A DNA stretch of 64,000 nt from Fulvivirga marina. Lineage in GTDB: Bacteria; Bacteroidota; Bacteroidia; Cytophagales; Cyclobacteriaceae. The position numbers were made by a program, and so were the translations under genes. Shown one piece after another: positions 1 through 64,000 of this stretch (position 1 is the first letter of the stretch; each line of letters begins with the position of its first letter). The notes under the pieces were generated by a model, which saw only the letters and a list, made by a program, of their open reading frames with translations, was not told the origin of the DNA and ran no database searches. The stretch lies in contig NZ_JAEUGD010000066.1 of assembly GCF_016775155.1 (NCBI RefSeq), positions 532,833 to 596,832 of the forward strand. Direction: 5' to 3'.

Positions 1-2081
1 TTCACACCTTCTTGATAAAGGGCTGCAACTTTCTTATAAAATGACAGCTTTTTCGTGCTTTCAATCAGCCTGTGTACTGTAATCTGCGGTATATTTTCCT
101 GCCATTGGTATAGTTTATCCGACAAGATCCCTTCGCTTCCGACCTCTAGGAAAACAACCTGTTGTGAGTTAACCATTGACTTCACGGCTTGCAGGTATTT
201 GTTTTCATCTAAAGGATGTGCCGACAGGTCATTGCTCAAAATAATTTTGATCGCATCATCGACAGACAGCCCGTCAACAATCACCTGCTTGGTCACTTTT
301 CCTATTCCGGTACCTATTATGGTATTAGCGGATATCCCGGTAGCCTTTAGCAAATGAAATAGTCCGTATTGATATGCAAACAACTGCAAGTCTTTCGAAT
401 CAGCATATTGAAAAATCTTCTTGTTCAGTTCTTCAAGGCTGTTTTTGAAAACGGTATGTTGGTCTGACAACCGCTCAATCGTACTTTTCTCTACTTGGGA
501 GTTAGAAAATAAGAGTACCAGATTTTTAATAGTTACCTTGCTGGTTGCAATATCACTTTTTGCATTTTGGTTCTCAAATTCAGCCAATTGATCTATTAAA
601 TGCTTTTTATCAGCAGCTGCAAATGCCAGCCTGTAGGCATGATCATCCCTTCCGCTATTAAGGGTGGCAACGGTATCGTGCAAAGTGTCTTCGGACGTTG
701 CCAGGTGCTTTTTAATTCTGGTTAAATATTCAAGACAGGCAGTTGGTGTCTTTGCCGAAATCTTCAGGATGTTTGCAGGATTAGCTATATTTTCCTGCTT
801 ACTTTTTAGTTGAGGGCTTTGCTCCAGCACGAGGTGTGCATTGGTACCGCTCAGTCCAAAAGAGCTTACTCCACACCTTAGGGGGCTGCCTTCTGATTTC
901 CAGTCTTTTAATTCCTTGTTTACATAGGCTGCCGAACTGTCAAAGTTTAAGTAAGGGTTTGGCTTGTTAAAATGTAAGGATGGAAATAGTTCACCATGCT
1001 TTAATGAAAGTATACATTTGATCACCCCAGCCATACCGGCGGCGTTGTTGAGGTGGCCAATATTTGTCTTCACTGAACTTACCGCGCAAAACTGCTTCTT
1101 ACTGGTATATGCTTTGAACGCATCGCTAATTCCCTGGAATTCTATAGGGTCACCTAATTTTGTACCTGTACCATGAGCTTCTATATAGGCTACTGACTCA
1201 GGTGCGACTGAGGCATTTTTCCAGGCCTTTATGAGTACCTCCGATTGTGCCACCGGGCTAGGTGCGGTTAAGCCGGTTGACCTTTTTCCATCATGATTGA
1301 TCGCTCCTCCTCTGATCACGGCATGGATGGTATCTCCATCTTCCAATGCCTTGTCCAACCGTTTCATAAAGAGCATGCCTCCTCCTTCTCCTCCTCCGGT
1401 GCCATTAGCATCAGCATCAAAAGTTTTACTTCTGCCATCTGGTGAAAGAATCCCTACCTGGCTAATGTTATTGCCCAATTCGGGGAATGAGATAATAACA
1501 AAAACACCTCCGGCCAATGCACTTGAAATATCTCCGCTAATCAGTTTCTGACAGGCCTCATGCACCGCTACTAATGATGATGAGCATGTAGTATCGATCA
1601 TCATAGCCGGGCCTGTTAAATTCAAATAATAGGATATACGGCCGGCTGTAATGGCACTCAGGTTTCCGGTCATAGCCACGGCATCAAAATCCTCGATCAG
1701 TGAGCCATAGTCTGAAGAGGGTCTGCTGCCCAGAAATACTCCGGTGTCGGCCCCTTCCATGCTCTTGAGGCTATACCCTGCATGCTCTATCGCCTGGCAG
1801 GCCAGCTCCAGTGACAGGCGCTGTTCCGGATCCATCAGGTCCGCCTCCTTCTTGGAAAGATCAAAGAATTTATGATCAAAAAGGTCTACCCTGTCCATGT
1901 GGGCTGTAACCAGATAATGACCATGAGGATTGATATGTGAATGTATCATCCGGCTTTGGCTAAGCTCTCTGACACTGTCACGTCCCGACTTTAAATTTTG
2001 ATAAAATGCACCTATGGTAGGAGCTTCAGGGAATACCCCGCTCATACCAATGATTGCAACCGCATTTTTGTTATTTTCCAT
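1..2081 (-). CDS. Type I polyketide synthase, N-terminal part (KS plus vestigial AT), runs off the left edge
   Basis: About 693 residues are visible; the C-terminus lies outside the window. Residues 7-430 are a ketosynthase that should condense an acyl thioester with an extender unit. Its catalytic triad is visible: Cys166 in DTTCSSSL (usually DTACSSSL), His303 in HGTGT and His343 in NIGHL. Next comes the usual KS-AT linker and an acyltransferase-like segment, but the nucleophile motif GHSxG reads GTGIG at residues 590-594, so the serine is missing, and the FPGQG-type entry motif is also lost. The start overlaps the end of the preceding gene by 11 bases, which suggests translational coupling. 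It is the seventh visible gene of the operon and follows an NRPS that ends in a carrier domain, so it probably elongates the finished peptide. Whether it has reductive, carrier or release domains cannot be seen. Confidence 0.9.
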   Translation of the reverse strand, partial: MENNKNAVAIIGMSGVFPEAPTIGAFYQNLKSGRDSVRELSQSRMIHSHINPHGHYLVTAHMDRVDLFDHKFFDLSKKEADLMDPEQRLSLELACQAIEHAGYSLKSMEGADTGVFLGSRPSSDYGSLIEDFDAVAMTGNLSAITAGRISYYLNLTGPAMMIDTTCSSSLVAVHEACQKLISGDISSALAGGVFVIISFPELGNNISQVGILSPDGRSKTFDADANGTGGGEGGGMLFMKRLDKALEDGDTIHAVIRGGAINHDGKRSTGLTAPSPVAQSEVLIKAWKNASVAPESVAYIEAHGTGTKLGDPIEFQGISDAFKAYTSKKQFCAVSSVKTNIGHLNNAAGMAGVIKCILSLKHGELFPSLHFNKPNPYLNFDSSAAYVNKELKDWKSEGSPLRCGVSSFGLSGTNAHLVLEQSPQLKSKQENIANPANILKISAKTPTACLEYLTRIKKHLATSEDTLHDTVATLNSGRDDHAYRLAFAAADKKHLIDQLAEFENQNAKSDIATSKVTIKNLVLLFSNSQVEKSTIERLSDQHTVFKNSLEELNKKIFQYADSKDLQLFAYQYGLFHLLKATGISANTIIGTGIGKVTKQVIVDGLSVDDAIKIILSNDLSAHPLDENKYLQAVKSMVNSQQVVFLEVGSEGILSDKLYQWQENIPQITVHRLIESTKKLSFYKKVAALYQEGV

Positions 2082-3321
2082 TTCCGTGCTTTCTAAGGAA
2101 ATCTGCAATTTCTTTCTCTGCTCCTTCTTCCAGCTTCAGGTAGTTATCATTATTCCACGCGTCTTCAACGTATACCTTATCCATTTGCTCTCCGAAGTCT
2201 TTACCATAAGTAACCAGAACCTGATCTTTAGGGAATCTGGTTGGGTTATCATTATCTATGGCGGTGATGATCAGATTGGACTGATAGGTGACATCTCCCT
2301 CCATATTTTCTTTTTGCCTCGTTACATGAACTGTGTAAGTAGAGTGTGCCCTGTGCAGGTACCACTTATCTCCCATTTTCTTGTATCCAACAAAAGTCTT
2401 TGAGTTCAAGGTCTCCACATCCACCCCCGTCTTTTTCATATCAGCTTTTTCATTCGAGCTCTTTTTGTCTACTTTACTGATCGCTTCGGATACCAACTCG
2501 TACTCTACAGCTTTAAAGGCCATAGATTCCACTTCAATAAATATTTTCCCTTTGAGCTGTGCTCTGCCTTTCTTACGTCTTTTCGGGTCAAATTGAATGA
2601 CATAAAACCGGTCTTCGCCATCAGATACAATCTCCATGAGTTCATAGTTGAAGTATTTGAAATACTGCTCGTACAGAAACGAGATGCCATGCTTTACAAA
2701 ATCCACTTGCAGCCCTCCGGAAATGGTCAGGTTATCCAGTATTTTGATCTTGACGGGATCTTGAGCCTTTCTTCCTTTTACCAATTTCATTTGATCCTGC
2801 TCAGGGGGACCGTATGGAGACTTATAGATATCAATGATGCCTTCCGCCAAAGATATAAGCTCACGCTCATCTCTTATGGTTTCCCTATAGAAGGCTTTCA
2901 TCATCGAGGCATTTTTAGGGTAGTTAGCAGGTATTTTCTTTACTGCTTCAAGAATAATTTCCGTAGGCTTAAGCGGAGTAACTTTTACTTCCTTAAGCAT
3001 GGTTGCTGATGGCTCTAAACGAACCTGTACCTGATCACCTTTGACCGTGGCTATCGGTGTTTTATACTGTTGATATCCTACGTGTGATATGCGTAGTGTA
3101 TCTTCTTTATAAGCCAGGGGCAACTTAAGAACAAACTTGCCATCCAGGTTTGAAATTGTCCCTATAAAACCATCTTTTACCCCTACATGTGCGCTAATAA
3201 CAGGCTCTCCTGTTTCGTTGTCTAAGATCTCCCCTTCGATCAGAAAGGACTCCTGAGACATTGATACATGACTTATGAAAAGAAAAGCCAACAACATTCC
3301 TTTACGGACAATATTCATCAT
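2071..3321 (-). CDS. Exported carboxypeptidase-regulatory-like domain protein inside the NRPS/PKS operon
   Basis: 416 residues. Residues 1-23 are a signal peptide ending around MSQ, so the product leaves the cytoplasm. Residues 26-110 match the CarboxypepD_reg-like beta-sandwich common in Bacteroidota (G-E-I-L-D-N-E-T-G-E-P-V, then S-N-L-D-G-K-F). The remaining 300 residues resemble the mostly beta C-terminal part of similar Bacteroidota outer-membrane or periplasmic proteins, with no enzymatic motif I can name. It lies 50 bases after the 2732-residue NRPS and overlaps the start of the PKS by 11 bases, so it is firmly embedded in the operon. A role in the envelope, such as self-protection or export of the lipopeptide, is inference from position only. 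Such proteins are also common as general surface proteins. Confidence 0.85.
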   Translation of the reverse strand: MMNIVRKGMLLAFLFISHVSMSQESFLIEGEILDNETGEPVISAHVGVKDGFIGTISNLDGKFVLKLPLAYKEDTLRISHVGYQQYKTPIATVKGDQVQVRLEPSATMLKEVKVTPLKPTEIILEAVKKIPANYPKNASMMKAFYRETIRDERELISLAEGIIDIYKSPYGPPEQDQMKLVKGRKAQDPVKIKILDNLTISGGLQVDFVKHGISFLYEQYFKYFNYELMEIVSDGEDRFYVIQFDPKRRKKGRAQLKGKIFIEVESMAFKAVEYELVSEAISKVDKKSSNEKADMKKTGVDVETLNSKTFVGYKKMGDKWYLHRAHSTYTVHVTRQKENMEGDVTYQSNLIITAIDNDNPTRFPKDQVLVTYGKDFGEQMDKVYVEDAWNNDNYLKLEEGAEKEIADFLRKHGNGK

Positions 3322-3371
3322 TCAAATAAAAATTTTAGGTTCTTAAACAGTTTGCTTTTTATCTCCTATCA

Positions 3372-6300
3372 CTATACTTCAAATCCTGTAATTTCCATCA
3401 TATTGGCGCCTTCTAAAAAGTGGCTTAATTCACCTATTGACGGATATTTAAACAGGTCCATGACTTCGATATCCGGATACTCTTCTTTCAACCTTTCATG
3501 CAGCATGATGATCTTCAAAGAACTTCCTCCGAGATCGAAAAAGTTATCGTCTATCCCTACACTTATATCTCCCAATAAAGCCTGCCAGAGCTCTACCATT
3601 CTCTCTTGCAATGCGTTTTGCGGAGCTCGATAATGACTGATCACTACCAAATGGTTACTTGTAGGCTGAGGCAATGCCTTCTGATCAATTTTCCCATTGG
3701 TGGTCAAGGGTAAGTTTTCCAACCTCATATAAAAGGTTGGGAGCATATAAGCAGGCAAATGCTGCTGCAAAAAGGCTTTAAGTGCACCGGACTCCAGTTC
3801 TGTTTCACTGGTGTAATAAGCCGCAATCTTAAAGTTTCCTTCTGTTTTTAAAATGGTAACAGCGGCAGTTTTTATAGATTCATGCTGTAAGAGCACGTTT
3901 TCTATCTCTCCCAGTTCTATACGCTGACCGTGTATCTTTACCTGATTATCTCTCCTGCCATGATAAACGATATTTCCATCTGTCATCCAATGGCCAATGT
4001 CACCAGTAAGGTATACACGCTGTGGAGCATCTGCTCCAAAATCTGCGGTAACAAACCTTTCACGGGTCAGGTCTTCCCTATTCCAATAGCCTCTGGCCAG
4101 TCCGATACCTCCAATGGCGATCTCACCTAAAACGCCTTCGGGCTGCAATTGCATATGATCATCAACAATGAATAGTTGCGTATTGGCAATGGGCTTACCG
4201 ATAGGTATAATTTGATCGCCATGTTGTATGTGATAGTGACTCACATCTATACTGGCTTCTGTAGGTCCATACAGGTTGTAGAGATCTGCAGACAGCTTGT
4301 TATGAAACTTGCCCGCAACCGCTGCTGATAATGCTTCTCCGCTACAAATTACGCGTTTCAGGGCACTCAGGCTGTTTGCCATTTCATCGTCCAGACCTTG
4401 AAGGAAGATCTGTAACATGCCTGGCACAAAGTGTACCGTGGTAACCCCATGATCAGCTATGCAGCTCACCAGCTGCCGAACGTCATAGATTACCTCCTGA
4501 CGGCATAAAACCTGCCTTGCGCCATACATGAGAGGCATGAATAGTTCCCATACAGATACATCAAAAACGTAGTTCGTCTTTTGAAGGATTACATCTTTTT
4601 CTGAGAAATCATACTGCTGCCACATCCACTCCAGCCTGTTTACCGCACCGCGGTGCTCAATCATTACACCTTTAGGCTGCCCAGTGGAACCTGAGGTATA
4701 AATGACATAGGCCAGGTCAGTAGATGAAGGACCTTTCGAAAGGTTGTTTGTGGGGTATTTAGAAATGGCCTCCCAGCTTCCTGGCGTAATGGCCCTGCAA
4801 TTTCCTAATTCCAGATCTCTGGTCTGACCTTCATCAAGTATCAGACACTTTGCCTGAGTATCTTCCAAAATAAAGCTGATCCTGGCAGCCGGATAGTCCG
4901 GCGCTATGGGCACATAAGCTCCTCCGGCCTTCAAAATACCTAACAGGGCTATGATCATCTTCTCTGATCGATCCATCAGGAGGCAAACCAGATCGTCTTT
5001 GCTTATAGCCATCTCATCTTTCAGATAATGTGCTACCTGGTTGCTTAACTGGTTAAGTTCACCATAGCTTATGCTTACATTTTCAAACTGAACGGCTATT
5101 GAATCTGGTGTTTCCTCTGCCTGCTTCTCAAACAGACTTACTATAGTTTCTTTATTTGTGTACTCAACCGGAACTTCATTGTGTCCGGTTAGCAGATGTT
5201 GCTTATCCTCTGATGACAGATATTCCTGTGAAGCCAACGGTTTTTCCGGGTCAGCAAGCAGTTGTGTTATCAACTGTTGGTAATGGGCAAGAAACTGCGT
5301 TACCCATGCCTCAGGGAAAAGGTCTGTATTGTACTCAAGACTCACCTCGATATCATCTTCCTGAGCTCTGAAATGGAAGGTCATATCATACCTGCTGGTA
5401 TCCGTTCCTTCTTGCAGTTGATCAATGGAGATACCTTCAACCTTCGGAATAGCCTGCTCTTCGCTTTCCTTATCATGTAAAACCATCATGATATCAAAAA
5501 GTGGTGACCGGTCAAGGTCTCTGGATAGATTCAGGTCTTCTACCAACTGATCGAAAGGATATTCCTGATGACCAAAGGCTTCAATGATATTGCGTTTGGC
5601 ATTTTCCAGCAACTTGGCAAAGCTTTGCTGACTATCTATTTGATGTCTTAAGGGTAACAGGTTTAGATACAGACCTATCTGGTTTTGGAGTTCCTGGCGA
5701 GACCTAAGCGTAGCCGGAGTACCTATCACTATATCCTCCAGTCCTGTATATTTATGGAGTATTGCACATAGAGAGCTGTATAAGGTCATAAACAAACTGG
5801 CCTCCCTGGTTTTACAAACCTCCATAACCTGCTCGCTTACCTGCCTGCCCAATGACAATTTTGCTATGTTGCCATTGTATGTCTTCAGTTCCGGTCGGTG
5901 AGTGGTCACTGCAAAATCAACTTTGCTGGCTGGCTTTTCAAATAAGCTCACCCAATAAGCCTTGTGCTGCTCCCATGCACCTGATTCCAATTGTGTATTT
6001 TGCCAGGTTGCAAAGTCCTTGTATTGTATTTTGAGCACTTCGGGTCGGGTCTCTTCTCCTGCTGCTATATTTTGATAAAGCTGAAGGAGTTCTTTAACCA
6101 TTATTGGCATAGACCACTCATCACCAATGATATGATGCATGTTGAATACAAGCACGTATTTATCATTCCCCAAATGCAGCACATGCACTTTGATAAGTGG
6201 CCCGTGGCTAAGGTCAAACTTCATTCCGAAGATTTCCGAGGCTATTTCTTCGCTTCTTATCCCTGCATTTTCTTCCTTACCAAGGTCCGTGTATTCCAGT

Positions 6301-9300
6301 GCAGAATCGATTCCGGTTTCAATTCTTTGCTTTAGTATGCCACTCTGCATGTGGAATGTCGTTCTCAAGGACTCATGACGGGCTATCAACTCGTCGAAAG
6401 CCTGGGCAAGATGGTTTACCTGTAGCTTACCTTCAATAGCAAAAGCTAAGGGGAGGTTATAGGCTGCAAAGTCTGTATTCATTTGCTCAAGCACCCACAA
6501 TCGTCTTTGAGCATTGGTGGTCTCGTAGAATTCCTGTGCTTCTACAGGTTTCAGATCATCTTCAATTTCTTCTGATGACTCGATGAGACGTGACAGCGCT
6601 TCTATGTTAGGGGCGTTGAAAAAACTGGCGAGATCAGGCTTAACATTGAATATATCGGCTACTTCTGCGAGGATCTGTATCGCTTTGAGCGAATGCCCTC
6701 CCAGATCAAAGAAGTTATCATGAATGCCTATGTTTTCTCTTCCCAGTATTGACTCCCAACTTCTAACAAGCACCTTTTGGATGTCGTTCTGAGCTGCGAC
6801 ATGATCTACCGGTGCGTTTCTCTCATTTTCAGGGTGTGGCAGTTTGCCTGCATCTACTTTTCCACTGTTATTCAATGGAAACTTATCCACTGCTAGAAAG
6901 TAAGCGGGCATCAGGTAATCAGGCAGGTAGCCTGACATATGGTTTCTCAAAACAGTATTAGAAAGCTCTTCCGAAGCTATATAGTAGGCCGTCAGGTAAG
7001 GTAATCCACCCTTGCTCTGATGAGTAGTTGCAAAAGCGTCCTTTATTTTATCATGGCCAATGAGGCTGGATTCGATCTCACCCAGCTCTACTCTATGGCC
7101 ATTTATTTTCACCTGGGTATCTGTTCTCCCTAAAAACAGCAGTTCGTCATCGTCTGACCATTTGACCCTGTCCCCGGTGCAGTACATTTTAACACCCTCT
7201 TCAAAAGGGTTGTTTACAAAGCTGGCTGAGGTTAACTCTTCATTGTTGAGGTACGCCTTTGCCAATCCTTTGCCTGAAACATACAGTGTACCTTCTACAC
7301 CTTTGGGAACCAGTTGCAGGTCTTCATCCAGAATATAAACTCTGGTGTTGGCAATTGGACGGCCAATAGGGATGGTAGTTCTGTCTTTATCCTCTGGTTT
7401 TACCTTATAAGTTGAAACACAAACAGCGCATTCGGAAGGCCCGTACGCATTGTAGCAGTCAACAAATTGACTCAGATAGGTTAAATCTGCAACATTAGCA
7501 GCTTCTCCGGCTGTAATCAATACCCTGAGGAAATGTAGTTTTTCAAGGTTAAGGGTACTCAGAAATGACGGTGGGAATGTGACAACACTCACCTTTTTAT
7601 CCTGAAGGTATTGCATGAATCCCTGCTGGTCATAGAGAAGGGCTTTGTCATGCAGTACGAGGGTGGCTCCTGCATAAAAAGCCATAAAAATCTCCGATAT
7701 GGATGCATCGAAAGATAGTGAGGCAAACTGCAACACCTGATCTTCGGAACTTATATTAAATATCTCCGTCTGCGCCATGGACATATTGACCTGGCTTTCA
7801 TGCTTAATGACCACACCTTTGGGTGCACCGGTAGATCCGGAAGTATAGATGACATAAGCCGCATCAGTGGGTTCATTAACGGACGGAAGGTTTTCAGGGT
7901 GTGCTTCCAGGTCTGACCATTGTATATCCAGGGCGAAAATAGCACCTTGATAAACTGTCATCACCTCATCGAGTGTACCCATTTCAGTCAGCAATAACTT
8001 GACCTCCGCATTTTCCAGGATGTATGCTTTCCTCTGTACCGGCAAATCTGCATCGATCGGAAGATAAGCAGCTCCGGCTTTCATGATAGCCAGTATGGCT
8101 ACTATAGCGAGTTCATTCCCCGGTGCCATTAAGGCTACTACATCATTTGGTTTGATACGGAGTTCATTTCTCAGGTGAAATGCCAGGCTGTTAGCCTTTT
8201 CATTGACTTCACTGTAGGTCAGCACCTGATCATTGTAAACTATAGCCTGAGCTTGTGGTGTTTTCTGTACCTGTGCTTCAAATAATGCATGTATACAGGC
8301 GGGAACCTCAAAGTCTCGACTGGTATTGTTCTTTATATGCATGAGGTCCTGAACCTCATCATCAGCCAGGTAGCTTAATGTTCCAATAGCTTTTGACGGA
8401 GCTTCCAGAGCCGCAGCAATCAATTGTTTGAAATGCCCTACCATACGATGGATGGTTTCTTCCCGGAACAGGTCTGAGTTGTACTCAAACATCATGTAGT
8501 ATCCTCCCTCCGACTTTTCAAACACCATTCTGATATCCAGGGCACTCTGATGAAATCCGCTGTCGTAGGTGTCCAGCGTAATCCCTGACATTTCATTGTC
8601 TTTCTTTTCAATATCCAGGTTTAACAGCACCAGGGCTACATCATAAATTGGTGACTTGCTGGTAACACGTGGGATATTTAAATCTTCAACCAGGCGATCA
8701 AACGGATATAGCTGATGGTCAAATGCGTTAAGTGTAGTGGTCTTTAGTTTTTCGAGCAGCGAGTTGAAACTGTCTTCATTTTCAAATTGTGACCTGAGCA
8801 CAATGTTATTGATGTAGAATCCCACCTGATTATCCAGGTCCGAGTGCTCACGACCAGCCACGGGCGTACCTATAATGATGTCTTTTTGCCCTGAGTACTT
8901 ATAGAACATCACTTTGGTTATGCCTAGCAGAGCCATAAATAAACTGGCTTTGTGCTGCTTGGCAAGAGCTTCCAGTTTGTCCATCAGTTCATCGTCAATG
9001 AAGCTTTTAACGACACCGCCGCTGTAGGTTTTATAAACAGGCCTTGGAAAATCGGTTGGAAGATCTAATACCGGCAGATCGCCGCTAAGGTTTTCCAGCC
9101 AGAAGGCTTTATGCTTATCAATTTTTACGTTGTTTTCCAGCAGTTCATTTTGCCAGTGTGCAAAGTCTTTGTATTGAACCTTGAGTGATGGCAACGGGCT
9201 TTCCTCACCACTGAGGTATGCATTGTAAAGCTCAAAAGCTTCATTGATCAGCAGTTGCAGCGACCATGCATCGCTAATGATGTGATGTATGGTGAAAGAA

Positions 9301-11570
9301 AAGATAAAAGAATGGTCGCCTCTGTCAAAAAGCGTAAACCTGGCCAAAGGCCCCTTCTCCAGATCAAAAACGGTAGCCGCTTCCTTCCTTACCCATCCAT
9401 TTACTTTATCATCAGGTTCTCCACTTACATCCTCATTATTGAAGTTAAATTCAAGATCATCAAAGGCATTAACTTTTTGTTTTGGCTCATTATCCACCGT
9501 AACAAATGTGGTCCGCAGTACTTCATGCCGGATCACCAAATCCTTAATTACCTGTTGGAATATTTCTGTGTTCAGGTCACCAGTTATTTCATAGGCACTA
9601 TGGATGTTAAAGGCTGTACTGGATTGCTCGTACTGGCTCATAATCCAAAGCCGCTTTTGTGCATGAGACAGCTCATAATGTGGCAAGGCCGGCAACAGTG
9701 GAATGCTTTTGAAGTCTTCTTTCTCCTTTACCTCATTTATTTTTTGAGCTAGTTGGGTGATGGTGGGTGCTGAAAATATATCTCTCACCAGGATCATTAC
9801 TCCAAACTCTTTAAAAATCCTGGATATCAGCTGAATGGCTTTTAATGAATTACCTCCGATCTTAAAGAAAGACGTATTTGCCCCAATTCTTTTAAGTCCA
9901 AATAAGGTCTTCCAAATCTCTTCCAGCTTAAGCTCTACCTCGCCTGAGGCCTCTTGGTAGTCTTCTTCTGAGATCAGCATGTCTTCCGGCTTCGGTAGAG
10001 CCTTCCTGTCCACTTTGCCGTTAATATTCAGTGGAATGCTTTCCAGTTTGAATATATAGGAAGGCATCAATTCCTTGTTCACTGCTTTTCTCAACCCGGA
10101 CTCAATATCACTCTCAGAAGCTGTACCTGTGTAGTAGCCAATGAGTTCCATGAGATTGTTATTGCCTGAATAAGGCATTACAATGGCTTCCTGAACCCCC
10201 TCTAGTGATAACATGGCGTGTTGTATTTCGCCCGGCTCAACTCTAACACCATTGATCTTAACCTGATCATCCTGACGGCCAAGGATTTCTATATTTCCAT
10301 TTTCAAGGTACCGGCCAAGGTCCCCTGTATGGTAAATAATGTCTTCTTTGTCTTTAACCAATGGGTTTTGTACAAACACCCGCTTGGTCAATTCAGGGTT
10401 ATTGAAATACCCTTTGGTTACAAATGGCGTTTTAATATAGACTTTCCCTATTTCACCTACACCGCAAAGGCGATCGTTGATAACGGCAACAGCTGTATTG
10501 CCAATTGGCTTTCCTACATGAATAATATCGGAAGGGTTGGGAGGCAGATCGGTTATGCGATGAAACGTTTTGATCATGGTGGTTTCTGTCGCTCCATATA
10601 AATTGACCAGTTCCACATGCTCTCCCACGGCCTTACGCCAATTTTGTATATCTCGCCCATAAAGCATCTCTCCTGCCATGAGCAGATGCTTTAACCCTGC
10701 AAATTTTTCACCTGAAGTCCCTGACTTTGCTACTGACTCTACAATCACGCGCATCATGGACGGGACTGTATGGATCAGTGTAACTTTAGAACGGTCAATC
10801 CACTCTATCAATTTGACCAGGTTGTTTTTTGTTTCGACATCAGGGATGCATAGTGTACCGCCGGCACATAAAGGGACGAATATATCTCTTAAGGATGCAT
10901 CGAAGGATATGGCTGTCAGTTGCGAAACTCTGCTTTCTTCGGAGATGCCAAACTCCTTCATTTCCCAATGAATGAAATGACTTAAGCTATCATGGCAACC
11001 TAATATAGCCTTTGGATCTCCTGTAGATCCTGAGGTATAGAATATATAATTTCCGTCAGCTGGTGAGTTAACGATTTCAAGTGTATCGCTGGCGTAATCC
11101 TGTAAGTTTTCTTTTCTGGACTTGGTTAAATTATCTTCCAGTAACTCAACGACATCATCATCGCTCAATATCAATAGCGTTGAAAGATCCAGTTTAAGGG
11201 AGGTTATCAGTTCAATAATCTGCTCTCGCTGATTCTGATGCACAATCAGTATTTGAGGTGCACTATGTTCGAATATCTGTGATAACCTTTTTGATGATAC
11301 CTCCAATGAAATGGGCAGGTATATCCCTCCTGACTTGAATACGCTCAATAGGGAGGTAACCAAAGAGATACCGGGCAACTGCATTACCCCTACAATCTGA
11401 TCCTTACCGGCTCCTGTTTCTCTTAATAAGTGAGCTAACTGGTTTGACCTTTTATTAAGTTCTGCATACTCAATATGCCTGTTTTCTTCCTCTATAGCAA
11501 TATGGGAAGGAAACTTTAAGGCAACCTGCTCAAATACGGTATGAATGATTCGCTTATTCATCCTGTTCAT
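3372..11570 (-). CDS. Trimodular NRPS, A-PCP-C-A-PCP-C-A-PCP
   Basis: 2732 residues. Domains by visible motifs: A1 (YTSGSTG near 178), PCP1 (GGNSLKA near 573), C1 (HHIISDA near 765), A2 (YTSGSTGAPKG near 1241), PCP2 (GGHSLKA near 1625), C2 (HHIIGDE near 1815), A3 (YTSGSTGQPKG near 2293), PCP3 (GGSSLKI near 2685). Specificity residues read by hand against PheA give D-A-R-H-L-A-L-M-I for A1 (unassigned), D-A-S-T-I-A-A-V-C for A2 (Tyr-like) and D-V-W-H-I-S-L-I-D for A3 (the classical Ser code). There is no epimerisation and no thioesterase domain; the protein ends 45 residues after the PCP3 serine, so the chain must pass to another protein. Its start codon directly follows the stop of the preceding NRPS (TAA-ATG). 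Met4 is an alternative start. It should add the fourth, fifth and sixth residues. Confidence 0.95.
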   Translation of the reverse strand: MNRMNKRIIHTVFEQVALKFPSHIAIEEENRHIEYAELNKRSNQLAHLLRETGAGKDQIVGVMQLPGISLVTSLLSVFKSGGIYLPISLEVSSKRLSQIFEHSAPQILIVHQNQREQIIELITSLKLDLSTLLILSDDDVVELLEDNLTKSRKENLQDYASDTLEIVNSPADGNYIFYTSGSTGDPKAILGCHDSLSHFIHWEMKEFGISEESRVSQLTAISFDASLRDIFVPLCAGGTLCIPDVETKNNLVKLIEWIDRSKVTLIHTVPSMMRVIVESVAKSGTSGEKFAGLKHLLMAGEMLYGRDIQNWRKAVGEHVELVNLYGATETTMIKTFHRITDLPPNPSDIIHVGKPIGNTAVAVINDRLCGVGEIGKVYIKTPFVTKGYFNNPELTKRVFVQNPLVKDKEDIIYHTGDLGRYLENGNIEILGRQDDQVKINGVRVEPGEIQHAMLSLEGVQEAIVMPYSGNNNLMELIGYYTGTASESDIESGLRKAVNKELMPSYIFKLESIPLNINGKVDRKALPKPEDMLISEEDYQEASGEVELKLEEIWKTLFGLKRIGANTSFFKIGGNSLKAIQLISRIFKEFGVMILVRDIFSAPTITQLAQKINEVKEKEDFKSIPLLPALPHYELSHAQKRLWIMSQYEQSSTAFNIHSAYEITGDLNTEIFQQVIKDLVIRHEVLRTTFVTVDNEPKQKVNAFDDLEFNFNNEDVSGEPDDKVNGWVRKEAATVFDLEKGPLARFTLFDRGDHSFIFSFTIHHIISDAWSLQLLINEAFELYNAYLSGEESPLPSLKVQYKDFAHWQNELLENNVKIDKHKAFWLENLSGDLPVLDLPTDFPRPVYKTYSGGVVKSFIDDELMDKLEALAKQHKASLFMALLGITKVMFYKYSGQKDIIIGTPVAGREHSDLDNQVGFYINNIVLRSQFENEDSFNSLLEKLKTTTLNAFDHQLYPFDRLVEDLNIPRVTSKSPIYDVALVLLNLDIEKKDNEMSGITLDTYDSGFHQSALDIRMVFEKSEGGYYMMFEYNSDLFREETIHRMVGHFKQLIAAALEAPSKAIGTLSYLADDEVQDLMHIKNNTSRDFEVPACIHALFEAQVQKTPQAQAIVYNDQVLTYSEVNEKANSLAFHLRNELRIKPNDVVALMAPGNELAIVAILAIMKAGAAYLPIDADLPVQRKAYILENAEVKLLLTEMGTLDEVMTVYQGAIFALDIQWSDLEAHPENLPSVNEPTDAAYVIYTSGSTGAPKGVVIKHESQVNMSMAQTEIFNISSEDQVLQFASLSFDASISEIFMAFYAGATLVLHDKALLYDQQGFMQYLQDKKVSVVTFPPSFLSTLNLEKLHFLRVLITAGEAANVADLTYLSQFVDCYNAYGPSECAVCVSTYKVKPEDKDRTTIPIGRPIANTRVYILDEDLQLVPKGVEGTLYVSGKGLAKAYLNNEELTSASFVNNPFEEGVKMYCTGDRVKWSDDDELLFLGRTDTQVKINGHRVELGEIESSLIGHDKIKDAFATTHQSKGGLPYLTAYYIASEELSNTVLRNHMSGYLPDYLMPAYFLAVDKFPLNNSGKVDAGKLPHPENERNAPVDHVAAQNDIQKVLVRSWESILGRENIGIHDNFFDLGGHSLKAIQILAEVADIFNVKPDLASFFNAPNIEALSRLIESSEEIEDDLKPVEAQEFYETTNAQRRLWVLEQMNTDFAAYNLPLAFAIEGKLQVNHLAQAFDELIARHESLRTTFHMQSGILKQRIETGIDSALEYTDLGKEENAGIRSEEIASEIFGMKFDLSHGPLIKVHVLHLGNDKYVLVFNMHHIIGDEWSMPIMVKELLQLYQNIAAGEETRPEVLKIQYKDFATWQNTQLESGAWEQHKAYWVSLFEKPASKVDFAVTTHRPELKTYNGNIAKLSLGRQVSEQVMEVCKTREASLFMTLYSSLCAILHKYTGLEDIVIGTPATLRSRQELQNQIGLYLNLLPLRHQIDSQQSFAKLLENAKRNIIEAFGHQEYPFDQLVEDLNLSRDLDRSPLFDIMMVLHDKESEEQAIPKVEGISIDQLQEGTDTSRYDMTFHFRAQEDDIEVSLEYNTDLFPEAWVTQFLAHYQQLITQLLADPEKPLASQEYLSSEDKQHLLTGHNEVPVEYTNKETIVSLFEKQAEETPDSIAVQFENVSISYGELNQLSNQVAHYLKDEMAISKDDLVCLLMDRSEKMIIALLGILKAGGAYVPIAPDYPAARISFILEDTQAKCLILDEGQTRDLELGNCRAITPGSWEAISKYPTNNLSKGPSSTDLAYVIYTSGSTGQPKGVMIEHRGAVNRLEWMWQQYDFSEKDVILQKTNYVFDVSVWELFMPLMYGARQVLCRQEVIYDVRQLVSCIADHGVTTVHFVPGMLQIFLQGLDDEMANSLSALKRVICSGEALSAAVAGKFHNKLSADLYNLYGPTEASIDVSHYHIQHGDQIIPIGKPIANTQLFIVDDHMQLQPEGVLGEIAIGGIGLARGYWNREDLTRERFVTADFGADAPQRVYLTGDIGHWMTDGNIVYHGRRDNQVKIHGQRIELGEIENVLLQHESIKTAAVTILKTEGNFKIAAYYTSETELESGALKAFLQQHLPAYMLPTFYMRLENLPLTTNGKIDQKALPQPTSNHLVVISHYRAPQNALQERMVELWQALLGDISVGIDDNFFDLGGSSLKIIMLHERLKEEYPDIEVMDLFKYPSIGELSHFLEGANMMEITGFEV

Positions 11571-14500
11571 TTAATATTCATCACTGATTTCGGAGCTAAC
11601 TTCGTTAAACTGTTGCTCCACCTGATTAATCTCCACCTCATCCATAAGAAGGTCTCTCAGGTGGTAAAGAGAACCGGTTTTGTCACCGACTACGTTTATC
11701 ACCAGCAGTAACATATCGTTTTTCATTTTCTCCACAAAAGCAGCTTCATATATGTCGGTGTTGTATTCAATGGTACATATCAGCTTACCTTCATGTACTC
11801 TGAAATCGAAAGTAAAGTCAAATTTACTGGTGGAATGCCCCATATCGAGTTTTTCGATTTGCAGGTCATTATCCACTGGCATGTTCTCTACTGCGGACTG
11901 TGTATCCTGAATTTGCACCATTACATCAAACAGGCTGTTCCGTGTCTGATCGTAAGGTATTTCCAGGTCTTCCACCAACAGGTCTATGGGATAGATGCTG
12001 TGCTTGAAAACATTGACCGCATTGGTTTTGATCTTCTGCATAAAAGCATCAAATTCCATTTCAGCATTAAACTGAGTACGCACTGCCAAGGTGTTGACGT
12101 AGAAACCTACCTGGTTTTCCAGGTCTTTATGCCCACGGTTGGCAACGGGTATTCCAACCGTGATATCCGTTTGTCCGGTATACCTGTAAAGGAGAACTTT
12201 TACCAGACCTAGTAAAAACATGAACAGGGTTACATCCTTTTGCTTTGTTAGCTTATTGATGTCTGCCAATATGGACTGGTCGAATTCAAACTGGATGTGG
12301 TCGCCATTATATTTTGTCTCTGCGGGTCTCGCCTTGGCTTGCGGAAAGCTTAAAACAGGAATATCTCCCTCAAACTGCTTTAACCAAAACTGACGATGTG
12401 TTTTTAAATTATCTCCATTTAACTGCTGGTTCTCCCAATGGGCAAAGTCCTTAAACTGAATATTCAAAGTAGTCGGAAATGCTGAGCTACCTTCTTTCAG
12501 AGAATTATAGCAGCTTAAAACTTCATTGGTTAAAATATCGGTTGACCATCCATCGGAAATGATGTGGTGCATATTCAAAAGAATAATGACCTCTTCTTTT
12601 CCTAACAGAAGTAGAATAACTCTAAAAAGTGGTCCTTCTTCCAGATCAAAGGGTTTGTTCCACTCGTGATCGGCTATTCTTTTAATTTCCCCCTGCTGAT
12701 CCTCTTTTTCTGACAGATCAATCTGACTATAGCAATGCTGGAAATCTACATTTTCATGGACCTTTTGCTTAGGGTGCCCCTCTACATTTACAAATGTGGT
12801 TCTCAGAATTTCATGTTTATTGACCACGGTTGTAAGTGCTGCCTTGAACATTTCCGTATCCAAAGCTCCATTGACTTTATAAGCACTAGGCATATTATAA
12901 GTTATCTGGTTTTCCTCCAGTTGATCCAGTATCCACAACCGCTTTTGAGCATATGTAACCTCATAGAAAGGCTGCTGTGCAACAGGCACAATTTCTTCAT
13001 AAGCTGATTTACCTGAGCTGTCGATAAGGCCTGCAAGCTGAGCTATGGTTTGGTTATCAAACATATCTGCAATCTTGAGCAGCACATTAAATTCCTTATA
13101 GATTCTGGAGATAACCTGAATGGCTTTCAGGGATGTTCCTCCTATGCTGAAAAAAGAAGCATCTCTGCTTACCCTGGGCAGATTCAGCATTTCTTTCCAT
13201 ATGGTTTCAAGACGTATCTCTTTTTCTCCGCTGGGTGCGGAATATTCTTGCTCTACAAGTTGCAATTCTCTTTTGGCTAAGGCCTTTCGATCAACTTTGC
13301 CGTTGAGGCTTAAGGGCAGTGATTCTAAGCGGGTAATCCACTGCGGTATCATAGAAGGCTCAAGGATTTCGCTCAGCGCTTCTCTGACCCCTACCGGGTC
13401 AACTGATTCGCTGGTATAATAGCATACTAAAGATGATTCATTGTCATTATTGGTATGAAGCAATACCACCGTTTCAGCAATATCCTTGATGGATAGTATG
13501 GCATTCTCAACCTCGTTCAGCTCAATTCTTATTCCATTTACCTTGACCTGGGTATCATTTCTTCCCAAAACTTCCAGGTCTCCACTATCCGATAATTTGC
13601 CAAGATCACCTGTCTTATATACAATCTCTTCATGCTCTTGCTGCAAAGGGTTTTGTACAAAAACCTTATCCTGCAGTGCTTTATCAAATAAGTATCCTTT
13701 AGTAACAAAAGGAGTTTTAATGTAGATCTCGCCTATTTCTCCGGGTTTACAAAGTATTCCATCGTTGATCACCGCTACCAGGGTATTAGACATTGGCTTC
13801 CCTACAGGTATTCTTTGGGTATCTTCACTCACATCTGCTCCTACACGATAAAAGGTTTTTATCATTGTGGTTTCGGTGGCTCCATACAGGTTGACCACAC
13901 TTACATGATCTCCTACATGGTTTCTCCACTTTAACACATCTTTGCCAAAGAGGGCTTCTCCTGATAAAAACAAATAGTTCAGGTTTTTGAATGTCTCTCC
14001 GACATGTGATTCGCTCCCGGAAAGCGCGTTGTTGATCAACCGCAACATAGAAGGCACGGTATGTATCAGGGTAATTTTATATTTTTCCAGCCACTCAAGG
14101 AGCATATCTGCATTTGATTTTACTTCAGCCGACGGGATAAACAATGTTCCTCCGGCACAAAGTGGTACCAGCATATCTCTAAGTGAGGCATCAAAGGTAA
14201 CTGAGGCTAATTGACTAACGCGGCACTTATCGTCAATATCAAACTCATTTATTTCCCAGTTTATAAAGTGCGCCAGACTTTTATGGCAGCCAAGGATAGC
14301 CTTTGGAGTACCGGTAGACCCTGAAGTATAAAATATATAGTTTCCATCGTTGGGGTCATTGATGATTGGCGGATTTTCGATGGTTACTTGTTCAACGGTA
14401 ATTTCACTCCGCTTACCCTCATCATTTTTAAATACGCTAATACCTAACTCGTCATCTACAGCCAGAATATAGTCACAAGAGATATTCTTAATTTGGTCAA

Positions 14501-14831
14501 TATCTGCTCTACTGGTTATCAGCACTTCCGGTTGACACTCCGCAATAATTCCCTGAAGTTTCTTTGCTGGGAGCAAAACATTTACGGGTAAATAAATGCC
14601 TCCTGACTTGAAAATCCCCAACATAGAGCCTACTAACTCAACGCTTGAGGGCATGACAACTCCAACTATTTTGCCTTGGGTAATTCCGAGTTGACTAAGC
14701 GTACCCGCAATTTGATTGGAGAATTGGTTTAAGTCTTGGTATGATATTTCACGGTTGCTATCAACAACACACGTTTTTTCAGGAAAACGCGATACTGCTT
14801 CTTCAAACACCGAGTGTATTATTTTCTTCAT
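11571..14831 (-). CDS. Monomodular NRPS, A-PCP-C
   Basis: 1086 residues. The protein begins directly with an adenylation domain (YTSGSTGTPKA near 170, NLYGATETT, VKVNGIRIEL, LSLNGKVDRKAL), followed by a carrier domain (GGTSLKAI near 566) and a condensation domain with intact HHIISDG near 756. The hand-read pocket residues are D-A-R-H-F-S-L-M-I. Arg at the position of PheA Trp239 is uncommon; the H-x-S-L part resembles serine codes. Like its neighbours it is split so that a C domain closes one protein and an A domain opens the next. It probably adds the third amino acid of the chain. It is separated by 47 bases from the preceding gene and by none from the next. The A domain is close in sequence to those opening the two flanking NRPS proteins, pointing to duplication. 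Confidence 0.95.
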   Translation of the reverse strand: MKKIIHSVFEEAVSRFPEKTCVVDSNREISYQDLNQFSNQIAGTLSQLGITQGKIVGVVMPSSVELVGSMLGIFKSGGIYLPVNVLLPAKKLQGIIAECQPEVLITSRADIDQIKNISCDYILAVDDELGISVFKNDEGKRSEITVEQVTIENPPIINDPNDGNYIFYTSGSTGTPKAILGCHKSLAHFINWEINEFDIDDKCRVSQLASVTFDASLRDMLVPLCAGGTLFIPSAEVKSNADMLLEWLEKYKITLIHTVPSMLRLINNALSGSESHVGETFKNLNYLFLSGEALFGKDVLKWRNHVGDHVSVVNLYGATETTMIKTFYRVGADVSEDTQRIPVGKPMSNTLVAVINDGILCKPGEIGEIYIKTPFVTKGYLFDKALQDKVFVQNPLQQEHEEIVYKTGDLGKLSDSGDLEVLGRNDTQVKVNGIRIELNEVENAILSIKDIAETVVLLHTNNDNESSLVCYYTSESVDPVGVREALSEILEPSMIPQWITRLESLPLSLNGKVDRKALAKRELQLVEQEYSAPSGEKEIRLETIWKEMLNLPRVSRDASFFSIGGTSLKAIQVISRIYKEFNVLLKIADMFDNQTIAQLAGLIDSSGKSAYEEIVPVAQQPFYEVTYAQKRLWILDQLEENQITYNMPSAYKVNGALDTEMFKAALTTVVNKHEILRTTFVNVEGHPKQKVHENVDFQHCYSQIDLSEKEDQQGEIKRIADHEWNKPFDLEEGPLFRVILLLLGKEEVIILLNMHHIISDGWSTDILTNEVLSCYNSLKEGSSAFPTTLNIQFKDFAHWENQQLNGDNLKTHRQFWLKQFEGDIPVLSFPQAKARPAETKYNGDHIQFEFDQSILADINKLTKQKDVTLFMFLLGLVKVLLYRYTGQTDITVGIPVANRGHKDLENQVGFYVNTLAVRTQFNAEMEFDAFMQKIKTNAVNVFKHSIYPIDLLVEDLEIPYDQTRNSLFDVMVQIQDTQSAVENMPVDNDLQIEKLDMGHSTSKFDFTFDFRVHEGKLICTIEYNTDIYEAAFVEKMKNDMLLLVINVVGDKTGSLYHLRDLLMDEVEINQVEQQFNEVSSEISDEY

Positions 14832-14878
14832 GTTCTTGATATTGTCAATATCTCTATGCCGCAGATAGGTGGCTATTC

Positions 14879-17800
14879 TTAAAAATCTTCTGAGATTTCC
14901 ATACTGGAAAAGGCATCACTCTTTACATCTGACTGACCGTTAAAGCGGCTATTCAATGATTGTTTCAGTTGTTTCAATGTTAACTCGCTACGTTCCTGCT
15001 CGGTAATTTCCGTTAGGATTGTAGTCATAATCTGATGCATTTGTTCAATGGTACCTGTTGTAAAAAGGGCTGTGTTATACTCTATCCAGCCACTGAGAAC
15101 TTTTTTATCCTTCAACACTTCAAAATTGAAGGTCAGGTCAAATTTGCTTGATTTGAAGTCCAGTGCAACCTCACTCATTTCTATGTCGTCAGGGAGCATG
15201 AGGGACAGTTCTTTTAGGTCGGTATCCTGCATTTGCACCATCACGTCAAATAAACTTGATCTGCTGATATCTGATCCGGTTTGAAGTTTATCTACCAATT
15301 GGTCAAATGGATACATGCCATGTTCGTAGGTTTTGAGTGACTTTTTCTTCACCTGTTTTACAAAGTCAGAAACCGTAGTGTCAGGTGAGAACTGCATTCT
15401 AAAAGCAATGGTATTGACATAAAACCCGATCTGGTCTTCGAGGTTATTATGATGACGGCCGGTAACGGGTATTCCGAGTACAACATCCTTCTGGCCAGTG
15501 TAATAATAAAACAATGCCTCTACACTTGCCAAAAGCAGGTTAAACTGGGTTACATCTTGTGCCTTGCAGTAAGCCTCAATTTGTGCACTCAATTGCTCAT
15601 CCAATTGAAACTTATATTTGCTTCCTTCAAATGTCTGCTTATCTGCTCTGGCATGATCAACCGGAAGGTTCAATGTTGGAATTTCATTTTCAAACTCCGC
15701 CAGCCAAAACCGCTCGTCTGTTTCTTTTTTGTCAGCCAGTTGTTCCGTCAGCCAGGCCGCATAATCCTTATACTGAATCTTTAGTGGCTCCAATGCCGGT
15801 GTACCGGGCTTTGTATTCATGTTATACAACGATAAGATGTCTCTGGCCATCACATAGGTAGACCAGGCATCAAACACGATATGGTGTGTATTGAAATAAA
15901 GGATCACACTATCCTCACTGGTACGAATGACCAGTGCTCTGAATAAAGGTGCCTTTGAGAGATCAAAGTGATAATTCAATTCCTCTGATAAAATGGCTTT
16001 AGCCTCTGTTTCACTTTCTGCCATAGTGCTGACATCGATATACCTGGCTTCAAAACCTGCGGGTATATCCTCCTGAACACGCTGATATAGGATGTCATCT
16101 TCCATCACAAAGCTGGTCCTCAGACTTTCATGGCGCATCACCACATCGTTTAGAGCTGCCAGTAACGCTTTGTGATCTATGGTACCTCTTAACTCAAAGG
16201 CATTGGGCATGTTGTAGGTCACCTGCTCTTTTTCAAACTGATCTAATATCCATAATCGTTTTTGCTGAAAACTTGCAGGATAACGATCACTTGCAGGAAG
16301 CTTTATAATTTCTTTATATCCCTTTTGAGGCGCATCACCTAACAACAGGGCCATTTTGGCTATGGTTGGATTAGAAAAAACGTCAAACACCTTGAGCATA
16401 ATCCCAAACTCTTTGTATATGCTTGAAATGAGTCTGATAGCCTTTAATGAGGTACCTCCTATGGTGAAGAAGGAAGTGTTCCTTCCTATTTTGTCCATGT
16501 CGAGGATGGCCTCCCACATTTGCTCCAGCTTCTCTTCCGTAGCTCCCTGCACAGCTTCGTAGCTCAATGACTTTTTGAGCAGATCGCCTGGTTTTGGTAA
16601 AGCACGACGATCAACTTTACCATTGATGGTAAGCGGCAGTTCCTTTAAGTATTGTATATGCCCGGGAATGATATTTTGATTCAGTTCCCTGGATAAGTAT
16701 TGTCGAATTTCCTCTGGGGTCCTCTCCTGCCCTGTGTAATAGGCAGCGAGCATAACGGTACCGCTCTCATCCTGATGACTGGTCACTACTGCCTGCTCCA
16801 CTCCTTCAACTCCTAGTAATACATGCTCAACTTCTCCCAGTTCCACCCTGATACCATTGACTTTTACCTGCTGGTCAAGCCGTCCTTTGATCTCGATGCT
16901 GCCATTTTTCAGATACACACCCAGATCTCCTGTTTTGTACACTATATCTTCCCTACCCGCGATCAATGGGTTTTGTACAAAGACCTGCTGGTTAAGGGCC
17001 TCGTTAAAGAGATATCCTTTACTCCAAAACGGCGTTTTTATGAATACTTCGCCAATTTCTCCCGGCTGGCAAAGGTGCTGGTTATTGACTATGGCTACCA
17101 CGGTATTGCTTATTGGCTTGCCCACCGGTATCATGTGTTGATCATCACTTATCTCAGCTTCTACTCTATGAAAAGTCTTGATCAGTGTAGTCTCTGTCGT
17201 TCCATATAGATTGACAAGTTCTACATGTGTACCTACTTTCCCGCGCCACTTGCGTACATCCTGAGCATACAATGGCTCGCCCGAAACCAGCATGTATTGA
17301 AGGCTCTTGAATCGTTGCTGACTGTCATCAGCTATTTCATCAGTGATCACTCGTAGCACACTAGGTACGCAATGAATCAGGGTAATATTATTGTTCTCAA
17401 TCCACTGCACCAATTGTACTGGGTTTTGCATGATGGCTCTGTCAGGTATGCACAAGGTAGAGCCGGTACACAATGGAAGGAAAATATCTCTTAATGAAGC
17501 ATCAAAAACGGGATGAACAAGATGGCTGACCTTGTGTTTATCATCAATTTCAAACTCACTGCTTTCCCAATGAATAAAATGGCTCAGTGATCTGTGAGAA
17601 CCCAATATAGCTTTGGCTTCACCAGTAGAGCCTGAAGTATAAAATATGTAACTGTCGTCCGTTAGCTCCTGAGGGCTCGCTTTGGGCAGGTCATCATTTT
17701 GAGGTACTAAATGCCACGAACCGGAGCTATATGAATATAATTCAATATCGCTGTTTCCGTCTAACAGGATCAAACATGCCGGGCGATAGTTAACAGCGCT

Positions 17801-18154
17801 CAACCTGGCGCTAGCGGATTCAAAATCAGCTTTCGAAATTATCAGCACTTCTGGTTGGCACTGCTCAAGGATCTGCTTTAATCGCTTATCAGAAAACTCA
17901 TCGCTTAATGGCACATATATATGTCCTGCTTTAAAAATGGCCAGCAATGACGATACCAGATTTATGCTTCCCGGCAGCATGGTACATACTTTCTTCCCTC
18001 CATTCCCGAACCTTAAAAGTAAGGCTGCCAGGTCATCGGCCTGGGTGTTAAGTTCCGAATAAGTGACCTCCCTACCCTCACCTGATAAGGCCAGGTTATC
18101 AGGTAGTTTTGCTGCAGTTTCCTCAAACCACTGATGTATATAATCGAACTTCAA
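14879..18154 (-). CDS. Monomodular NRPS, A-PCP-C
   Basis: 1091 residues. Adenylation domain first (YTSGSTGEAKA near 171, FDASLRDIF, NLYGTTETT, VKVNGIRVEL, LTINGKVDRRAL), then carrier domain (GGTSLKA near 567) and condensation domain. The C-domain motif reads HHIVFDA near 760: the second His and the Asp are kept but the final Gly is Ala. Pocket residues read by hand are D-A-R-H-L-S-L-L-I; five positions agree with the Ser code D-V-W-H-L-S-L-I-D, but Arg239 and Ile331 do not, so I leave the substrate open. It probably adds the second amino acid. It follows the asparagine-synthetase-like gene by 98 bases. No epimerisation domain, so an L-residue is expected unless an external racemase acts. Confidence 0.95.
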   Translation of the reverse strand: MKFDYIHQWFEETAAKLPDNLALSGEGREVTYSELNTQADDLAALLLRFGNGGKKVCTMLPGSINLVSSLLAIFKAGHIYVPLSDEFSDKRLKQILEQCQPEVLIISKADFESASARLSAVNYRPACLILLDGNSDIELYSYSSGSWHLVPQNDDLPKASPQELTDDSYIFYTSGSTGEAKAILGSHRSLSHFIHWESSEFEIDDKHKVSHLVHPVFDASLRDIFLPLCTGSTLCIPDRAIMQNPVQLVQWIENNNITLIHCVPSVLRVITDEIADDSQQRFKSLQYMLVSGEPLYAQDVRKWRGKVGTHVELVNLYGTTETTLIKTFHRVEAEISDDQHMIPVGKPISNTVVAIVNNQHLCQPGEIGEVFIKTPFWSKGYLFNEALNQQVFVQNPLIAGREDIVYKTGDLGVYLKNGSIEIKGRLDQQVKVNGIRVELGEVEHVLLGVEGVEQAVVTSHQDESGTVMLAAYYTGQERTPEEIRQYLSRELNQNIIPGHIQYLKELPLTINGKVDRRALPKPGDLLKKSLSYEAVQGATEEKLEQMWEAILDMDKIGRNTSFFTIGGTSLKAIRLISSIYKEFGIMLKVFDVFSNPTIAKMALLLGDAPQKGYKEIIKLPASDRYPASFQQKRLWILDQFEKEQVTYNMPNAFELRGTIDHKALLAALNDVVMRHESLRTSFVMEDDILYQRVQEDIPAGFEARYIDVSTMAESETEAKAILSEELNYHFDLSKAPLFRALVIRTSEDSVILYFNTHHIVFDAWSTYVMARDILSLYNMNTKPGTPALEPLKIQYKDYAAWLTEQLADKKETDERFWLAEFENEIPTLNLPVDHARADKQTFEGSKYKFQLDEQLSAQIEAYCKAQDVTQFNLLLASVEALFYYYTGQKDVVLGIPVTGRHHNNLEDQIGFYVNTIAFRMQFSPDTTVSDFVKQVKKKSLKTYEHGMYPFDQLVDKLQTGSDISRSSLFDVMVQMQDTDLKELSLMLPDDIEMSEVALDFKSSKFDLTFNFEVLKDKKVLSGWIEYNTALFTTGTIEQMHQIMTTILTEITEQERSELTLKQLKQSLNSRFNGQSDVKSDAFSSMEISEDF

Positions 18155-18252
18155 TGAATTAGCTGTTTTAATGTGTGATACTTGAATAATTTCAATATGT
18201 TCTCAACCTCTTCAACATCTCACTAATGTTGCTCTTCCTTTTGGATCGTCTT

Positions 18253-20127
18253 CTAGATACCTGACATTTCAAACTGATCAAGAAATATGTTAAAAGTCAG
18301 CACGACGATAAGCAGGTCATCATCAAAAGGCAGACACAGGTTAAAGTCATCGGCTTTGTACATTGTCTTCAACCTTTCTATGGTATCCGGGTTAAAATAG
18401 CCTTGACGCTTTATCCTGTCATATGAAAGCATGTCGTTGACCCATTCTATATTGCTTTTCAAAAGGTGTGAGCTATTGGGGGCCACAAAACTAAATTTCT
18501 GCCTGTCGGATATATCAGATGGCACATATTTTTTAGCTACTTTCTTAAGTATGTACTTCTCATTTAGCCCATTCAGTTTCACTTTGGATGGAATGGTTCT
18601 GATGAAGTTTAATAGTTCAATGTCTAAAAACGGATATCTTCCTTCAACCGAATTGGCATAACTTACTCTGTCGCAATGATCGGCAATCAGGTGATCTGAT
18701 AACCTCAGTTTTAAATCCAGGTAAGATCTCTTATGGAAACTATCACGGCCGTTGAGTCGATTTTGGTTAATCTCCAATCTTTCCAGGCAGTCGAAATCAT
18801 GATATATACTATTCAAATGATCTGAATATAAGGCCTGCTTTGTTTCCTTAAATTCGTGCTGACGTTTTTCGTAAAAGAAGTCCTGATCTCCCCAGAGTTT
18901 CTTTCTCATCTGCTTTTCCAGCATTTCGGCCAGGTCATTGTCGTTGCTAAAACTCTGTCGTTCTTTGTCGAACCGGTAACCGACATAGCCTCCTAGTAGC
19001 TCATCAGCACCTTCACCGGATAAAACTACTTTTATATTTTCCCTGTTTACCAGCTCAGAAAGTGCTAAAGAGCAGGTGTTATATGTTTCTTTTAAAGGAG
19101 ATTCTGCATAGAAAACAGCATCCCTTAATCTTTTTTCAACATCATTTTTGTTAAACTCTATCTCATGATGTATGCTCTTCAAATGTTCTGCCATCAACCT
19201 TTGGAAATTCCTCTCATCGTGTTGTTTATCCTGAACATCAGGGAATCCTATGGAAAAGGACTTAAAACGACTTGATGGAAAAAGCGATTTCATCAAACCT
19301 CCAACTAATGAAGAGTCCAGGCCTCCACTTAGGTAAAACCCTACAGGTACATCGGCAGTTAAACGGTAGTTTATTGACTTCAACAAATGATGTTCCAGAC
19401 CCTCTGCGTAGTAAGATTCCGGCTTATCTTCATAAGCATGATCCTCTACGGGATAGTCAAGATCCCAATACTCCAACTCCTTAACCTCATCTTTATTGGC
19501 AATGATATAATGTCCGGGCTTTAAACTACGCACATCTTTAAACATGGTAGTAGGACTCACCATACCGGGAAATGAAAATACCTGGTCTAGTCCGGTTATA
19601 TTTACTTCCTTTCGTATATCCGGGTGCTGCAAGAGGGCTTTTACCTCCGAGCCAAATAAAACCAGATCATCTTTTACACTATAGAATAAGGGGCAAATAC
19701 CAAAATGATCTCTTGCCATAAACAGCGATTGGTTCCTGCTATCGAAAATAGCAAAGGCAAACTGTCCATTCAAACGGTCAAGGCATGCTGTACCATATTC
19801 CATATAAAGGTAAAGTATGACTTCAACATCGCAGTTTGTGCTGAAAACATGCCCTTTGGCTATTAGCTCGCTTCGAAGTTCTTTGAAGTTGTAGATCTCT
19901 CCATTGCAGACCAGTACAACCGATTTGTCAGCCGTAAAGAAGGGCTGATGGCCATGCTCAAGATCCATTATACTTAAGCGTCGAAAGCCAAAACCTATAT
20001 ATTCATTGGTAAAGCACGATGCCTCATCAGGCCCCCGGTGCGTTAATGTATCAGCCATGCGCTGAACCAAACCTTCACTTATACCTCCTGCTCCTGACCG
20101 ACTGAATATCCCTGTAATTCCACACAT
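18253..20127 (-). CDS. asnB: Asparagine synthetase (glutamine-hydrolysing)-like protein of the cluster
   Basis: 624 residues, the usual length for AsnB-type enzymes. The protein begins M-C-G-I-T-G-I-F, so Cys2 is the N-terminal nucleophile of a class II glutamine amidotransferase (residues 2-200), with R-G-P-D-E and N-G-E-I-Y-N motifs. The synthetase half has the ATP-binding S-G-G-L-D-S-S (near 270) and S-G-E-G-A-D-E-L-L-G-G-Y (near 370). It should transfer ammonia from glutamine to an aspartyl-type carboxylate activated with ATP. Its place between two NRPS genes on the same strand suggests it either supplies Asn to the assembly line or amidates a carboxylate of the product; the sequence does not decide. 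It is 148 bases after the hybrid PKS-NRPS and 98 bases before the next NRPS. Confidence 0.93.
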   Translation of the reverse strand: MCGITGIFSRSGAGGISEGLVQRMADTLTHRGPDEASCFTNEYIGFGFRRLSIMDLEHGHQPFFTADKSVVLVCNGEIYNFKELRSELIAKGHVFSTNCDVEVILYLYMEYGTACLDRLNGQFAFAIFDSRNQSLFMARDHFGICPLFYSVKDDLVLFGSEVKALLQHPDIRKEVNITGLDQVFSFPGMVSPTTMFKDVRSLKPGHYIIANKDEVKELEYWDLDYPVEDHAYEDKPESYYAEGLEHHLLKSINYRLTADVPVGFYLSGGLDSSLVGGLMKSLFPSSRFKSFSIGFPDVQDKQHDERNFQRLMAEHLKSIHHEIEFNKNDVEKRLRDAVFYAESPLKETYNTCSLALSELVNRENIKVVLSGEGADELLGGYVGYRFDKERQSFSNDNDLAEMLEKQMRKKLWGDQDFFYEKRQHEFKETKQALYSDHLNSIYHDFDCLERLEINQNRLNGRDSFHKRSYLDLKLRLSDHLIADHCDRVSYANSVEGRYPFLDIELLNFIRTIPSKVKLNGLNEKYILKKVAKKYVPSDISDRQKFSFVAPNSSHLLKSNIEWVNDMLSYDRIKRQGYFNPDTIERLKTMYKADDFNLCLPFDDDLLIVVLTFNIFLDQFEMSGI

Positions 20128-20275
20128 TCCAGATTTGTATATTTTAATTTGACATTGAAATCATTAATCGCCTAAAAAGGCTCACTTTCATGACTTTATA
20201 CACAACTTGTCAAGCTGTATGCTAAAGCCAACGTTTATTAACTTACAGACTCATTCCTGTCCCCACACTCCTACA

Positions 20276-23200
20276 TCATATCTCATCGAGTGGTTTAAGG
20301 AACTCGTTTAAAACATCAGTATTTTCGCCAAGTGGCAATAATTCCTGACTGGATATTTTTATAGCCGAGTCTTCACAAGCCTTTTCCAGTATAAAAATGA
20401 AATCATCCCTCAGCTTCTCAATTGTGGAAGTAAAAAACAGATCCGTATTGTACTCCACGTCTATGATAATTTCACTTTTGCTTTGAGTGAAATTAAAAGT
20501 AAGGTCATACTTGCTTATATCAATGTTGGTTTCCATTACATTCTCCCTGATATAGTCAGTATATTCATTGTTCTTAAGGGTTTGATGCGTATCCTGCATC
20601 TGTACCATTACATTGAACAAGCCCGTCCCTTTTAATTTGTTACTCTTCTCCAGGTCATCCGTTAGCATAGCAAAAGGGTATAATGCATGTTGCTGAACGT
20701 CGATTATATTTTTCTGCGTTTCTGCAAGAAAATCATCAACAGCCTGGTCCTGATTAAACACAGACCTGAAAGCAACAAGATTGATATAAAAACCAATTTG
20801 ATCTTCAAGTTCTTTTTGATCTCTGCCAGCCATAGGTATACCAATCACAATATCTCCCTGACCTGAATACCTGTATAACAGGACATTGACAAGTGACATT
20901 AGTGTGGTAAACAAAGTAGCATCATTTTTATTGCCCAGTGCCAGTATCTTTTGGGTCAATTTTTCATCAACCTTGAAACTAATAACATCACCTTTAAAGG
21001 TCGGATGCTCAGGACGTTTCTTATCTACTGGCAATTCTAACGGCGATATTGTTCCTTCAAAGTATTCTTTCCAGAAGGTACGATACTTCTCCAGTTTCTC
21101 TCCTGTTAGCTGTGCATTAAGCCAGGCTGCGTAGTCTTTATAATGTATTCTTAAAGGTTCTAATGTAAGTGCTTTGTTATCCTTAATTGCACTGTATCGC
21201 AGGAAGACTTCATTGAGAAGCACGTTCATTGACCAGCCATCTGACACGATATGATGTGTGCTGCATAAAATTATATATTTGGTGTGACTGATCTTAAGCA
21301 ACTTAACACGTAATAGAGGACCTTTATCCAGTCTATATGGCTTTTCTATTTTCTCTTCATCGATAGTTCTCTGAATGGTTTCCTCATCCAGTTCACTGAG
21401 ATCTTTAAACTGTACTTTAAATCCGGTTTCTTCAAAGGGAAGTATTTTCTGCTTAGCTCTATCGTCATCCAGAATGAATACTGTCCTTAAGCTTTCATGT
21501 CTTCGAACCAGTTCTTCAAATGCCTGAACAAGTGCCTGGGTATCGAGCTCTTCATTATAAGTCAGCATTCCTGCTACATTATAAGCCACCTGCCCATCTT
21601 CAAACTGATCCATCAGCCACAAAGCGTTTTGTGCATGAGACAGGTCATAGCTATCTTTTTCAGGTAAGGCTTTGATCTCAACAGTATCGGCGCTATCCGC
21701 ATCTATTAACAGCAAGCTCAATTTATGGATAGTCCGGTTGGTGTAAAGGTCTTTAACACTGAATCGTTTGTTGTACTTTTCATAAACCCTCTTGATCAAG
21801 AGAATAGCTTTTAATGAATTACCTCCTATTTTAAAGAAATCATCATGGATACCTATATTTTCTTTATCCAGCAATTGTCTGAAAATAGCCAGAAGGTTTT
21901 CTTCCTCATCAGTAACGGGTTCATTCTTATTTCCTTCGAGTTCACTCCCAATATCCAATAATGCCACTCTATCAAGCTTGCCATTAATTGTTAATGGCAG
22001 CTCATCTATAGTAATGAATTTTGAGGGAATGGCATACTCAGGGAGTTGGTTTTGCAGAAAACTAACTAACTCATCAACTGTTAGCTCTTGGTTTTCTGAT
22101 ACCATGTAAGCGTAAAGGTCCTGTCCTCCTTCATTGTCCTGCACCATCAATGTTGCGCAGGATGAAATGCCAGGGTGTTTTAGCAGGGCACCTTCTACTT
22201 CTCCAAGCTCAACCCTAAACCCTCTGATTTTCACTTGATTATCAATTCTACCCAAAAATTCCAGTTCACCATTGAGCCACCTTCCTTTGTCTCCTGTACG
22301 GTAAAGTTTGCTGTTACGGCTAGTGTCAAGTAGATTAGAAACAAATGCTTTTTCTGTTAATTCGCTTTTTCGCCAATACCCATTCGCAAGTCCCCATCCT
22401 CCTATACAGATCTCCCCGGGTACGCCCTCGGGAGACAGCTCATCTCCCTGTAAAATATATACCTGGGCGTTGGGTATAGGTTTTCCTATCAGTACGTTAT
22501 CCCTGTCTTTTGGCAGGTCGCCTACTTTATAAAAAGTGGAGGTCATCGTACACTCGGTCGGCCCATATTGATTAACCAACAATGTGCCTTTCCCAAACGT
22601 TTCTTTTACCTTTTCTGCTGTTTTTGCATGGAGCGCTTCCCCACTCACGAGTATGAGTCTTACACTTTCATTGTGCCAATCTAATGTAGGAATAGTGGCC
22701 AGCAGGCCATTGAGCATGGATGGCACAGTACTTAATATCAAAGTGACATCATGGTCGCTAATGTGCTTTAGCAGGGCTGGAAAGTCACGGTTATCCTCAG
22801 GCATTACCAAACTGGCCCCAGATACCAGGGGTGCCATGATGTCTCGTACTGAAGAATCGAAACTTAAAGAAGCCAACTGCAAGGCTATATCGACATCAGT
22901 AAGACGATATTCGCTAATCAAATATTGCAGGTAGTTAACAGCTCCCAAATGCTTGGTCATTACTCCTTTGGGGTTTCCGGTTGTACCGGATGTATATACC
23001 AGATAAGCCAGACCTGTGTTTGATATTTCCAGTTCCGGGTTAGTTATCTTTTCTTCTGCAATTACTTTCCATTCCTGATCAATTAGGATGGCTTCTACAT
23101 CATACTCGGGCAACCGGTCAATTAGCTGTGATGAAGCCAGGAGTATCTTTGGCTCAACATCATTTAGGATATATAAAAGACGCGAAGCCGGGTTTGCTGT

Positions 23201-26200
23201 ATCTAAGGCTACATATGCTGCCCCCGTTTTTAAAATGGCCAACATTGAAATTACAGCATCTACAGACCGGTTCATAAAAATACCAACCATGTCACCTTGC
23301 TTAACGCCCTTTTTCTGCAAATAAAAAGAGAGTTGGTTGGCCTTTTCATTCAATATTGAATAGGTCAATGATTGTTGTCCATCCGTAATAGCTTTACGGT
23401 GAGGAGTTTTTACGACCTGCGCTTCGAATAATTCATGAATACACTCCTGAGGTACTGACTGTAGGCTCTCATCCTTTAGCAATGCTTGCCTTTCTGTACT
23501 ACTTAATAAGGAAAGGCTATCAATTTCTGCATCAGGCTGACTTATAATGCCTTCAATGAGGTTTTTAAAATAGTCCATAAACTTATGAACAGTCTCCTCT
23601 GCAAAAATATCTGTATTGTATATCCACTCAATGGTGATCTCTCCCTGTTCATCGATCACATTCAAATTGAGATCATAGGGTGAAAAATCCTGAGTGGTTG
23701 ATAAAATTTTAGTTTCAAGTTCAAATACCTTAGGCAGACGCGAAACTGGCTCCATATTGAAGGTCGCACTTACCAGAGGTCGCTTATTAAGGTCCGCCTT
23801 TTTCGTTAGTTCATTGATCAGGTCAGCGTAGGGGTAGCGACTATTTTCGAAGCCTTCCAACAAGGTAGAACGAGTACACTTTAAATACTCTTCAAAACTT
23901 TGTGATTGATCAAATGCCAAACGCACGGGTAGTAAACGTGAACAATACCCTACTACTGTCTGACTATTGTCATATACACGGCCTGTCTCGGGCACTCCAA
24001 TGACCAGATCATCCTGATCGGATAGTTTATGTATCAGCACACTATAAACGGAGAACAGGGTCATAAAAAGTGTGCTGTTTTGCTTCACGCTCAACTGCCT
24101 TACCTGGTCTACCAATTCTTTACCATATTTTGCTGACAGTTTATTGCCCTGATAAGTTCTTACCAGCGGTCTTTCACGATCGGTAGGTAAGTATAGTACC
24201 GGATAATCATTGGCAAATTTTTGTAACCAATATGTTTCTGCATGTTTCCATTCATCACTATCCCTGTCATTTTCCCTCAATTCAAGAAAATCGCTGTATT
24301 GCATGGCTACTTCCAACTTGGGTGCTCTTCCTTCACACAAAGCCGAGTAGATCTCTATCATTTCGCCAAGCATCAGCGAAACTGAAAGGCCATCTAAAAT
24401 AATGTGATGGACAGTGAGACTGAGTACATGCTCTTCGTTGCTCATTTTCACTAAGTGGCACCTGAACAAAGGCTCGTTTACTAAATCAAAGGGTATCCGG
24501 TTTTCAGCTCTGTTCCAAACCTGAAATGCCTTATCTGCACTCTCTTCTTTATGATCAGAAAGGTCTGTAACCGGCAGATCAACATCTGAGCGCCTTTTTA
24601 CGTGCTGTACATCTCCCTTGCTATCTATTGATGTTCGTAAAGCCTCATGTCTGTCGATAAGCAACTCCATGGCGCGTTTGAGGTTGGCCATATTAACAGG
24701 TCCTGAAAGTGCCAGACCTGAGGAGAAATTATAGACAACGGATGCCATATCGCCATCCATTTGTGCCAATATCCAAAGCTGTTTCTGTGCTTCGCAAAGA
24801 GGAAAGGTTTTTACAACATCACTGGCTGTTTGCTCTTCATTTTCATCAAACTGCCTGCTCTCCGGGAAAAAACCTCCTTGTTGTAATTCCTGAATACTTT
24901 CTTTTACTGCCTTAATAACAGCCTGCACATCGCTCTCCGTATGGGCAACAGAAAAGAAACATATTCTTCTTTCCCATGTAAACACCCCTTTTGCTATCAA
25001 AAGATAGAAAAACAGGTCCATCTCTATGGGTTGCAATAATGCAGCATACTTTCCGAATGACTCAAACCTGAAGACAGAGCCAAAATGAACCACCTTAATT
25101 GGGATTTCCAATCTGGTGAAAAATTCGTTGACCTCTGAAGCAAATTTTTCAGTAAGTCCGTTTACACGAGGGTAGATAGTTTCTCCTTCGTTTTTAATTT
25201 TCAGTAAAGTGGCTCTGGTTGTAGCTAATGCCAACGGGTGTTTACAGAATGTTCCTCCGAAGAAGGTCATTTCTGTTTCAGGGTAAGAATCATCACCAAA
25301 TTGCCACATGCCACCATCAATATGATTGAGGTATGCAGCATCTCCGGCGATAATACCTATTGGCATGCCTCCACCAACTACTTTCCCGTACAATACTATA
25401 TCTGCTTTAACCCCAAAATAAGCCTGAGCTCCCCCCTGCTGAATGCGAAAACCAGTTATAATTTCATCAAAAATCAAGGCAACTGCATTCTTCTTGGTCA
25501 CTTCACGTAACCGCTTCAGAAATTTACCAGGCTGCACGCCGGGGTTTCTGCTTTGAACCGGCTCTGCCATTACTGCTGCCAGCTCATGGGCATGTTGCTC
25601 AATAAACTCCAAAGAGCTTTCGCTACCATAGGGCAACATAATGACATCGTTGACCATATTTGGGGTAGTACCAATAGCAATAGGTACTGCATTAGCATCG
25701 GTACCATCAGGCAGGCCCAGAATTCCATCGAATGTACCATGGTACGATCCGGTGAAGATCACTATTTTATTACGGCCTGATTTGGCTCTGGCAATCCGTA
25801 ATGCTGCCATTACTGCCTCAGTTCCGGTGTTGGAAAGTACTACTCTTTCAACACCTGTTAACTCTATCAAAAGTTCAGCAATTTCTCCAGCCAGGTCAGA
25901 TTGAGTAGCCAGTTCGTAGCCCTCTTCCAATTGTTGTCTAAGGGCATCTTTTAGAAATGGTGGGTTATTGCCAAAGAAGTTTACACCGTACCCTACTGCC
26001 AGATCTATGTAATCATTTCCATCAATATCCTGAAAATATGCTCCTTCAGAGCCTTTAGAGACTATAGGATATTGTAATTCTTTAAGGGACAAACGGAAGT
26101 CTATGGAGTTAATCCAATCTACGAGGGGCTTTCTATACTGCTGAGCATAGTCCTTTGACTTTTGGGTTTTCTGGCTATACTTGGCCTGGAATTCCTTAAT

Positions 26201-29200
26201 AAACGTCTCCTGTTTGCTGGTAAGTGGTCTGTCTTCTTCAAGTTTAACGGCTTTGAACTTAACCTTTTTTGAAGCTTGAGCAGATGTGTTTTCGGCCTTA
26301 GGCGCTGTCGCTGGTAGTGGCGTAATGCTACTTGCACCATTTGACATTCCCCTTGATTCCAACAATTTCAGCTGAAGAGCAAATACATCCAGCTGTTTTT
26401 GAATAATTCCTTCTAAACTTTCGTCGTGGCCGTTGCTTTGTGCCATGGAAGCTGCACCCTGTAATTGCTTTTTGGCAGCATCCGGATCGTAGGCATATGC
26501 GGCATGATTTGTTTCTTCCCGAACCACACTAGCATTTTTCACTTCCTGTGGCAGGTTCCTATAGATATACCCGGCCAGTGATTGTATATTGTGCAATTCT
26601 TCGAAGAACTGGCGAATGGTAATGTTGATATTATATTGTTTCTCAATGGTCTGAATAATCTTCACCAATACCAGGGAATCTGCCCCCATATCCAGAAAGG
26701 ACTTCTGATCATTGATTTCCGAAATATCCATCTCCAGATTTTCGGCAATCAAAGTCTTAATACTTTTTAAAATTTCCTCTTTTTTCAAATGGGTATCAAA
26801 TTCTGTTACTGGTTCTGCCATAGGTTGTTGAGGTTGGCTATGATTACTATGCCAATACGATTTGCGCTGGAATTGATAAGTTGGAAGTACCACCCTTCTG
26901 CGGTTGTAGCATTGGTCAAAATCCTCCCAGCTTATAGGGGAGTTAGAGGTGTGGAGTTTGCTCAAAGTTGTCAGAAGGGACTCCCATTCAGTTGCCCCCG
27001 GCTTTAAGCTATAAAGGTGGCTTCTACCAGAATCAGCATCACTCTGTATTGCCAGAGGGGTTAATACTGGTTTTGGCCCAACCTCTAAGTAAACTTCACA
27101 TTTTTGGGCCGCCAAGGTCTTAAGTCCTTCATGAAAGTCTACCGGAGCAAGAATATGGTTTACCCAATAGCTCGGTGTACTCATCTCTTCTCCTGCAAGC
27201 TTTCCACTCACATTAGATATAACCGGGATCTGGCTTTTTCGATACTGAACCTGACTGGCAATTTGCTGAAAATCATCCAGCATAGGTGCCATCAACGGCG
27301 AATGAAAAGCGTGTAAAACATTAAGCTCAACAGTTTTATGGCCTTTTGCCTCCAGGCTTTGACAAATTTCAGCTAAGAGTTTTCCATCACCAGAAAGTAC
27401 TACCTGATCGGCGCTATTAATTGCAGCAATAGATATTTTGTCATCGTAATTTTCTATCTCTCCTCTTACCTCTTCCGCCGATGTAAATACGGAAATCATT
27501 TTCCCTCCCGAAGGGAGCTCCTGCATTAGCTTTCCTCTGGCAGCAGTAAGCATAAGTCCATCCTCCAGACTAAATACTCCTGCAATGCAAGCTGCCACAT
27601 ATTCTCCTACACTATGCCCTATAACTACATCAGGTACCACACCCCACGATTCCCACAACCGAGCCAGAGCATACTCCACGGCAAACAACGCCGGTTGCGT
27701 GTTAGCTGTTTCATGAATTTTGTCTTCATCACCGCCAGCATAAAGTATCTCAATAAGAGGCAGGTCAAATTTATCTTTCAACAGGTGGTCGCAGGTGGTT
27801 ATAATCTCTCTAAAATAGGCATTGGTTTCGAAGAGTTGCTTACCCATACCAAAGTACTGGGCTCCTTGTCCCGTAAAAAGAAAGGCTACTCTCGGTTCAG
27901 GTTTTAAGGATATGTCTGCATATTCAACCCCTGGTATATGAGTTTCGCTATTTAAATAGCTTTGTAGTCTACCAACCGCTTCACGGGTATTTGTAGCTCT
28001 GACGATTAATCGACATGACAGGTGAGAACGCCCGTTATTTGCCGAATGAGCTATGTCGGCAAAATCATATTCGTCATTAGACAGATACGTGAGGTATTTC
28101 TCCACCAACTGACGAAGTGCAGGCTCTGTAGCAGCAGATAAACACATGAGGTGTTCTCCTCTTTCATGCAAATCTGCAGTGGACTTCTTTATCTCTCTCG
28201 AATACTCTTCTACAATAACATGAGCATTGGTGCCTCCGAATCCAAAAGAGCTTACTCCGGCAATGCGTTTATGGTTTTCAGCGGTATGCCAAGGTTCAAT
28301 TTTTTTAGCTATTTCAATGGGTAAATCCTGAAGTGAAATGTTTGGGTTCAGCTGACTAAAATTAATTTGCGGTGGAATCTGTTTTTTATTTAACAGGATT
28401 ACGGACTTAATAAGACCTGCAATACCTGCAGCAGATTCCAAATGACCTATATTAGCCTTAGCAGCACCTAACCAATGTTTAGCAGCTTTACTACCCTGCT
28501 CTTGTATCAGAGAAACCAATGAGTTTACCTCAATAGGATCTCCCAGAGGTGTACCGGAACCATGAAGTTCAAAGTATCCTACATCATCCACGGACACTTT
28601 TGCATTTCTTAAGGCATCAGTAATAACTTTTTTCTGGGCCGGACCATTAGGCGCGGTCAGCCCATTGCTTCTTCCATCATGATTTACAGCTGTACCTTTA
28701 ATAATGGCCTGAATGATATCCCCGTCATTCAAAGCATCAGAAAGTCGCTTAAGTATAACTACGCCACACCCTTCTCCTCTAACGTAGCCGTCTGCCGTGG
28801 CATCCATGGTCTTGCATTTACCATCTTTAGACAACATACCAGCTTCATCAAATACGGCACTAACTTTAGGGTTTAAAACCAGGTTAACCCCTCCGGCAAG
28901 TACCATATCACTACTCTGGTCAATAAGGCTATGGCAAGCCTGGTGTATGGCAACAAGTGATGATGAACAGGCCGTATCTACGCTCATGCTTGGCCCGTTG
29001 ATATCAAGGAAATATGATAAACGATTAGCCACTACACTTAAAGCATTTCCTGTACCTGAGTAAGGCTCAATGTTATCCGCTTCCCAAGGTTGCAGGTGAG
29101 CATAATCATTGCTGCTGACACCAACAAAAACACCAACTTTTTTACCTGATAGCGATAAAGGGGGTATCCCTGCATTTTCCAAAGCATGCCAGCCAACTTC

Positions 29201-31534
29201 CAACAGCAGGCGTTGTTGTGGATCTGTATTCCGTGCTTCACGAGGGGAAATCCGGAAAAAGTCTGCATCAAACTTATCTACATCCTGAATGAATCCTCCT
29301 TTAAATACTGGGGATTCCTGATCAATTTCTTTTAACCACTGCTTTATTTCGCTATCTCTCCAACGTTCTTCAGAGGCTTTCTCTACTCCAAACTTACCTT
29401 GATATAGCAGAGAACTATAGGATTTGATATCCGGTGCACCTGGAAACCTACACTCGGCTCCAATGATAGCAACGTACTCATTTTCCTTGAGTGAATGATT
29501 CCGACTTACTCCTTGGTTATTGCTCTGGTTTTCCGCTAAATGAACGGCAATCTTCTCTATGGTCGGAAAGTCGTAAATGAGTGTAGGGTTGATTTCCCTG
29601 TTCAGATGGGTGCTCAATTCATTGGAGATCTCCACTGCGGCCATTGAATCAGACCCATATTCGCTTAACGGACGTTGAATATCAATGCTTTCTTTATTGA
29701 TGTGCAACGCTTTTGAAATAAGGTTAACCAATAAGTCGGTTACTTCTCTTCTAGATAGACCGGAGATTGAGTTCTCAACCGGTTTATTGTTACTTTCTGT
29801 GCCTAAATCATCACCATCCTTTTTCCATGCCCCTATAAGTGATAACTTCTCTTCACGATAGTCCTGAAGGCAGGCATAGCGCTTCAATTTACCACTAGAA
29901 GTTTTAGGGAGCGTCATGGGTTTTACCAGGCTGATGGCATCCACATCCAGATCGTGATATTTTCTTACAGCATTTCTTATGGTGCTGCAAACTTCCTGAA
30001 CATCAAGTGACCGGATAGCAGTTCTTTTAACTTCGGCCAAAACTACCAAAAACTCCCTGCCTTCTAGGGAATAGGATAAAACGGCAATTCCTAAAGGGTT
30101 TAAACATTGATCAGACTGCTCTACTGTCAGCTCGATGTCTGGCGGATAAAAATTTCTGCCTCTAATAATGATCAAGTCCTTTAAGCGCCCTGTAATATAA
30201 AGTTCTCCTTCAAATACAAAGCCTAAATCACCGGTTCGAAGAAATGGCCCCTCCCCAGTCTCTGATATATGAGCATCAAATATTTTTTCGGTCAGTTTTT
30301 CCTGCTTCCAATAGCCTTGTGCAACACTATCACCTGACACCCAAATTTCCCCTACCTGCAGTTCATCTACCCTGCGGCAGGTTGAGGGATCAACAATTGA
30401 AACTTTGCTATCACCGTCGACGGTTCCGTTGCTAACAAAAGTACTAGTGTATTTGCCTATACTAGAAGTAGCCTGCACTACGTCTCCGGTTTCCAATGAA
30501 CGACCATCAACTTCTATGCTTCCTGGCTTTTTCCTTTCACCGGAAATAAATAAAGTATTCTCGGCCATCCCATAGCAGGGTAGGAAAGACTCATATCTGA
30601 AGCCCGCTGCAGCAAACTTGTCCGTAAAACGGCTCACTGTAGAGGCTTTCACCGGTTCGGCTCCATTATATGCAACTTTCCAGCAACTTAGATCCAGGGA
30701 AGATATATCCTCTTCAGAAACTTTTTCAATACAAAGGTCATAAGCAAAATTAGGCCCTCCTGTTATTTCTGCTCTATATTTCGAAATTGCTTTTAGCCAC
30801 TTGATCGGCTTTTGCAAAAATGACATAGGTGGCAGTAAAATCAGCTTAGCACCAATTGAAATAGAACCCAGTAGATTTCCTATCAACCCCATATCGTGAT
30901 GGAAAGGCAACCAGCTTACTGCTACGGTACCCTTGGAGATCTGAAAAATATTGTTGATAGCCTTTACATTGTGTACCACGTTCCCATGACTAACCATGAC
31001 CCCTTTAGGGGCGCTGGTTGAACCTGAAGTATACTGAATGAAGGCCAGATCGTCAGGGTTTATTTCCCCAACTTTCCATTTTGATGCTTTTTCAATGTCC
31101 AGCTCCTCAATGGTAACTACCGGAAGATTTGCCAGGACCTTATAATGTTTATTTTTAGAAAGGGACTGAAACCCTTGGTTATTAGTTAAAATACATTTTA
31201 CATCTGCATCTTTTATTACGCGCTGCATAGCCTCCAGTGGCTTATTCTGACTTGGAAGCGGAAATGGAAGAGCAATCGCTCTGGCGTACATGCAGCCAAC
31301 AAAAGCAACAATAAAATCTAAACTAGAGGGAAAGGGCAATAACACAGAAGAGCCTTCCAGACCCTTTTCCTGTAATTGGACCGCCAAGGCCCTGGCTCTG
31401 GTATCCAATTCTTCAAAAGAAAGGACACCTGATTCATTGGCGCCATCCTTTAAAAAAATGAATGCCGTAGCATCAGGGCTACTCTCAGCCTGCGATCTAG
31501 CTATATCTATAAAAGATGTAAAAGTATTTTTCAC
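20276..31534 (-). CDS. Hybrid PKS-NRPS loading megasynthase: FAAL-ACP-KS-AT-ACP-AMT-C-A-PCP-C
   Basis: 3752 residues, GTG start; an in-frame TAA three codons upstream excludes a longer protein. Order: fatty acyl-AMP ligase (1-570; YTSGSTSAPKG near 168, LPFHHDMGLIG), ACP1 (YGSDSM near 628), KS (DTACSSSL near 855, HGSGT near 990, NIGHL near 1029), AT (GHSVGE near 1307, HAFHS near 1409, the malonyl-type motif), ACP2 (MGADSL near 1617), a helical linker near 1711, a class III PLP aminotransferase (FDEIITGFR near 2025, Lys near 2051), C (HHIILDG near 2377), A (YTSGTTGNPKG near 2850), PCP (GGNSLKA near 3238) and a closing C (HHIVSDG near 3429). It should load a fatty acid, extend it by malonate, transaminate the beta-keto group and couple the beta-amino acyl chain to the first amino acid. 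No ketoreductase is present, as expected for this logic. The A pocket has D-S-R at 235/236/239; the substrate is not assigned. Confidence 0.96.
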   Translation of the reverse strand: MKNTFTSFIDIARSQAESSPDATAFIFLKDGANESGVLSFEELDTRARALAVQLQEKGLEGSSVLLPFPSSLDFIVAFVGCMYARAIALPFPLPSQNKPLEAMQRVIKDADVKCILTNNQGFQSLSKNKHYKVLANLPVVTIEELDIEKASKWKVGEINPDDLAFIQYTSGSTSAPKGVMVSHGNVVHNVKAINNIFQISKGTVAVSWLPFHHDMGLIGNLLGSISIGAKLILLPPMSFLQKPIKWLKAISKYRAEITGGPNFAYDLCIEKVSEEDISSLDLSCWKVAYNGAEPVKASTVSRFTDKFAAAGFRYESFLPCYGMAENTLFISGERKKPGSIEVDGRSLETGDVVQATSSIGKYTSTFVSNGTVDGDSKVSIVDPSTCRRVDELQVGEIWVSGDSVAQGYWKQEKLTEKIFDAHISETGEGPFLRTGDLGFVFEGELYITGRLKDLIIIRGRNFYPPDIELTVEQSDQCLNPLGIAVLSYSLEGREFLVVLAEVKRTAIRSLDVQEVCSTIRNAVRKYHDLDVDAISLVKPMTLPKTSSGKLKRYACLQDYREEKLSLIGAWKKDGDDLGTESNNKPVENSISGLSRREVTDLLVNLISKALHINKESIDIQRPLSEYGSDSMAAVEISNELSTHLNREINPTLIYDFPTIEKIAVHLAENQSNNQGVSRNHSLKENEYVAIIGAECRFPGAPDIKSYSSLLYQGKFGVEKASEERWRDSEIKQWLKEIDQESPVFKGGFIQDVDKFDADFFRISPREARNTDPQQRLLLEVGWHALENAGIPPLSLSGKKVGVFVGVSSNDYAHLQPWEADNIEPYSGTGNALSVVANRLSYFLDINGPSMSVDTACSSSLVAIHQACHSLIDQSSDMVLAGGVNLVLNPKVSAVFDEAGMLSKDGKCKTMDATADGYVRGEGCGVVILKRLSDALNDGDIIQAIIKGTAVNHDGRSNGLTAPNGPAQKKVITDALRNAKVSVDDVGYFELHGSGTPLGDPIEVNSLVSLIQEQGSKAAKHWLGAAKANIGHLESAAGIAGLIKSVILLNKKQIPPQINFSQLNPNISLQDLPIEIAKKIEPWHTAENHKRIAGVSSFGFGGTNAHVIVEEYSREIKKSTADLHERGEHLMCLSAATEPALRQLVEKYLTYLSNDEYDFADIAHSANNGRSHLSCRLIVRATNTREAVGRLQSYLNSETHIPGVEYADISLKPEPRVAFLFTGQGAQYFGMGKQLFETNAYFREIITTCDHLLKDKFDLPLIEILYAGGDEDKIHETANTQPALFAVEYALARLWESWGVVPDVVIGHSVGEYVAACIAGVFSLEDGLMLTAARGKLMQELPSGGKMISVFTSAEEVRGEIENYDDKISIAAINSADQVVLSGDGKLLAEICQSLEAKGHKTVELNVLHAFHSPLMAPMLDDFQQIASQVQYRKSQIPVISNVSGKLAGEEMSTPSYWVNHILAPVDFHEGLKTLAAQKCEVYLEVGPKPVLTPLAIQSDADSGRSHLYSLKPGATEWESLLTTLSKLHTSNSPISWEDFDQCYNRRRVVLPTYQFQRKSYWHSNHSQPQQPMAEPVTEFDTHLKKEEILKSIKTLIAENLEMDISEINDQKSFLDMGADSLVLVKIIQTIEKQYNINITIRQFFEELHNIQSLAGYIYRNLPQEVKNASVVREETNHAAYAYDPDAAKKQLQGAASMAQSNGHDESLEGIIQKQLDVFALQLKLLESRGMSNGASSITPLPATAPKAENTSAQASKKVKFKAVKLEEDRPLTSKQETFIKEFQAKYSQKTQKSKDYAQQYRKPLVDWINSIDFRLSLKELQYPIVSKGSEGAYFQDIDGNDYIDLAVGYGVNFFGNNPPFLKDALRQQLEEGYELATQSDLAGEIAELLIELTGVERVVLSNTGTEAVMAALRIARAKSGRNKIVIFTGSYHGTFDGILGLPDGTDANAVPIAIGTTPNMVNDVIMLPYGSESSLEFIEQHAHELAAVMAEPVQSRNPGVQPGKFLKRLREVTKKNAVALIFDEIITGFRIQQGGAQAYFGVKADIVLYGKVVGGGMPIGIIAGDAAYLNHIDGGMWQFGDDSYPETEMTFFGGTFCKHPLALATTRATLLKIKNEGETIYPRVNGLTEKFASEVNEFFTRLEIPIKVVHFGSVFRFESFGKYAALLQPIEMDLFFYLLIAKGVFTWERRICFFSVAHTESDVQAVIKAVKESIQELQQGGFFPESRQFDENEEQTASDVVKTFPLCEAQKQLWILAQMDGDMASVVYNFSSGLALSGPVNMANLKRAMELLIDRHEALRTSIDSKGDVQHVKRRSDVDLPVTDLSDHKEESADKAFQVWNRAENRIPFDLVNEPLFRCHLVKMSNEEHVLSLTVHHIILDGLSVSLMLGEMIEIYSALCEGRAPKLEVAMQYSDFLELRENDRDSDEWKHAETYWLQKFANDYPVLYLPTDRERPLVRTYQGNKLSAKYGKELVDQVRQLSVKQNSTLFMTLFSVYSVLIHKLSDQDDLVIGVPETGRVYDNSQTVVGYCSRLLPVRLAFDQSQSFEEYLKCTRSTLLEGFENSRYPYADLINELTKKADLNKRPLVSATFNMEPVSRLPKVFELETKILSTTQDFSPYDLNLNVIDEQGEITIEWIYNTDIFAEETVHKFMDYFKNLIEGIISQPDAEIDSLSLLSSTERQALLKDESLQSVPQECIHELFEAQVVKTPHRKAITDGQQSLTYSILNEKANQLSFYLQKKGVKQGDMVGIFMNRSVDAVISMLAILKTGAAYVALDTANPASRLLYILNDVEPKILLASSQLIDRLPEYDVEAILIDQEWKVIAEEKITNPELEISNTGLAYLVYTSGTTGNPKGVMTKHLGAVNYLQYLISEYRLTDVDIALQLASLSFDSSVRDIMAPLVSGASLVMPEDNRDFPALLKHISDHDVTLILSTVPSMLNGLLATIPTLDWHNESVRLILVSGEALHAKTAEKVKETFGKGTLLVNQYGPTECTMTSTFYKVGDLPKDRDNVLIGKPIPNAQVYILQGDELSPEGVPGEICIGGWGLANGYWRKSELTEKAFVSNLLDTSRNSKLYRTGDKGRWLNGELEFLGRIDNQVKIRGFRVELGEVEGALLKHPGISSCATLMVQDNEGGQDLYAYMVSENQELTVDELVSFLQNQLPEYAIPSKFITIDELPLTINGKLDRVALLDIGSELEGNKNEPVTDEEENLLAIFRQLLDKENIGIHDDFFKIGGNSLKAILLIKRVYEKYNKRFSVKDLYTNRTIHKLSLLLIDADSADTVEIKALPEKDSYDLSHAQNALWLMDQFEDGQVAYNVAGMLTYNEELDTQALVQAFEELVRRHESLRTVFILDDDRAKQKILPFEETGFKVQFKDLSELDEETIQRTIDEEKIEKPYRLDKGPLLRVKLLKISHTKYIILCSTHHIVSDGWSMNVLLNEVFLRYSAIKDNKALTLEPLRIHYKDYAAWLNAQLTGEKLEKYRTFWKEYFEGTISPLELPVDKKRPEHPTFKGDVISFKVDEKLTQKILALGNKNDATLFTTLMSLVNVLLYRYSGQGDIVIGIPMAGRDQKELEDQIGFYINLVAFRSVFNQDQAVDDFLAETQKNIIDVQQHALYPFAMLTDDLEKSNKLKGTGLFNVMVQMQDTHQTLKNNEYTDYIRENVMETNIDISKYDLTFNFTQSKSEIIIDVEYNTDLFFTSTIEKLRDDFIFILEKACEDSAIKISSQELLPLGENTDVLNEFLKPLDEI

Positions 31535-31808
31535 AAAGATTTATTGATTATTTGAATCTTTATATCAACACTGATGATGATCGTACAAATCACGGATGCT
31601 TTAGTATGCAAAGCCCTCAATTTGACTTGTAATAAAATGCAGCTTATTCATAGCCTGTCCCTTAGTTTAAGGGGTTTGAAAGGATACAGCTCCGCTAAGC
31701 CCAGTCACATTTGTAACCTTCCAGAAAGTAAAAATTATGATGTAATATTTGTCATGAAAGTGTCATCAAAATGACAACACCCTTAAATACCTCAGTCTAT
31801 CAGATTTG
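31535..31808 (-). promoter_or_regulatory. Leader between the NusG-like gene and the megasynthase, with small hairpins
   Basis: This 274-base spacer has no open frame worth calling. On the minus strand it can fold three small hairpins: TGTCAT/ATGACA at 31761-31776, CCCTTA/TAAGGG with a 3-base loop at 31659-31673, and GCTTT/AAAGC at 31598-31614. None is followed by a U-run, so they do not look like terminators. No TAnnTTTG box is seen, so the megasynthase may be read from upstream of the NusG-like gene. Specialised NusG proteins are known to act on leader RNA elements; assigning that role to these hairpins is inference. Confidence 0.4.
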
Positions 31809-32336
31809 TTAAACTGCCTGCTCCAACCTACCCACTTTTTCAAGATCGCAGGGAGCAATGTCAACTAAAACAGATTGCTTCATTATACTTATCTGAATAG
31901 CTAATCTGCTTTTCCCTTTCTTTTCAACCAAAACTCCTTCAGTCTCCGACAATGGCCCACGAATCACCCTCACTATATCGCCCTCAGTAAAAAGCTCATT
32001 GGTAACTTCGACATCATGATTGATCAATTTTCTAATAGAATCAACAGTGGCATTGGAAACGGTCACTGGTCGACCTTCACTGGAAATGAACTTGACAATT
32101 CCGTTCACTTTTAAAACCTTCCAAAGGTTTTTTATAGCTACTCTAACAAAGATGTAGTTAGGAAATAAAGGCACTTCTACCTTACGCTTGCGGTCACTCC
32201 ATTGCCTTATTTTCTTTTGAAGGGGCAGAAAAGACTCAATGCCTTTTCTTTGGAACTCCTTTTGCACCTTCTTTTCATACTGGGAATATGTATAAACTAC
32301 CTGCCAGCAGGATGGTTTAACAGATGGGGTCTCCAT
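31809..32336 (-). CDS. Specialised NusG-family transcription antiterminator (UpxY/LoaP-like)
   Basis: 175 residues. Residues 9-115 fit the NusG N-terminal domain (W-Q-V-V-Y-T-Y-S at the start, F-L-P-L and F-P-N-Y-I-F-V in the middle), which binds RNA polymerase; residues 120-172 fit a KOW domain (G-D-I-V-R-V-I-R-G-P-L, then G-V-L-V-E). Core NusG is usually encoded beside ribosomal protein genes; this one heads a gene cluster of over 30 kb on the same strand. That matches the specialised paralogues UpxY (capsule operons of Bacteroides) and LoaP (polyketide operons of Bacillus), which let polymerase read through long operons. It is therefore the likely pathway-specific regulator. A hairpin sits directly before its start codon. 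Confidence 0.9.
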   Translation of the reverse strand: METPSVKPSCWQVVYTYSQYEKKVQKEFQRKGIESFLPLQKKIRQWSDRKRKVEVPLFPNYIFVRVAIKNLWKVLKVNGIVKFISSEGRPVTVSNATVDSIRKLINHDVEVTNELFTEGDIVRVIRGPLSETEGVLVEKKGKSRLAIQISIMKQSVLVDIAPCDLEKVGRLEQAV

Positions 32337-32340
32337 ATTT

Positions 32341-32376
32341 TTAAGTAAGTTTTGGTTGGTTGGTTGGTTTACTTAA
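32341..32376 (-). promoter_or_regulatory. 5' UTR hairpin with tetranucleotide-repeat loop before the NusG-like gene
   Basis: Perfect 8-base inverted repeat TTAAGTAA/TTACTTAA separated by 20 bases that consist mostly of four ACCA/AACC units on the transcribed strand. The hairpin ends four bases before the ATG at 32336, so it could block ribosome entry or bind a protein. The repeat number could vary by slippage. The role is inference; the repeat itself is seen directly. Confidence 0.5.
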
Positions 32377-32818
32377 TGGCTCAATGATAAGGATTATTTG
32401 AAAAACATACAATATGGTTATATTATTTTTTCCAGATAAAACTGTTATCTACCTTGGGTACTAATCGTTAATACTTTATATGCTTTCAACTCAATTCATA
32501 AGCTCTAAACAATTTTTTCCTAAAAAATCAAAAAAAACATCAATCAAAAGTTCAATACGAACCTTTGATGCTTACGTTTAACATAAATTTAGGTTACTGA
32601 AAATTGGTAAATAGGGCCCCTAACCAGTAAAATTTAACATTAATTTAATGTTATAATGAGTCCAAATCTTACTTCAAACCAAAAAACAGCAGCCCCTGAA
32701 CCTGACAAAACAAGCTCAATATAAAATCATTATTAATACTAATTAAAGTTGTTTAAAACATATATAAACACGATAATCAATAAAAATTAAAGTGAAATAA
32801 TGTTAAATAAACAATAGC
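32377..32818. other. Gene-free AT-rich region upstream of the biosynthetic locus
   Basis: About 440 bases without a credible gene. It contains a perfect palindrome at 32635-32653 (TAACATTAA, one base, TTAATGTTA), which has the form of a dimeric regulator site, and a GC-rich patch TAGGGCCCCTA near 32613 flanked by TTACTG/CAGTAA. The promoter of the NusG-like gene is expected here on the minus strand, but no exact TAnnTTTG box is present. Confidence 0.4.
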
Positions 32819-34750
32819 TTAAGGAAAACTAATATTGACCATCCCCTCCGAAGTAACAGGTTCCATACCATGCAGGTAAGCCGGTATCCATTCGGGCCCC
32901 TCTTTAAGTAGCCTTTCTGCTTCTTCTTCACACCCATAACCCAAATGGTTTAAAAACCGCACATCACTGATGGTGCCGTCTATATGAACAGTAAAAACTA
33001 CTTCCAGATCTCCGGAAATATTATTTTTACGGGCTTCGGCCGGGTAAATTTTATGAGAGTCAATATAATCCAGAAAAGCATCGGCTCCTCCTTCGGCATG
33101 AGGAATAAATGTACTCATGTCATAATCGAATCTTTCACCTTTCAAAGAAACTGCTCTACCATACACCAGTCTACCATCCCTATAAAACTCCTTATAATAT
33201 GGCTTCCCATTTCGATGATACCCATAAGCCTCCCCCTCTATCCTCCCCTCAACATAGTTTTCATATGAAGCAACAATGCCATTAGTATACTTGTGCGTGT
33301 CTTCTCCATTACCCTGAACCACCATGGGGTTACCCAACGAATCCCAGGTATTGATAGTATATGCCCGATCCTGGTACCTTATCTCTGATGACAGAGTACC
33401 CGTTTCATAAAAATATTGCCATTTACCTACTTTATACTCTTTTTTGTATCTGCCTGCAGCAGAATAAGTATCATTCTTATTATAATAGATAAAAACCCCA
33501 TCCCTAAGATTCTGGCTATATTTTCCTTTCATTTGTATTTTGCCATTTTTGTAGTAATCGCGAACGTAGCCATCCCACCTTCCCAAACTATCTTTATAGC
33601 CTCTTCTATAATAATGGTGTTTCCAGATAGGACATTCATTCCATAAACTATCGTAATACACTTCAACGACTTCCCGAACCGGTGAGTCTTGTATTTTTGC
33701 TGAATCCGGGACTGTTTTTAAAGGGCGATTATAATTGAGTACATATTGCAAAGGGGGGCTACTATCCATTTTAGCTCTTACAAAATCCAGACTATCCATG
33801 TAGATATAAGACTCTTCTCTGAGGATGGTCAAAATAAAGCTGATTTCCTCTTTTTTCCATTCAGTATAATTTTCGAGGATCTGTCTGTCACTCTCTAATG
33901 CGGCGGGAATAACAGGCAAGGCATCTATTTCCTGTCTCACGGTATCCCATTCAAGGAGTAGCTCACCCAGGTTATTCGCCATGACAGAATCTGAAGCGTA
34001 ACGGGCATTCATTTTGTCTACAGTCATATTATCCGTTTCCATAAATACTTGAAACATATCAAAATACTGTACTTTTGAGCGAGGAATATTTTGATAGGCC
34101 AAGTAAATAAGTGCAAGCGAAACCACAAGTATTAACGGGTAGATACGATGAGTTCGCTGTGTATTAAAAATAACGTCTCCCAAGCCAATAACTATTCCTG
34201 CACCAAGACCTCCAAAATGTGCTTCATTATCAAAATTAGCCTGAGTACCAATAACGGTAAAGACAGCTATATATAAAGCAAACCCCAAAAATGATTTGAT
34301 CACCGCCGATTTGTCTTCCCAATCATGGGCAAGTACCTGCACAATATAAAAACCATAAATACCAAAGATAGCCCCACTAGCACCTGCACTGACTTCATAT
34401 AAATTGTAATACCCGCTAACCAATCCTGCCGACAGACCAGAAACCAGATAGGAAACAATGAATACTCTATGCCCAAACTTAGATTCAATATGAGACCCCA
34501 GACTATATAGGGTAAACATGTTTACAAGAAGGTGCAAAAAGCCTATATGAAGAAACATGCTGGTTATCAACCTCCACCATTCATCCTTGAAAGTATAGGG
34601 ATAAAAGTTTGCGCCCCAATCAAGAAGATCATAAATATTCAGCGTGCTATAACCTAAAAATATCATCGCACCAAAAACTGAAATATTGATCACCAACAGC
34701 AGATAGGTAATCCAGGGATATTTCTTAAAAAGGGATACACTTCTAGTCAT
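32819..34750 (-). CDS. Rhomboid-family protease fused to YwqK/MORN repeats and a TonB C-terminal domain
   Basis: 643 residues. Residues 10-220 are a six-helix rhomboid domain: W-W-R-L-I-T and H-I-G-F-L-H-L-L-V-N, catalytic Ser near 127 in GASGAIFG and His near 175 in E-A-H-F-G-G-L-G-A-G. Rhomboids cleave transmembrane segments within the membrane. Residues 225-370 are a soluble linker. Residues 370-540 carry YwqK/MORN-type repeats (for example D-Y-Y-K-N-G-K, Y-F-Y-E-T-G-T, Y-H-R-N-G-K). The last 90 residues resemble the TonB C-terminal domain (Y-P-A-E-A-R-K, then G-Y-G-C-E-E-E-A). Rhomboid domains are common; this C-terminal attachment is unusual. The soluble part is very similar in layout to the protein at 45339-46271. 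Function of the fusion is unknown. Confidence 0.88.
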   Translation of the reverse strand: MTRSVSLFKKYPWITYLLLVINISVFGAMIFLGYSTLNIYDLLDWGANFYPYTFKDEWWRLITSMFLHIGFLHLLVNMFTLYSLGSHIESKFGHRVFIVSYLVSGLSAGLVSGYYNLYEVSAGASGAIFGIYGFYIVQVLAHDWEDKSAVIKSFLGFALYIAVFTVIGTQANFDNEAHFGGLGAGIVIGLGDVIFNTQRTHRIYPLILVVSLALIYLAYQNIPRSKVQYFDMFQVFMETDNMTVDKMNARYASDSVMANNLGELLLEWDTVRQEIDALPVIPAALESDRQILENYTEWKKEEISFILTILREESYIYMDSLDFVRAKMDSSPPLQYVLNYNRPLKTVPDSAKIQDSPVREVVEVYYDSLWNECPIWKHHYYRRGYKDSLGRWDGYVRDYYKNGKIQMKGKYSQNLRDGVFIYYNKNDTYSAAGRYKKEYKVGKWQYFYETGTLSSEIRYQDRAYTINTWDSLGNPMVVQGNGEDTHKYTNGIVASYENYVEGRIEGEAYGYHRNGKPYYKEFYRDGRLVYGRAVSLKGERFDYDMSTFIPHAEGGADAFLDYIDSHKIYPAEARKNNISGDLEVVFTVHIDGTISDVRFLNHLGYGCEEEAERLLKEGPEWIPAYLHGMEPVTSEGMVNISFP

Positions 34751-35056
34751 CTAAGCACAAAACTAGGAAATATGCTATTCTTTATACCTCTTTAAGTAAT
34801 CGCTTTCAAACACGATCAGACATATATCTGATTTCCTTCCCCTACAGCGTTACTTCTATGGGTATCCAGGTTTGCCTGATATTTTCCGCTTTGCATTATG
34901 TTGCTCTGTACTAATTTGGTGATATGGTGAGTCATCTGAGGTGTTTCAAACAGGTAATAACAGGTGTTATAAGGGCCTTTACATAAAAAAACAACACCCC
35001 TTTAGATCAGGTATTTCCAACCATTTACCTGTTCAATTAGCTACTCATCAAGGTCA
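34751..35056. other. Intergenic region with candidate promoter of the rhomboid fusion gene
   Basis: 306 bases without a gene. On the minus strand TAGTTTTG at 34758-34765 fits the TAnnTTTG -7 element and lies just before the ATG at 34750, which would give a nearly leaderless mRNA; no TTG is seen at the expected spacing. An inverted repeat ATCAGA/TCTGAT occurs at 34815-34832 and may be an operator. Otherwise nothing stands out. Confidence 0.35.
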
Positions 35057-35293
35057 TTATTTTTTAGTACCTCCAATACACCAAATGCAATCATGAACCC
35101 CTTCTTTGTGAGCCTTCTGCAGCGACTTACATGGTAAGTCGTCCCCATGTTTCATGATATCATTGATTTGGCAATTGGTTTTAACATTAAAAAGGTCATG
35201 CACTTCCTTCTTGGAGTTGTCAATCAAGTACCTTTCTCCATTCATGTGACCCCGATGAGTAATAAGTACGCTTCGTGCCTGTTCCATTTGCAA
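35057..35293 (-). CDS. Small conserved-looking protein with a CxxC motif
   Basis: 78 residues, not assigned to a named family. The sequence is hydrophilic, without signal peptide or membrane segment. Visible points: H-R-G-H-M-N-G-E-R-Y near residue 13, a Cys at 39-41 in T-N-C-Q-I-N, a Cys in L-P-C-K-S-L, and D-C-I-W-C-I-G-G near the C-terminus, which could bind a metal or form a disulfide. The composition is that of a real protein and there is no competing frame on the other strand. The neighbours do not indicate a role. Confidence 0.55.
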   Translation of the reverse strand: MQMEQARSVLITHRGHMNGERYLIDNSKKEVHDLFNVKTNCQINDIMKHGDDLPCKSLQKAHKEGVHDCIWCIGGTKK

Positions 35294-35624
35294 AAATTTG
35301 GGTTACTAATTAAAACAAATTAAAAAGCGGTTTTGTTGCTACACAATCCATTAAATGCGCTTAATAGCCCCCATTTAACCACCAACTTTTAGACATCAAA
35401 AGCTAGCTATAAAAAATATATTTTTTTTCACAAAAAAGTCTACCCGTGACACGAATTGCCCTTTCTTAAAAACGGAACAACTTTATCAAAATCAGTATTG
35501 GGTATTTTTACCTATAAAATTGAGTAAAATTACCCAATAGCCCCTCCTGATACACAATGGCCAGGGTTTTTAAAATAGAGTTTTATACCTTATATTTATT
35601 TATAAAACAAATTCCAGATCAAAT
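35294..35624. other. Divergent intergenic region with a strong inverted repeat
   Basis: 331 bases between divergent small genes. It holds no gene. The notable element is a near-perfect inverted repeat at 35496-35539: TATTGGGTA/TACCCAATA, then one mismatch, then TTTTAC/GTAAAA, giving 15 of 16 pairs around a 12-base loop. No U-run follows on either strand, so it is more likely a regulatory site or structured RNA than a terminator. Confidence 0.5.
35496..35539. repeat. 15-of-16 inverted repeat between divergent genes
   Basis: Arms 35496-35511 and 35524-35539 pair with a single T-T mismatch. It lies 85 bases before the lipoprotein gene at 35625 and about 200 bases from the start of the gene at 35293. 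It could serve as an operator for both or fold in the lipoprotein mRNA leader. Confidence 0.6.
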
Positions 35625-36002
35625 ATGAGAACTTTAACATTATTAGTGTTTTTGGTTGGTTTAGCTTCCTGTGAAACAATCGATAAAAGTCAGGCCATAG
35701 CAGTAAAGCAGGTCAATGGGCTGTATATTTATGTTTTGTCAGAACCTCGAATGCAGGTAGAACCTTTGGGAGAAGTTCATAATGATCAATTATATGAGGC
35801 AACCTCGGAAAATAACAAGCTTGCCCATATCATTAAAGGAACGACCGCGACTGAAAAAAATGTAGACTTTCAGCATGTACTCAGAAACATGACCGTGCTA
35901 GCAAAAGAACAACATCCGGACGCGGAAGCCCTTATTTTTGATAATAACTTAAGACATGCACGTGTTGTTAAATTCCGGCTACCTTACCCCAGTAGTTATT
36001 AA
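35625..36002 (+). CDS. Small putative lipoprotein
   Basis: 125 residues. The first 16 residues form a lipoprotein signal with lipobox L-A-S-C, so Cys16 is probably lipidated and the protein anchored in the envelope. The remaining 109 residues are soluble, with a possible two-layer fold (K-Q-V-N-G-L-Y-I-Y-V at the start, then A-E-A-L-I-F-D and A-R-V-V-K-F near the end) that resembles small Bacteroidota lipoproteins handling 'Sir-1-like' or heavy-metal-binding YbjQ-type folds only vaguely; I do not assign a family. No operon partner follows, since the next gene is over 560 bases away. Confidence 0.65.
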   Translation: MRTLTLLVFLVGLASCETIDKSQAIAVKQVNGLYIYVLSEPRMQVEPLGEVHNDQLYEATSENNKLAHIIKGTTATEKNVDFQHVLRNMTVLAKEQHPDAEALIFDNNLRHARVVKFRLPYPSSY

Positions 36003-36564
36003 CAGCAAAACCATTGACACTCTCATTTACTGAATGAAATATAGTCTATGAGAAGTATCAAAAAAATCGCCCCATAGATAATTCTCAAGCTTTTACCACC
36101 ACATCCCTGACAACCAGGTATTCTCCCTAGATTCACAACTACACATTTTGTTTTAAAGCATCCATCGCTCAACGTTCATTTCAAGTTGATCAAGCCATTG
36201 CATTTTTTGATGATAACCTGAAAGACCACACTGGAATGTACAGCAATCTCAGGTAAGGCGTATTTCCAACAGTTTGATAAACTCACGATGAACTTTGACA
36301 AAATGTTCTTAAAGCTGAATTGATATCAGGGTGTTACACACCATCAATTCGAACCATAGACTAAGAGGAATCCGCATCAGTATTTTCGGTAACCTACTGA
36401 AATCTATAGTAGTTTCGTCACCTCTCTGTACCAATCATCAGCAAATACTAAAAGGTCATCACTTCTTGATTAGAACTATTCATCTTTTTTATCATATTAC
36501 ACTGTCTTAAAAGCCTTAAAGGCTCTAAGACTTGTAAATTAAATACAACCTTGATCAAATTGAT
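36003..36564. other. Long gene-free stretch, perhaps decayed sequence
   Basis: 562 bases with stops in all frames at short intervals. Short readable segments exist on both strands (for example around 36130-36330), but none matches a family I know. The region could be eroded coding sequence or simple spacer. It must contain the promoter of the gene at 36565, although no TAnnTTTG box was found close to that gene. Confidence 0.3.
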
Positions 36565-37314
36565 ATGAAAAGAATGAAATTAATGATGCTGGCTTTATTT
36601 TTTGTAGCATCATGGGCACAAGCCCAAACAGCAGATGAAATTATAACTAATTACTTTGAGAACACTGGTGGATATGAAAATTGGGGAGCGCTTAAGGGCG
36701 TAAAAATGAATTTCAAAGTAAATCAGGGGGGCATGGAAATCCCTGTTGAAGTGGTTCAACTGTCTGATGGCAAGCAATACACCAAAGTTTCTCTACAGGG
36801 GAATAACTTTATGCAAGGTGTATATGATGGTAACGTACTTTGGAACACTAATTTCCAAACTATGAAAGCCGAAAAAGCTGACGCAGAAACTACTGCCAAC
36901 CATAAGTTAAACACCAACGACTTCCCTCAAGATCTTTATGATTACAAAAAGAAAGGATATAAACTTGAGTTGGTAGGCAATGAAACTGTAGAAGGCACTG
37001 AGACCTTTAAACTAAAGCTTGTAAAAGAGCCTGTTACTGTAGATGGAGAAAAAGTAGAAGATGTAGTGTACTACTTCTTCGATAAAGAAAACTTTGTTCC
37101 CATAGCTCAGGAAAGTGAAGTTGTTTCAGGGCCTCAAAAAGGAGTTATATCACATATCACGTTCAGCGACTATCAGGAAGTAGAAGGCTTGTATTTCCCT
37201 TTCTCTATTTCACAGGGAGTTAAAGATGGTCCTTCTCAACCCATTACTGTAGATGCTATTGAAGTTAATCCTGAAATAGACGAAAGTGAATTTGCATTCC
37301 CTGAAGGAGAGTAA
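36565..37314 (+). CDS. LolA-like exported protein (outer membrane lipoprotein-sorting family)
   Basis: 249 residues. A signal peptide ends at A-Q-A-Q (residue 20), so the mature protein is periplasmic. The start A-D-E-I-I-T-N-Y-F-E-N-T-G-G and the following half-barrel of beta strands (residues 40-230) match the Bacteroidota group annotated as outer membrane lipoprotein-sorting protein, which shares the LolA/LolB fold and is expected to bind a lipid or lipoprotein acyl chain. The C-terminal pattern F-S-D-Y-Q-E-V-E-G-L-Y-F-P-F-S is typical of this group. Whether it truly chaperones lipoproteins is not known. It is a single gene, closed by a strong terminator. Confidence 0.8.
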   Translation: MKRMKLMMLALFFVASWAQAQTADEIITNYFENTGGYENWGALKGVKMNFKVNQGGMEIPVEVVQLSDGKQYTKVSLQGNNFMQGVYDGNVLWNTNFQTMKAEKADAETTANHKLNTNDFPQDLYDYKKKGYKLELVGNETVEGTETFKLKLVKEPVTVDGEKVEDVVYYFFDKENFVPIAQESEVVSGPQKGVISHITFSDYQEVEGLYFPFSISQGVKDGPSQPITVDAIEVNPEIDESEFAFPEGE

Positions 37315-37323
37315 ATATTCAGA

Positions 37324-37353
37324 AATGGCTCAGAAAAAATTCTGAGCCATTTT
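37324..37353 (+). terminator. Intrinsic terminator after the LolA-like gene
   Basis: Twelve-base perfect stem AATGGCTCAGAA/TTCTGAGCCATT with a four-A loop, followed by TTT. It lies 10 bases after the stop codon. Confidence 0.85.
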
Positions 37354-37452
37354 AGTTTCAGCTCCTTTATAATGATGACCTGCCGCTTCCATTACCGGCA
37401 ACTGACACCTTCATCAACTCAAAACCATAACAACTCATTTAACTCTACAAAT

Positions 37453-40400
37453 ATGAAAAGTGCATTTTATGTAACCATAGCCCTATGTACGCTTATTTTC
37501 TCCAGAGTATCAGCTCAGGAGGAAATTAAGCTCAAGGGCAAAGAACTATTCGGAGACTTACAAGCCCGTCAAATTGGCCCAGCACTAATGAGCGGGAGAA
37601 TAAATGATTTAGAAGGACACCCTAAAAACAACAGAGTCATTTACGCCGGAGCTGCAGGTGGTGGTGTTTGGAAGTCTTTTGACGGTGGTGTCACCTTTAA
37701 ATCCATATTTGATGAACACCCTCAATCTATCGGGGTCATAAGTATCGACCCCAAGGATCCTGATAATACCATATGGGTAGGAACTGGTGAAACCTGGACA
37801 AGAAACAGTGTATCCATTGGTGACGGACTATTTCAGTCCACTGATGGAGGCAACAACTGGAAAAAAGTAGGCTTTAATAAATCAGAGCGTATAAGCAGTA
37901 TCGCCATTAGCCCTTCCTCTCAGGATATTTATGTTGGGGTATTAGGAGCTTTGTGGAGTGATAGCGAGGAAAGAGGTGTATACAAATCTCCAGACGGAGG
38001 TAAAACATGGGAAAGGATACTCTATATTGATCAAAAAACTGGTTGCAGTGACCTGGTTACGGACCCTAAAGATCCTAACATCTTATATGCATCCATGTGG
38101 GAGTTTAGGAGAACACCTTGGTCGTTCAACTCAGGAGGGCAAAATAGTGCCTTGTATAAATCAACAGATGGAGGTAAAACCTGGGACAAAATCCATAACG
38201 GATTCCCTTCTGGTAAACTGGGAAGAATTGCAGTGGCAGTAGCCCCCTCCGACCCTAACATTCTTTATACGGTACTGGAAACTGAGCAAGCCAAAAACAA
38301 CGGGCTTTACAGGTCTGATGATGCAGGAAAAAGCTGGCAACACCTGAACAATGACTTCGGTTTGGTAGTAAGACCATTTTACTTCTCACGCCTTGTTATA
38401 GACCCCAAAAACCCTGACGTGGTGGTTAAAGGCGGACTGTTTGGGTCTATAAGCCGTGATGGTGGTAAGACTTTCAAAAACTTGGGCAATATGCATGCGG
38501 ACATTCACGACATTCTTTTTGACATCAATGACTCTGACAGAATGTATGTAGGAACTGATGGAGGAGTGTACCGCTCTTACAACGGAGGAACTACCATGGA
38601 GATGGTTACTAACCTGCCTATTTCGCAGTTTTATCACATCAGTGTAGATGACAATGAACCTTACAACATCTATGGAGGCCTTCAGGATAATGGCTCATGG
38701 TATGGCCCATCCTCCTCCCCAGGTGGTATAGAAGCTCGTGACTGGAACTCTATCGGTTATGGGGATGGTTTTAGGGTGCTAAAACACCCTACCAAAAACA
38801 TTATTTACTCTGAAATGCAGGGGGCCGAAAATGTATGGCGCTATGACGTTGACAGAAACAAGAATAAAACTATTCAGCCACTACCGGTAAAAGGAGACCC
38901 CAAACTCCGGTTTAATTGGAATGCCCCTATGGCTATAAGCGTTCATCAGCCTGACAGGTTTTATATGGGAAGTCAATTCCTTCATAAATCCGAAGACATG
39001 GGAGACACCTGGGTAAAAATATCTCCGGATTTGACTACCAACGATCCTGCCAAGCAGACCCAGGAAGAATCTGGCGGACTGTCAAAAGATAACTCAGGGG
39101 CAGAGAACCATACAACTATATTTACCATCGCAGAGTCTCCCATCGATGAGCAGGTAATTTGGGTTGGTACCGATGATGGAAATGTACAGGTAACACAAAA
39201 TGGAGGAAAATCGTGGACCAATACAATTACAAATATTCAGGGCCTCCCCAAAAATACATGGTGTTACCACATTGAGGCTAGCAACTTCAATAAAGGAACA
39301 GCTTATGCCGTATTTGAAGGACATAGTACGGGTGATTTCAACACTTATGTTTATAAAACAACCGACTTTGGAAAAACATGGAAGTCTATTATAACAGATG
39401 AAATTGATGGCTTTGCCCGTAACATTCAGGAGGATTATGAGAATGAAAACTTGCTATTTCTTGGAACAGAATTTGGCCTATATATAACCATTAACGGCGG
39501 CCTATCATGGTCGAAATTCACCAATAATGTTCCGGCGGTGGCTATTCATCATATTGAGCTACATAAGAAAACCAACGACCTGATACTTGGCACACACGGC
39601 AGAGGAATTATTATTATAGATGACATCTCCCCCCTTCGTCAGCTAAGCCAGGAAGTACTTCAAAAGAATGTCCACTTCTTCGATTCAAAACCAACTATTA
39701 TGGTTGAGGAGAGCGGTTTTGGCGGGGGAAGCACAGAAACCCAATTTATTGGTCCCAACCCTTCAAAATCTGCCCGTATAGTTTACTATCTAAAGAAGCG
39801 TCATACATTTGGCAAAATGACCATGGAAATTCAGGATAGTGAAGGAAATCAGGTTATAGAGTTAACCCCGGGAAAATCAAAGGGTATCAATATAGTAACT
39901 TGGAACTACAGGACGAAGCAACCCAAAGTGGCCAAAGGTAAGACGTTCACTTACGGCGGCTTTACCTCTCCAAGGGTACAGGCAGGTACTTATAAAGTAG
40001 TTATCATCAAGGGAAAAGACACTTATGAAACTGAATTGGTTTTGGTTAATGACCCCACCTCCTTATTAACAGATGCTGATCGCAAAGTGAAGTACGATGT
40101 AACCATGAAACTTTATGATATGTCAGAAGATCTGGCCTATACTGTTTACGAAATGGACGAGTGGGTTACCAGAGCGGAAAATCTACTCAAAGAGGATGCT
40201 AAATCCAAAAAGGTAGCCGAACCGGTCATCAAGTTGCTCAATGACCTGAAAGACACCATGGTTATTACCAAGGGAGATAACTATGTAGGTGCGGCTGAAC
40301 CTCAATTAAGGGAGAAACTATCTGACCTGTATAGTAAAATAGCTGCAGGTTTTGAAAAACCCTCAGCCTCAGAAATGGACAATCTCAAGTTGATAGAAGA

Positions 40401-40533
40401 AAGGTTTAATAAGGCCAAAGCGGATTTTAAAAAGATAAAAGAAAAACAGATTAGTAAAATGACCGCTTACATTGAAAAGGGTAATTTAAAGCCAATAACT
40501 ATCAAAAGTAAAGATGATTTTTTGAGTGAATAA
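37453..40533 (+). CDS. Exported BNR/sortilin-type beta-propeller protein
   Basis: 1026 residues from the ATG at 37453, chosen because a clean signal peptide (M-K-S-A-F-Y-V-T, ending S-A-Q) begins there; the longer open frame from 37372 adds 27 residues that do not look like a leader. Residues 30-720 carry many BNR/Asp-box repeats of the form S-x-D-G-G-x-T-W (for example S-T-D-G-G-N-N-W, S-P-D-G-G-K-T-W, S-T-D-G-G-K-T-W), which fold as one or two beta-propellers related to VPS10/sortilin. The last 300 residues contain a Y-K-V-V-I-I-K beta domain and a helical tail. Proteins of this layout are common in Bacteroidota and often annotated as glycosyl hydrolases, but sialidase catalytic residues were not identified. 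It is a single-gene unit with a terminator. Confidence 0.85.
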   Translation: MKSAFYVTIALCTLIFSRVSAQEEIKLKGKELFGDLQARQIGPALMSGRINDLEGHPKNNRVIYAGAAGGGVWKSFDGGVTFKSIFDEHPQSIGVISIDPKDPDNTIWVGTGETWTRNSVSIGDGLFQSTDGGNNWKKVGFNKSERISSIAISPSSQDIYVGVLGALWSDSEERGVYKSPDGGKTWERILYIDQKTGCSDLVTDPKDPNILYASMWEFRRTPWSFNSGGQNSALYKSTDGGKTWDKIHNGFPSGKLGRIAVAVAPSDPNILYTVLETEQAKNNGLYRSDDAGKSWQHLNNDFGLVVRPFYFSRLVIDPKNPDVVVKGGLFGSISRDGGKTFKNLGNMHADIHDILFDINDSDRMYVGTDGGVYRSYNGGTTMEMVTNLPISQFYHISVDDNEPYNIYGGLQDNGSWYGPSSSPGGIEARDWNSIGYGDGFRVLKHPTKNIIYSEMQGAENVWRYDVDRNKNKTIQPLPVKGDPKLRFNWNAPMAISVHQPDRFYMGSQFLHKSEDMGDTWVKISPDLTTNDPAKQTQEESGGLSKDNSGAENHTTIFTIAESPIDEQVIWVGTDDGNVQVTQNGGKSWTNTITNIQGLPKNTWCYHIEASNFNKGTAYAVFEGHSTGDFNTYVYKTTDFGKTWKSIITDEIDGFARNIQEDYENENLLFLGTEFGLYITINGGLSWSKFTNNVPAVAIHHIELHKKTNDLILGTHGRGIIIIDDISPLRQLSQEVLQKNVHFFDSKPTIMVEESGFGGGSTETQFIGPNPSKSARIVYYLKKRHTFGKMTMEIQDSEGNQVIELTPGKSKGINIVTWNYRTKQPKVAKGKTFTYGGFTSPRVQAGTYKVVIIKGKDTYETELVLVNDPTSLLTDADRKVKYDVTMKLYDMSEDLAYTVYEMDEWVTRAENLLKEDAKSKKVAEPVIKLLNDLKDTMVITKGDNYVGAAEPQLREKLSDLYSKIAAGFEKPSASEMDNLKLIEERFNKAKADFKKIKEKQISKMTAYIEKGNLKPITIKSKDDFLSE

Positions 40534-40541
40534 GGTATTAC

Positions 40542-40571
40542 AATAAGGTCGGGGTATGCCCGGCCTTATTT
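40542..40571 (+). terminator. Intrinsic terminator after the BNR-propeller gene
   Basis: Stem AATAAGGTCGGG/CCCGGCCTTATT (12 pairs, one T-G wobble) with a five-base loop, followed by TTTCTT. It starts 9 bases after the stop codon. Confidence 0.85.
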
Positions 40572-40901
40572 CTTAAAAACTAAAACAAGCCATTCCCCTT
40601 CCTTTACCTAGTTTGTAAAACTTCGAATTGTCACAATTTGAAGTTTTCATCTCCATAAAAGACAGTAATCTCTCTTTCCTCCTCCTCGTTTCCTCTCTCA
40701 AAAATCCTTCTTGTCATTCACAAGTATAGCACCTAAAAATCTAATTATTTTACTATTCTCTTTTTAAGAAGACAATGTTCTAGCTATCCGACACTTACAT
40801 TTATTAAGCCATAATGTCCACCTTTCTGTCCTGTCTAATATTTCAAACAAGTACATTTTTTTAATAGCATTAATAATGATTCAATTTAAACATTAATAAA
40901 A
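40572..40901. other. Intergenic region upstream of the double SnoaL-like lipoprotein gene
   Basis: 330 bases after the terminator, AT-rich, without an open frame, a clear promoter box or a strong repeat. It presumably contains the promoter of the gene at 40902. Confidence 0.3.
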
Positions 40902-41963
40902 ATGAAAAAATGTAAACCAAACTCAACCTGGCTAAAAACTAAAATACGATTCTACAATAGTACAGCCACAGCTTTCAGCATACTTATAATAACCACCTAT
41001 TTATTAATTATGGGATGTTCCGACCTGGAAAGTGACCTGACAGTTGCGTCCGGCTCAAGTACAGAAATGAACCCTACGTCAGTTAATTTCAAAAAAAACA
41101 AGCCCATGAGTAAAAAATGTATTACAACCGGTCAGGAAATTACTGACCGCCACCAGGCATATGTAGCAGCTTTTGTTACAGAAGATATAAACCAGTTGTA
41201 TAACGACTTTTGGACACCGGACTTCCATGAATTTGTTCCAAATTTTGACAAAAATCGTGATGAGATGCTAGATCAAATGATTTTTTTCTATGAGAATGGA
41301 GGTGAGCTATATTCTTACGACCTGGAATCATTGGAACGCTATGTGTATAATAATGTAGTTTATGATATTGGGGCTTATGATAATCCAGGAAAAGCCATAA
41401 ACGGTACGCCATTTGTTATCAATGGATACTATTTTTTAAGATGGAAAAAGGGCAATGATCATCTTTGGCATGTTGACAGAGGTGTTGCTGGCCCCAGAGG
41501 CAACTCTATCCCTGTTAACCATACCACTGATGAAGGGGCGGTAATTTGTTTCGGGAACCATGTTAACGATCACAACAAAGGAAATGACGCTATTAACCAA
41601 GACGTTATTTCACAACGGTTTGATGAATATATGCAAGCACTTGCAACGGGGGATGCAGACAAAGCCTATAAGTTCTATACACAAGACTTCCGCCTGCTCG
41701 GACTGGGACTTGATCTGGACCGCGATGAACTGTATGTGCATTATCGTCAATTTTTTGAAACAGGAAGTGTAGTCTCCTCCGATGATAGATTACATGACAG
41801 GTTTATACATGGCAATGTGGCTTTTGACATTGGTCAATCCGACAAAACTGTGATAAAAGATGGCGTGCAGTCTCTGGAAAAGAGTAACTATGTAATACGT
41901 TGGGAGAAAGGACAAGACGGAGTGTGGCGTATAGACCGGATTATGGATTTACTTCGCCTATAG
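40902..41963 (+). CDS. Lipoprotein with two tandem SnoaL-like (NTF2-fold) domains
   Basis: 353 residues. A long N-terminal region (residues 1-40) ends in a hydrophobic segment with lipobox I-M-G-C at Cys39, so the protein is probably lipidated. Two similar domains follow, about 75-200 and 235-350. Both begin with an amphipathic helix (H-Q-A-Y-V-A-A-F and F-D-E-Y-M-Q-A-L), then D-F-W-T-P-D-F or F-Y-T-Q-D-F, a D-R/K-N/D-R-D-E motif, N-V-V-Y-D-I-G or N-V-A-F-D-I-G, and F-L-R-W-K-K-G or V-I-R-W-E-K-G with W-H-V-D-R or W-R-I-D-R at the end. This is the SnoaL/DUF4440 layout. The fold is used by enzymes and by ligand-binding proteins, and no catalytic set is evident. Internal duplication is clear. 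The gene stands alone. Confidence 0.75.
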   Translation: MKKCKPNSTWLKTKIRFYNSTATAFSILIITTYLLIMGCSDLESDLTVASGSSTEMNPTSVNFKKNKPMSKKCITTGQEITDRHQAYVAAFVTEDINQLYNDFWTPDFHEFVPNFDKNRDEMLDQMIFFYENGGELYSYDLESLERYVYNNVVYDIGAYDNPGKAINGTPFVINGYYFLRWKKGNDHLWHVDRGVAGPRGNSIPVNHTTDEGAVICFGNHVNDHNKGNDAINQDVISQRFDEYMQALATGDADKAYKFYTQDFRLLGLGLDLDRDELYVHYRQFFETGSVVSSDDRLHDRFIHGNVAFDIGQSDKTVIKDGVQSLEKSNYVIRWEKGQDGVWRIDRIMDLLRL

Positions 41964-42013
41964 CATAATGACTGGCTCCCTCAGTAACAGCGAACCAGAC
42001 CTTTGTAAAGAAA

Positions 42014-42061
42014 AAATGCCTTTTCATCACTTCATTTGATGTTTCGAGAAGGCATTTATTT
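42014..42061. terminator. Bidirectional terminator between the SnoaL-like and helicase genes
   Basis: Stem AAATGCCTT/AAGGCATTT (9 pairs) around a 26-base loop that can pair further, with an A-run on the left and a T-rich run on the right. It can serve the plus-strand gene ending at 41963 and the minus-strand helicase gene ending at 42213. Confidence 0.6.
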
Positions 42062-42212
42062 AAAATAATCACTCCAACCTTAATTATGACAGTTGTTTAA
42101 AAGTTAGGACTAGCTTCCGTTTCTTTATAAGGACCGTAGCTACACTGCCAATGTCAAAGTAAGTCATGAAGAAGGAAAATGAATTAGACCTGACATAACC
42201 TAGTCTCCATTT

Positions 42213-45137
42213 TTAATTATTTGAGACAATGCTTAACAAATCCCCTTTTGTCAGCGATTGAAAGAAGCTGTTTTCTATATTTACCAAATCTTCTGCCAAT
42301 GATGCTTTTCGTTGTTGCATAGCAAGTATTTTTTCCTCCACCGTATCAGGGCAAATAAGTCGCGCAGCTATTACGTTACGACTTTGACCAATCCGATAAC
42401 AACGATCAATAGCCTGATTTTCAATGGCTGGATTCCACCATGGATCAACAATAAAAACATATTCAGCTGCGGTAAGATTTAAACCTGTCCCTCCTGCTTT
42501 TAAACTGATTAAAAACACCCTGGTTTCCTCATCCTGCTGAAACTGATTAATGACCTGCTCACGATCTTTTGTACTACCCACCAGGTATGCATGCTTAATT
42601 CTTTCTTTTTGCAATTCCTTTTTGATTAGGTCTAGCATAGATACGAATTGCGAAAACACAAGAACCTTATGATCACCAGAAATGCTCCTTAATTGCTCCA
42701 GAAGCATCTCCATTTTTGACGATGAATCACCTGCATGTATCTCATCTCCAATTAACAGGGGTGAGTTACATATCTGCCTTAACTTGGTTATACCTTTTAA
42801 AACATGCATTGAGTTTTTGGATATATCCTCCTCCCTGCTGGCCGAAATATACTCTCTAAACTCACGTTCATAGGCATTATAAATATTGCGCTGCTCTTCC
42901 CTCATATCACAGTAAAGTATGATCTCCGTTTTTTCTGGCAGCTCCGTAGCCACGTCCTTTTTAGTGCGCCTCAAAATGAAGGGACTTATTTTTTGTTGTA
43001 GGGCATAGGCACTATGCTTATTCTTAAACTTATCAATAGGTATGGCATAGGTATTCCTAAAAAAGCTCCTTGTTCCCAACAGCCCTGGACAGGCAAAAGA
43101 TAGTTGAGCATAAATATCAAAAGTATTGTTCTCCAAAGGGGTTCCGGATAGCAGCAATTTATTTCTTGATTTCAGCAATCTGGCTGCCTTATAACGCTGG
43201 GATGATAAGTTCTTAATATTCTGGGACTCATCGAGAAACACATAAGTAAACTCATACTTCCTCAAAAAGATCACATCGGACACTAATGTACCATAGGTAG
43301 TAATGATAGTCTCATATTGAGCAAGATCATCAACATTTTTTAGCCGTTCAGGACCATGATGAATATATAATTTTATGGAAGGAGCAAATTTGCGCACCTC
43401 TTCTTTCCAGTTATGTATCAGTGAGGTAGGAACAACCAGCAAGTGAGTGTTTTGCTTTGATTTTTCTCTCAGACGGAGCATAAAGGCAATAACCTGAATA
43501 GACTTGCCTAGTCCCATATCATCAGCAAGACACCCTCCAAAATTGAAGTCATCCAAAAAATTAAGCCAACTCAACCCTTGAAGCTGATATGGTCTTAGTA
43601 CACCATTCAATGCAGAGGATACTTCAATAGATTCTATTGCCTCAAAATCAGATAACTGAACATGATAACGTGTCACTTCCTCCTGCACCTCTTTATCAAG
43701 CATATGAGCATCATAGAGCTCTGTTACCGCCGAATAATTAACTTTGGGTATTTTAATATTCTCATCCTCGATCTCTCCCCCACTAAAGTAACTTTGAAAT
43801 CTTTGGAGCCACTCCTCAGGAATAATACCGAAAGTTCCATCATCCAGCTTTACATATTTAGTTCTGTTTTTAACAGCCTTGTATAGTTGCTTTAAAGAAG
43901 CCCTTTGCCCGCCAAACCCAACCCCTACCTTGGCATTGAACCAGTTTAATCCACTGGACACCTGAATAGAAACACTTGCCCTGTCGCTATTCAGCTTGTT
44001 TCCCTTCAATTGATTAAACCCTAAAACAGTTATCCCCTGATCTTTCCAGGTTTCAAATGCCTCCAGAAACCAGCCTTCATCAAGAAAATATGACTTGTGC
44101 AAATAGAAGTATAAAAGAGGGTTATCCAACTGCTCATCAAAAAGCGTGTGCTGCCTAATCAAAAGCGTAATAAAACTATCTTCCGCATCAAAATCTCTAA
44201 CTACCTCGAATATATCGCCATCATCACCCAAGGCATTGATTTGTTTTTTTGTAAGTACCGGAACTTCTGTGTCGCCATATTTCATGACGGGGTTGATCAT
44301 AACGTAACTATCCAAGTCCGACAAAAATATTAGCTTCTCAGGTTCCTGATCAAAGCCCGCCCGCTTTATCTGCGCAGTTGTCCCGGCATTTAGGTATAAA
44401 TGTTTCACAGCAATATGATTTTCCATTTTATTCAGAACGTCAGTCTGAAACTTTTGAAAATCACTCTCCGGAACCTTCACTTTGTTGTTACATCGCTTAA
44501 AATAAGCGATAGCATTTAATAACTCAGGGTTATCAATATAATACCAACAATTACCATGAATTAAAAAATTATCAAACCTGACATCAACACAAAGCAAAGT
44601 ATAGATTTCACCGTTGATAGTTAGCTCACCATTAATTTCATATTCTCCTTCATCCTGGTTAACATATACTTTGAATGAGGCTTTGCCATGCTTGAACATA
44701 ACTCGAGAGATAGATCGCGGACTAATTCTCTCTGAGACATCGCTATTATGATAATATATTTCAAGCTGCAACGGATTTAATATCAATGCCTTAAACCCCT
44801 CATTATCGATCAAAGACTTTTCATAAAAGGCCTGAAATTTAATTATCGAAGAATAAAAGCGGAGTTTGTCGACGGACTTCGTACCCCAAACAAGATCAAT
44901 TGGATTAAGAATGGTGAAAGGTTTCTTTAAACGATCATCATTAGTTAGGTTACACTCCACCAACTGCGCACAAAACAAGTTATAATACTTGTGTGTACCA
45001 ATTACAATGACCGTCCTCTTATCACATGATATTGAAGGCTGACGCTGCTCAAGGTACCGGATCAATGACTTATCGTAAGAAACGTCACTTCCTTTATACT
45101 CTTTAAAAGGCTGATCATTTTGCTCCTCTTGGATCAT
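42213..45137 (-). CDS. SNF2-family DEAD/DEAH-box helicase
   Basis: 974 residues. The C-terminal 500 residues hold the SNF2 ATPase: motif I D-D-M-G-L-G-K-S near 542, motif II reads L-D-E-S-Q near 634 (instead of DEAH), motif III S-G-T-P-L-E-N, and the second RecA domain with L-V-F-S-Q-F, S-L-K-A-G-G-T-G-L-N-L and the D-R-C-Y-R-I-G-Q motif VI. These enzymes move along DNA to displace proteins. The N-terminal 480 residues lack a clear SWIM zinc motif and resemble the SNF2-associated region of bacterial RapA/HepA-like relatives. DESQ in motif II is found in a subgroup of bacterial SNF2 proteins. Single gene with its own flanks. Confidence 0.9.
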   Translation of the reverse strand: MIQEEQNDQPFKEYKGSDVSYDKSLIRYLEQRQPSISCDKRTVIVIGTHKYYNLFCAQLVECNLTNDDRLKKPFTILNPIDLVWGTKSVDKLRFYSSIIKFQAFYEKSLIDNEGFKALILNPLQLEIYYHNSDVSERISPRSISRVMFKHGKASFKVYVNQDEGEYEINGELTINGEIYTLLCVDVRFDNFLIHGNCWYYIDNPELLNAIAYFKRCNNKVKVPESDFQKFQTDVLNKMENHIAVKHLYLNAGTTAQIKRAGFDQEPEKLIFLSDLDSYVMINPVMKYGDTEVPVLTKKQINALGDDGDIFEVVRDFDAEDSFITLLIRQHTLFDEQLDNPLLYFYLHKSYFLDEGWFLEAFETWKDQGITVLGFNQLKGNKLNSDRASVSIQVSSGLNWFNAKVGVGFGGQRASLKQLYKAVKNRTKYVKLDDGTFGIIPEEWLQRFQSYFSGGEIEDENIKIPKVNYSAVTELYDAHMLDKEVQEEVTRYHVQLSDFEAIESIEVSSALNGVLRPYQLQGLSWLNFLDDFNFGGCLADDMGLGKSIQVIAFMLRLREKSKQNTHLLVVPTSLIHNWKEEVRKFAPSIKLYIHHGPERLKNVDDLAQYETIITTYGTLVSDVIFLRKYEFTYVFLDESQNIKNLSSQRYKAARLLKSRNKLLLSGTPLENNTFDIYAQLSFACPGLLGTRSFFRNTYAIPIDKFKNKHSAYALQQKISPFILRRTKKDVATELPEKTEIILYCDMREEQRNIYNAYEREFREYISASREEDISKNSMHVLKGITKLRQICNSPLLIGDEIHAGDSSSKMEMLLEQLRSISGDHKVLVFSQFVSMLDLIKKELQKERIKHAYLVGSTKDREQVINQFQQDEETRVFLISLKAGGTGLNLTAAEYVFIVDPWWNPAIENQAIDRCYRIGQSRNVIAARLICPDTVEEKILAMQQRKASLAEDLVNIENSFFQSLTKGDLLSIVSNN

Positions 45138-45338
45138 AATTATTCTTCCAATAGGATCGCAAATTAAGAAAAAGTTTATGGAAGGACCTGGAAATGTATA
45201 GAGTAGCTAACAAAATGATCCTTATTAAGTTTGCAACTTCTAAAAACAAAGCTCTTTAGTACAATCTGTACCTTATAAGTAGTATTTGATACTATGCCTT
45301 CTTGCTCAATACAATTTAGTGAATGAATTACCCTGCAC

Positions 45339-46271
45339 TCAACCAAGTTTAAACGTTATAGGTAATACTATTTTAGTTCTTGAATACTGACCTCTATCAA
45401 GCATCGGCTGGAATTTCAACTCTTCAGAAATAAGCTCAAACACTCTTAAAACTTCTGTATCACAACCATACCCTATCCCTTTTAACACCACCGCATCGCA
45501 CATTTTACCGTTCTCATTAATAAAGAACATGATATAAACCTTGCCTTGAATACCTCTACGTCTTGCTGTAGGTGGATACCTCAACTTGCGGGCAATTTTA
45601 GAATAAAATTTTTCAGCCTTTTCCATGAAGTCGTCTGAAGTATGCAATGTACTATACGAAAATAGTTCTTCGGCCTCATTCCAACTTTTACCTTCTATCA
45701 ACGAACCGTATTTATATTCTTCAATATAATACATGGCACCATTCTCATAAAACCCTTCCCACTGACCTTGCTTTAAGTAGCCATCCAGTTCACCTTTTTC
45801 ATTTACCATACCATTTTCGTGATACGAAATGTAACTTCCGGTACCTTTCTGTACAAGCATATTTCCTAAGGAATCCCATGAAGAGGTCACCCTATACTCA
45901 TTATCGTACACCGGCCCCTCTTCCATTATTTGCCCATTTCGGAACCATATTTTTATAGTTGTTGCTATTCCCTGATCAAACAGAGCCTCCTTCCATTTTG
46001 CCCCATTAGCATAGTACTTTATGAAAGCACCTTGTTTCATATCATTTTCATAGCGTCCCTCAGAATACAAAGCCCCTGAAACTCTGTATATTTTCTCAAT
46101 CCATTGGTTTCCATTTTCTTCCGAATTCTGGTAAGTCTTATAATATGATGCTGATTCTTCTTCAGTAGGAAAAAAGTCCTTATCTAAATACTGTACGGCT
46201 TCCTGCTGGCCATAAAGAGAAAGGTTAATAAAGAAAAAAATCGCTAAGAAAAACACTTTCATATGGTCCAT
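45339..46271 (-). CDS. Exported YwqK/MORN-repeat protein with TonB C-terminal domain
   Basis: 310 residues; Met1 or Met4 could be the start, the latter giving a cleaner signal peptide (K-V-F-F-L-A-I-F-F-F, cleavage near L-Y-G-Q). Residues 60-205 are YwqK/MORN-type repeats (Y-Y-A-N-G-A-K, W-F-R-N-G-Q, Y-H-E-N-G-M, F-Y-E-N-G-A), each a beta hairpin. Residues 220-310 resemble the TonB C-terminal domain: Y-P-P-T-A-R-R-R-G-I-Q-G-K-V-Y, then G-I-G-Y-G-C-D-T-E. There is no N-terminal TonB membrane anchor or proline spacer, so it is not a classical TonB. It shares repeat-plus-TonB-C layout with the rhomboid fusion at 32819-34750. The family is often labelled 'antitoxin YwqK', which says little about function here. 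Confidence 0.82.
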   Translation of the reverse strand: MDHMKVFFLAIFFFINLSLYGQQEAVQYLDKDFFPTEEESASYYKTYQNSEENGNQWIEKIYRVSGALYSEGRYENDMKQGAFIKYYANGAKWKEALFDQGIATTIKIWFRNGQIMEEGPVYDNEYRVTSSWDSLGNMLVQKGTGSYISYHENGMVNEKGELDGYLKQGQWEGFYENGAMYYIEEYKYGSLIEGKSWNEAEELFSYSTLHTSDDFMEKAEKFYSKIARKLRYPPTARRRGIQGKVYIMFFINENGKMCDAVVLKGIGYGCDTEVLRVFELISEELKFQPMLDRGQYSRTKIVLPITFKLG

Positions 46272-46313
46272 AATCTGATGAAGGTTTTCGGATGGAATTT
46301 AAATAGAAGGCAT

Positions 46314-46343
46314 AAAAAAAGCTCCCTAGAATTAGGAAGCTTT
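46314..46343 (-). terminator. Terminator of the tRNA operon
   Basis: On the minus strand AAAGCT-T-CCTA/TAGG-G-AGCTTT forms a hairpin with one mismatch and a four-base loop, followed by seven T. It is 7 bases downstream of tRNA-Arg. Confidence 0.75.
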
Positions 46344-46349
46344 CCTTAG

Positions 46350-46423
46350 TGATCCCGCAGGGACTCGAACCCCGAACCTACTGCTTAGAAGGCAGTTGCT
46401 CTATCCAGTTGAGCTACGGAACC
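46350..46423 (-). tRNA. tRNA-Arg (TCT)
   Basis: 74 bases. Acceptor stem GGTTCCG/CGGGATC (two G-T wobbles), discriminator A, anticodon stem CTGCC/GGCAG-type with loop containing TCT, T-arm GGGGTTCGAGTCCC. CCA is not encoded. It is the last of three tRNA genes read in the same direction. Confidence 0.95.
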
Positions 46424-46461
46424 CAATCTAGAAATCTAGACTTTGAATTCTTTAAAATAAG

Positions 46462-46536
46462 TCGGGGCGGCAGGATTCGAACCTGCGACCCCCTGGTCCC
46501 AAACCAGGTACGCTAACCGGACTGCGCTACGCCCCG
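46462..46536 (-). tRNA. tRNA-Pro (TGG)
   Basis: 75 bases. Acceptor stem CGGGGCG/CGCCCCG is perfect, discriminator A, anticodon arm CCTGGTTTGGGACCAGG with anticodon TGG, T-arm GCAGGTTCGAATCCTGC. CCA is not encoded. Confidence 0.96.
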
Positions 46537-46594
46537 AACTTTAATTAAAATCTTACTTTTTTTCCTGATCGTTTATCAGGCACTCTAAAGAGTC

Positions 46595-46685
<91 letters not shown>

Positions 46686-46780
46686 GGATGGTTATTGAAA
46701 CACTCTTTTATGTGTTACAAACATTGATATTACCCATCTTTTTCAGCACTTACCAACGTCACTGTCTCCGAAAGAGAGTG

Positions 46781-46812
46781 CAAATATAAATGAACTCACT
46801 CCACTTAACCAA
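46781..46812 (-). promoter_or_regulatory. Promoter of the tRNA operon
   Basis: On the minus strand TTG (46812-46810), a 21-base spacer and TATATTTG (46788-46781) match the Bacteroidota sigma consensus TTG-N19-23-TAnnTTTG. Transcription would begin near 46775, about 90 bases before tRNA-Ser. Confidence 0.7.
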
Positions 46813-46923
46813 GCCCCTGGAAAAACTTTTTTAAAGAAATTTTCAAACGACAAACTAAATCGTGCATAACGCCGTTTAATTAATGTTTTTAATGTTAAAA
46901 ATTTGTTTTGTGACTAATGGTAT

Positions 46924-46953
46924 TTGAGTCCAAAGACTGCTTTTATATATTTG
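46924..46953 (+). promoter_or_regulatory. Promoter of the vWA (batB-like) gene
   Basis: TTG (46924-46926), a 19-base spacer and TATATTTG (46946-46953) fit the Bacteroidota consensus exactly. The start point would be near 46960, downstream of the first possible ATG at 46924, which fixes the true start codon at 46987. Confidence 0.75.
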
Positions 46954-46986
46954 TCCATTATAGTTTTTAAACTCAACGCTTTTGAT

Positions 46987-47955
46987 ATGAGCTGGCTCTA
47001 TTCCCTTAGTGGATTGGAAATTACATTTATCATACTTTTTATCGTATTTTATTTGCTGTACCTGGCAAGGGTAATCAACATTGCCAAAAAGTTGAGTACC
47101 CCCTACAGTTCCGTATTCATTAAGCTAGGTATCAGGTCTGTCTATTTCGCATTATTCATTATTGCCCTTTTGGGACCCTCCTTTGGGGAATCAAAAAGGG
47201 AGGTTAAGTCTGTCGGTAAAGATATTTTCATTTTAGTTGATCTTTCACAGTCCATGAACGCTAATGATATTCAGCCTACCCGTCTGGAAAAAGTAAAGTT
47301 TGAGTTAAAAAATATTGTGGAAGCCTTCAGCTCTGACCGCATTGGTATTATCATTTTTTCTTCAGAAGCCTTTATGCAGGCACCCCTTACATTTGATCAA
47401 AATGCGCTCAATCTTTTCATTGAAACTTTGAATACAACGTTAGTACCTAATACCGGAACAGACTTTACTCCTCCTATAAGGTTAGCTCTCGAAAAACTAA
47501 ATAGTGAAGACTCCCCTATTACCCAACAAAAATCAAAAGCCATAATCTTGATCAGTGATGGCGAAGATTTTGGAGAAGAAACGGAAGAGGTTGCCAGAGA
47601 AATTGAAGATCAGGGAATTAAACTATTTACCCTTGGGGTTGGAACAGAGCGTGGCAGCAAGATCAGAACGAGCGGAGTTTATAAAAAAGATAGGGGTGGT
47701 AAGGATGTAATCACAAAACTTGACAGCAAAACATTAAGAAAGCTAGCTTCGGAAACAAACGGAAAGTATTTCGAAATTAATGAAACCAACAATGATGTTT
47801 CCCGACTAATCAATACAATAAATAACATTGAGGGAGAGCTTAGAGATTCAAGACAGGTTGATGTTTCAGCCAATAGATATTATTACTTTTTGGGCATAGC
47901 ACTTCTGCTATTGGTTTTAGACCTTCTTACCAGCGTTAAAACAATCAAGATATGA
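46987..47955 (+). CDS. batB: vWA-domain membrane protein, BatA/BatB-like
   Basis: 322 residues from ATG 46987; the longer frame from 46924 would start inside the promoter. Two membrane helices (about 10-30 and 50-70) precede a von Willebrand A domain (residues 80-290) with the metal-ion site D-L-S-Q-S-M-N near 88 and a conserved T-G-T-D. A third helix lies at 300-320 near the C-terminus. This is the layout of the Bacteroides aerotolerance proteins BatA and BatB. The TPR gene that follows (batC-like) overlaps by four bases, which supports the assignment. Only one vWA gene and no BatD/BatE are seen here, so the usual operon is incomplete or split. Expected function is in envelope stress tolerance; the biochemical role is unknown. 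Confidence 0.85.
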   Translation: MSWLYSLSGLEITFIILFIVFYLLYLARVINIAKKLSTPYSSVFIKLGIRSVYFALFIIALLGPSFGESKREVKSVGKDIFILVDLSQSMNANDIQPTRLEKVKFELKNIVEAFSSDRIGIIIFSSEAFMQAPLTFDQNALNLFIETLNTTLVPNTGTDFTPPIRLALEKLNSEDSPITQQKSKAIILISDGEDFGEETEEVAREIEDQGIKLFTLGVGTERGSKIRTSGVYKKDRGGKDVITKLDSKTLRKLASETNGKYFEINETNNDVSRLINTINNIEGELRDSRQVDVSANRYYYFLGIALLLLVLDLLTSVKTIKI

Positions 47956-48839
47956 AGTATTTACTTACCATACTCCTTGTTGTAGCCAGTTCGTGGACCG
48001 ACCTTGACAAAATAGCCAAAGTCAATAAATTAAAAAAGGAAGCTAAGACAGCCTACAACAACGGCAACTATCAAAAAGCATTAGACAACTACCTTTACCT
48101 TGTAGATTCCATGCAGGTAGAAGATGACAACATAATGCTAAATATGGCCAACGCCTACTACAAGCTCAAGGATACCACCAACGCCGTTAATAACTATCAG
48201 TCCGTGGTGGATAGTAAAGACAACATTATACGTTCAGTTGCTCAACAGCAACTGGGCGTAATTGCAAACCGATCAAAAAAATTCAAAGAGGCCCTAGAAC
48301 ACTTTAAAGAAGCCCTAAAAGCTGACCCAGCCAATGAAGAAGCCCGCTATAATTATGAACTTTTGAAAAAAGTATTGAAAGAGCAGGAAGAACAGAACAA
48401 GGATCAGAAAAACCAGGACAAACAAGATCAGGAAAACCAGGATCAACAGAAGAAAGACCAGCAAAAGAAAGATCAACAAAAACAAGAGCAGCAAAAGAAA
48501 GAAGACCAGGAACAGCAGCAAGATCAGGAAAAGGAAGGCAAGGGTGACGAAAAAGAAGATCAGGAGCAACAAGATAAAAAAGACGGGGAAAAGAAAGAGG
48601 ATGGAAAACCTAAAGAGGAGGAAAAACAAAAACCTGAAGATGGAGAGGAATCAGATGAGAAAAATAAAGACAAGCAAGACCAAATGAGTTCTGCGTCTGA
48701 TAAGCTTCAAGAAATGAAAATCTCAGAAGAGAAAGCAAAAATGATACTGGAAGCTCTTAAAAACAAAGAAATTCAGTATTACCAGCAAAACAAAAGAAAG
48801 GCTACCAAACCGCGGGAATCTGACAAACCAGACTGGTAG
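47952..48839 (+). CDS. batC: TPR protein with charged low-complexity tail, BatC-like
   Basis: 295 residues, start overlapping the stop of the vWA gene (ATGA), so probably translationally coupled. A short signal peptide (residues 1-17) is followed by three TPR units (about 25-145; A-Y-N-N-G-N-Y-Q-K-A-L, A-Y-Y-K-L-K-D-T-T-N-A, E-A-L-E-H-F-K-E-A-L). Residues 146-240 are almost entirely Lys, Glu, Gln and Asp, and the end (245-295) is helical. This TPR plus charged linker is typical of BatC, which is thought to work with the vWA proteins in the periplasm. The DNA of the linker is purine-rich and repetitive, which may make it length-variable. A terminator follows. Confidence 0.85.
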   Translation: MKYLLTILLVVASSWTDLDKIAKVNKLKKEAKTAYNNGNYQKALDNYLYLVDSMQVEDDNIMLNMANAYYKLKDTTNAVNNYQSVVDSKDNIIRSVAQQQLGVIANRSKKFKEALEHFKEALKADPANEEARYNYELLKKVLKEQEEQNKDQKNQDKQDQENQDQQKKDQQKKDQQKQEQQKKEDQEQQQDQEKEGKGDEKEDQEQQDKKDGEKKEDGKPKEEEKQKPEDGEESDEKNKDKQDQMSSASDKLQEMKISEEKAKMILEALKNKEIQYYQQNKRKATKPRESDKPDW

Positions 48840-48892
48840 AATATTATGCATGTAGACCTTTTAAACTACATCCTATTTGGTTATTTTTGTCT

Positions 48893-48919
48893 GCCTAACG
48901 AAAGTTAGGCTTTTCTTTT
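48893..48919 (+). terminator. Terminator of the bat operon
   Basis: Stem GCCTAAC/GTTAGGC with a GAAA tetraloop, followed by TTTTCTTTT. It lies 53 bases after the stop of the TPR gene and just before the thiolase gene. Confidence 0.85.
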
Positions 48920-48944
48920 AATCACAAACCCCTAAGATTATATT

Positions 48945-50123
48945 ATGAAAGATGTATATGTCGTAGCGGCCGTAAGGACTCCCATCGGAAGTTTTGGAGG
49001 CAGCCTTTCCAGTCTTACTGCTGTACAGTTAGGTTCAGCAGCCATTAAAGGCGCCTTATCAAAAGCTGGCGTAGATGCTAAAGAAGTTAACGAAGTATAC
49101 TTCGGCAACGTAGTATCAGCCGGACTGGGTCAGGCACCTGCCAGACAGGCAGCCGTTGGCGCAGGAATAGGATACAATGTACCATGTACCACCGTTAATA
49201 AAGTATGCTCATCAGGCATGAAAGCAGTGATGTTGGGCGCTCAGTCGATCATGCTGGGGCAAAACGATGTGGTAATGACAGGTGGTATGGAAAGCATGTC
49301 CAATGCTCCATACTATATGCCTAAAGCCAGATTCGGCTACAAATATGGTCACGGCCAGTTAATTGATGGCCTGATGCACGATGGTCTGTGGGAAGCTTAT
49401 AACCAGTTCGCCATGGGTAACTGCGCTGACAATACTGCCAAAGAGATGAATATCTCAAGAGAGGCGCAGGACGAATATGCCATCAATTCATATAAAAGAT
49501 CTGCAGCAGCCTGGGAAGCCGGTAAATTTGCTGAGGAAATAGTCCCTGTAGAGGTTCCTCAACGAAAAGGAGATCCTTTAGTAATCAACGAAGATGAGGA
49601 ATATAAAAATGTAAGATTTGACAAAATCACAGCTCTGAGACCTGTATTCTCTAAAGAAGGTACTGTAACTGCTGCTAATGCTTCAACTATTAATGACGGT
49701 GCTTCTGCCCTAATATTAATGAGCGAAGAAAAAGTAAAAGAGTTAGGTGTAACGCCTATTGCCAAAATTAGAGGCTTTGCAGATGCAGCACAGGACCCTA
49801 TGTGGTTTACAACAGCCCCCTCTTTAGCTATACCGAAAGCAATGAAAGCAGCAGGTATAGAAAAAGAAGATGTAGATTTTTATGAAATTAATGAAGCTTT
49901 TTCAGCAGTTGCCATTGCCAACAACACCAAACTGGAACTTGACCCTGCAAAGGTTAACGTAAACGGAGGCGCCGTAGCACTAGGTCACCCGCTTGGCTGC
50001 TCTGGAGCCAGGATTATTGCAACTTTGAATAATGTACTTCATCAAAATAATGGCAAAATAGGAGTTGCTGGTATTTGTAATGGTGGAGGTGGTGCCTCTG
50101 CTATTGTTATCGAAAAACTCTAA
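48945..50123 (+). CDS. atoB: Acetyl-CoA C-acetyltransferase (thiolase)
   Basis: 392 residues, the standard length. The enzyme condenses two acetyl-CoA to acetoacetyl-CoA, or cleaves it, in the cytoplasm. Visible catalytic elements are the nucleophile Cys88 in V-C-S-S-G, His in G-H-P-L-G near 348, and the second Cys in G-I-C-N-G-G-G near 378. The pattern N-E-A-F-S-A-V and the N-terminus V-A-A-V-R-T-P-I-G-S-F-G-G are typical. It could take part in fatty acid beta-oxidation together with the fadD gene at 61637, or in ketogenesis or the mevalonate route; the neighbours do not decide. Single gene between two terminators. Confidence 0.95.
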   Translation: MKDVYVVAAVRTPIGSFGGSLSSLTAVQLGSAAIKGALSKAGVDAKEVNEVYFGNVVSAGLGQAPARQAAVGAGIGYNVPCTTVNKVCSSGMKAVMLGAQSIMLGQNDVVMTGGMESMSNAPYYMPKARFGYKYGHGQLIDGLMHDGLWEAYNQFAMGNCADNTAKEMNISREAQDEYAINSYKRSAAAWEAGKFAEEIVPVEVPQRKGDPLVINEDEEYKNVRFDKITALRPVFSKEGTVTAANASTINDGASALILMSEEKVKELGVTPIAKIRGFADAAQDPMWFTTAPSLAIPKAMKAAGIEKEDVDFYEINEAFSAVAIANNTKLELDPAKVNVNGGAVALGHPLGCSGARIIATLNNVLHQNNGKIGVAGICNGGGGASAIVIEKL

Positions 50124-50147
50124 GCCATACCAGATATAATTTTAAGG

Positions 50148-50181
50148 AAAGCCTTACGTTAAAAACGTAAGGCTTTTTTTA
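50148..50181 (+). terminator. Terminator of the thiolase gene
   Basis: Perfect 11-base stem AAAGCCTTACG/CGTAAGGCTTT with a seven-base loop and a following T-run. 24 bases after the stop. Confidence 0.92.
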
Positions 50182-50272
50182 TTGAATACAGCAGGAACTA
50201 ATCTGGCAAAATAATTGCCTCACACCAAGCTTTACAGAGGTTGCCAGCTCTGGCTCCTATCAAATTAATCAT

Positions 50273-50280
50273 TACTTTTG
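50273..50280 (+). promoter_or_regulatory. Candidate -7 box of the YwqK-repeat gene
   Basis: TACTTTTG fits TAnnTTTG and ends four bases before the ATG at 50285, so the mRNA would be almost leaderless. A TTG exists at 50241 but at 29 bases, farther than usual. Confidence 0.4.
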
Positions 50281-50284
50281 CAAC

Positions 50285-51616
50285 ATGAAAAGGTATGTAT
50301 ACTTTATCCTTCTGATTGTTTTTCCTATTTTAAGCTACGCACAGGAAGAGGTTCGCACGTATTATGATCCCGAGGAGAACACCCTTAAGGAAGTCTATTA
50401 TGTAAACAAGAATGAACCTAGTATTATCGAGGGCAAATACCTTAAATACCACCCTAATGGTGACATTGCTGTTGAAGGAACTTTTAAAAACGGCTATAAG
50501 GATGGGATATTTAAAGAATACTACCCGGGCGAAAAGCTACAGAGAACGGTCACCTACAAAGAAGGCAAAAAAGAAGGCCCTGTAAAAATTTATACTGAAA
50601 CGGGCCAACTAGTCCAAACGGCCAGCTTTAGCAACAATGAACTCGCAGACAGCCTATTTACCCACTATTCCGATGGCAGCCTCAAAAGCCGTGGATATTT
50701 CATTAATGGAAAACCTGAGGGTACTTTATTCGAGTACTACCCTAGCGGGAAAATAAAGCGAAAAATCACCTATAAAAATGGTTTTCAAACAGGCATAACG
50801 CAGACTTATTATGCTGATGGAACATTAATGACGGAAGGAAACTATGCCAAAGGTATCCTGAATGGATACTACAGGACATACTTTCCTAACGGACAGCTTG
50901 AAACGGAATCAGAAATGGATCAAGGAGAAAAAACAGGCATTTTCAAAACCCATGACATGGAAGGCCATCTACTACTCAAGGGGATGTATATGAATGGTCA
51001 GCTTCACGGAGAAAATATTGGCTATTACCCTAATGGCAATATGAAACACAACTTCACCTATAATGCAGGAAAAAAGGTAGGTACCGGTTACACGTACTAT
51101 CGCAATGGTAAAGCGAAAATCATGACCGAGCTTAATAAAGACCAGACAGAAGAAAAAATAACACGCTATGACTCACTAGGGCAACTTACCAGTGTAGAAA
51201 ACTATCTCAACGCTAAGCCTCATGGAGAGTGGAAATATTTTCATAGTAACGGAAAGGTAAAACAGATTGAATACTATGATCTGGACAGACTAAACGGGCT
51301 AAAAACTACTTATCATGAAAATGGGAATAAAGCGTCAGAGCAACTTTTCAAATTCTCAATGAAATACGAAACCGGAAAGACCTACTATCCAAACGGTACA
51401 CTGGCCACTGAAACCTCATACCATGCCAATAAAAAACATGGAATATATAAGAGCTATTATGAAAACGGCCAAATTAAGGAAGAAGGGGAATTTGTAAGCA
51501 ACAGAAAAGTTAATGAATGGCAGTTTTATAATGATAAGGGTGAACTTGTAAAAGTCGAAGTCTATAAAAACAATCAACTGATAGATACAAAGACGGCACC
51601 CTTTGATGCAAATTAA
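50285..51616 (+). CDS. Exported YwqK/MORN-repeat protein
   Basis: 443 residues. A signal peptide (Y-F-I-L-L-I-V-F-P-I-L-S-Y-A-Q, residues 1-19) precedes about 16 consecutive repeats of roughly 23 residues, each built around a Y-[YF]-x-[ND]-G-x motif (Y-H-P-N-G-D, Y-Y-P-S-G-K, Y-Y-A-D-G-T, Y-F-P-N-G-Q, Y-Y-R-N-G-K, Y-Y-E-N-G-Q and others). The whole mature protein is therefore a long beta-hairpin solenoid. Unlike the two relatives at 32819 and 45339 it has no TonB-C domain. The family is called toxin-antitoxin system YwqK in databases; nothing in the surroundings suggests a toxin. It may scaffold other envelope components, which is inference. Confidence 0.85.
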   Translation: MKRYVYFILLIVFPILSYAQEEVRTYYDPEENTLKEVYYVNKNEPSIIEGKYLKYHPNGDIAVEGTFKNGYKDGIFKEYYPGEKLQRTVTYKEGKKEGPVKIYTETGQLVQTASFSNNELADSLFTHYSDGSLKSRGYFINGKPEGTLFEYYPSGKIKRKITYKNGFQTGITQTYYADGTLMTEGNYAKGILNGYYRTYFPNGQLETESEMDQGEKTGIFKTHDMEGHLLLKGMYMNGQLHGENIGYYPNGNMKHNFTYNAGKKVGTGYTYYRNGKAKIMTELNKDQTEEKITRYDSLGQLTSVENYLNAKPHGEWKYFHSNGKVKQIEYYDLDRLNGLKTTYHENGNKASEQLFKFSMKYETGKTYYPNGTLATETSYHANKKHGIYKSYYENGQIKEEGEFVSNRKVNEWQFYNDKGELVKVEVYKNNQLIDTKTAPFDAN

Positions 51617-51698
51617 TTGAATTTAAATTATTCTTGGAAAGTGCCTCTTAATGTAACCCCCTGACAAACAACAAGAAAATACCAGAAACAATTAAGCA

Positions 51699-51747
51699 TA
51701 TGAAAGCATAAATAAATCAAATAGTGTTTTTAATATATGCTTTCATA
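51699..51747. repeat. 12-base perfect inverted repeat upstream of purC
   Basis: TATGAAAGCATA at 51699-51710 and its exact complement TATGCTTTCATA at 51736-51747, 25 bases apart. The right arm lies in the spacer directly before the purC -7 box. It could be an operator pair or a hairpin ending the upstream transcript; no U-run follows, so the first is more likely. Confidence 0.55.
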
Positions 51748-51749
51748 GC

Positions 51750-51757
51750 TAAATTTG
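51750..51757 (+). promoter_or_regulatory. Candidate -7 box of purC
   Basis: TAAATTTG fits TAnnTTTG exactly and lies 10 bases before the ATG at 51768. No TTG at the usual spacing; the inverted repeat occupies that part. Confidence 0.5.
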
Positions 51758-51767
51758 CTAGTATCCT

Positions 51768-52703
51768 ATGAATGCATTAAAAGAAACAAATTTCGACTTC
51801 GAAGGCCAGACCAATTTCTATCGCGGTAAAGTGCGAGACATCTATTTTTTTGGTAACAAGATGGCTATGGTAGCCTCAGACAGGATTTCAGCATTTGATG
51901 TAATTCTGCCTCGAGCTATACCCTTTAAAGGGCAGGTATTAAATCAGATTGCAACAAAAAATCTTAACGCAACAAAAGATATATGCCCCAATTGGCTGGA
52001 GCAAACACCTGATCCCAATGTAGCTATAGGAATAACTTGTGAGACCTTTCCTGTAGAAATGGTAATCAGGGGTTATCTTGCCGGACATGCCTGGCGAGAA
52101 TATAGAGATGGCAAAAGGTCAGTCTGTGGTGTGACACTGCCGGAGGGACTGAAAGAAAATGACAAATTACCTGAGCCCATCATTACACCTACTACCAAAG
52201 CACATGAAGGACATGATGAAGACATTTCCCGAGAGGAAATCATTGCTAAAGGACTTGTGTCTGAAAAAGAATATACTCAATTAGAAGACTATACCCGAAA
52301 GCTTTTCCAAAGAGGAAGTGAAATGGCCAATGAAAGAGGATTAATCCTGGTGGATACTAAATATGAGTTTGGAAAACTAGATGGCACCATCTACCTCATT
52401 GATGAAATCCATACGCCTGATTCTTCAAGGTATTTTTATGCAGAGGGTTATAAGCTAAGACAGGAAAAAGGTGAGCCTCAGAAACAACTTTCAAAAGAAT
52501 TCGTTAGACAATGGTTGATATCAAAGGGTTTTCAGGGCAAGGATGGCCAAAAGATCCCCGAAATGACTGACGATGTTGTAAATTCAATTTCTGATAGGTA
52601 TCTTGAACTTTACGAGAAATTCACAGGAGAATCATTTCAAAAGCAAGACTATAATCAAGTAAATGAGAGGATTAAAAATAGTATTGTAAAAGCAATGAGT
52701 TAG
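51768..52703 (+). CDS. purC: Phosphoribosylaminoimidazole-succinocarboxamide synthase
   Basis: 311 residues, the length of the long (yeast-like) SAICAR synthases. It joins CAIR and aspartate with ATP to give SAICAR in purine biosynthesis. Visible motifs: Y-R-G-K-V-R-D-I-Y near residue 18, [33 protein letters not shown] and L-V-D-T-K-Y-E-F-G with the following [10 protein letters not shown]. All are characteristic. It stands apart from other pur genes and is followed after 38 bases by a STAS-domain gene on the same strand. Confidence 0.97.
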
Positions 52704-52741
52704 ACCGCGGTTGTTTCCCAGCCGCCTAAAAATAAATAAAA

Positions 52742-53125
52742 ATGAAATATACTATAGATAAACAAGAGAAATACTGTCTTTTAAAACTTCATGAGGAGAA
52801 GTTAGATTCCAATGTTGCTCCCAACCTGAAATCAGAACTTATAACTATTCATGCTGAAGGAGCAAAAAACATTATACTTGATCTTTCAGGAGTAAAATAC
52901 ACTGATTCATCAGGGCTAAGTGCTCTTCTTGTTGGAAACAGAGTAATCCAGGAAAATGGAGGTATTTTTGTTCTTTCCGGGCTTTCTGACCACACCATGA
53001 AATTGATAAAAATATCACAACTTGACAGTGTATTGAATATTCTCCCTACTGTAGAAGAAGCCATTGACGCTGTGTTTATGAATGAATTGGAGAATGACCT
53101 GAAACAGGGTGAGGATGAGAATTGA
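52742..53125 (+). CDS. STAS-domain protein, anti-sigma-factor antagonist-like
   Basis: 127 residues, all STAS domain. The central I-L-D-L-S-G-V followed by T-D-S-S-G-L-S (residues 54-60) is the phosphorylation site of SpoIIAA/RsbV-type antagonists, with Ser56 or Ser57 as the expected acceptor. In such systems the unphosphorylated form binds an anti-sigma kinase. No kinase or sigma factor is near, so the partner is unknown. The last 15 residues are acidic. It lies between purC and the RNase Z gene, with 15 bases to the latter, and is likely co-transcribed with it. Confidence 0.88.
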   Translation: MKYTIDKQEKYCLLKLHEEKLDSNVAPNLKSELITIHAEGAKNIILDLSGVKYTDSSGLSALLVGNRVIQENGGIFVLSGLSDHTMKLIKISQLDSVLNILPTVEEAIDAVFMNELENDLKQGEDEN

Positions 53126-53140
53126 GTAGGTTAAAAAAGC

Positions 53141-54061
53141 TTGTCGTTTCAACTTAAAATACTTGGCTCTAATTCAGCGATGCCTGCCTACGGCAGGCAC
53201 CACTCAGCCCAGCTGCTTAACGTGCAGAACCACCACTTCCTAATAGATTGTGGAGAGGCTACGCAAATACAGCTCTCAAGGTATAAGTGCAAAACCCTCC
53301 GTATCAATCACATTTTCATCAGTCACCTTCATGGTGACCACTACCTGGGATTAATGGGCCTTATCTTCACCATGCACCTGCTAAGGAGAAAAAGTGACCT
53401 TTACATATTCGGGCAAAAGGGTTTAAGAGAAATTATAACAACACAACTGAAGTATTCTGATACTATACTTAATTACAACATCCGATTCAAAGAACTTAAC
53501 CCAAATGAACCTGAGTTACTCTTTGAGGATAATACCATTGAAGTTAGCAGCTTTCCGCTTTTTCACCGTGTACCCTGCTGCGGCTTTCTTTTTAAGGAAA
53601 AATCCAAACCAGTAAGACTCAATAAAGATAAACTTCCTCAAAAAATTTCTTTGGCGCATATCGGCCTGCTAAAAAAAGGAGAAGATATATACGACGATCA
53701 GGGTAAGCTTCTTCACCGAAACAAAGACCTGACATTACCCCCTAGAAAATCCAGGTCATATGCTTATTGCTCTGACACCAAGTATGAGGAGTCTATCATT
53801 CCTCACATCAAAGGAGTAGATTTACTATATCATGAAGCCACCTTTCTAAATGAAAGGGAAATGTGGGCCAGCCAAACTTTTCACTCAACAACAAGCCAAG
53901 CCGCGGAAATCGCAAAAAAGGCCAATGTCGGACAACTAGTCATTGGTCATTATTCAGCGCGATACAACGATGTCACCCCCTTTCTAACAGAAGCAAAGGC
54001 CGTTTTCAACAATACCATACTTGCAACAGAAGGTGAAGCCATTGACATACCAGACCTATGA
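53141..54061 (+). CDS. rnz: Ribonuclease Z
   Basis: 306 residues with a TTG start; this start is chosen because the family begins with F-x-L-x-I-L-G-S-N-S-A-x-P and no ATG is available upstream. The zinc-binding motif H-L-H-G-D-H (residues 62-67) and later His and Asp ligands (S-D-T-K-Y, H-E-A-T-F, G-H-Y-S-A-R-Y) are present. The enzyme is a metallo-beta-lactamase-fold endonuclease that trims tRNA 3' ends, needed especially where CCA is not encoded, as in the tRNA genes of this window. It follows the STAS gene by 15 bases, and its stop overlaps the start of the queuosine transporter gene. Confidence 0.94.
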   Translation: MSFQLKILGSNSAMPAYGRHHSAQLLNVQNHHFLIDCGEATQIQLSRYKCKTLRINHIFISHLHGDHYLGLMGLIFTMHLLRRKSDLYIFGQKGLREIITTQLKYSDTILNYNIRFKELNPNEPELLFEDNTIEVSSFPLFHRVPCCGFLFKEKSKPVRLNKDKLPQKISLAHIGLLKKGEDIYDDQGKLLHRNKDLTLPPRKSRSYAYCSDTKYEESIIPHIKGVDLLYHEATFLNEREMWASQTFHSTTSQAAEIAKKANVGQLVIGHYSARYNDVTPFLTEAKAVFNNTILATEGEAIDIPDL

Positions 54062-54861
54062 AGCACATCATTGATAAAAAGACCAACCTCTTCATAATTC
54101 TTAGCGGTATATTCCTAACCAACGCCATTCTAGCTGAATTGGTAGGCATTAAGATATTCTCATTAGAAAGCTCATTGGGTTTTAACCCTGCTCAAATCAA
54201 TTTATTTGGAGGGTGGGTACTGGACTTTAACCTGACCGCCGGAGTCGTACTTTGGCCGGTTGTGTTTGTAACCACAGATATTATTAATGAATACTTTGGG
54301 AAAGAGGGCGTGAAAAAGATTAGTTTCCTGACAGTGATCTTTATCTCTTATGCCTTTCTCATTATAGCTGCCGTAAGTTGGTTAAGCCCGGCAGACTTCT
54401 GGATGGAAATCAACAGCACTGATGATGATGGCAATACTTTCAATATGGACTATGCCTTTGATAAAGTATTCCTTCAAGGTGCAAGAATTATTGTAGGTTC
54501 ACTTGCTGCCTTTTTAATAGGCCAGCTACTCGATGTTTTTGTGTTTCACAAGTTGCGACTGATTACGGGCAGCAAAATGCTTTGGTTACGAGCTACCGGC
54601 TCCACTTTAGTATCGCAACTAATTGACAGTTTTGTAGTCCTATTTATAGCTTTTTATTTACTGGCGCCTACCAATGTCCAATGGACATTCTCACAGGTCA
54701 TGTCAGTCGGTATTATTAACTACATATACAAATTCGCCATTGCCATCATCATGACTCCGACACTTTATATTGCACACCACTTTATAGATAAGTATTTGGG
54801 TCGAAACCGGGCAGAGGAAATGATGGAAGATGCTGCCAACAAGAGCGGCTCATTCTTTTAA
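54058..54861 (+). CDS. yhhQ: Queuosine precursor transporter (VUT/YhhQ family)
   Basis: 267 residues with six to seven membrane helices. Typical patterns: A-E-L-V-G-I-K-I-F near 26, P-V-V-F-V-T-T-D-I-I-N-E-Y-F-G near 71, and the C-terminal S-Q-L-I-D-S-F-V-V-L-F-I-A-F-Y. The family takes up preQ0/preQ1 for tRNA modification. The start overlaps the RNase Z stop by four bases (ATGA), so two tRNA-related functions are coupled. An insertion of about 20 acidic residues (S-T-D-D-D-G-N-T-F) lies between helices near 120. The 3' end overlaps the convergent gene on the minus strand by four bases. Confidence 0.92.
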   Translation: MKHIIDKKTNLFIILSGIFLTNAILAELVGIKIFSLESSLGFNPAQINLFGGWVLDFNLTAGVVLWPVVFVTTDIINEYFGKEGVKKISFLTVIFISYAFLIIAAVSWLSPADFWMEINSTDDDGNTFNMDYAFDKVFLQGARIIVGSLAAFLIGQLLDVFVFHKLRLITGSKMLWLRATGSTLVSQLIDSFVVLFIAFYLLAPTNVQWTFSQVMSVGIINYIYKFAIAIIMTPTLYIAHHFIDKYLGRNRAEEMMEDAANKSGSFF

Positions 54862-56309
54862 CCTGCTTTTTTCTTTTTAACCTCTTCCTCTTCAGCATTA
54901 ATCCCTATTTCACAAGGGTAGTCAAAAAGGCATTTGTCCTTAATGGCGCTAACAACCTTTCGGGGGACCATCTTCTCCCACCCTTCCTGGCCGGATTTAA
55001 TCATCGCTAATACGTTGTCTGATATAATATGTAGATTATCTACATTAGCTCCTTTGATATTTACCAGCTTGCTATTATCAATTAAATATTGATAAAGTCC
55101 CTGAAGATTATCTGGTAGCTCAAAGTTATCTAACGTATAGAGTCCCTCTCCTCCCACTTTGTGCGAAGGATAAACATAAAGTTTTACATTATTACCAAAC
55201 AGTGTACCGAACGCCTCGAGTACTCCTCCCCTCAAATTAGTATAGTACTTCTCCTCAAATACACGCTGTAGATTATAGATACCGAGAATTATACCAATTT
55301 TTCTTCCCTTAGTAATCCCTGAAAGATAATCGACTAACTTATAATATTCAGGATAATTAGAGATCATAACATTCTGCCCTAATGAACAGATAATATCTAC
55401 CCTATTCAGAAAATCCTTTTCATCTATTTCTCCTTCTGTCCTCAAGTCGTTAAGCGTGAGCTCTGTAAGCACCACTATTTTATTCTTTTCAACATCAGGT
55501 TCATTTTTAAAGTACCTTCGGGCAGTCAATAACATATCTACATTTACATGTGTTACCGGTCTGAAGCGCCCACGAAGTACAAGCACATTCTTCTTATACA
55601 GTGCCTCCGACGGCTGCATAACATTACCATCTGGACCAAACATAGCGGCAGAAGTCATACCACTCCTAACAAGCTTAAGACTCATCAGTCTGTTATCTAC
55701 ATGCCTGAAGTCAGGACCATATATCCTGAACATATCTATTTCTATCCTTCCTGGTGTGAGTCCATCAGAAAGAGAGTCTAACAGCTCTTCAGGGTCTTTT
55801 ATACAGAAACACCCAAAAATGAGGTTTACACCAATAATTCCAAGCGCTTGTTGTTGTAACACAGCATCATTGTCATGCATTTTAACATGAATGATACACT
55901 CGTTATATTCCGACTCTGGGGTACATTGAAAACGTAAGCCTATCCAACCATGCGGTTGATTGGTTCGCTCATAATTTAAAGCCTCTACTGTATTGGCAAA
56001 AGTAAAGAACTTCGAGGTTGGTGCTCTATGCGGTAACCTTTCGATCAGCAAGTCATACTCATGCTCCAGCATCTTCATCAATCTTGGCTCGCAGACATAC
56101 CTTTCGCACATACCATAAATGGCGTCACTAAAGCTCATATCATAAGCTGACATGGTCTTGGCAATGGTTCCTGAAGCTCCGCCTGCCTTAAAAAAATTAG
56201 CGGCGACATCCTGCCCCGCTCCTATCTCCGCAAACGATCCATAAATATGCTTATTCAGATTAACTTGAAGTGCCTTCTCTTTGGTAGTCAGTTGTCTTAG
56301 TGAATCCAT
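54858..56309 (-). CDS. Conserved protein of unknown function (family sometimes mislabelled TonB-dependent receptor or NMN adenylyltransferase)
   Basis: 483 residues. The start H-I-Y-G-S-F-A-E-I-G-A-G-Q-D-V-A-A-N-F-F and the stretch G-T-I-A-K-T-M-S-A-Y-D-M-S-F-S-D-A-I-Y-G are strongly conserved features of a widespread soluble bacterial family that I recognise but whose activity is not known. There is no signal peptide, no beta-barrel pattern and no HxGH nucleotidyltransferase motif, so neither common label fits. Other conserved points are R-L-P-H-R-A near 92, R-I-E-I-D-M near 187, F-G-P-D-G-N-V near 222 and E-A-F-G-T-L-F-G-N-N-V-K-L near 366. The C-terminus is lysine-rich. It is convergent with, and overlaps by four bases, the transporter gene. 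Confidence 0.75.
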   Translation of the reverse strand: MDSLRQLTTKEKALQVNLNKHIYGSFAEIGAGQDVAANFFKAGGASGTIAKTMSAYDMSFSDAIYGMCERYVCEPRLMKMLEHEYDLLIERLPHRAPTSKFFTFANTVEALNYERTNQPHGWIGLRFQCTPESEYNECIIHVKMHDNDAVLQQQALGIIGVNLIFGCFCIKDPEELLDSLSDGLTPGRIEIDMFRIYGPDFRHVDNRLMSLKLVRSGMTSAAMFGPDGNVMQPSEALYKKNVLVLRGRFRPVTHVNVDMLLTARRYFKNEPDVEKNKIVVLTELTLNDLRTEGEIDEKDFLNRVDIICSLGQNVMISNYPEYYKLVDYLSGITKGRKIGIILGIYNLQRVFEEKYYTNLRGGVLEAFGTLFGNNVKLYVYPSHKVGGEGLYTLDNFELPDNLQGLYQYLIDNSKLVNIKGANVDNLHIISDNVLAMIKSGQEGWEKMVPRKVVSAIKDKCLFDYPCEIGINAEEEEVKKKKAG

Positions 56310-56337
56310 CTTATCTCTTACATTCTGGTCTCAGAAC

Positions 56338-56345
56338 CAAAGTTA
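56338..56345 (-). promoter_or_regulatory. Candidate -7 box of the unknown conserved gene
   Basis: On the minus strand TAACTTTG fits TAnnTTTG and lies 29 bases before the ATG at 56309. No TTG at the expected spacing. Confidence 0.4.
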
Positions 56346-56562
56346 TATTTTAAATGCGAAAGTATGATACCCATTTACATAATATACAATATTCGAGTGC
56401 TTTGTGTTCTAAATATTAGCCTGGACCTTCAAATACAATCACCCTTTTCAGGGGATTAATTAAAATAATTAACTACCGCATATCAAGAAATACACCCTGG
56501 GTCCAGTTTTTCTTTTGAATAATCAGAAATTGTCCATATTTTCAGCCCTCAAAATAAAAATT

Positions 56563-57942
56563 ATGGCAAATAGAGGAGGCTTTTCAAGCCGAATAGGTTT
56601 TATTGTAGCGGCAGCGGGATCAGCTGTCGGTTTGGGAAATATATGGAAATTTCCTTACGAAGTAGGCCAGAACGGAGGCGCTATGTTTCTGCTGGTATAT
56701 TTAATTTGTACATTTCTTATCTGCTTCCCCATTATGATAGGAGAAATAGCTATTGGGCGACGAGCTCAAAAAGATGCTTACGGCTCCTATAAATCAATTG
56801 GAGGAAAAAAATGGGGTACCATCGGACTTTTCGGAATTCTATGTGGTATCATGATCCTGTCATTTTACAACGTAGTAGCGGGCTGGGCATTTGGCTATTT
56901 TCTTGAGATATCCTTTGGCGACCTGCTACAATCAGAAGACTTCAGAAGCTTCTTTGGCGGTTATGTAAGTGACATTTGGGATAACCTCATCTTTTCAATA
57001 TGTTTCATGATCATCACTGCATTCATTGTAGTTAAGGGTGTTTCAGGAGGTATTGAAAGAGCGTCTAAGATACTTATGCCCATGTTATACGTAATCCTCC
57101 TAGGATTAATCGTATACAGTTTGACTCTAGATAATGCAATTGAAGGAATCAAGTTCTACCTGTTACCAGACATTAGTAAACTTAACCTGGAAACTATATA
57201 CTCCGCTTTAGGACAAGCATTCTTCTCCCTTTCATTAGGTATGGGTGCCTTGATCACGTATGGCTCATATATTGATAAGAAACAAAATATTATTTCATCT
57301 GCAGCCATGATCTCAGTAATGGACGTATCTGTAGCTTTCTTAGCTGGCTTGCTCATCTTCCCATTAGTATTTTCTCAAGGCCAGACGCCTTCAGAAGGCC
57401 CTGGACTTGTTTTTGTTGCACTACCAGGAGTATTTAACGCCATGGGCCCTGTTATAGGCAAGGTTGTTGGTGGTGGATTCTTCCTTCTACTTTGTTTTGC
57501 AGCTTTAACCTCAACGATATCTTTGCTTGAGGTGCCTGTAGCCTACCTGGTAGATGAGAAAAAGCTCCCCAGAAAAGCTGTTGTTTGGATGTTGGCAGCT
57601 TTTATTTTTATCGTAGGACTGCCAAGCATGCTATCTCAAGGCGCAGTAGAATCATTTTCATCTCTTGGTTTTTATGGAGATAAATCATTTCTCGATTTCG
57701 TATCTGAAGTATTCTCCGATATAAGCTTACCACTCGGTGGATGCCTGATGTCGATCTTTATTGCTGTAAAATGGAAGACACAGAACCTTTCAGATGAGAT
57801 AAGTGAAGGTAACGAAAGCTATAAAGGATCATTTATGGAAAAAGCCATAAACCTTATCCTTGTATACGTCTCCCCTATTTTATTAGGGCTAATCTTTATT
57901 AACACTGTGTTAGATAAATTCTTCGGAATATCGATCATTTGA
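56563..57942 (+). CDS. Sodium-dependent transporter, SNF (NSS) family
   Basis: 459 residues from ATG 56563. The longer frame from a TTG at 56515 adds 16 residues not expected in the family, whose members begin with a short cytoplasmic stretch before helix 1. Helix 1 holds the sodium- and substrate-binding stretch A-A-A-G-S-A-V-G-L-G-N-I-W-K-F-P-Y (residues 14-30), the signature of neurotransmitter:sodium symporters. About eleven membrane helices are visible. Bacterial relatives (LeuT, TnaT, MhsT) import amino acids with sodium; the substrate here is unknown. The 3' end is 11 bases from the stop of the convergent TerB-like gene. Confidence 0.93.
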   Translation: MANRGGFSSRIGFIVAAAGSAVGLGNIWKFPYEVGQNGGAMFLLVYLICTFLICFPIMIGEIAIGRRAQKDAYGSYKSIGGKKWGTIGLFGILCGIMILSFYNVVAGWAFGYFLEISFGDLLQSEDFRSFFGGYVSDIWDNLIFSICFMIITAFIVVKGVSGGIERASKILMPMLYVILLGLIVYSLTLDNAIEGIKFYLLPDISKLNLETIYSALGQAFFSLSLGMGALITYGSYIDKKQNIISSAAMISVMDVSVAFLAGLLIFPLVFSQGQTPSEGPGLVFVALPGVFNAMGPVIGKVVGGGFFLLLCFAALTSTISLLEVPVAYLVDEKKLPRKAVVWMLAAFIFIVGLPSMLSQGAVESFSSLGFYGDKSFLDFVSEVFSDISLPLGGCLMSIFIAVKWKTQNLSDEISEGNESYKGSFMEKAINLILVYVSPILLGLIFINTVLDKFFGISII

Positions 57943-57953
57943 TAAATATCCCG

Positions 57954-58385
57954 TCAGGCAACATATTTTTCTGCCGCAACCTTTTTCAAATCCTCCCATG
58001 CCTCAGGTGTGGGAGGATTTCCTTTTTCGAACACCTCTATCATCCACTTCACCACTGATTTCTTAAATCCAAATTTAGACATTAGATCTTCACAAAATTC
58101 GATCTCACTGTCCTCAACCACATTATCGGCATAAACCATCATCACCAAATCGTAAAGCTGGTTCATTTTCTGATCATGGCTCTCAGGTATATTTAAAATA
58201 TTCTTCTTATCACTTCTTATCAGCAAGGCAATTTGGCGATCTTTAAGCCCATATTTGGCTCCTACCTTGTAAAGCATTTTTTCTTCTTCCGAATGCAGGT
58301 GTCCATCAACTTTAGCCAGAGCTATAAGGTTACTCAGGTGATTCTTTTTAAAAGCAAGGTACTGGTGTTCAAAAAATCCTATCAT
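57954..58385 (-). CDS. TerB-like helical protein 1
   Basis: 143 residues, all helical. The pattern L-I-A-L-A-K-V-D-G-H-L-H-S-E-E-E near 20 and V-Y-A-D-N-V-V-E-D-S-E-I-E near 88 is the repeated acidic helix pair of the TerB (tellurite resistance) fold, which can bind metal. No other ter genes are nearby, so a role in tellurite resistance is not implied. It follows a second TerB-like gene by 23 bases. The last 30 codons encode a self-complementary stretch that could act as a terminator for the convergent symporter gene. Confidence 0.75.
   Translation of the reverse strand: MIGFFEHQYLAFKKNHLSNLIALAKVDGHLHSEEEKMLYKVGAKYGLKDRQIALLIRSDKKNILNIPESHDQKMNQLYDLVMMVYADNVVEDSEIEFCEDLMSKFGFKKSVVKWMIEVFEKGNPPTPEAWEDLKKVAAEKYVA
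57988..58026 (+). terminator. Possible terminator of the symporter gene inside the convergent TerB-like gene
   Basis: Perfect 11-base stem AAATCCTCCCA/TGGGAGGATTT with an 11-base loop, followed by CCTTTTT on the plus strand. It is 45 bases after the symporter stop and lies within the codons for N-P-P-T-P-E-A-W-E-D-L of the TerB-like protein. Confidence 0.5.
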
Positions 58386-58408
58386 GACAACAAACTTTAT
58401 ATAATACT

Positions 58409-58780
58409 CTAATTATTTCGACTCCATAGTCTTTTAGTCAATGCAATTACTTCATCAAGGTCGGATTTCTTTAATTCCAACCTCTCAGCAATATTAAGAC
58501 ATAGCAGATACTCTTTTTCTTCAATATTACCGTCAACCATAGACATAAAAACAACATCTGCCAATTGTTCTTCTTTCGCCTCAGACAGTTCGGGCACAAT
58601 AAACTCAAGATTCTCTATATTGGCCATTACCGACATGATCTGCTCGGGTAAAAGCCCCAATTCTATAGCCCTTTCCTCTAAACATTCCCTTTCCACATCC
58701 TCAATGAAACCATCAGCAAAAGCTACCGACACAAGGTTAATAAAATGCTCCAGCTTAATGTTTCTAATCAAATCACTCAT
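58409..58780 (-). CDS. TerB-like helical protein 2
   Basis: 123 residues from ATG 58780; ten further codons upstream are open but do not fit the compact family start. It is helical and acidic with two repeats of the type F-A-D-G-F-I-E-D-V-E-R-E near 17 and M-V-D-G-N-I-E-E-K-E-Y near 81, as in the TerB fold. It is similar in layout to the next gene downstream and the two are probably co-transcribed. The 285 bases upstream to the next gene contain no gene and no clear promoter box. Confidence 0.7.
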   Translation of the reverse strand: MSDLIRNIKLEHFINLVSVAFADGFIEDVERECLEERAIELGLLPEQIMSVMANIENLEFIVPELSEAKEEQLADVVFMSMVDGNIEEKEYLLCLNIAERLELKKSDLDEVIALTKRLWSRNN

Positions 58781-59065
58781 TACTATAAAAATTTTCCCAG
58801 AGGCCCACAACCTCTACATTTAATCACACAATATTAATCAATTGAATATAATTATTAATGCTTGTACAGCCTGAATAATACATCAGCTTTTATATGATAA
58901 CCTTAATGAAAAATACGATTTTTTTCTCATCAAATGAAACCGCCACAAAATTTATTGATCAATAAATAGTTCGATTATTGCTCCGTAATCCGCATATTTA
59001 AGTATTCAGATGTCAGCAATCTGTTTCATATACCTAACCTATAAAAACTAAAACATTTAAACCCC

Positions 59066-59833
59066 ATGAAACATTTTTTTACCATTCTATTCCTAATAGC
59101 TTCATACCCAACATTTTCCCAAGAAACTATCTTCACGGATCGCCCTACAACAACTGATGCCGTTAAACTGATCTCCCCAGGCACATTTCAAATAGAAATG
59201 GGCTATATGAATACAATGTATGATGCTGTGGGAATTGATTTTAAAAGCATCACCTCTCCTAATCTGAGCATCAAATATGGTTTGGCAGAATGGTTAGAGC
59301 TGCGGCTTCTTGCTAACTACCTAACTTTAAAAGTCGATGCTTACAATATCGAAAACAGTTTATCCGGAGTAGCACCGCTAGTACTAAGCCCTAAACTGAA
59401 ATTAATTGATCAAAACTCCTGGATACCCAGAATAAGTTTAGCCACTGCAATTTCCTTTCCTGAGCCTGCTAAAGAAGAGTTTCAAACTGATAAGATAAAT
59501 TACGGAGGACGACTGCTGCTAGAGCATGTCTTCAATGACCGATACTCTTGGTCACATGGCTTTGGAGCTGACTGGGATGACTCAAGAGAAACAACCTGGG
59601 CTTACTCTTCTGCATTTAGTGCTTCCATTTCTGATAAATTCGGTGCTTTTACAGAAATATTCGGATACTTTGCAACGGGTTTTCCATCAACACATAGTAT
59701 TGACGCAGGGCTTACCTATCTCTTAAGCAGCAATTTACAGCTCGACACCTCTGTAGGTCTACCTCTTAATGACAATGCGCCAGACTTTTTCTATAGCATG
59801 GGCATAGCATGGAACACAAACTTCAAAAAATGA
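59066..59833 (+). CDS. Outer-membrane beta-barrel protein (transporter, PF13557-like)
   Basis: 255 residues. Signal peptide (F-F-T-I-L-F-L-I-A-S-Y-P-T-F-S-Q, residues 1-18), then I-F-T-D-R-P-T-T-T-D-A, a start typical of the group annotated as 'MetA-pathway of phenol degradation' transporters, followed by alternating strands (F-Q-I-E-M-G-Y, L-S-I-K-Y-G-L-A-E-W-L-E-L-R) and a final aromatic strand. The protein probably forms a barrel in the outer membrane. Despite the family name no link to phenol can be seen. It is convergent with the mannosyltransferase gene, one base apart from its stop. Confidence 0.75.
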   Translation: MKHFFTILFLIASYPTFSQETIFTDRPTTTDAVKLISPGTFQIEMGYMNTMYDAVGIDFKSITSPNLSIKYGLAEWLELRLLANYLTLKVDAYNIENSLSGVAPLVLSPKLKLIDQNSWIPRISLATAISFPEPAKEEFQTDKINYGGRLLLEHVFNDRYSWSHGFGADWDDSRETTWAYSSAFSASISDKFGAFTEIFGYFATGFPSTHSIDAGLTYLLSSNLQLDTSVGLPLNDNAPDFFYSMGIAWNTNFKK

Positions 59834-59834
59834 C

Positions 59835-61430
59835 CTACTCTACTCGATAGATCCTTGCCATGGTATTGCGATGTACCCTGGGATTTAAGATATGGAGCAA
59901 TAGATCAAAGTTTGAAGGATTGATCTCTTCAATGAGAACCAGCTGTTTACCTGGAAAAAGTTGTTGTACCCTACTCTTTCTGGCATCAAAGTTCTGATCC
60001 CCTTTAAAGACCACATAGTTGGGCTGCTTACCCGTGCTTTCAATTTCATGGGTAAGCTGTTCAATTGTTTTCTCAGTACCCAGATTAAAAGTTACTATAA
60101 ACTCAGGGTCAGCATATTTTTCATTTACCTCTACCTGACCAAAACCCAGCTCTCCATTCTGAATCTCATCAAAATCAGCACAATTGCTACCAAGATAATA
60201 AACAGGTGGCTGTTTTACCTTACCACGCTCACTCTCAATAATCACGGCACTTACATCTTCCTGTTGTGACAGGTAATGTAACGGGGCTACCCTGTCTTTC
60301 TTAGTAAAAGTTAGTGCAAGGGCTATAGCCGCAATAACGTTGATAGTCCAAAAAAACTTCCAAAGGCCTCTGTATAACACTTCATGACGGCTCCAAAAAC
60401 GTGATTTATCTTTAAAAGTATTCCAACCTATTACTCCCATTATTATAAGTAATGGATACATGGGAAGCAGAAAACGCTCTTGTTTGTTAGGGAAAAAGGA
60501 ATGCACAAGAAAAAAGATCAAAACTGCCAGGAATATTTTAGGCTCAACCTTCCATGTTTTTAAATAACCCCACATCAAAAAGACACTAACTGGCGGAACC
60601 AAAAAACCGAATGTGGTTAACAAAAACTTAAACGGCGACCCCGTAATATAATTATATGCATTTTCGCTATTGTAAATAAAGTAGTCTACTACATACTGAT
60701 ACGGATAATCAAAAAACAGCATATCAGGAATACCAATCAGCACAAAAGTTATGAGCAAAAAGCCAAGAGTAAACAAAATACTTTGAAGCCATTGTTTCCT
60801 AAAAAGAAGCACAATCCCCAGTCCCCCTGCAAACAGTACAATATGAAGCCTAATGGTAAATGCAATACCAAATAATACCCCTGCTAGCAGCCAGGGAATC
60901 CATTTTCCCGCATGCCCCCTTTCAGCTTTTAACATAACGTAAAAGCCAGCAAGAACCGGAGGAACACAAACCAATTCAGCCAGGAATTTCACACTAAGAT
61001 ATGGCATAAACCAAAGTACCGCCAGAATCCACCCCGCGAGTATTGCATTTCTCTTACTAGATATAAGTTCTACTATTTTATACCCGAAGTATACCACAAA
61101 CATTGAGTATACTGCATGCACTAGCCTAAGTACAGTAGCTTTCACTTCAGTGTCCACTATACTTAATGCACTCATTATCCACATTAAAATAGCATTAGCT
61201 CCAGCATAAACCATGCTATGCTTAGGTGGATGCTCTCCCTGTAACCATTGAGGAACACCCTCCGCCCAGCTGTTGGCCACCCTTATTACACAGAAATGAT
61301 CATCATGAAAAGCATACCCTTTGGAAAAGAATGCAGCCAGAAGCCGCAAGACCAATGCTGCAAAAAGTATAGCCCTTAAAGGGTTTTCATCTATAAAAAC
61401 GCGAAGTCGGGATTTGTTTATTGAGGTCAA
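59835..61430 (-). CDS. Integral membrane mannosyltransferase, GT22 (ALG9/PIG-B)-like
   Basis: 531 residues with about ten membrane helices in the first 400 residues. The first luminal or periplasmic loop has F-H-D-D-H (acidic pair expected for GT-C enzymes) and H-P-P-K-H-S-M, and the loop after the eighth helix has H-S-F-F-P-N-K-Q-E-R-F-L-L-P-M-Y-P, the signature of the GT22 family (ALG9/PIG-B type). Such enzymes transfer mannose from a polyprenyl-phosphate donor. The soluble C-terminal 130 residues form a mixed domain. The acceptor in this bacterium is unknown; no other glycan genes are nearby. A good promoter lies 23 bases upstream. Confidence 0.8.
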   Translation of the reverse strand: MTSINKSRLRVFIDENPLRAILFAALVLRLLAAFFSKGYAFHDDHFCVIRVANSWAEGVPQWLQGEHPPKHSMVYAGANAILMWIMSALSIVDTEVKATVLRLVHAVYSMFVVYFGYKIVELISSKRNAILAGWILAVLWFMPYLSVKFLAELVCVPPVLAGFYVMLKAERGHAGKWIPWLLAGVLFGIAFTIRLHIVLFAGGLGIVLLFRKQWLQSILFTLGFLLITFVLIGIPDMLFFDYPYQYVVDYFIYNSENAYNYITGSPFKFLLTTFGFLVPPVSVFLMWGYLKTWKVEPKIFLAVLIFFLVHSFFPNKQERFLLPMYPLLIIMGVIGWNTFKDKSRFWSRHEVLYRGLWKFFWTINVIAAIALALTFTKKDRVAPLHYLSQQEDVSAVIIESERGKVKQPPVYYLGSNCADFDEIQNGELGFGQVEVNEKYADPEFIVTFNLGTEKTIEQLTHEIESTGKQPNYVVFKGDQNFDARKSRVQQLFPGKQLVLIEEINPSNFDLLLHILNPRVHRNTMARIYRVE

Positions 61431-61452
61431 AACATGCAGATTAAAAGATGTG

Positions 61453-61483
61453 CAAAACTAAATCTAATAAAGCATGAAGTCAA
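61453..61483 (-). promoter_or_regulatory. Promoter of the mannosyltransferase gene
   Basis: On the minus strand TTG (61483-61481), a 20-base spacer and TAGTTTTG (61460-61453) match the Bacteroidota consensus. The start point would be about 15 bases before the ATG at 61430. Confidence 0.7.
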
Positions 61484-61570
61484 GAAGCTCAACACAATAG
61501 AAAAACATTTAACAAGGCTGCCTCTCCTGAATCACGATTAGAAAGTTCTCCAAAAATAGACTTACGTAAC

Positions 61571-61613
61571 AAAAAAAATACTGTTTCCCGACCTTTCAGT
61601 ACAAGAAACAGTA
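61571..61613 (-). terminator. Terminator of fadD
   Basis: On the minus strand TACTGTTTC/GAAACAGTA (nine pairs) with a 17-base loop, then a run of eight T. It lies 24 bases after the fadD stop. Confidence 0.8.
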
Positions 61614-61636
61614 CTCATCCTTTTAGTTGACAACAC

Positions 61637-63322
61637 TTATTTTGTTGTTGCAACCTCTTGTTCTCGCAACTCTCTTCTCAATATTTTTCCTACATTTGAT
61701 TTAGGGAGTGCCTCTGTAAACTCTATATGCTTTGGCCTTTTGTAACCTGTAAGGTTTTCATCACAATAAGCATCAAGCTCTTCTTTAGTGAGAGAATCGT
61801 CTTTTTTCACCACAAAAACCTTAACAGCCTCATTAGACTTTGGATCAGGAACACCAATTGCAGCTACTTCAAGCACTTTCGGGTGACCTGCTACCACATT
61901 CTCTACTTCATTGGGATAAACGTTAAAGCCTGAAACATTGATCATGTCCTTCTTCCTGTCCACAATTTTAAAAAAGCCTTCATCGTCCATCTGTCCCATA
62001 TCTCCTGTTCTAAACCAGCCTCCTTTGAAGAACACTTTGCTACTTTCGGCTTCTCTTTTCCAGTAACCTCTCATTACCTGCGGACCCCTTGCACAGATCT
62101 CACCTACTTCGCCTTTACCCAACTTATTTCCGTTCTCATCAAATAACGCCATTTCTGTACTTGAGACAGGTAAACCAATTGTTCCCATTTTATGGGTACC
62201 ATCCAGTGGGTTAACGGACAACACGGGAGATGTCTCGCTCAAGCCATAACCTTCTACCAACGGACCTCCTGTCACCTGTTCCCATTTCTTAGCGACAGCA
62301 TCCTGAACTGCCATACCACCGCCGATCGCACCTTTTACTGATGAAAAGTCCACATCCTTAAAATCAGGCTGGTTAAGCAGACCATTGAAAAGAGTATTCA
62401 CTCCGGTAAACAGGGTAAACTTGTGTTTTTTCAGTTCCTTAACGAACCCTTTCATATCACGTGGATTTGTTATTAGTACATTTTTAGCGCCGATCCTCAA
62501 CATGAATATACCATTTACAGAGAGAGCAAAAATGTGATATAAAGGTATTGCTGTTATCATTGTTTCGGTTTTCCCCTCTTCCAAAAGAGGAGAAAACCAA
62601 TGTCTGACCTGCTGTGTATGCGCCACTATATTTCGATGTGATAGCTGGGCTCCTTTAGAAACACCGGTGGTTCCACCAGTGTATTGTAAAAATGCCAAAT
62701 CCTCAGGATCTATTTCAGGCTTCTTATACTCAAAATTACCCCCCTCAGAAAGGATTTTCTTGAACTTTACTGCATTGGGCAGATTAAATGAAGGCACCAT
62801 TTTTTTTACGTGTTTCACTACGAAGTTCACAATGCTACCTTTTAAACCTCCCAACATATCACCTAGCTCAGTTACAATAACATGCTGGATGGAAGTATTT
62901 TTAATAACCTTTTCCAGGTTCGAAGCAAAATTAGCTACGATAACCACCGCCTTAACTTCTGCATCTTTAAATTGATGTTCCATCTCACGGGGAGTATATA
63001 GTGGATTTGTATTTACCACTATCAGGCCTGCTCTGAGAGCTCCTACCAAAGCCACTGGATATTGCAACATGTTTGGCATTTGCAAGGCAATAGTATCTCC
63101 TTTTTTTAGGTTTAATTTATTTTGAAGGTATGCTGCAAAATTTTGTGATAAAACGTCGAGCTCTTTAAAGGTGATGGCCTTTCCCATATTCTCAAAAGCC
63201 TCCTTACCCGAATTTTTAGCAAATGAATCTTCAAACATCTCCACCAGAGACTTATACTCTATCTCACCGATCTCTGCAGGAATACTTTTTGGGTATCTTT
63301 TCACCCAGGGGAACTCGCTCAT
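61637..63322 (-). CDS. fadD: Long-chain fatty acid-CoA ligase
   Basis: 561 residues, typical length. The ATP-binding motif Y-T-G-G-T-T-G-V-S-K-G near 217, G-Y-G-L-S-E-T-S-P near 345, the hinge D-R-K-K-D-M-I-N-V-S-G-F near 443 and the final Lys in P-K-S-N-V-G-K-I-L-R-R near 540 define an adenylate-forming acyl-CoA ligase close to E. coli FadD. It activates free fatty acids at the membrane for beta-oxidation or lipid synthesis. It is a single gene with its own terminator. It is a separate enzyme from the fatty acyl-AMP ligase of the lipopeptide cluster, but both draw on the same fatty acid pool. Confidence 0.94.
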   Translation of the reverse strand: MSEFPWVKRYPKSIPAEIGEIEYKSLVEMFEDSFAKNSGKEAFENMGKAITFKELDVLSQNFAAYLQNKLNLKKGDTIALQMPNMLQYPVALVGALRAGLIVVNTNPLYTPREMEHQFKDAEVKAVVIVANFASNLEKVIKNTSIQHVIVTELGDMLGGLKGSIVNFVVKHVKKMVPSFNLPNAVKFKKILSEGGNFEYKKPEIDPEDLAFLQYTGGTTGVSKGAQLSHRNIVAHTQQVRHWFSPLLEEGKTETMITAIPLYHIFALSVNGIFMLRIGAKNVLITNPRDMKGFVKELKKHKFTLFTGVNTLFNGLLNQPDFKDVDFSSVKGAIGGGMAVQDAVAKKWEQVTGGPLVEGYGLSETSPVLSVNPLDGTHKMGTIGLPVSSTEMALFDENGNKLGKGEVGEICARGPQVMRGYWKREAESSKVFFKGGWFRTGDMGQMDDEGFFKIVDRKKDMINVSGFNVYPNEVENVVAGHPKVLEVAAIGVPDPKSNEAVKVFVVKKDDSLTKEELDAYCDENLTGYKRPKHIEFTEALPKSNVGKILRRELREQEVATTK

Positions 63323-63333
63323 TTATAAAAATC

Positions 63334-63352
63334 ATTGGTTTACGCGACCAAT
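63334..63352. promoter_or_regulatory. Short palindrome upstream of fadD
   Basis: ATTGGT, seven bases, ACCAAT: a perfect six-base inverted repeat 12 bases before the fadD start, in the position of a repressor site. Which regulator binds is unknown. Confidence 0.4.
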
Positions 63353-63461
63353 ATTGCAAAAATTTAGTGAATATCAGAACAGAACGGGCAAAAAGTTATG
63401 CATAACTAACACTTTAGCAGCTTAGTCGGGATCAGAATAGAATTTTGTTTGGTTTAATGAA

Positions 63462-63495
63462 AAAAGATGGCCCTCACTCCTAGCCATCTTTTTTT
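63462..63495 (-). terminator. Terminator of the tRNA-like RNA
   Basis: AAAAGATGGC/GCCATCTTTT, ten pairs with an 11-base loop, flanked by A on the left and T on the right, so usable on both strands. On the minus strand it lies 29 bases downstream of the tRNA-like gene. Confidence 0.75.
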
Positions 63496-63523
63496 CCAAT
63501 AAACCTAAACTTAAAGAAACTTG

Positions 63524-63652
63524 CTGTAGGGGGAGGATTCGAACCTCCACGAAGCGGTTAGTTCCCATTGCTATTGGATGCTTTAAGGAATTTATCCCGA
63601 ATTCTCCACCCTCGAGACCGGAGGGCTTGTCTGCCAGTTTCAACACCCTACA
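63524..63652 (-). ncRNA. 129-nt tRNA-like RNA with very long variable region
   Basis: On the minus strand TGTAGGG/CCCTACA forms a perfect seven-pair acceptor stem; TTG/CAA with an A-G-G-rich loop forms a D-arm; CCCTC/GAGGG with a seven-base loop CGGTCTC forms an anticodon-like arm; GGAGG-TTCGAAT-CCTCC is a perfect T-arm. Between the anticodon and T-arms lie about 60 bases instead of the 4-20 of ordinary tRNAs. Base 33 is G rather than U, so decoding is doubtful (the triplet would be GTC). Discriminator G, no CCA. It has a TACCTTTG box upstream and a terminator downstream, so it is probably made as its own RNA. A small frame across it (63422-63646) is an artefact. It may be an intron-containing or otherwise expanded class II tRNA, or a non-decoding tRNA-like RNA. 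Confidence 0.65.
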
Positions 63653-63671
63653 TTGTGTTTGTTTGACATTT

Positions 63672-63679
63672 CAAAGGTA
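63672..63679 (-). promoter_or_regulatory. -7 box of the tRNA-like RNA gene
   Basis: TACCTTTG on the minus strand fits TAnnTTTG exactly and lies 20 bases before the first acceptor base. A TTG at the standard distance is not present. Confidence 0.5.
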
Positions 63680-63788
63680 GAAAAAGGATTCAATTTTTAA
63701 AAAAATACTAATCATAATACAAATTATTTACAATATTTTTAATATAATTGTTTCACAATTAACAAATACAAAATTAACCTGCTAATTC

Positions 63789-64000
63789 ATGCCTGCTAAT
63801 TATGAAATTGACAATATAGATCTCAAAATATTGGAGATCTTGCTAAAAAACGCAAAAAAACCCTACACCGAAGTAGCCAAACAAGTCTTTGTATCTGGAG
63901 GAACCGTACATGTACGGATGAAAAAGCTGGAAGACATGGGTATTGTAGAAGGTACTACTCTGAACCTTGACTATACGAAACTCGGATACGACATCACAGC
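63789..64000 (+). CDS. Lrp/AsnC-family transcriptional regulator, N-terminal part
   Basis: 70 complete codons are visible before the right edge. The sequence I-D-N-I-D-L-K-I-L-E-I-L-L-K-N-A-K-K-P-Y and A-K-Q-V-F-V-S-G-G-T-V-H-V-R-M-K-K-L-E-D-M-G-I-V is the winged-helix DNA-binding domain of the Lrp/AsnC family, followed by the start of the effector-binding domain (Y-T-K-L-G-Y-D). Such proteins respond to amino acids. The ATG at 63789 gives the usual N-terminal length. Its 5' neighbour is the divergent tRNA-like gene. Confidence 0.9.
   Translation, partial: MPANYEIDNIDLKILEILLKNAKKPYTEVAKQVFVSGGTVHVRMKKLEDMGIVEGTTLNLDYTKLGYDIT

Follow-up and report, generated by a model that had tools for sequence, protein, structure and literature searches.

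A 134-kb NRPS/PKS operon of Fulvivirga marina headed by a NusG paralog and carrying a candidate ops-like leader element

The lipopeptides of the iturin/mycosubtilin family are heptapeptide rings, built of seven residues by assembly lines that use a separate AT. With these MycA systems, the locus described here shares a FAAL start and the combination of a KS with a class III aminotransferase for making a beta-amino fatty acyl. It differs from them by an in-cis AT, by a line in which 17 synthetase proteins are predicted to assemble about 29 residues, by the nusG gene at its head, and by a second ketide unit, a sulfotransferase and CmlA enzymes. Placement in the iturin family proper was rejected on account of the AT in cis and the 29 in-line A domains. 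In the puwainaphycin pathway, PuwE unites a PKS module, an aminotransferase and an NRPS module in one protein, within a FAAL-initiated cluster of 56.7 kb (PMC4219810). Compared with PuwE, the first synthetase of our locus (G01) has the FAAL on the same protein and no monooxygenase domain. A study of F. kasyanovii 48LL, a likely congener, reports a hybrid NRPS-PKS cluster of approximately 121 kb without a MIBiG match (BGC5), and describes a comparable hybrid cluster as silent in each of the eight media tried (PMC12565237). Identity with BGC5 was rejected, as its qPCR primers found no match with up to 3 mismatches in C63:394834-596832; the forward primer occurred in 0 of the 15 genomes of the genus.

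Extra NusG genes dedicated to long operons are also on record. Among them are LoaP, TaA, UpxY and RfaH: the first two have antibiotic operons as their targets, UpxY represents the type found in Bacteroidota, and RfaH loads at ops (PMC12691694, PMC7593976, PMC7819879). Relative to these accounts, the genus studied here has several paralogs per genome, most of them at NRPS/PKS operons, and a different 12-mer.

The window, by which we mean the whole 64-kb stretch of DNA analyzed, covers C63:532833-596832 of the host genome (6.78 Mb, 69 contigs). The first-pass annotation had read in it a large lipopeptide-polyketide locus from a Bacteroidota host, with all genes on one strand. Pfam and profile scans confirmed the order of the ORFs, their shared minus strand and the domain order, and the frames of that locus were open, free of the frameshifts that the annotation had named as a reason for doubt. 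The Bacteroidota host is supported by NusG matches, which have identical coordinates in Splendidivirga corallicola and in genome G030, a member of the host's family. F. kasyanovii has a similar set of five large clusters (PMC12565237), which makes Fulvivirga the probable genus. The gene content within its borders stood as well, and only the extent had to be redrawn: the string starts with a nusG paralog (31809-32336) and goes 102 kb beyond the left end of the window. The locus in the window is thus only the 5′ quarter of a 134-kb NRPS/PKS operon. This operon comprises 25 genes (G01-G25) plus the nusG paralog, 26 in all, and spans 134.4 kb from window position 32336 to window position -102112 in the left flank. 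All 25 genes lie on the same strand with gaps of at most 213 bp between them, none has a broken frame, and the next gene to the left encodes a MacB/FtsX permease. The nusG paralog is immediately preceded, in the same orientation, by a gene for a rhomboid protease with a TonB C-terminal domain (32819-34750). At gathering thresholds, Rfam models matched three tRNAs in the 64-kb window and nothing else.

The first operon gene encodes a NusG paralog of 175 aa (minus strand; Pfam NusG, 9.6e-22). A 274-bp gap separates it from G01 (20276-31534, as all following genes on the minus strand), whose 3752-aa product displayed the order FAAL-ACP-KS-AT-ACP-aminotransferase III-C-A-PCP-C in Pfam and profile searches. 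Its FAAL domain was recognized by profile (29843-31516, residues 7-564), and the other starter domains by both Pfam and profile: the KS (28358-29479, residues 686-1059), the in-cis AT (26942-27883, residues 1218-1531) and the class III aminotransferase (25055-26074, residues 1821-2160). The NCBIfam FAAL models stayed under their whole-protein cut-offs at G01, which is expected for a single domain within a large protein. The KS motifs inspected (DTACSSS, ELHGSGT and NIGH) were present, as were those inspected in the aminotransferase, and the AT displayed GHSVG and HAFH, a pair which we take to denote a malonyl-type AT, in support of the in-cis AT proposed before. Of the proteins with a solved structure, MycA (6kfu) is the nearest relative of the aminotransferase (E 1e-135). 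FAAL and ACP at the start of the line, a KS, a malonyl source and a MycA-type aminotransferase are all present, and the beta-amino fatty acyl starter suggested by the first-pass annotation is supported by sequence similarity. The FAAL would load a fatty acid on the first ACP, the KS and the in-cis AT would add a malonyl extension, and the aminotransferase would convert the beta-keto group into a beta-amino group before residue 1 is joined. The product would thus probably carry a beta-amino fatty acyl.

The starter logic of G01 is already known, and the earlier view that joining FAAL, KS, aminotransferase and in-cis AT is uncommon was not supported. In 79 related loci, which together contain 854 ORFs with a length of 250 aa or more, 17 ORFs had KS-AT-(ACP)-aminotransferase in one chain, including a protein of an uncultured Flavobacteriaceae with the order FAAL-KS-AT-KR-PCP-KS-AT-PCP-AMT-C. 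The starter region was matched at E up to 1e-60 in 9 of 117 relatives (own genome counted). The closest two starters, FAAL/KS/AT/AMT in both cases and with 57-58% identity in the aminotransferase region, came from genome G007 of the same genus, with FAAL to AMT on one chain, and genome G098 of the same order, with the same set on two chains; short lines follow behind both. Novelty of the in-cis AT was consequently rejected, since it occurs in some proteins of the 79 related loci, in these two genomes and in PuwE.

Downstream of the starter, G02 (18253-20127) encodes a glutamine-hydrolysing asparagine synthase, AsnB (TIGR01536, 486 bits against a cut-off of 267). Pfam and profiles identified G03 (14879-18154) and G04 (11571-14831) as A-PCP-C proteins for residues 2 and 3, and G05 (3372-11570) as A-PCP-C-A-PCP-C-A-PCP for residues 4-6. 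G06 (2071-3321) encodes an exported-looking protein of 416 aa with a CarboxypepD_reg-like domain (Pfam) and a signal-peptide-like N-terminus. G07 (1-2108, continuing to window position -8262) encodes 3456 aa with the order KS-(AT remnant)-KR-ACP-C-A-PCP-C-A-PCP. The remaining genes, G08-G25, lie outside the window up to position -102112 and were likewise read on the minus strand with Pfam and profiles, except that the reading of G15 relies on our own profiles and not on Pfam. These are TubC-C (G08), A(MT)-PCP-C-A-PCP-E-C-A-PCP (G09), TubC-C-A-PCP-C-A-PCP-E (G10), C-A(MT)-PCP-C (G11), A(MT)-PCP-C-A-PCP-ST-C-A-PCP-C (G12), A(MT, FkbM)-PCP-C-A(FkbM)-PCP-C (G13), halfC-A-PCP-C (G14 and G15), A-PCP (G16), a halogenase-like enzyme (G17), a CmlA-type enzyme (G18), halfC-A(FkbM)-PCP-C-A-PCP-C (G19 and G20), halfC-A(MT)-PCP-C-A-PCP (G21), TubC-C-A-PCP-C-A-PCP-TE (G22), a predicted ABC exporter (G23), a type II TE (G24) and a second CmlA-type enzyme (G25).

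Over the whole line, the profiles gave equal numbers of C and in-line A domains (29 each) and a single synthetase TE, that of G22. The HHxxxD motif is kept in all 29 C domains and both E domains, and the carrier serine in the 32 listed carriers. All 16 consecutive synthetase junctions were legal: each carrier or E end was followed by a protein opening with C or KS, and each C end by one opening with A. With 11 C ends and five carrier/E ends facing 11 A starts and five C/KS starts, such pairing would arise by chance once in 4368 arrangements by our own counting. A TubC-type docking domain was found at three of the four carrier/E-to-C junctions. Because every junction is legal, a single line of about 29 residues is the best reading. 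The first-pass annotation had proposed a hexapeptide; we rejected that product, since residue 6 is not followed by a TE and the synthetases beyond G05 bring the number of in-line A domains to 29, with a single TE. From the domain order, the product is probably one beta-amino-acyl lipopeptide of about 29 residues, the chain of which would pass collinearly through the 29 in-line A domains of the 17 synthetase proteins. After residue 6, the KS and KR of G07 would add a second ketide unit. Between this KS and KR lies only a remnant of an AT (residues ~500-760) without the GHSxG serine; hence the AT would have to act in trans. G16 stands outside the line order and may work in trans with G18 or G25. 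The terminal TE would free the product, probably with cyclisation. We saw no other copy of the full line among the relatives and related loci searched (the loci scan excluded the host's own records).

The A-domain pocket codes, which we read with a GrsA ruler, suggest Tyr at position 5; Ser at 6 and 13; Asn at 8, 12, 19, 25 and 29; Val at 9, 15 and 21; Thr-like residues at 11, 16, 18 and 23; Gly at 17; Cys at 27; a Val/Ile-like residue at 20 and an Ile-like one at 28. Residues 1-4, 7, 10, 14, 22, 24 and 26 (10 of the 29 in-line A codes) gave no nameable amino acid. The AsnB of G02 may feed the five Asn-coded modules.

Tailoring functions are diverse, with two E domains, two CmlA-type hydroxylases, a halogenase-like enzyme, a CurM-like sulfotransferase, and methyltransferases inserted into eight of the A domains, with nine inserts in total (four SAM-type, four FkbM and one other). 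A SAM methyltransferase splits the A core in G09, G11, G12 and G13, and an FkbM or other methyltransferase sits in the C-terminal part of the A domain in G13 (twice), G19, G20 and G21. In two Val-coded modules, the methyltransferase is inserted within the N-terminal portion of the A core; since Val has no side-chain heteroatom, this implies N-methylation or prior hydroxylation. On interrupted A domains, the limited set of papers searched yielded nothing to the point. The G12 sulfotransferase (residues ~2037-2251) follows the PCP of a Thr-coded NRPS module and precedes a C domain. Its closest solved relatives are the CurM and OLS domains (4gbm, 4.4e-63; 4gox, 1.3e-57), with which it aligns over the PRSGST and His regions. 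This sulfotransferase was matched in 2 of 395 genomes of the class, the host's own and genome G285, the latter in a different context. Proteins with the order A-PCP-ST-KS-AT-PCP-AMT-C-A-PCP-TE were seen in G285 (contig C54, locus L183) and at loci L054 and L071; the sources are two MAGs of Saprospirales/Saprospiraceae and a further genome from the host's class. Sulfation of Thr followed by elimination to dehydrobutyrine was considered and set aside as a guess, as the embedded sulfotransferases of these three loci follow non-Thr codes and precede a KS.

The position of the NusG paralog led us to consider NusG genes throughout the genus. The host genome has five and the 15 genomes of the genus 34, which separate by score into one core nusG per genome (15 genes, 86-93 bits) and 19 paralogs (53-79 bits). 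We labelled the neighbourhoods of all 19 paralogs ourselves from ORFs and profiles: 15 lie upstream of NRPS/PKS genes on the same strand, either directly or with one or a few genes between, three are at polysaccharide loci, and one is unclear. For the host paralog near C63:816k, the adjoining stretch contains nothing but small genes of tailoring type, and KS and C matches begin ~12-16 kb downstream. In the wider family, 20 chosen paralogs from 16 genomes were distributed over NRPS/PKS loci (3), polysaccharide loci (6) and others (11). One genome of the same family (G131, 8.7 Mb) has five NusG genes; a single paralog is at an NRPS locus, and the neighbours of three others are unclear. On a tree of 40 rows, the NRPS/PKS rows were clustered without forming one clade (6 changes, against a shuffled mean of 13.5; 0 of 500 shuffles as low). 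From their position, the paralogs may serve the NRPS/PKS operons where they are encoded. Such a paralog would load on RNA polymerase at an ops-like element and keep the polymerase processive across the operon, an antitermination that would let the 134 kb be read as a single transcript. No match to the Bacteroidota-type promoter TAnnTTTG was present in the 500 bp before the nusG of the window, and the limited set of papers searched gave no report of a NusG with a nonribosomal peptide in Bacteroidota.

A candidate for such an element emerged from k-mers common to the leaders. The 12-mer RGCGRAGCTGTR resembles the ops of E. coli, and its copy in the window, AGCGGAGCTGTA (31696-31685, minus strand), lies in the gap between nusG and G01, where k-mers and a pattern search located it. 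On the coding strand of 40 leaders, RGCGRAGCTGTR was exact in 15 and AGCGAAGCTGTA occurred with at most two mismatches in 19. The 15 genomes of the genus contain 73 exact matches to RGCGRAGCTGTR, compared with 22 for the reversed control pattern. Fourteen of them lie less than 1 kb from a paralog, at 12 of the 19 paralogs and always on the strand of the paralog, when 0.017 would be expected; since the pattern was chosen after viewing the leaders and orthologous leaders are not independent, this weakens the P value more than it does the contrast. The 12-mer was near none of the 15 core nusG genes, and no exact copy was found within 1 kb of 7 of the 19 paralogs. Among 20 other matches inspected, 18 were inside ORFs (on either strand) and two between genes. 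Leaders of polysaccharide-type NusG paralogs contain the 12-mer too, besides those of NRPS/PKS type. The E. coli ops12 is given as GGCGGTAGCGTG in PMC5995543. Positions 2-4 and 10-11 are identical between the two, and positions 1, 5 and 12 agree with R. Folded as DNA hairpins, our 12-mers were no better than shuffles, whereas ops12 was better than its shuffles. Leader position, coding strand and presence at 12 of 19 paralogs indicate that the 12-mer may be an ops-type recruitment element. Work published in 2024 on UpxY and the transcribed DNA in Bacteroides may describe related elements and bear on priority.

Taken as a whole, these observations are best explained by one giant operon for one collinear lipopeptide line of about 29 residues, with the NusG paralog and the ops-like element providing processivity, a reading that we hold to be reasonably probable. 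Two or more lines might instead stand side by side, with G01-G05 making a short lipopeptide (hexapeptide) and the rest other peptides. The gene for the exported protein G06 between G05 and G07 would suit such a division, as would G16-G18, which break up the later part, and the occurrence of gaps of 148 and 213 bp. However, only the G22 synthetase ends in a TE, G05 ends with a PCP, the KS that opens G07 depends on a chain from upstream, and the C domain at the end of G15 requires an A domain after it. Together with the uniformly legal junctions and the equal numbers of C and in-line A domains, this makes separate lines unlikely. Even a collinear operon might be silent or decayed, with no product made. 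Silence would resemble that of the similar F. kasyanovii cluster in eight media, as reported in PMC12565237. Decay could account for the odd A codes and for the G07 AT remnant lacking its serine. The loss of one AT, however, is common where the AT works in trans, the 25 genes show no broken frame, and the HHxxxD motifs and carrier serines are retained, so that an operon without product appears quite improbable. Judged by its sequence, the operon belongs to an assembly-line type that is already known, and is a genuine, intact and very large representative of it.

The giant operon with its own processivity factor has also to be weighed against a chance association, in which the NusG paralog would serve a capsule or another distant operon and the 12-mer would be a plain pause or promoter-region motif. 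The polysaccharide loci next to 3 of the 19 genus paralogs and 6 of the 20 chosen family paralogs speak for this, and so do the leaders at these nine loci, three of which have an element no different in sequence from that of NRPS leaders. Yet 15 of the 19 paralogs of the genus precede NRPS/PKS operons on the same strand, the paralog tree clusters by target, and all 14 of the 12-mer matches close to a paralog share its strand. We accordingly regard a chance neighbour as improbable.

The breaks between the proteins of the line provided a second lead. Five proteins (G14, G15 and G19-G21) open with a segment of approximately 250 residues whose only match is to the C-terminal lobe of condensation domains (LgrA 952-1211, E 3e-21). 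The protein preceding each of the five ends in a C domain with F/L-N/D-F in its last nine residues (for G19 the predecessor was taken to be G15, across G16-G18), a motif found at 0 of the 11 other synthetase ends. In genome G098, which belongs to another family, the protein before a half-C protein ends in NELFNFNF. Genome G013 has two half-C proteins, and their upstream tails, searched on both strands, have no F/L-N/D-F. The tail was thus upstream of the half-C in six of eight cases; a ninth half-C lies at a contig end. From this pattern, half-C and F-N-F tail may be a docking pair, in which the N-terminal half-C, as a non-catalytic lobe, would receive the C-terminal tail; this is a weaker lead than the NusG/12-mer pairing. 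Whether the genus as such has giant operons with their own NusG paralogs at the new ops-like RGCGRAGCTGTR, up to 134 kb as one unit, together with a new half-C/F/L-N/D-F docking at C-to-A breaks, is a broader proposal that we put forward tentatively, as possible and somewhat short of probable.

These findings have implications for long operons in general. The NusG/12-mer pairing offers a handle on how bacteria transcribe operons of more than 100 kb and on why Bacteroidota clusters stay silent, and the half-C/F-N-F pair, if real, would be a new docking device for NRPS engineering. Syringopeptins have up to 25 residues, and a lipopeptide of about 29 residues, if true, would exceed any NRPS product known to us; a search of a limited set of papers for a record-length product found nothing to the point. 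Its length and the mixture of its tailoring domains make the locus worth following up, and the NusG paralog with its ops-like leader element does so most of all. The host genome contains five more large NRPS/PKS regions (C64:12-96k, C64:154-208k, C63:727-816k, C63:823-876k and C55:21-79k) and 102 matches to condensation models. In three of these five regions, a NusG paralog is situated upstream, at the end of the region.
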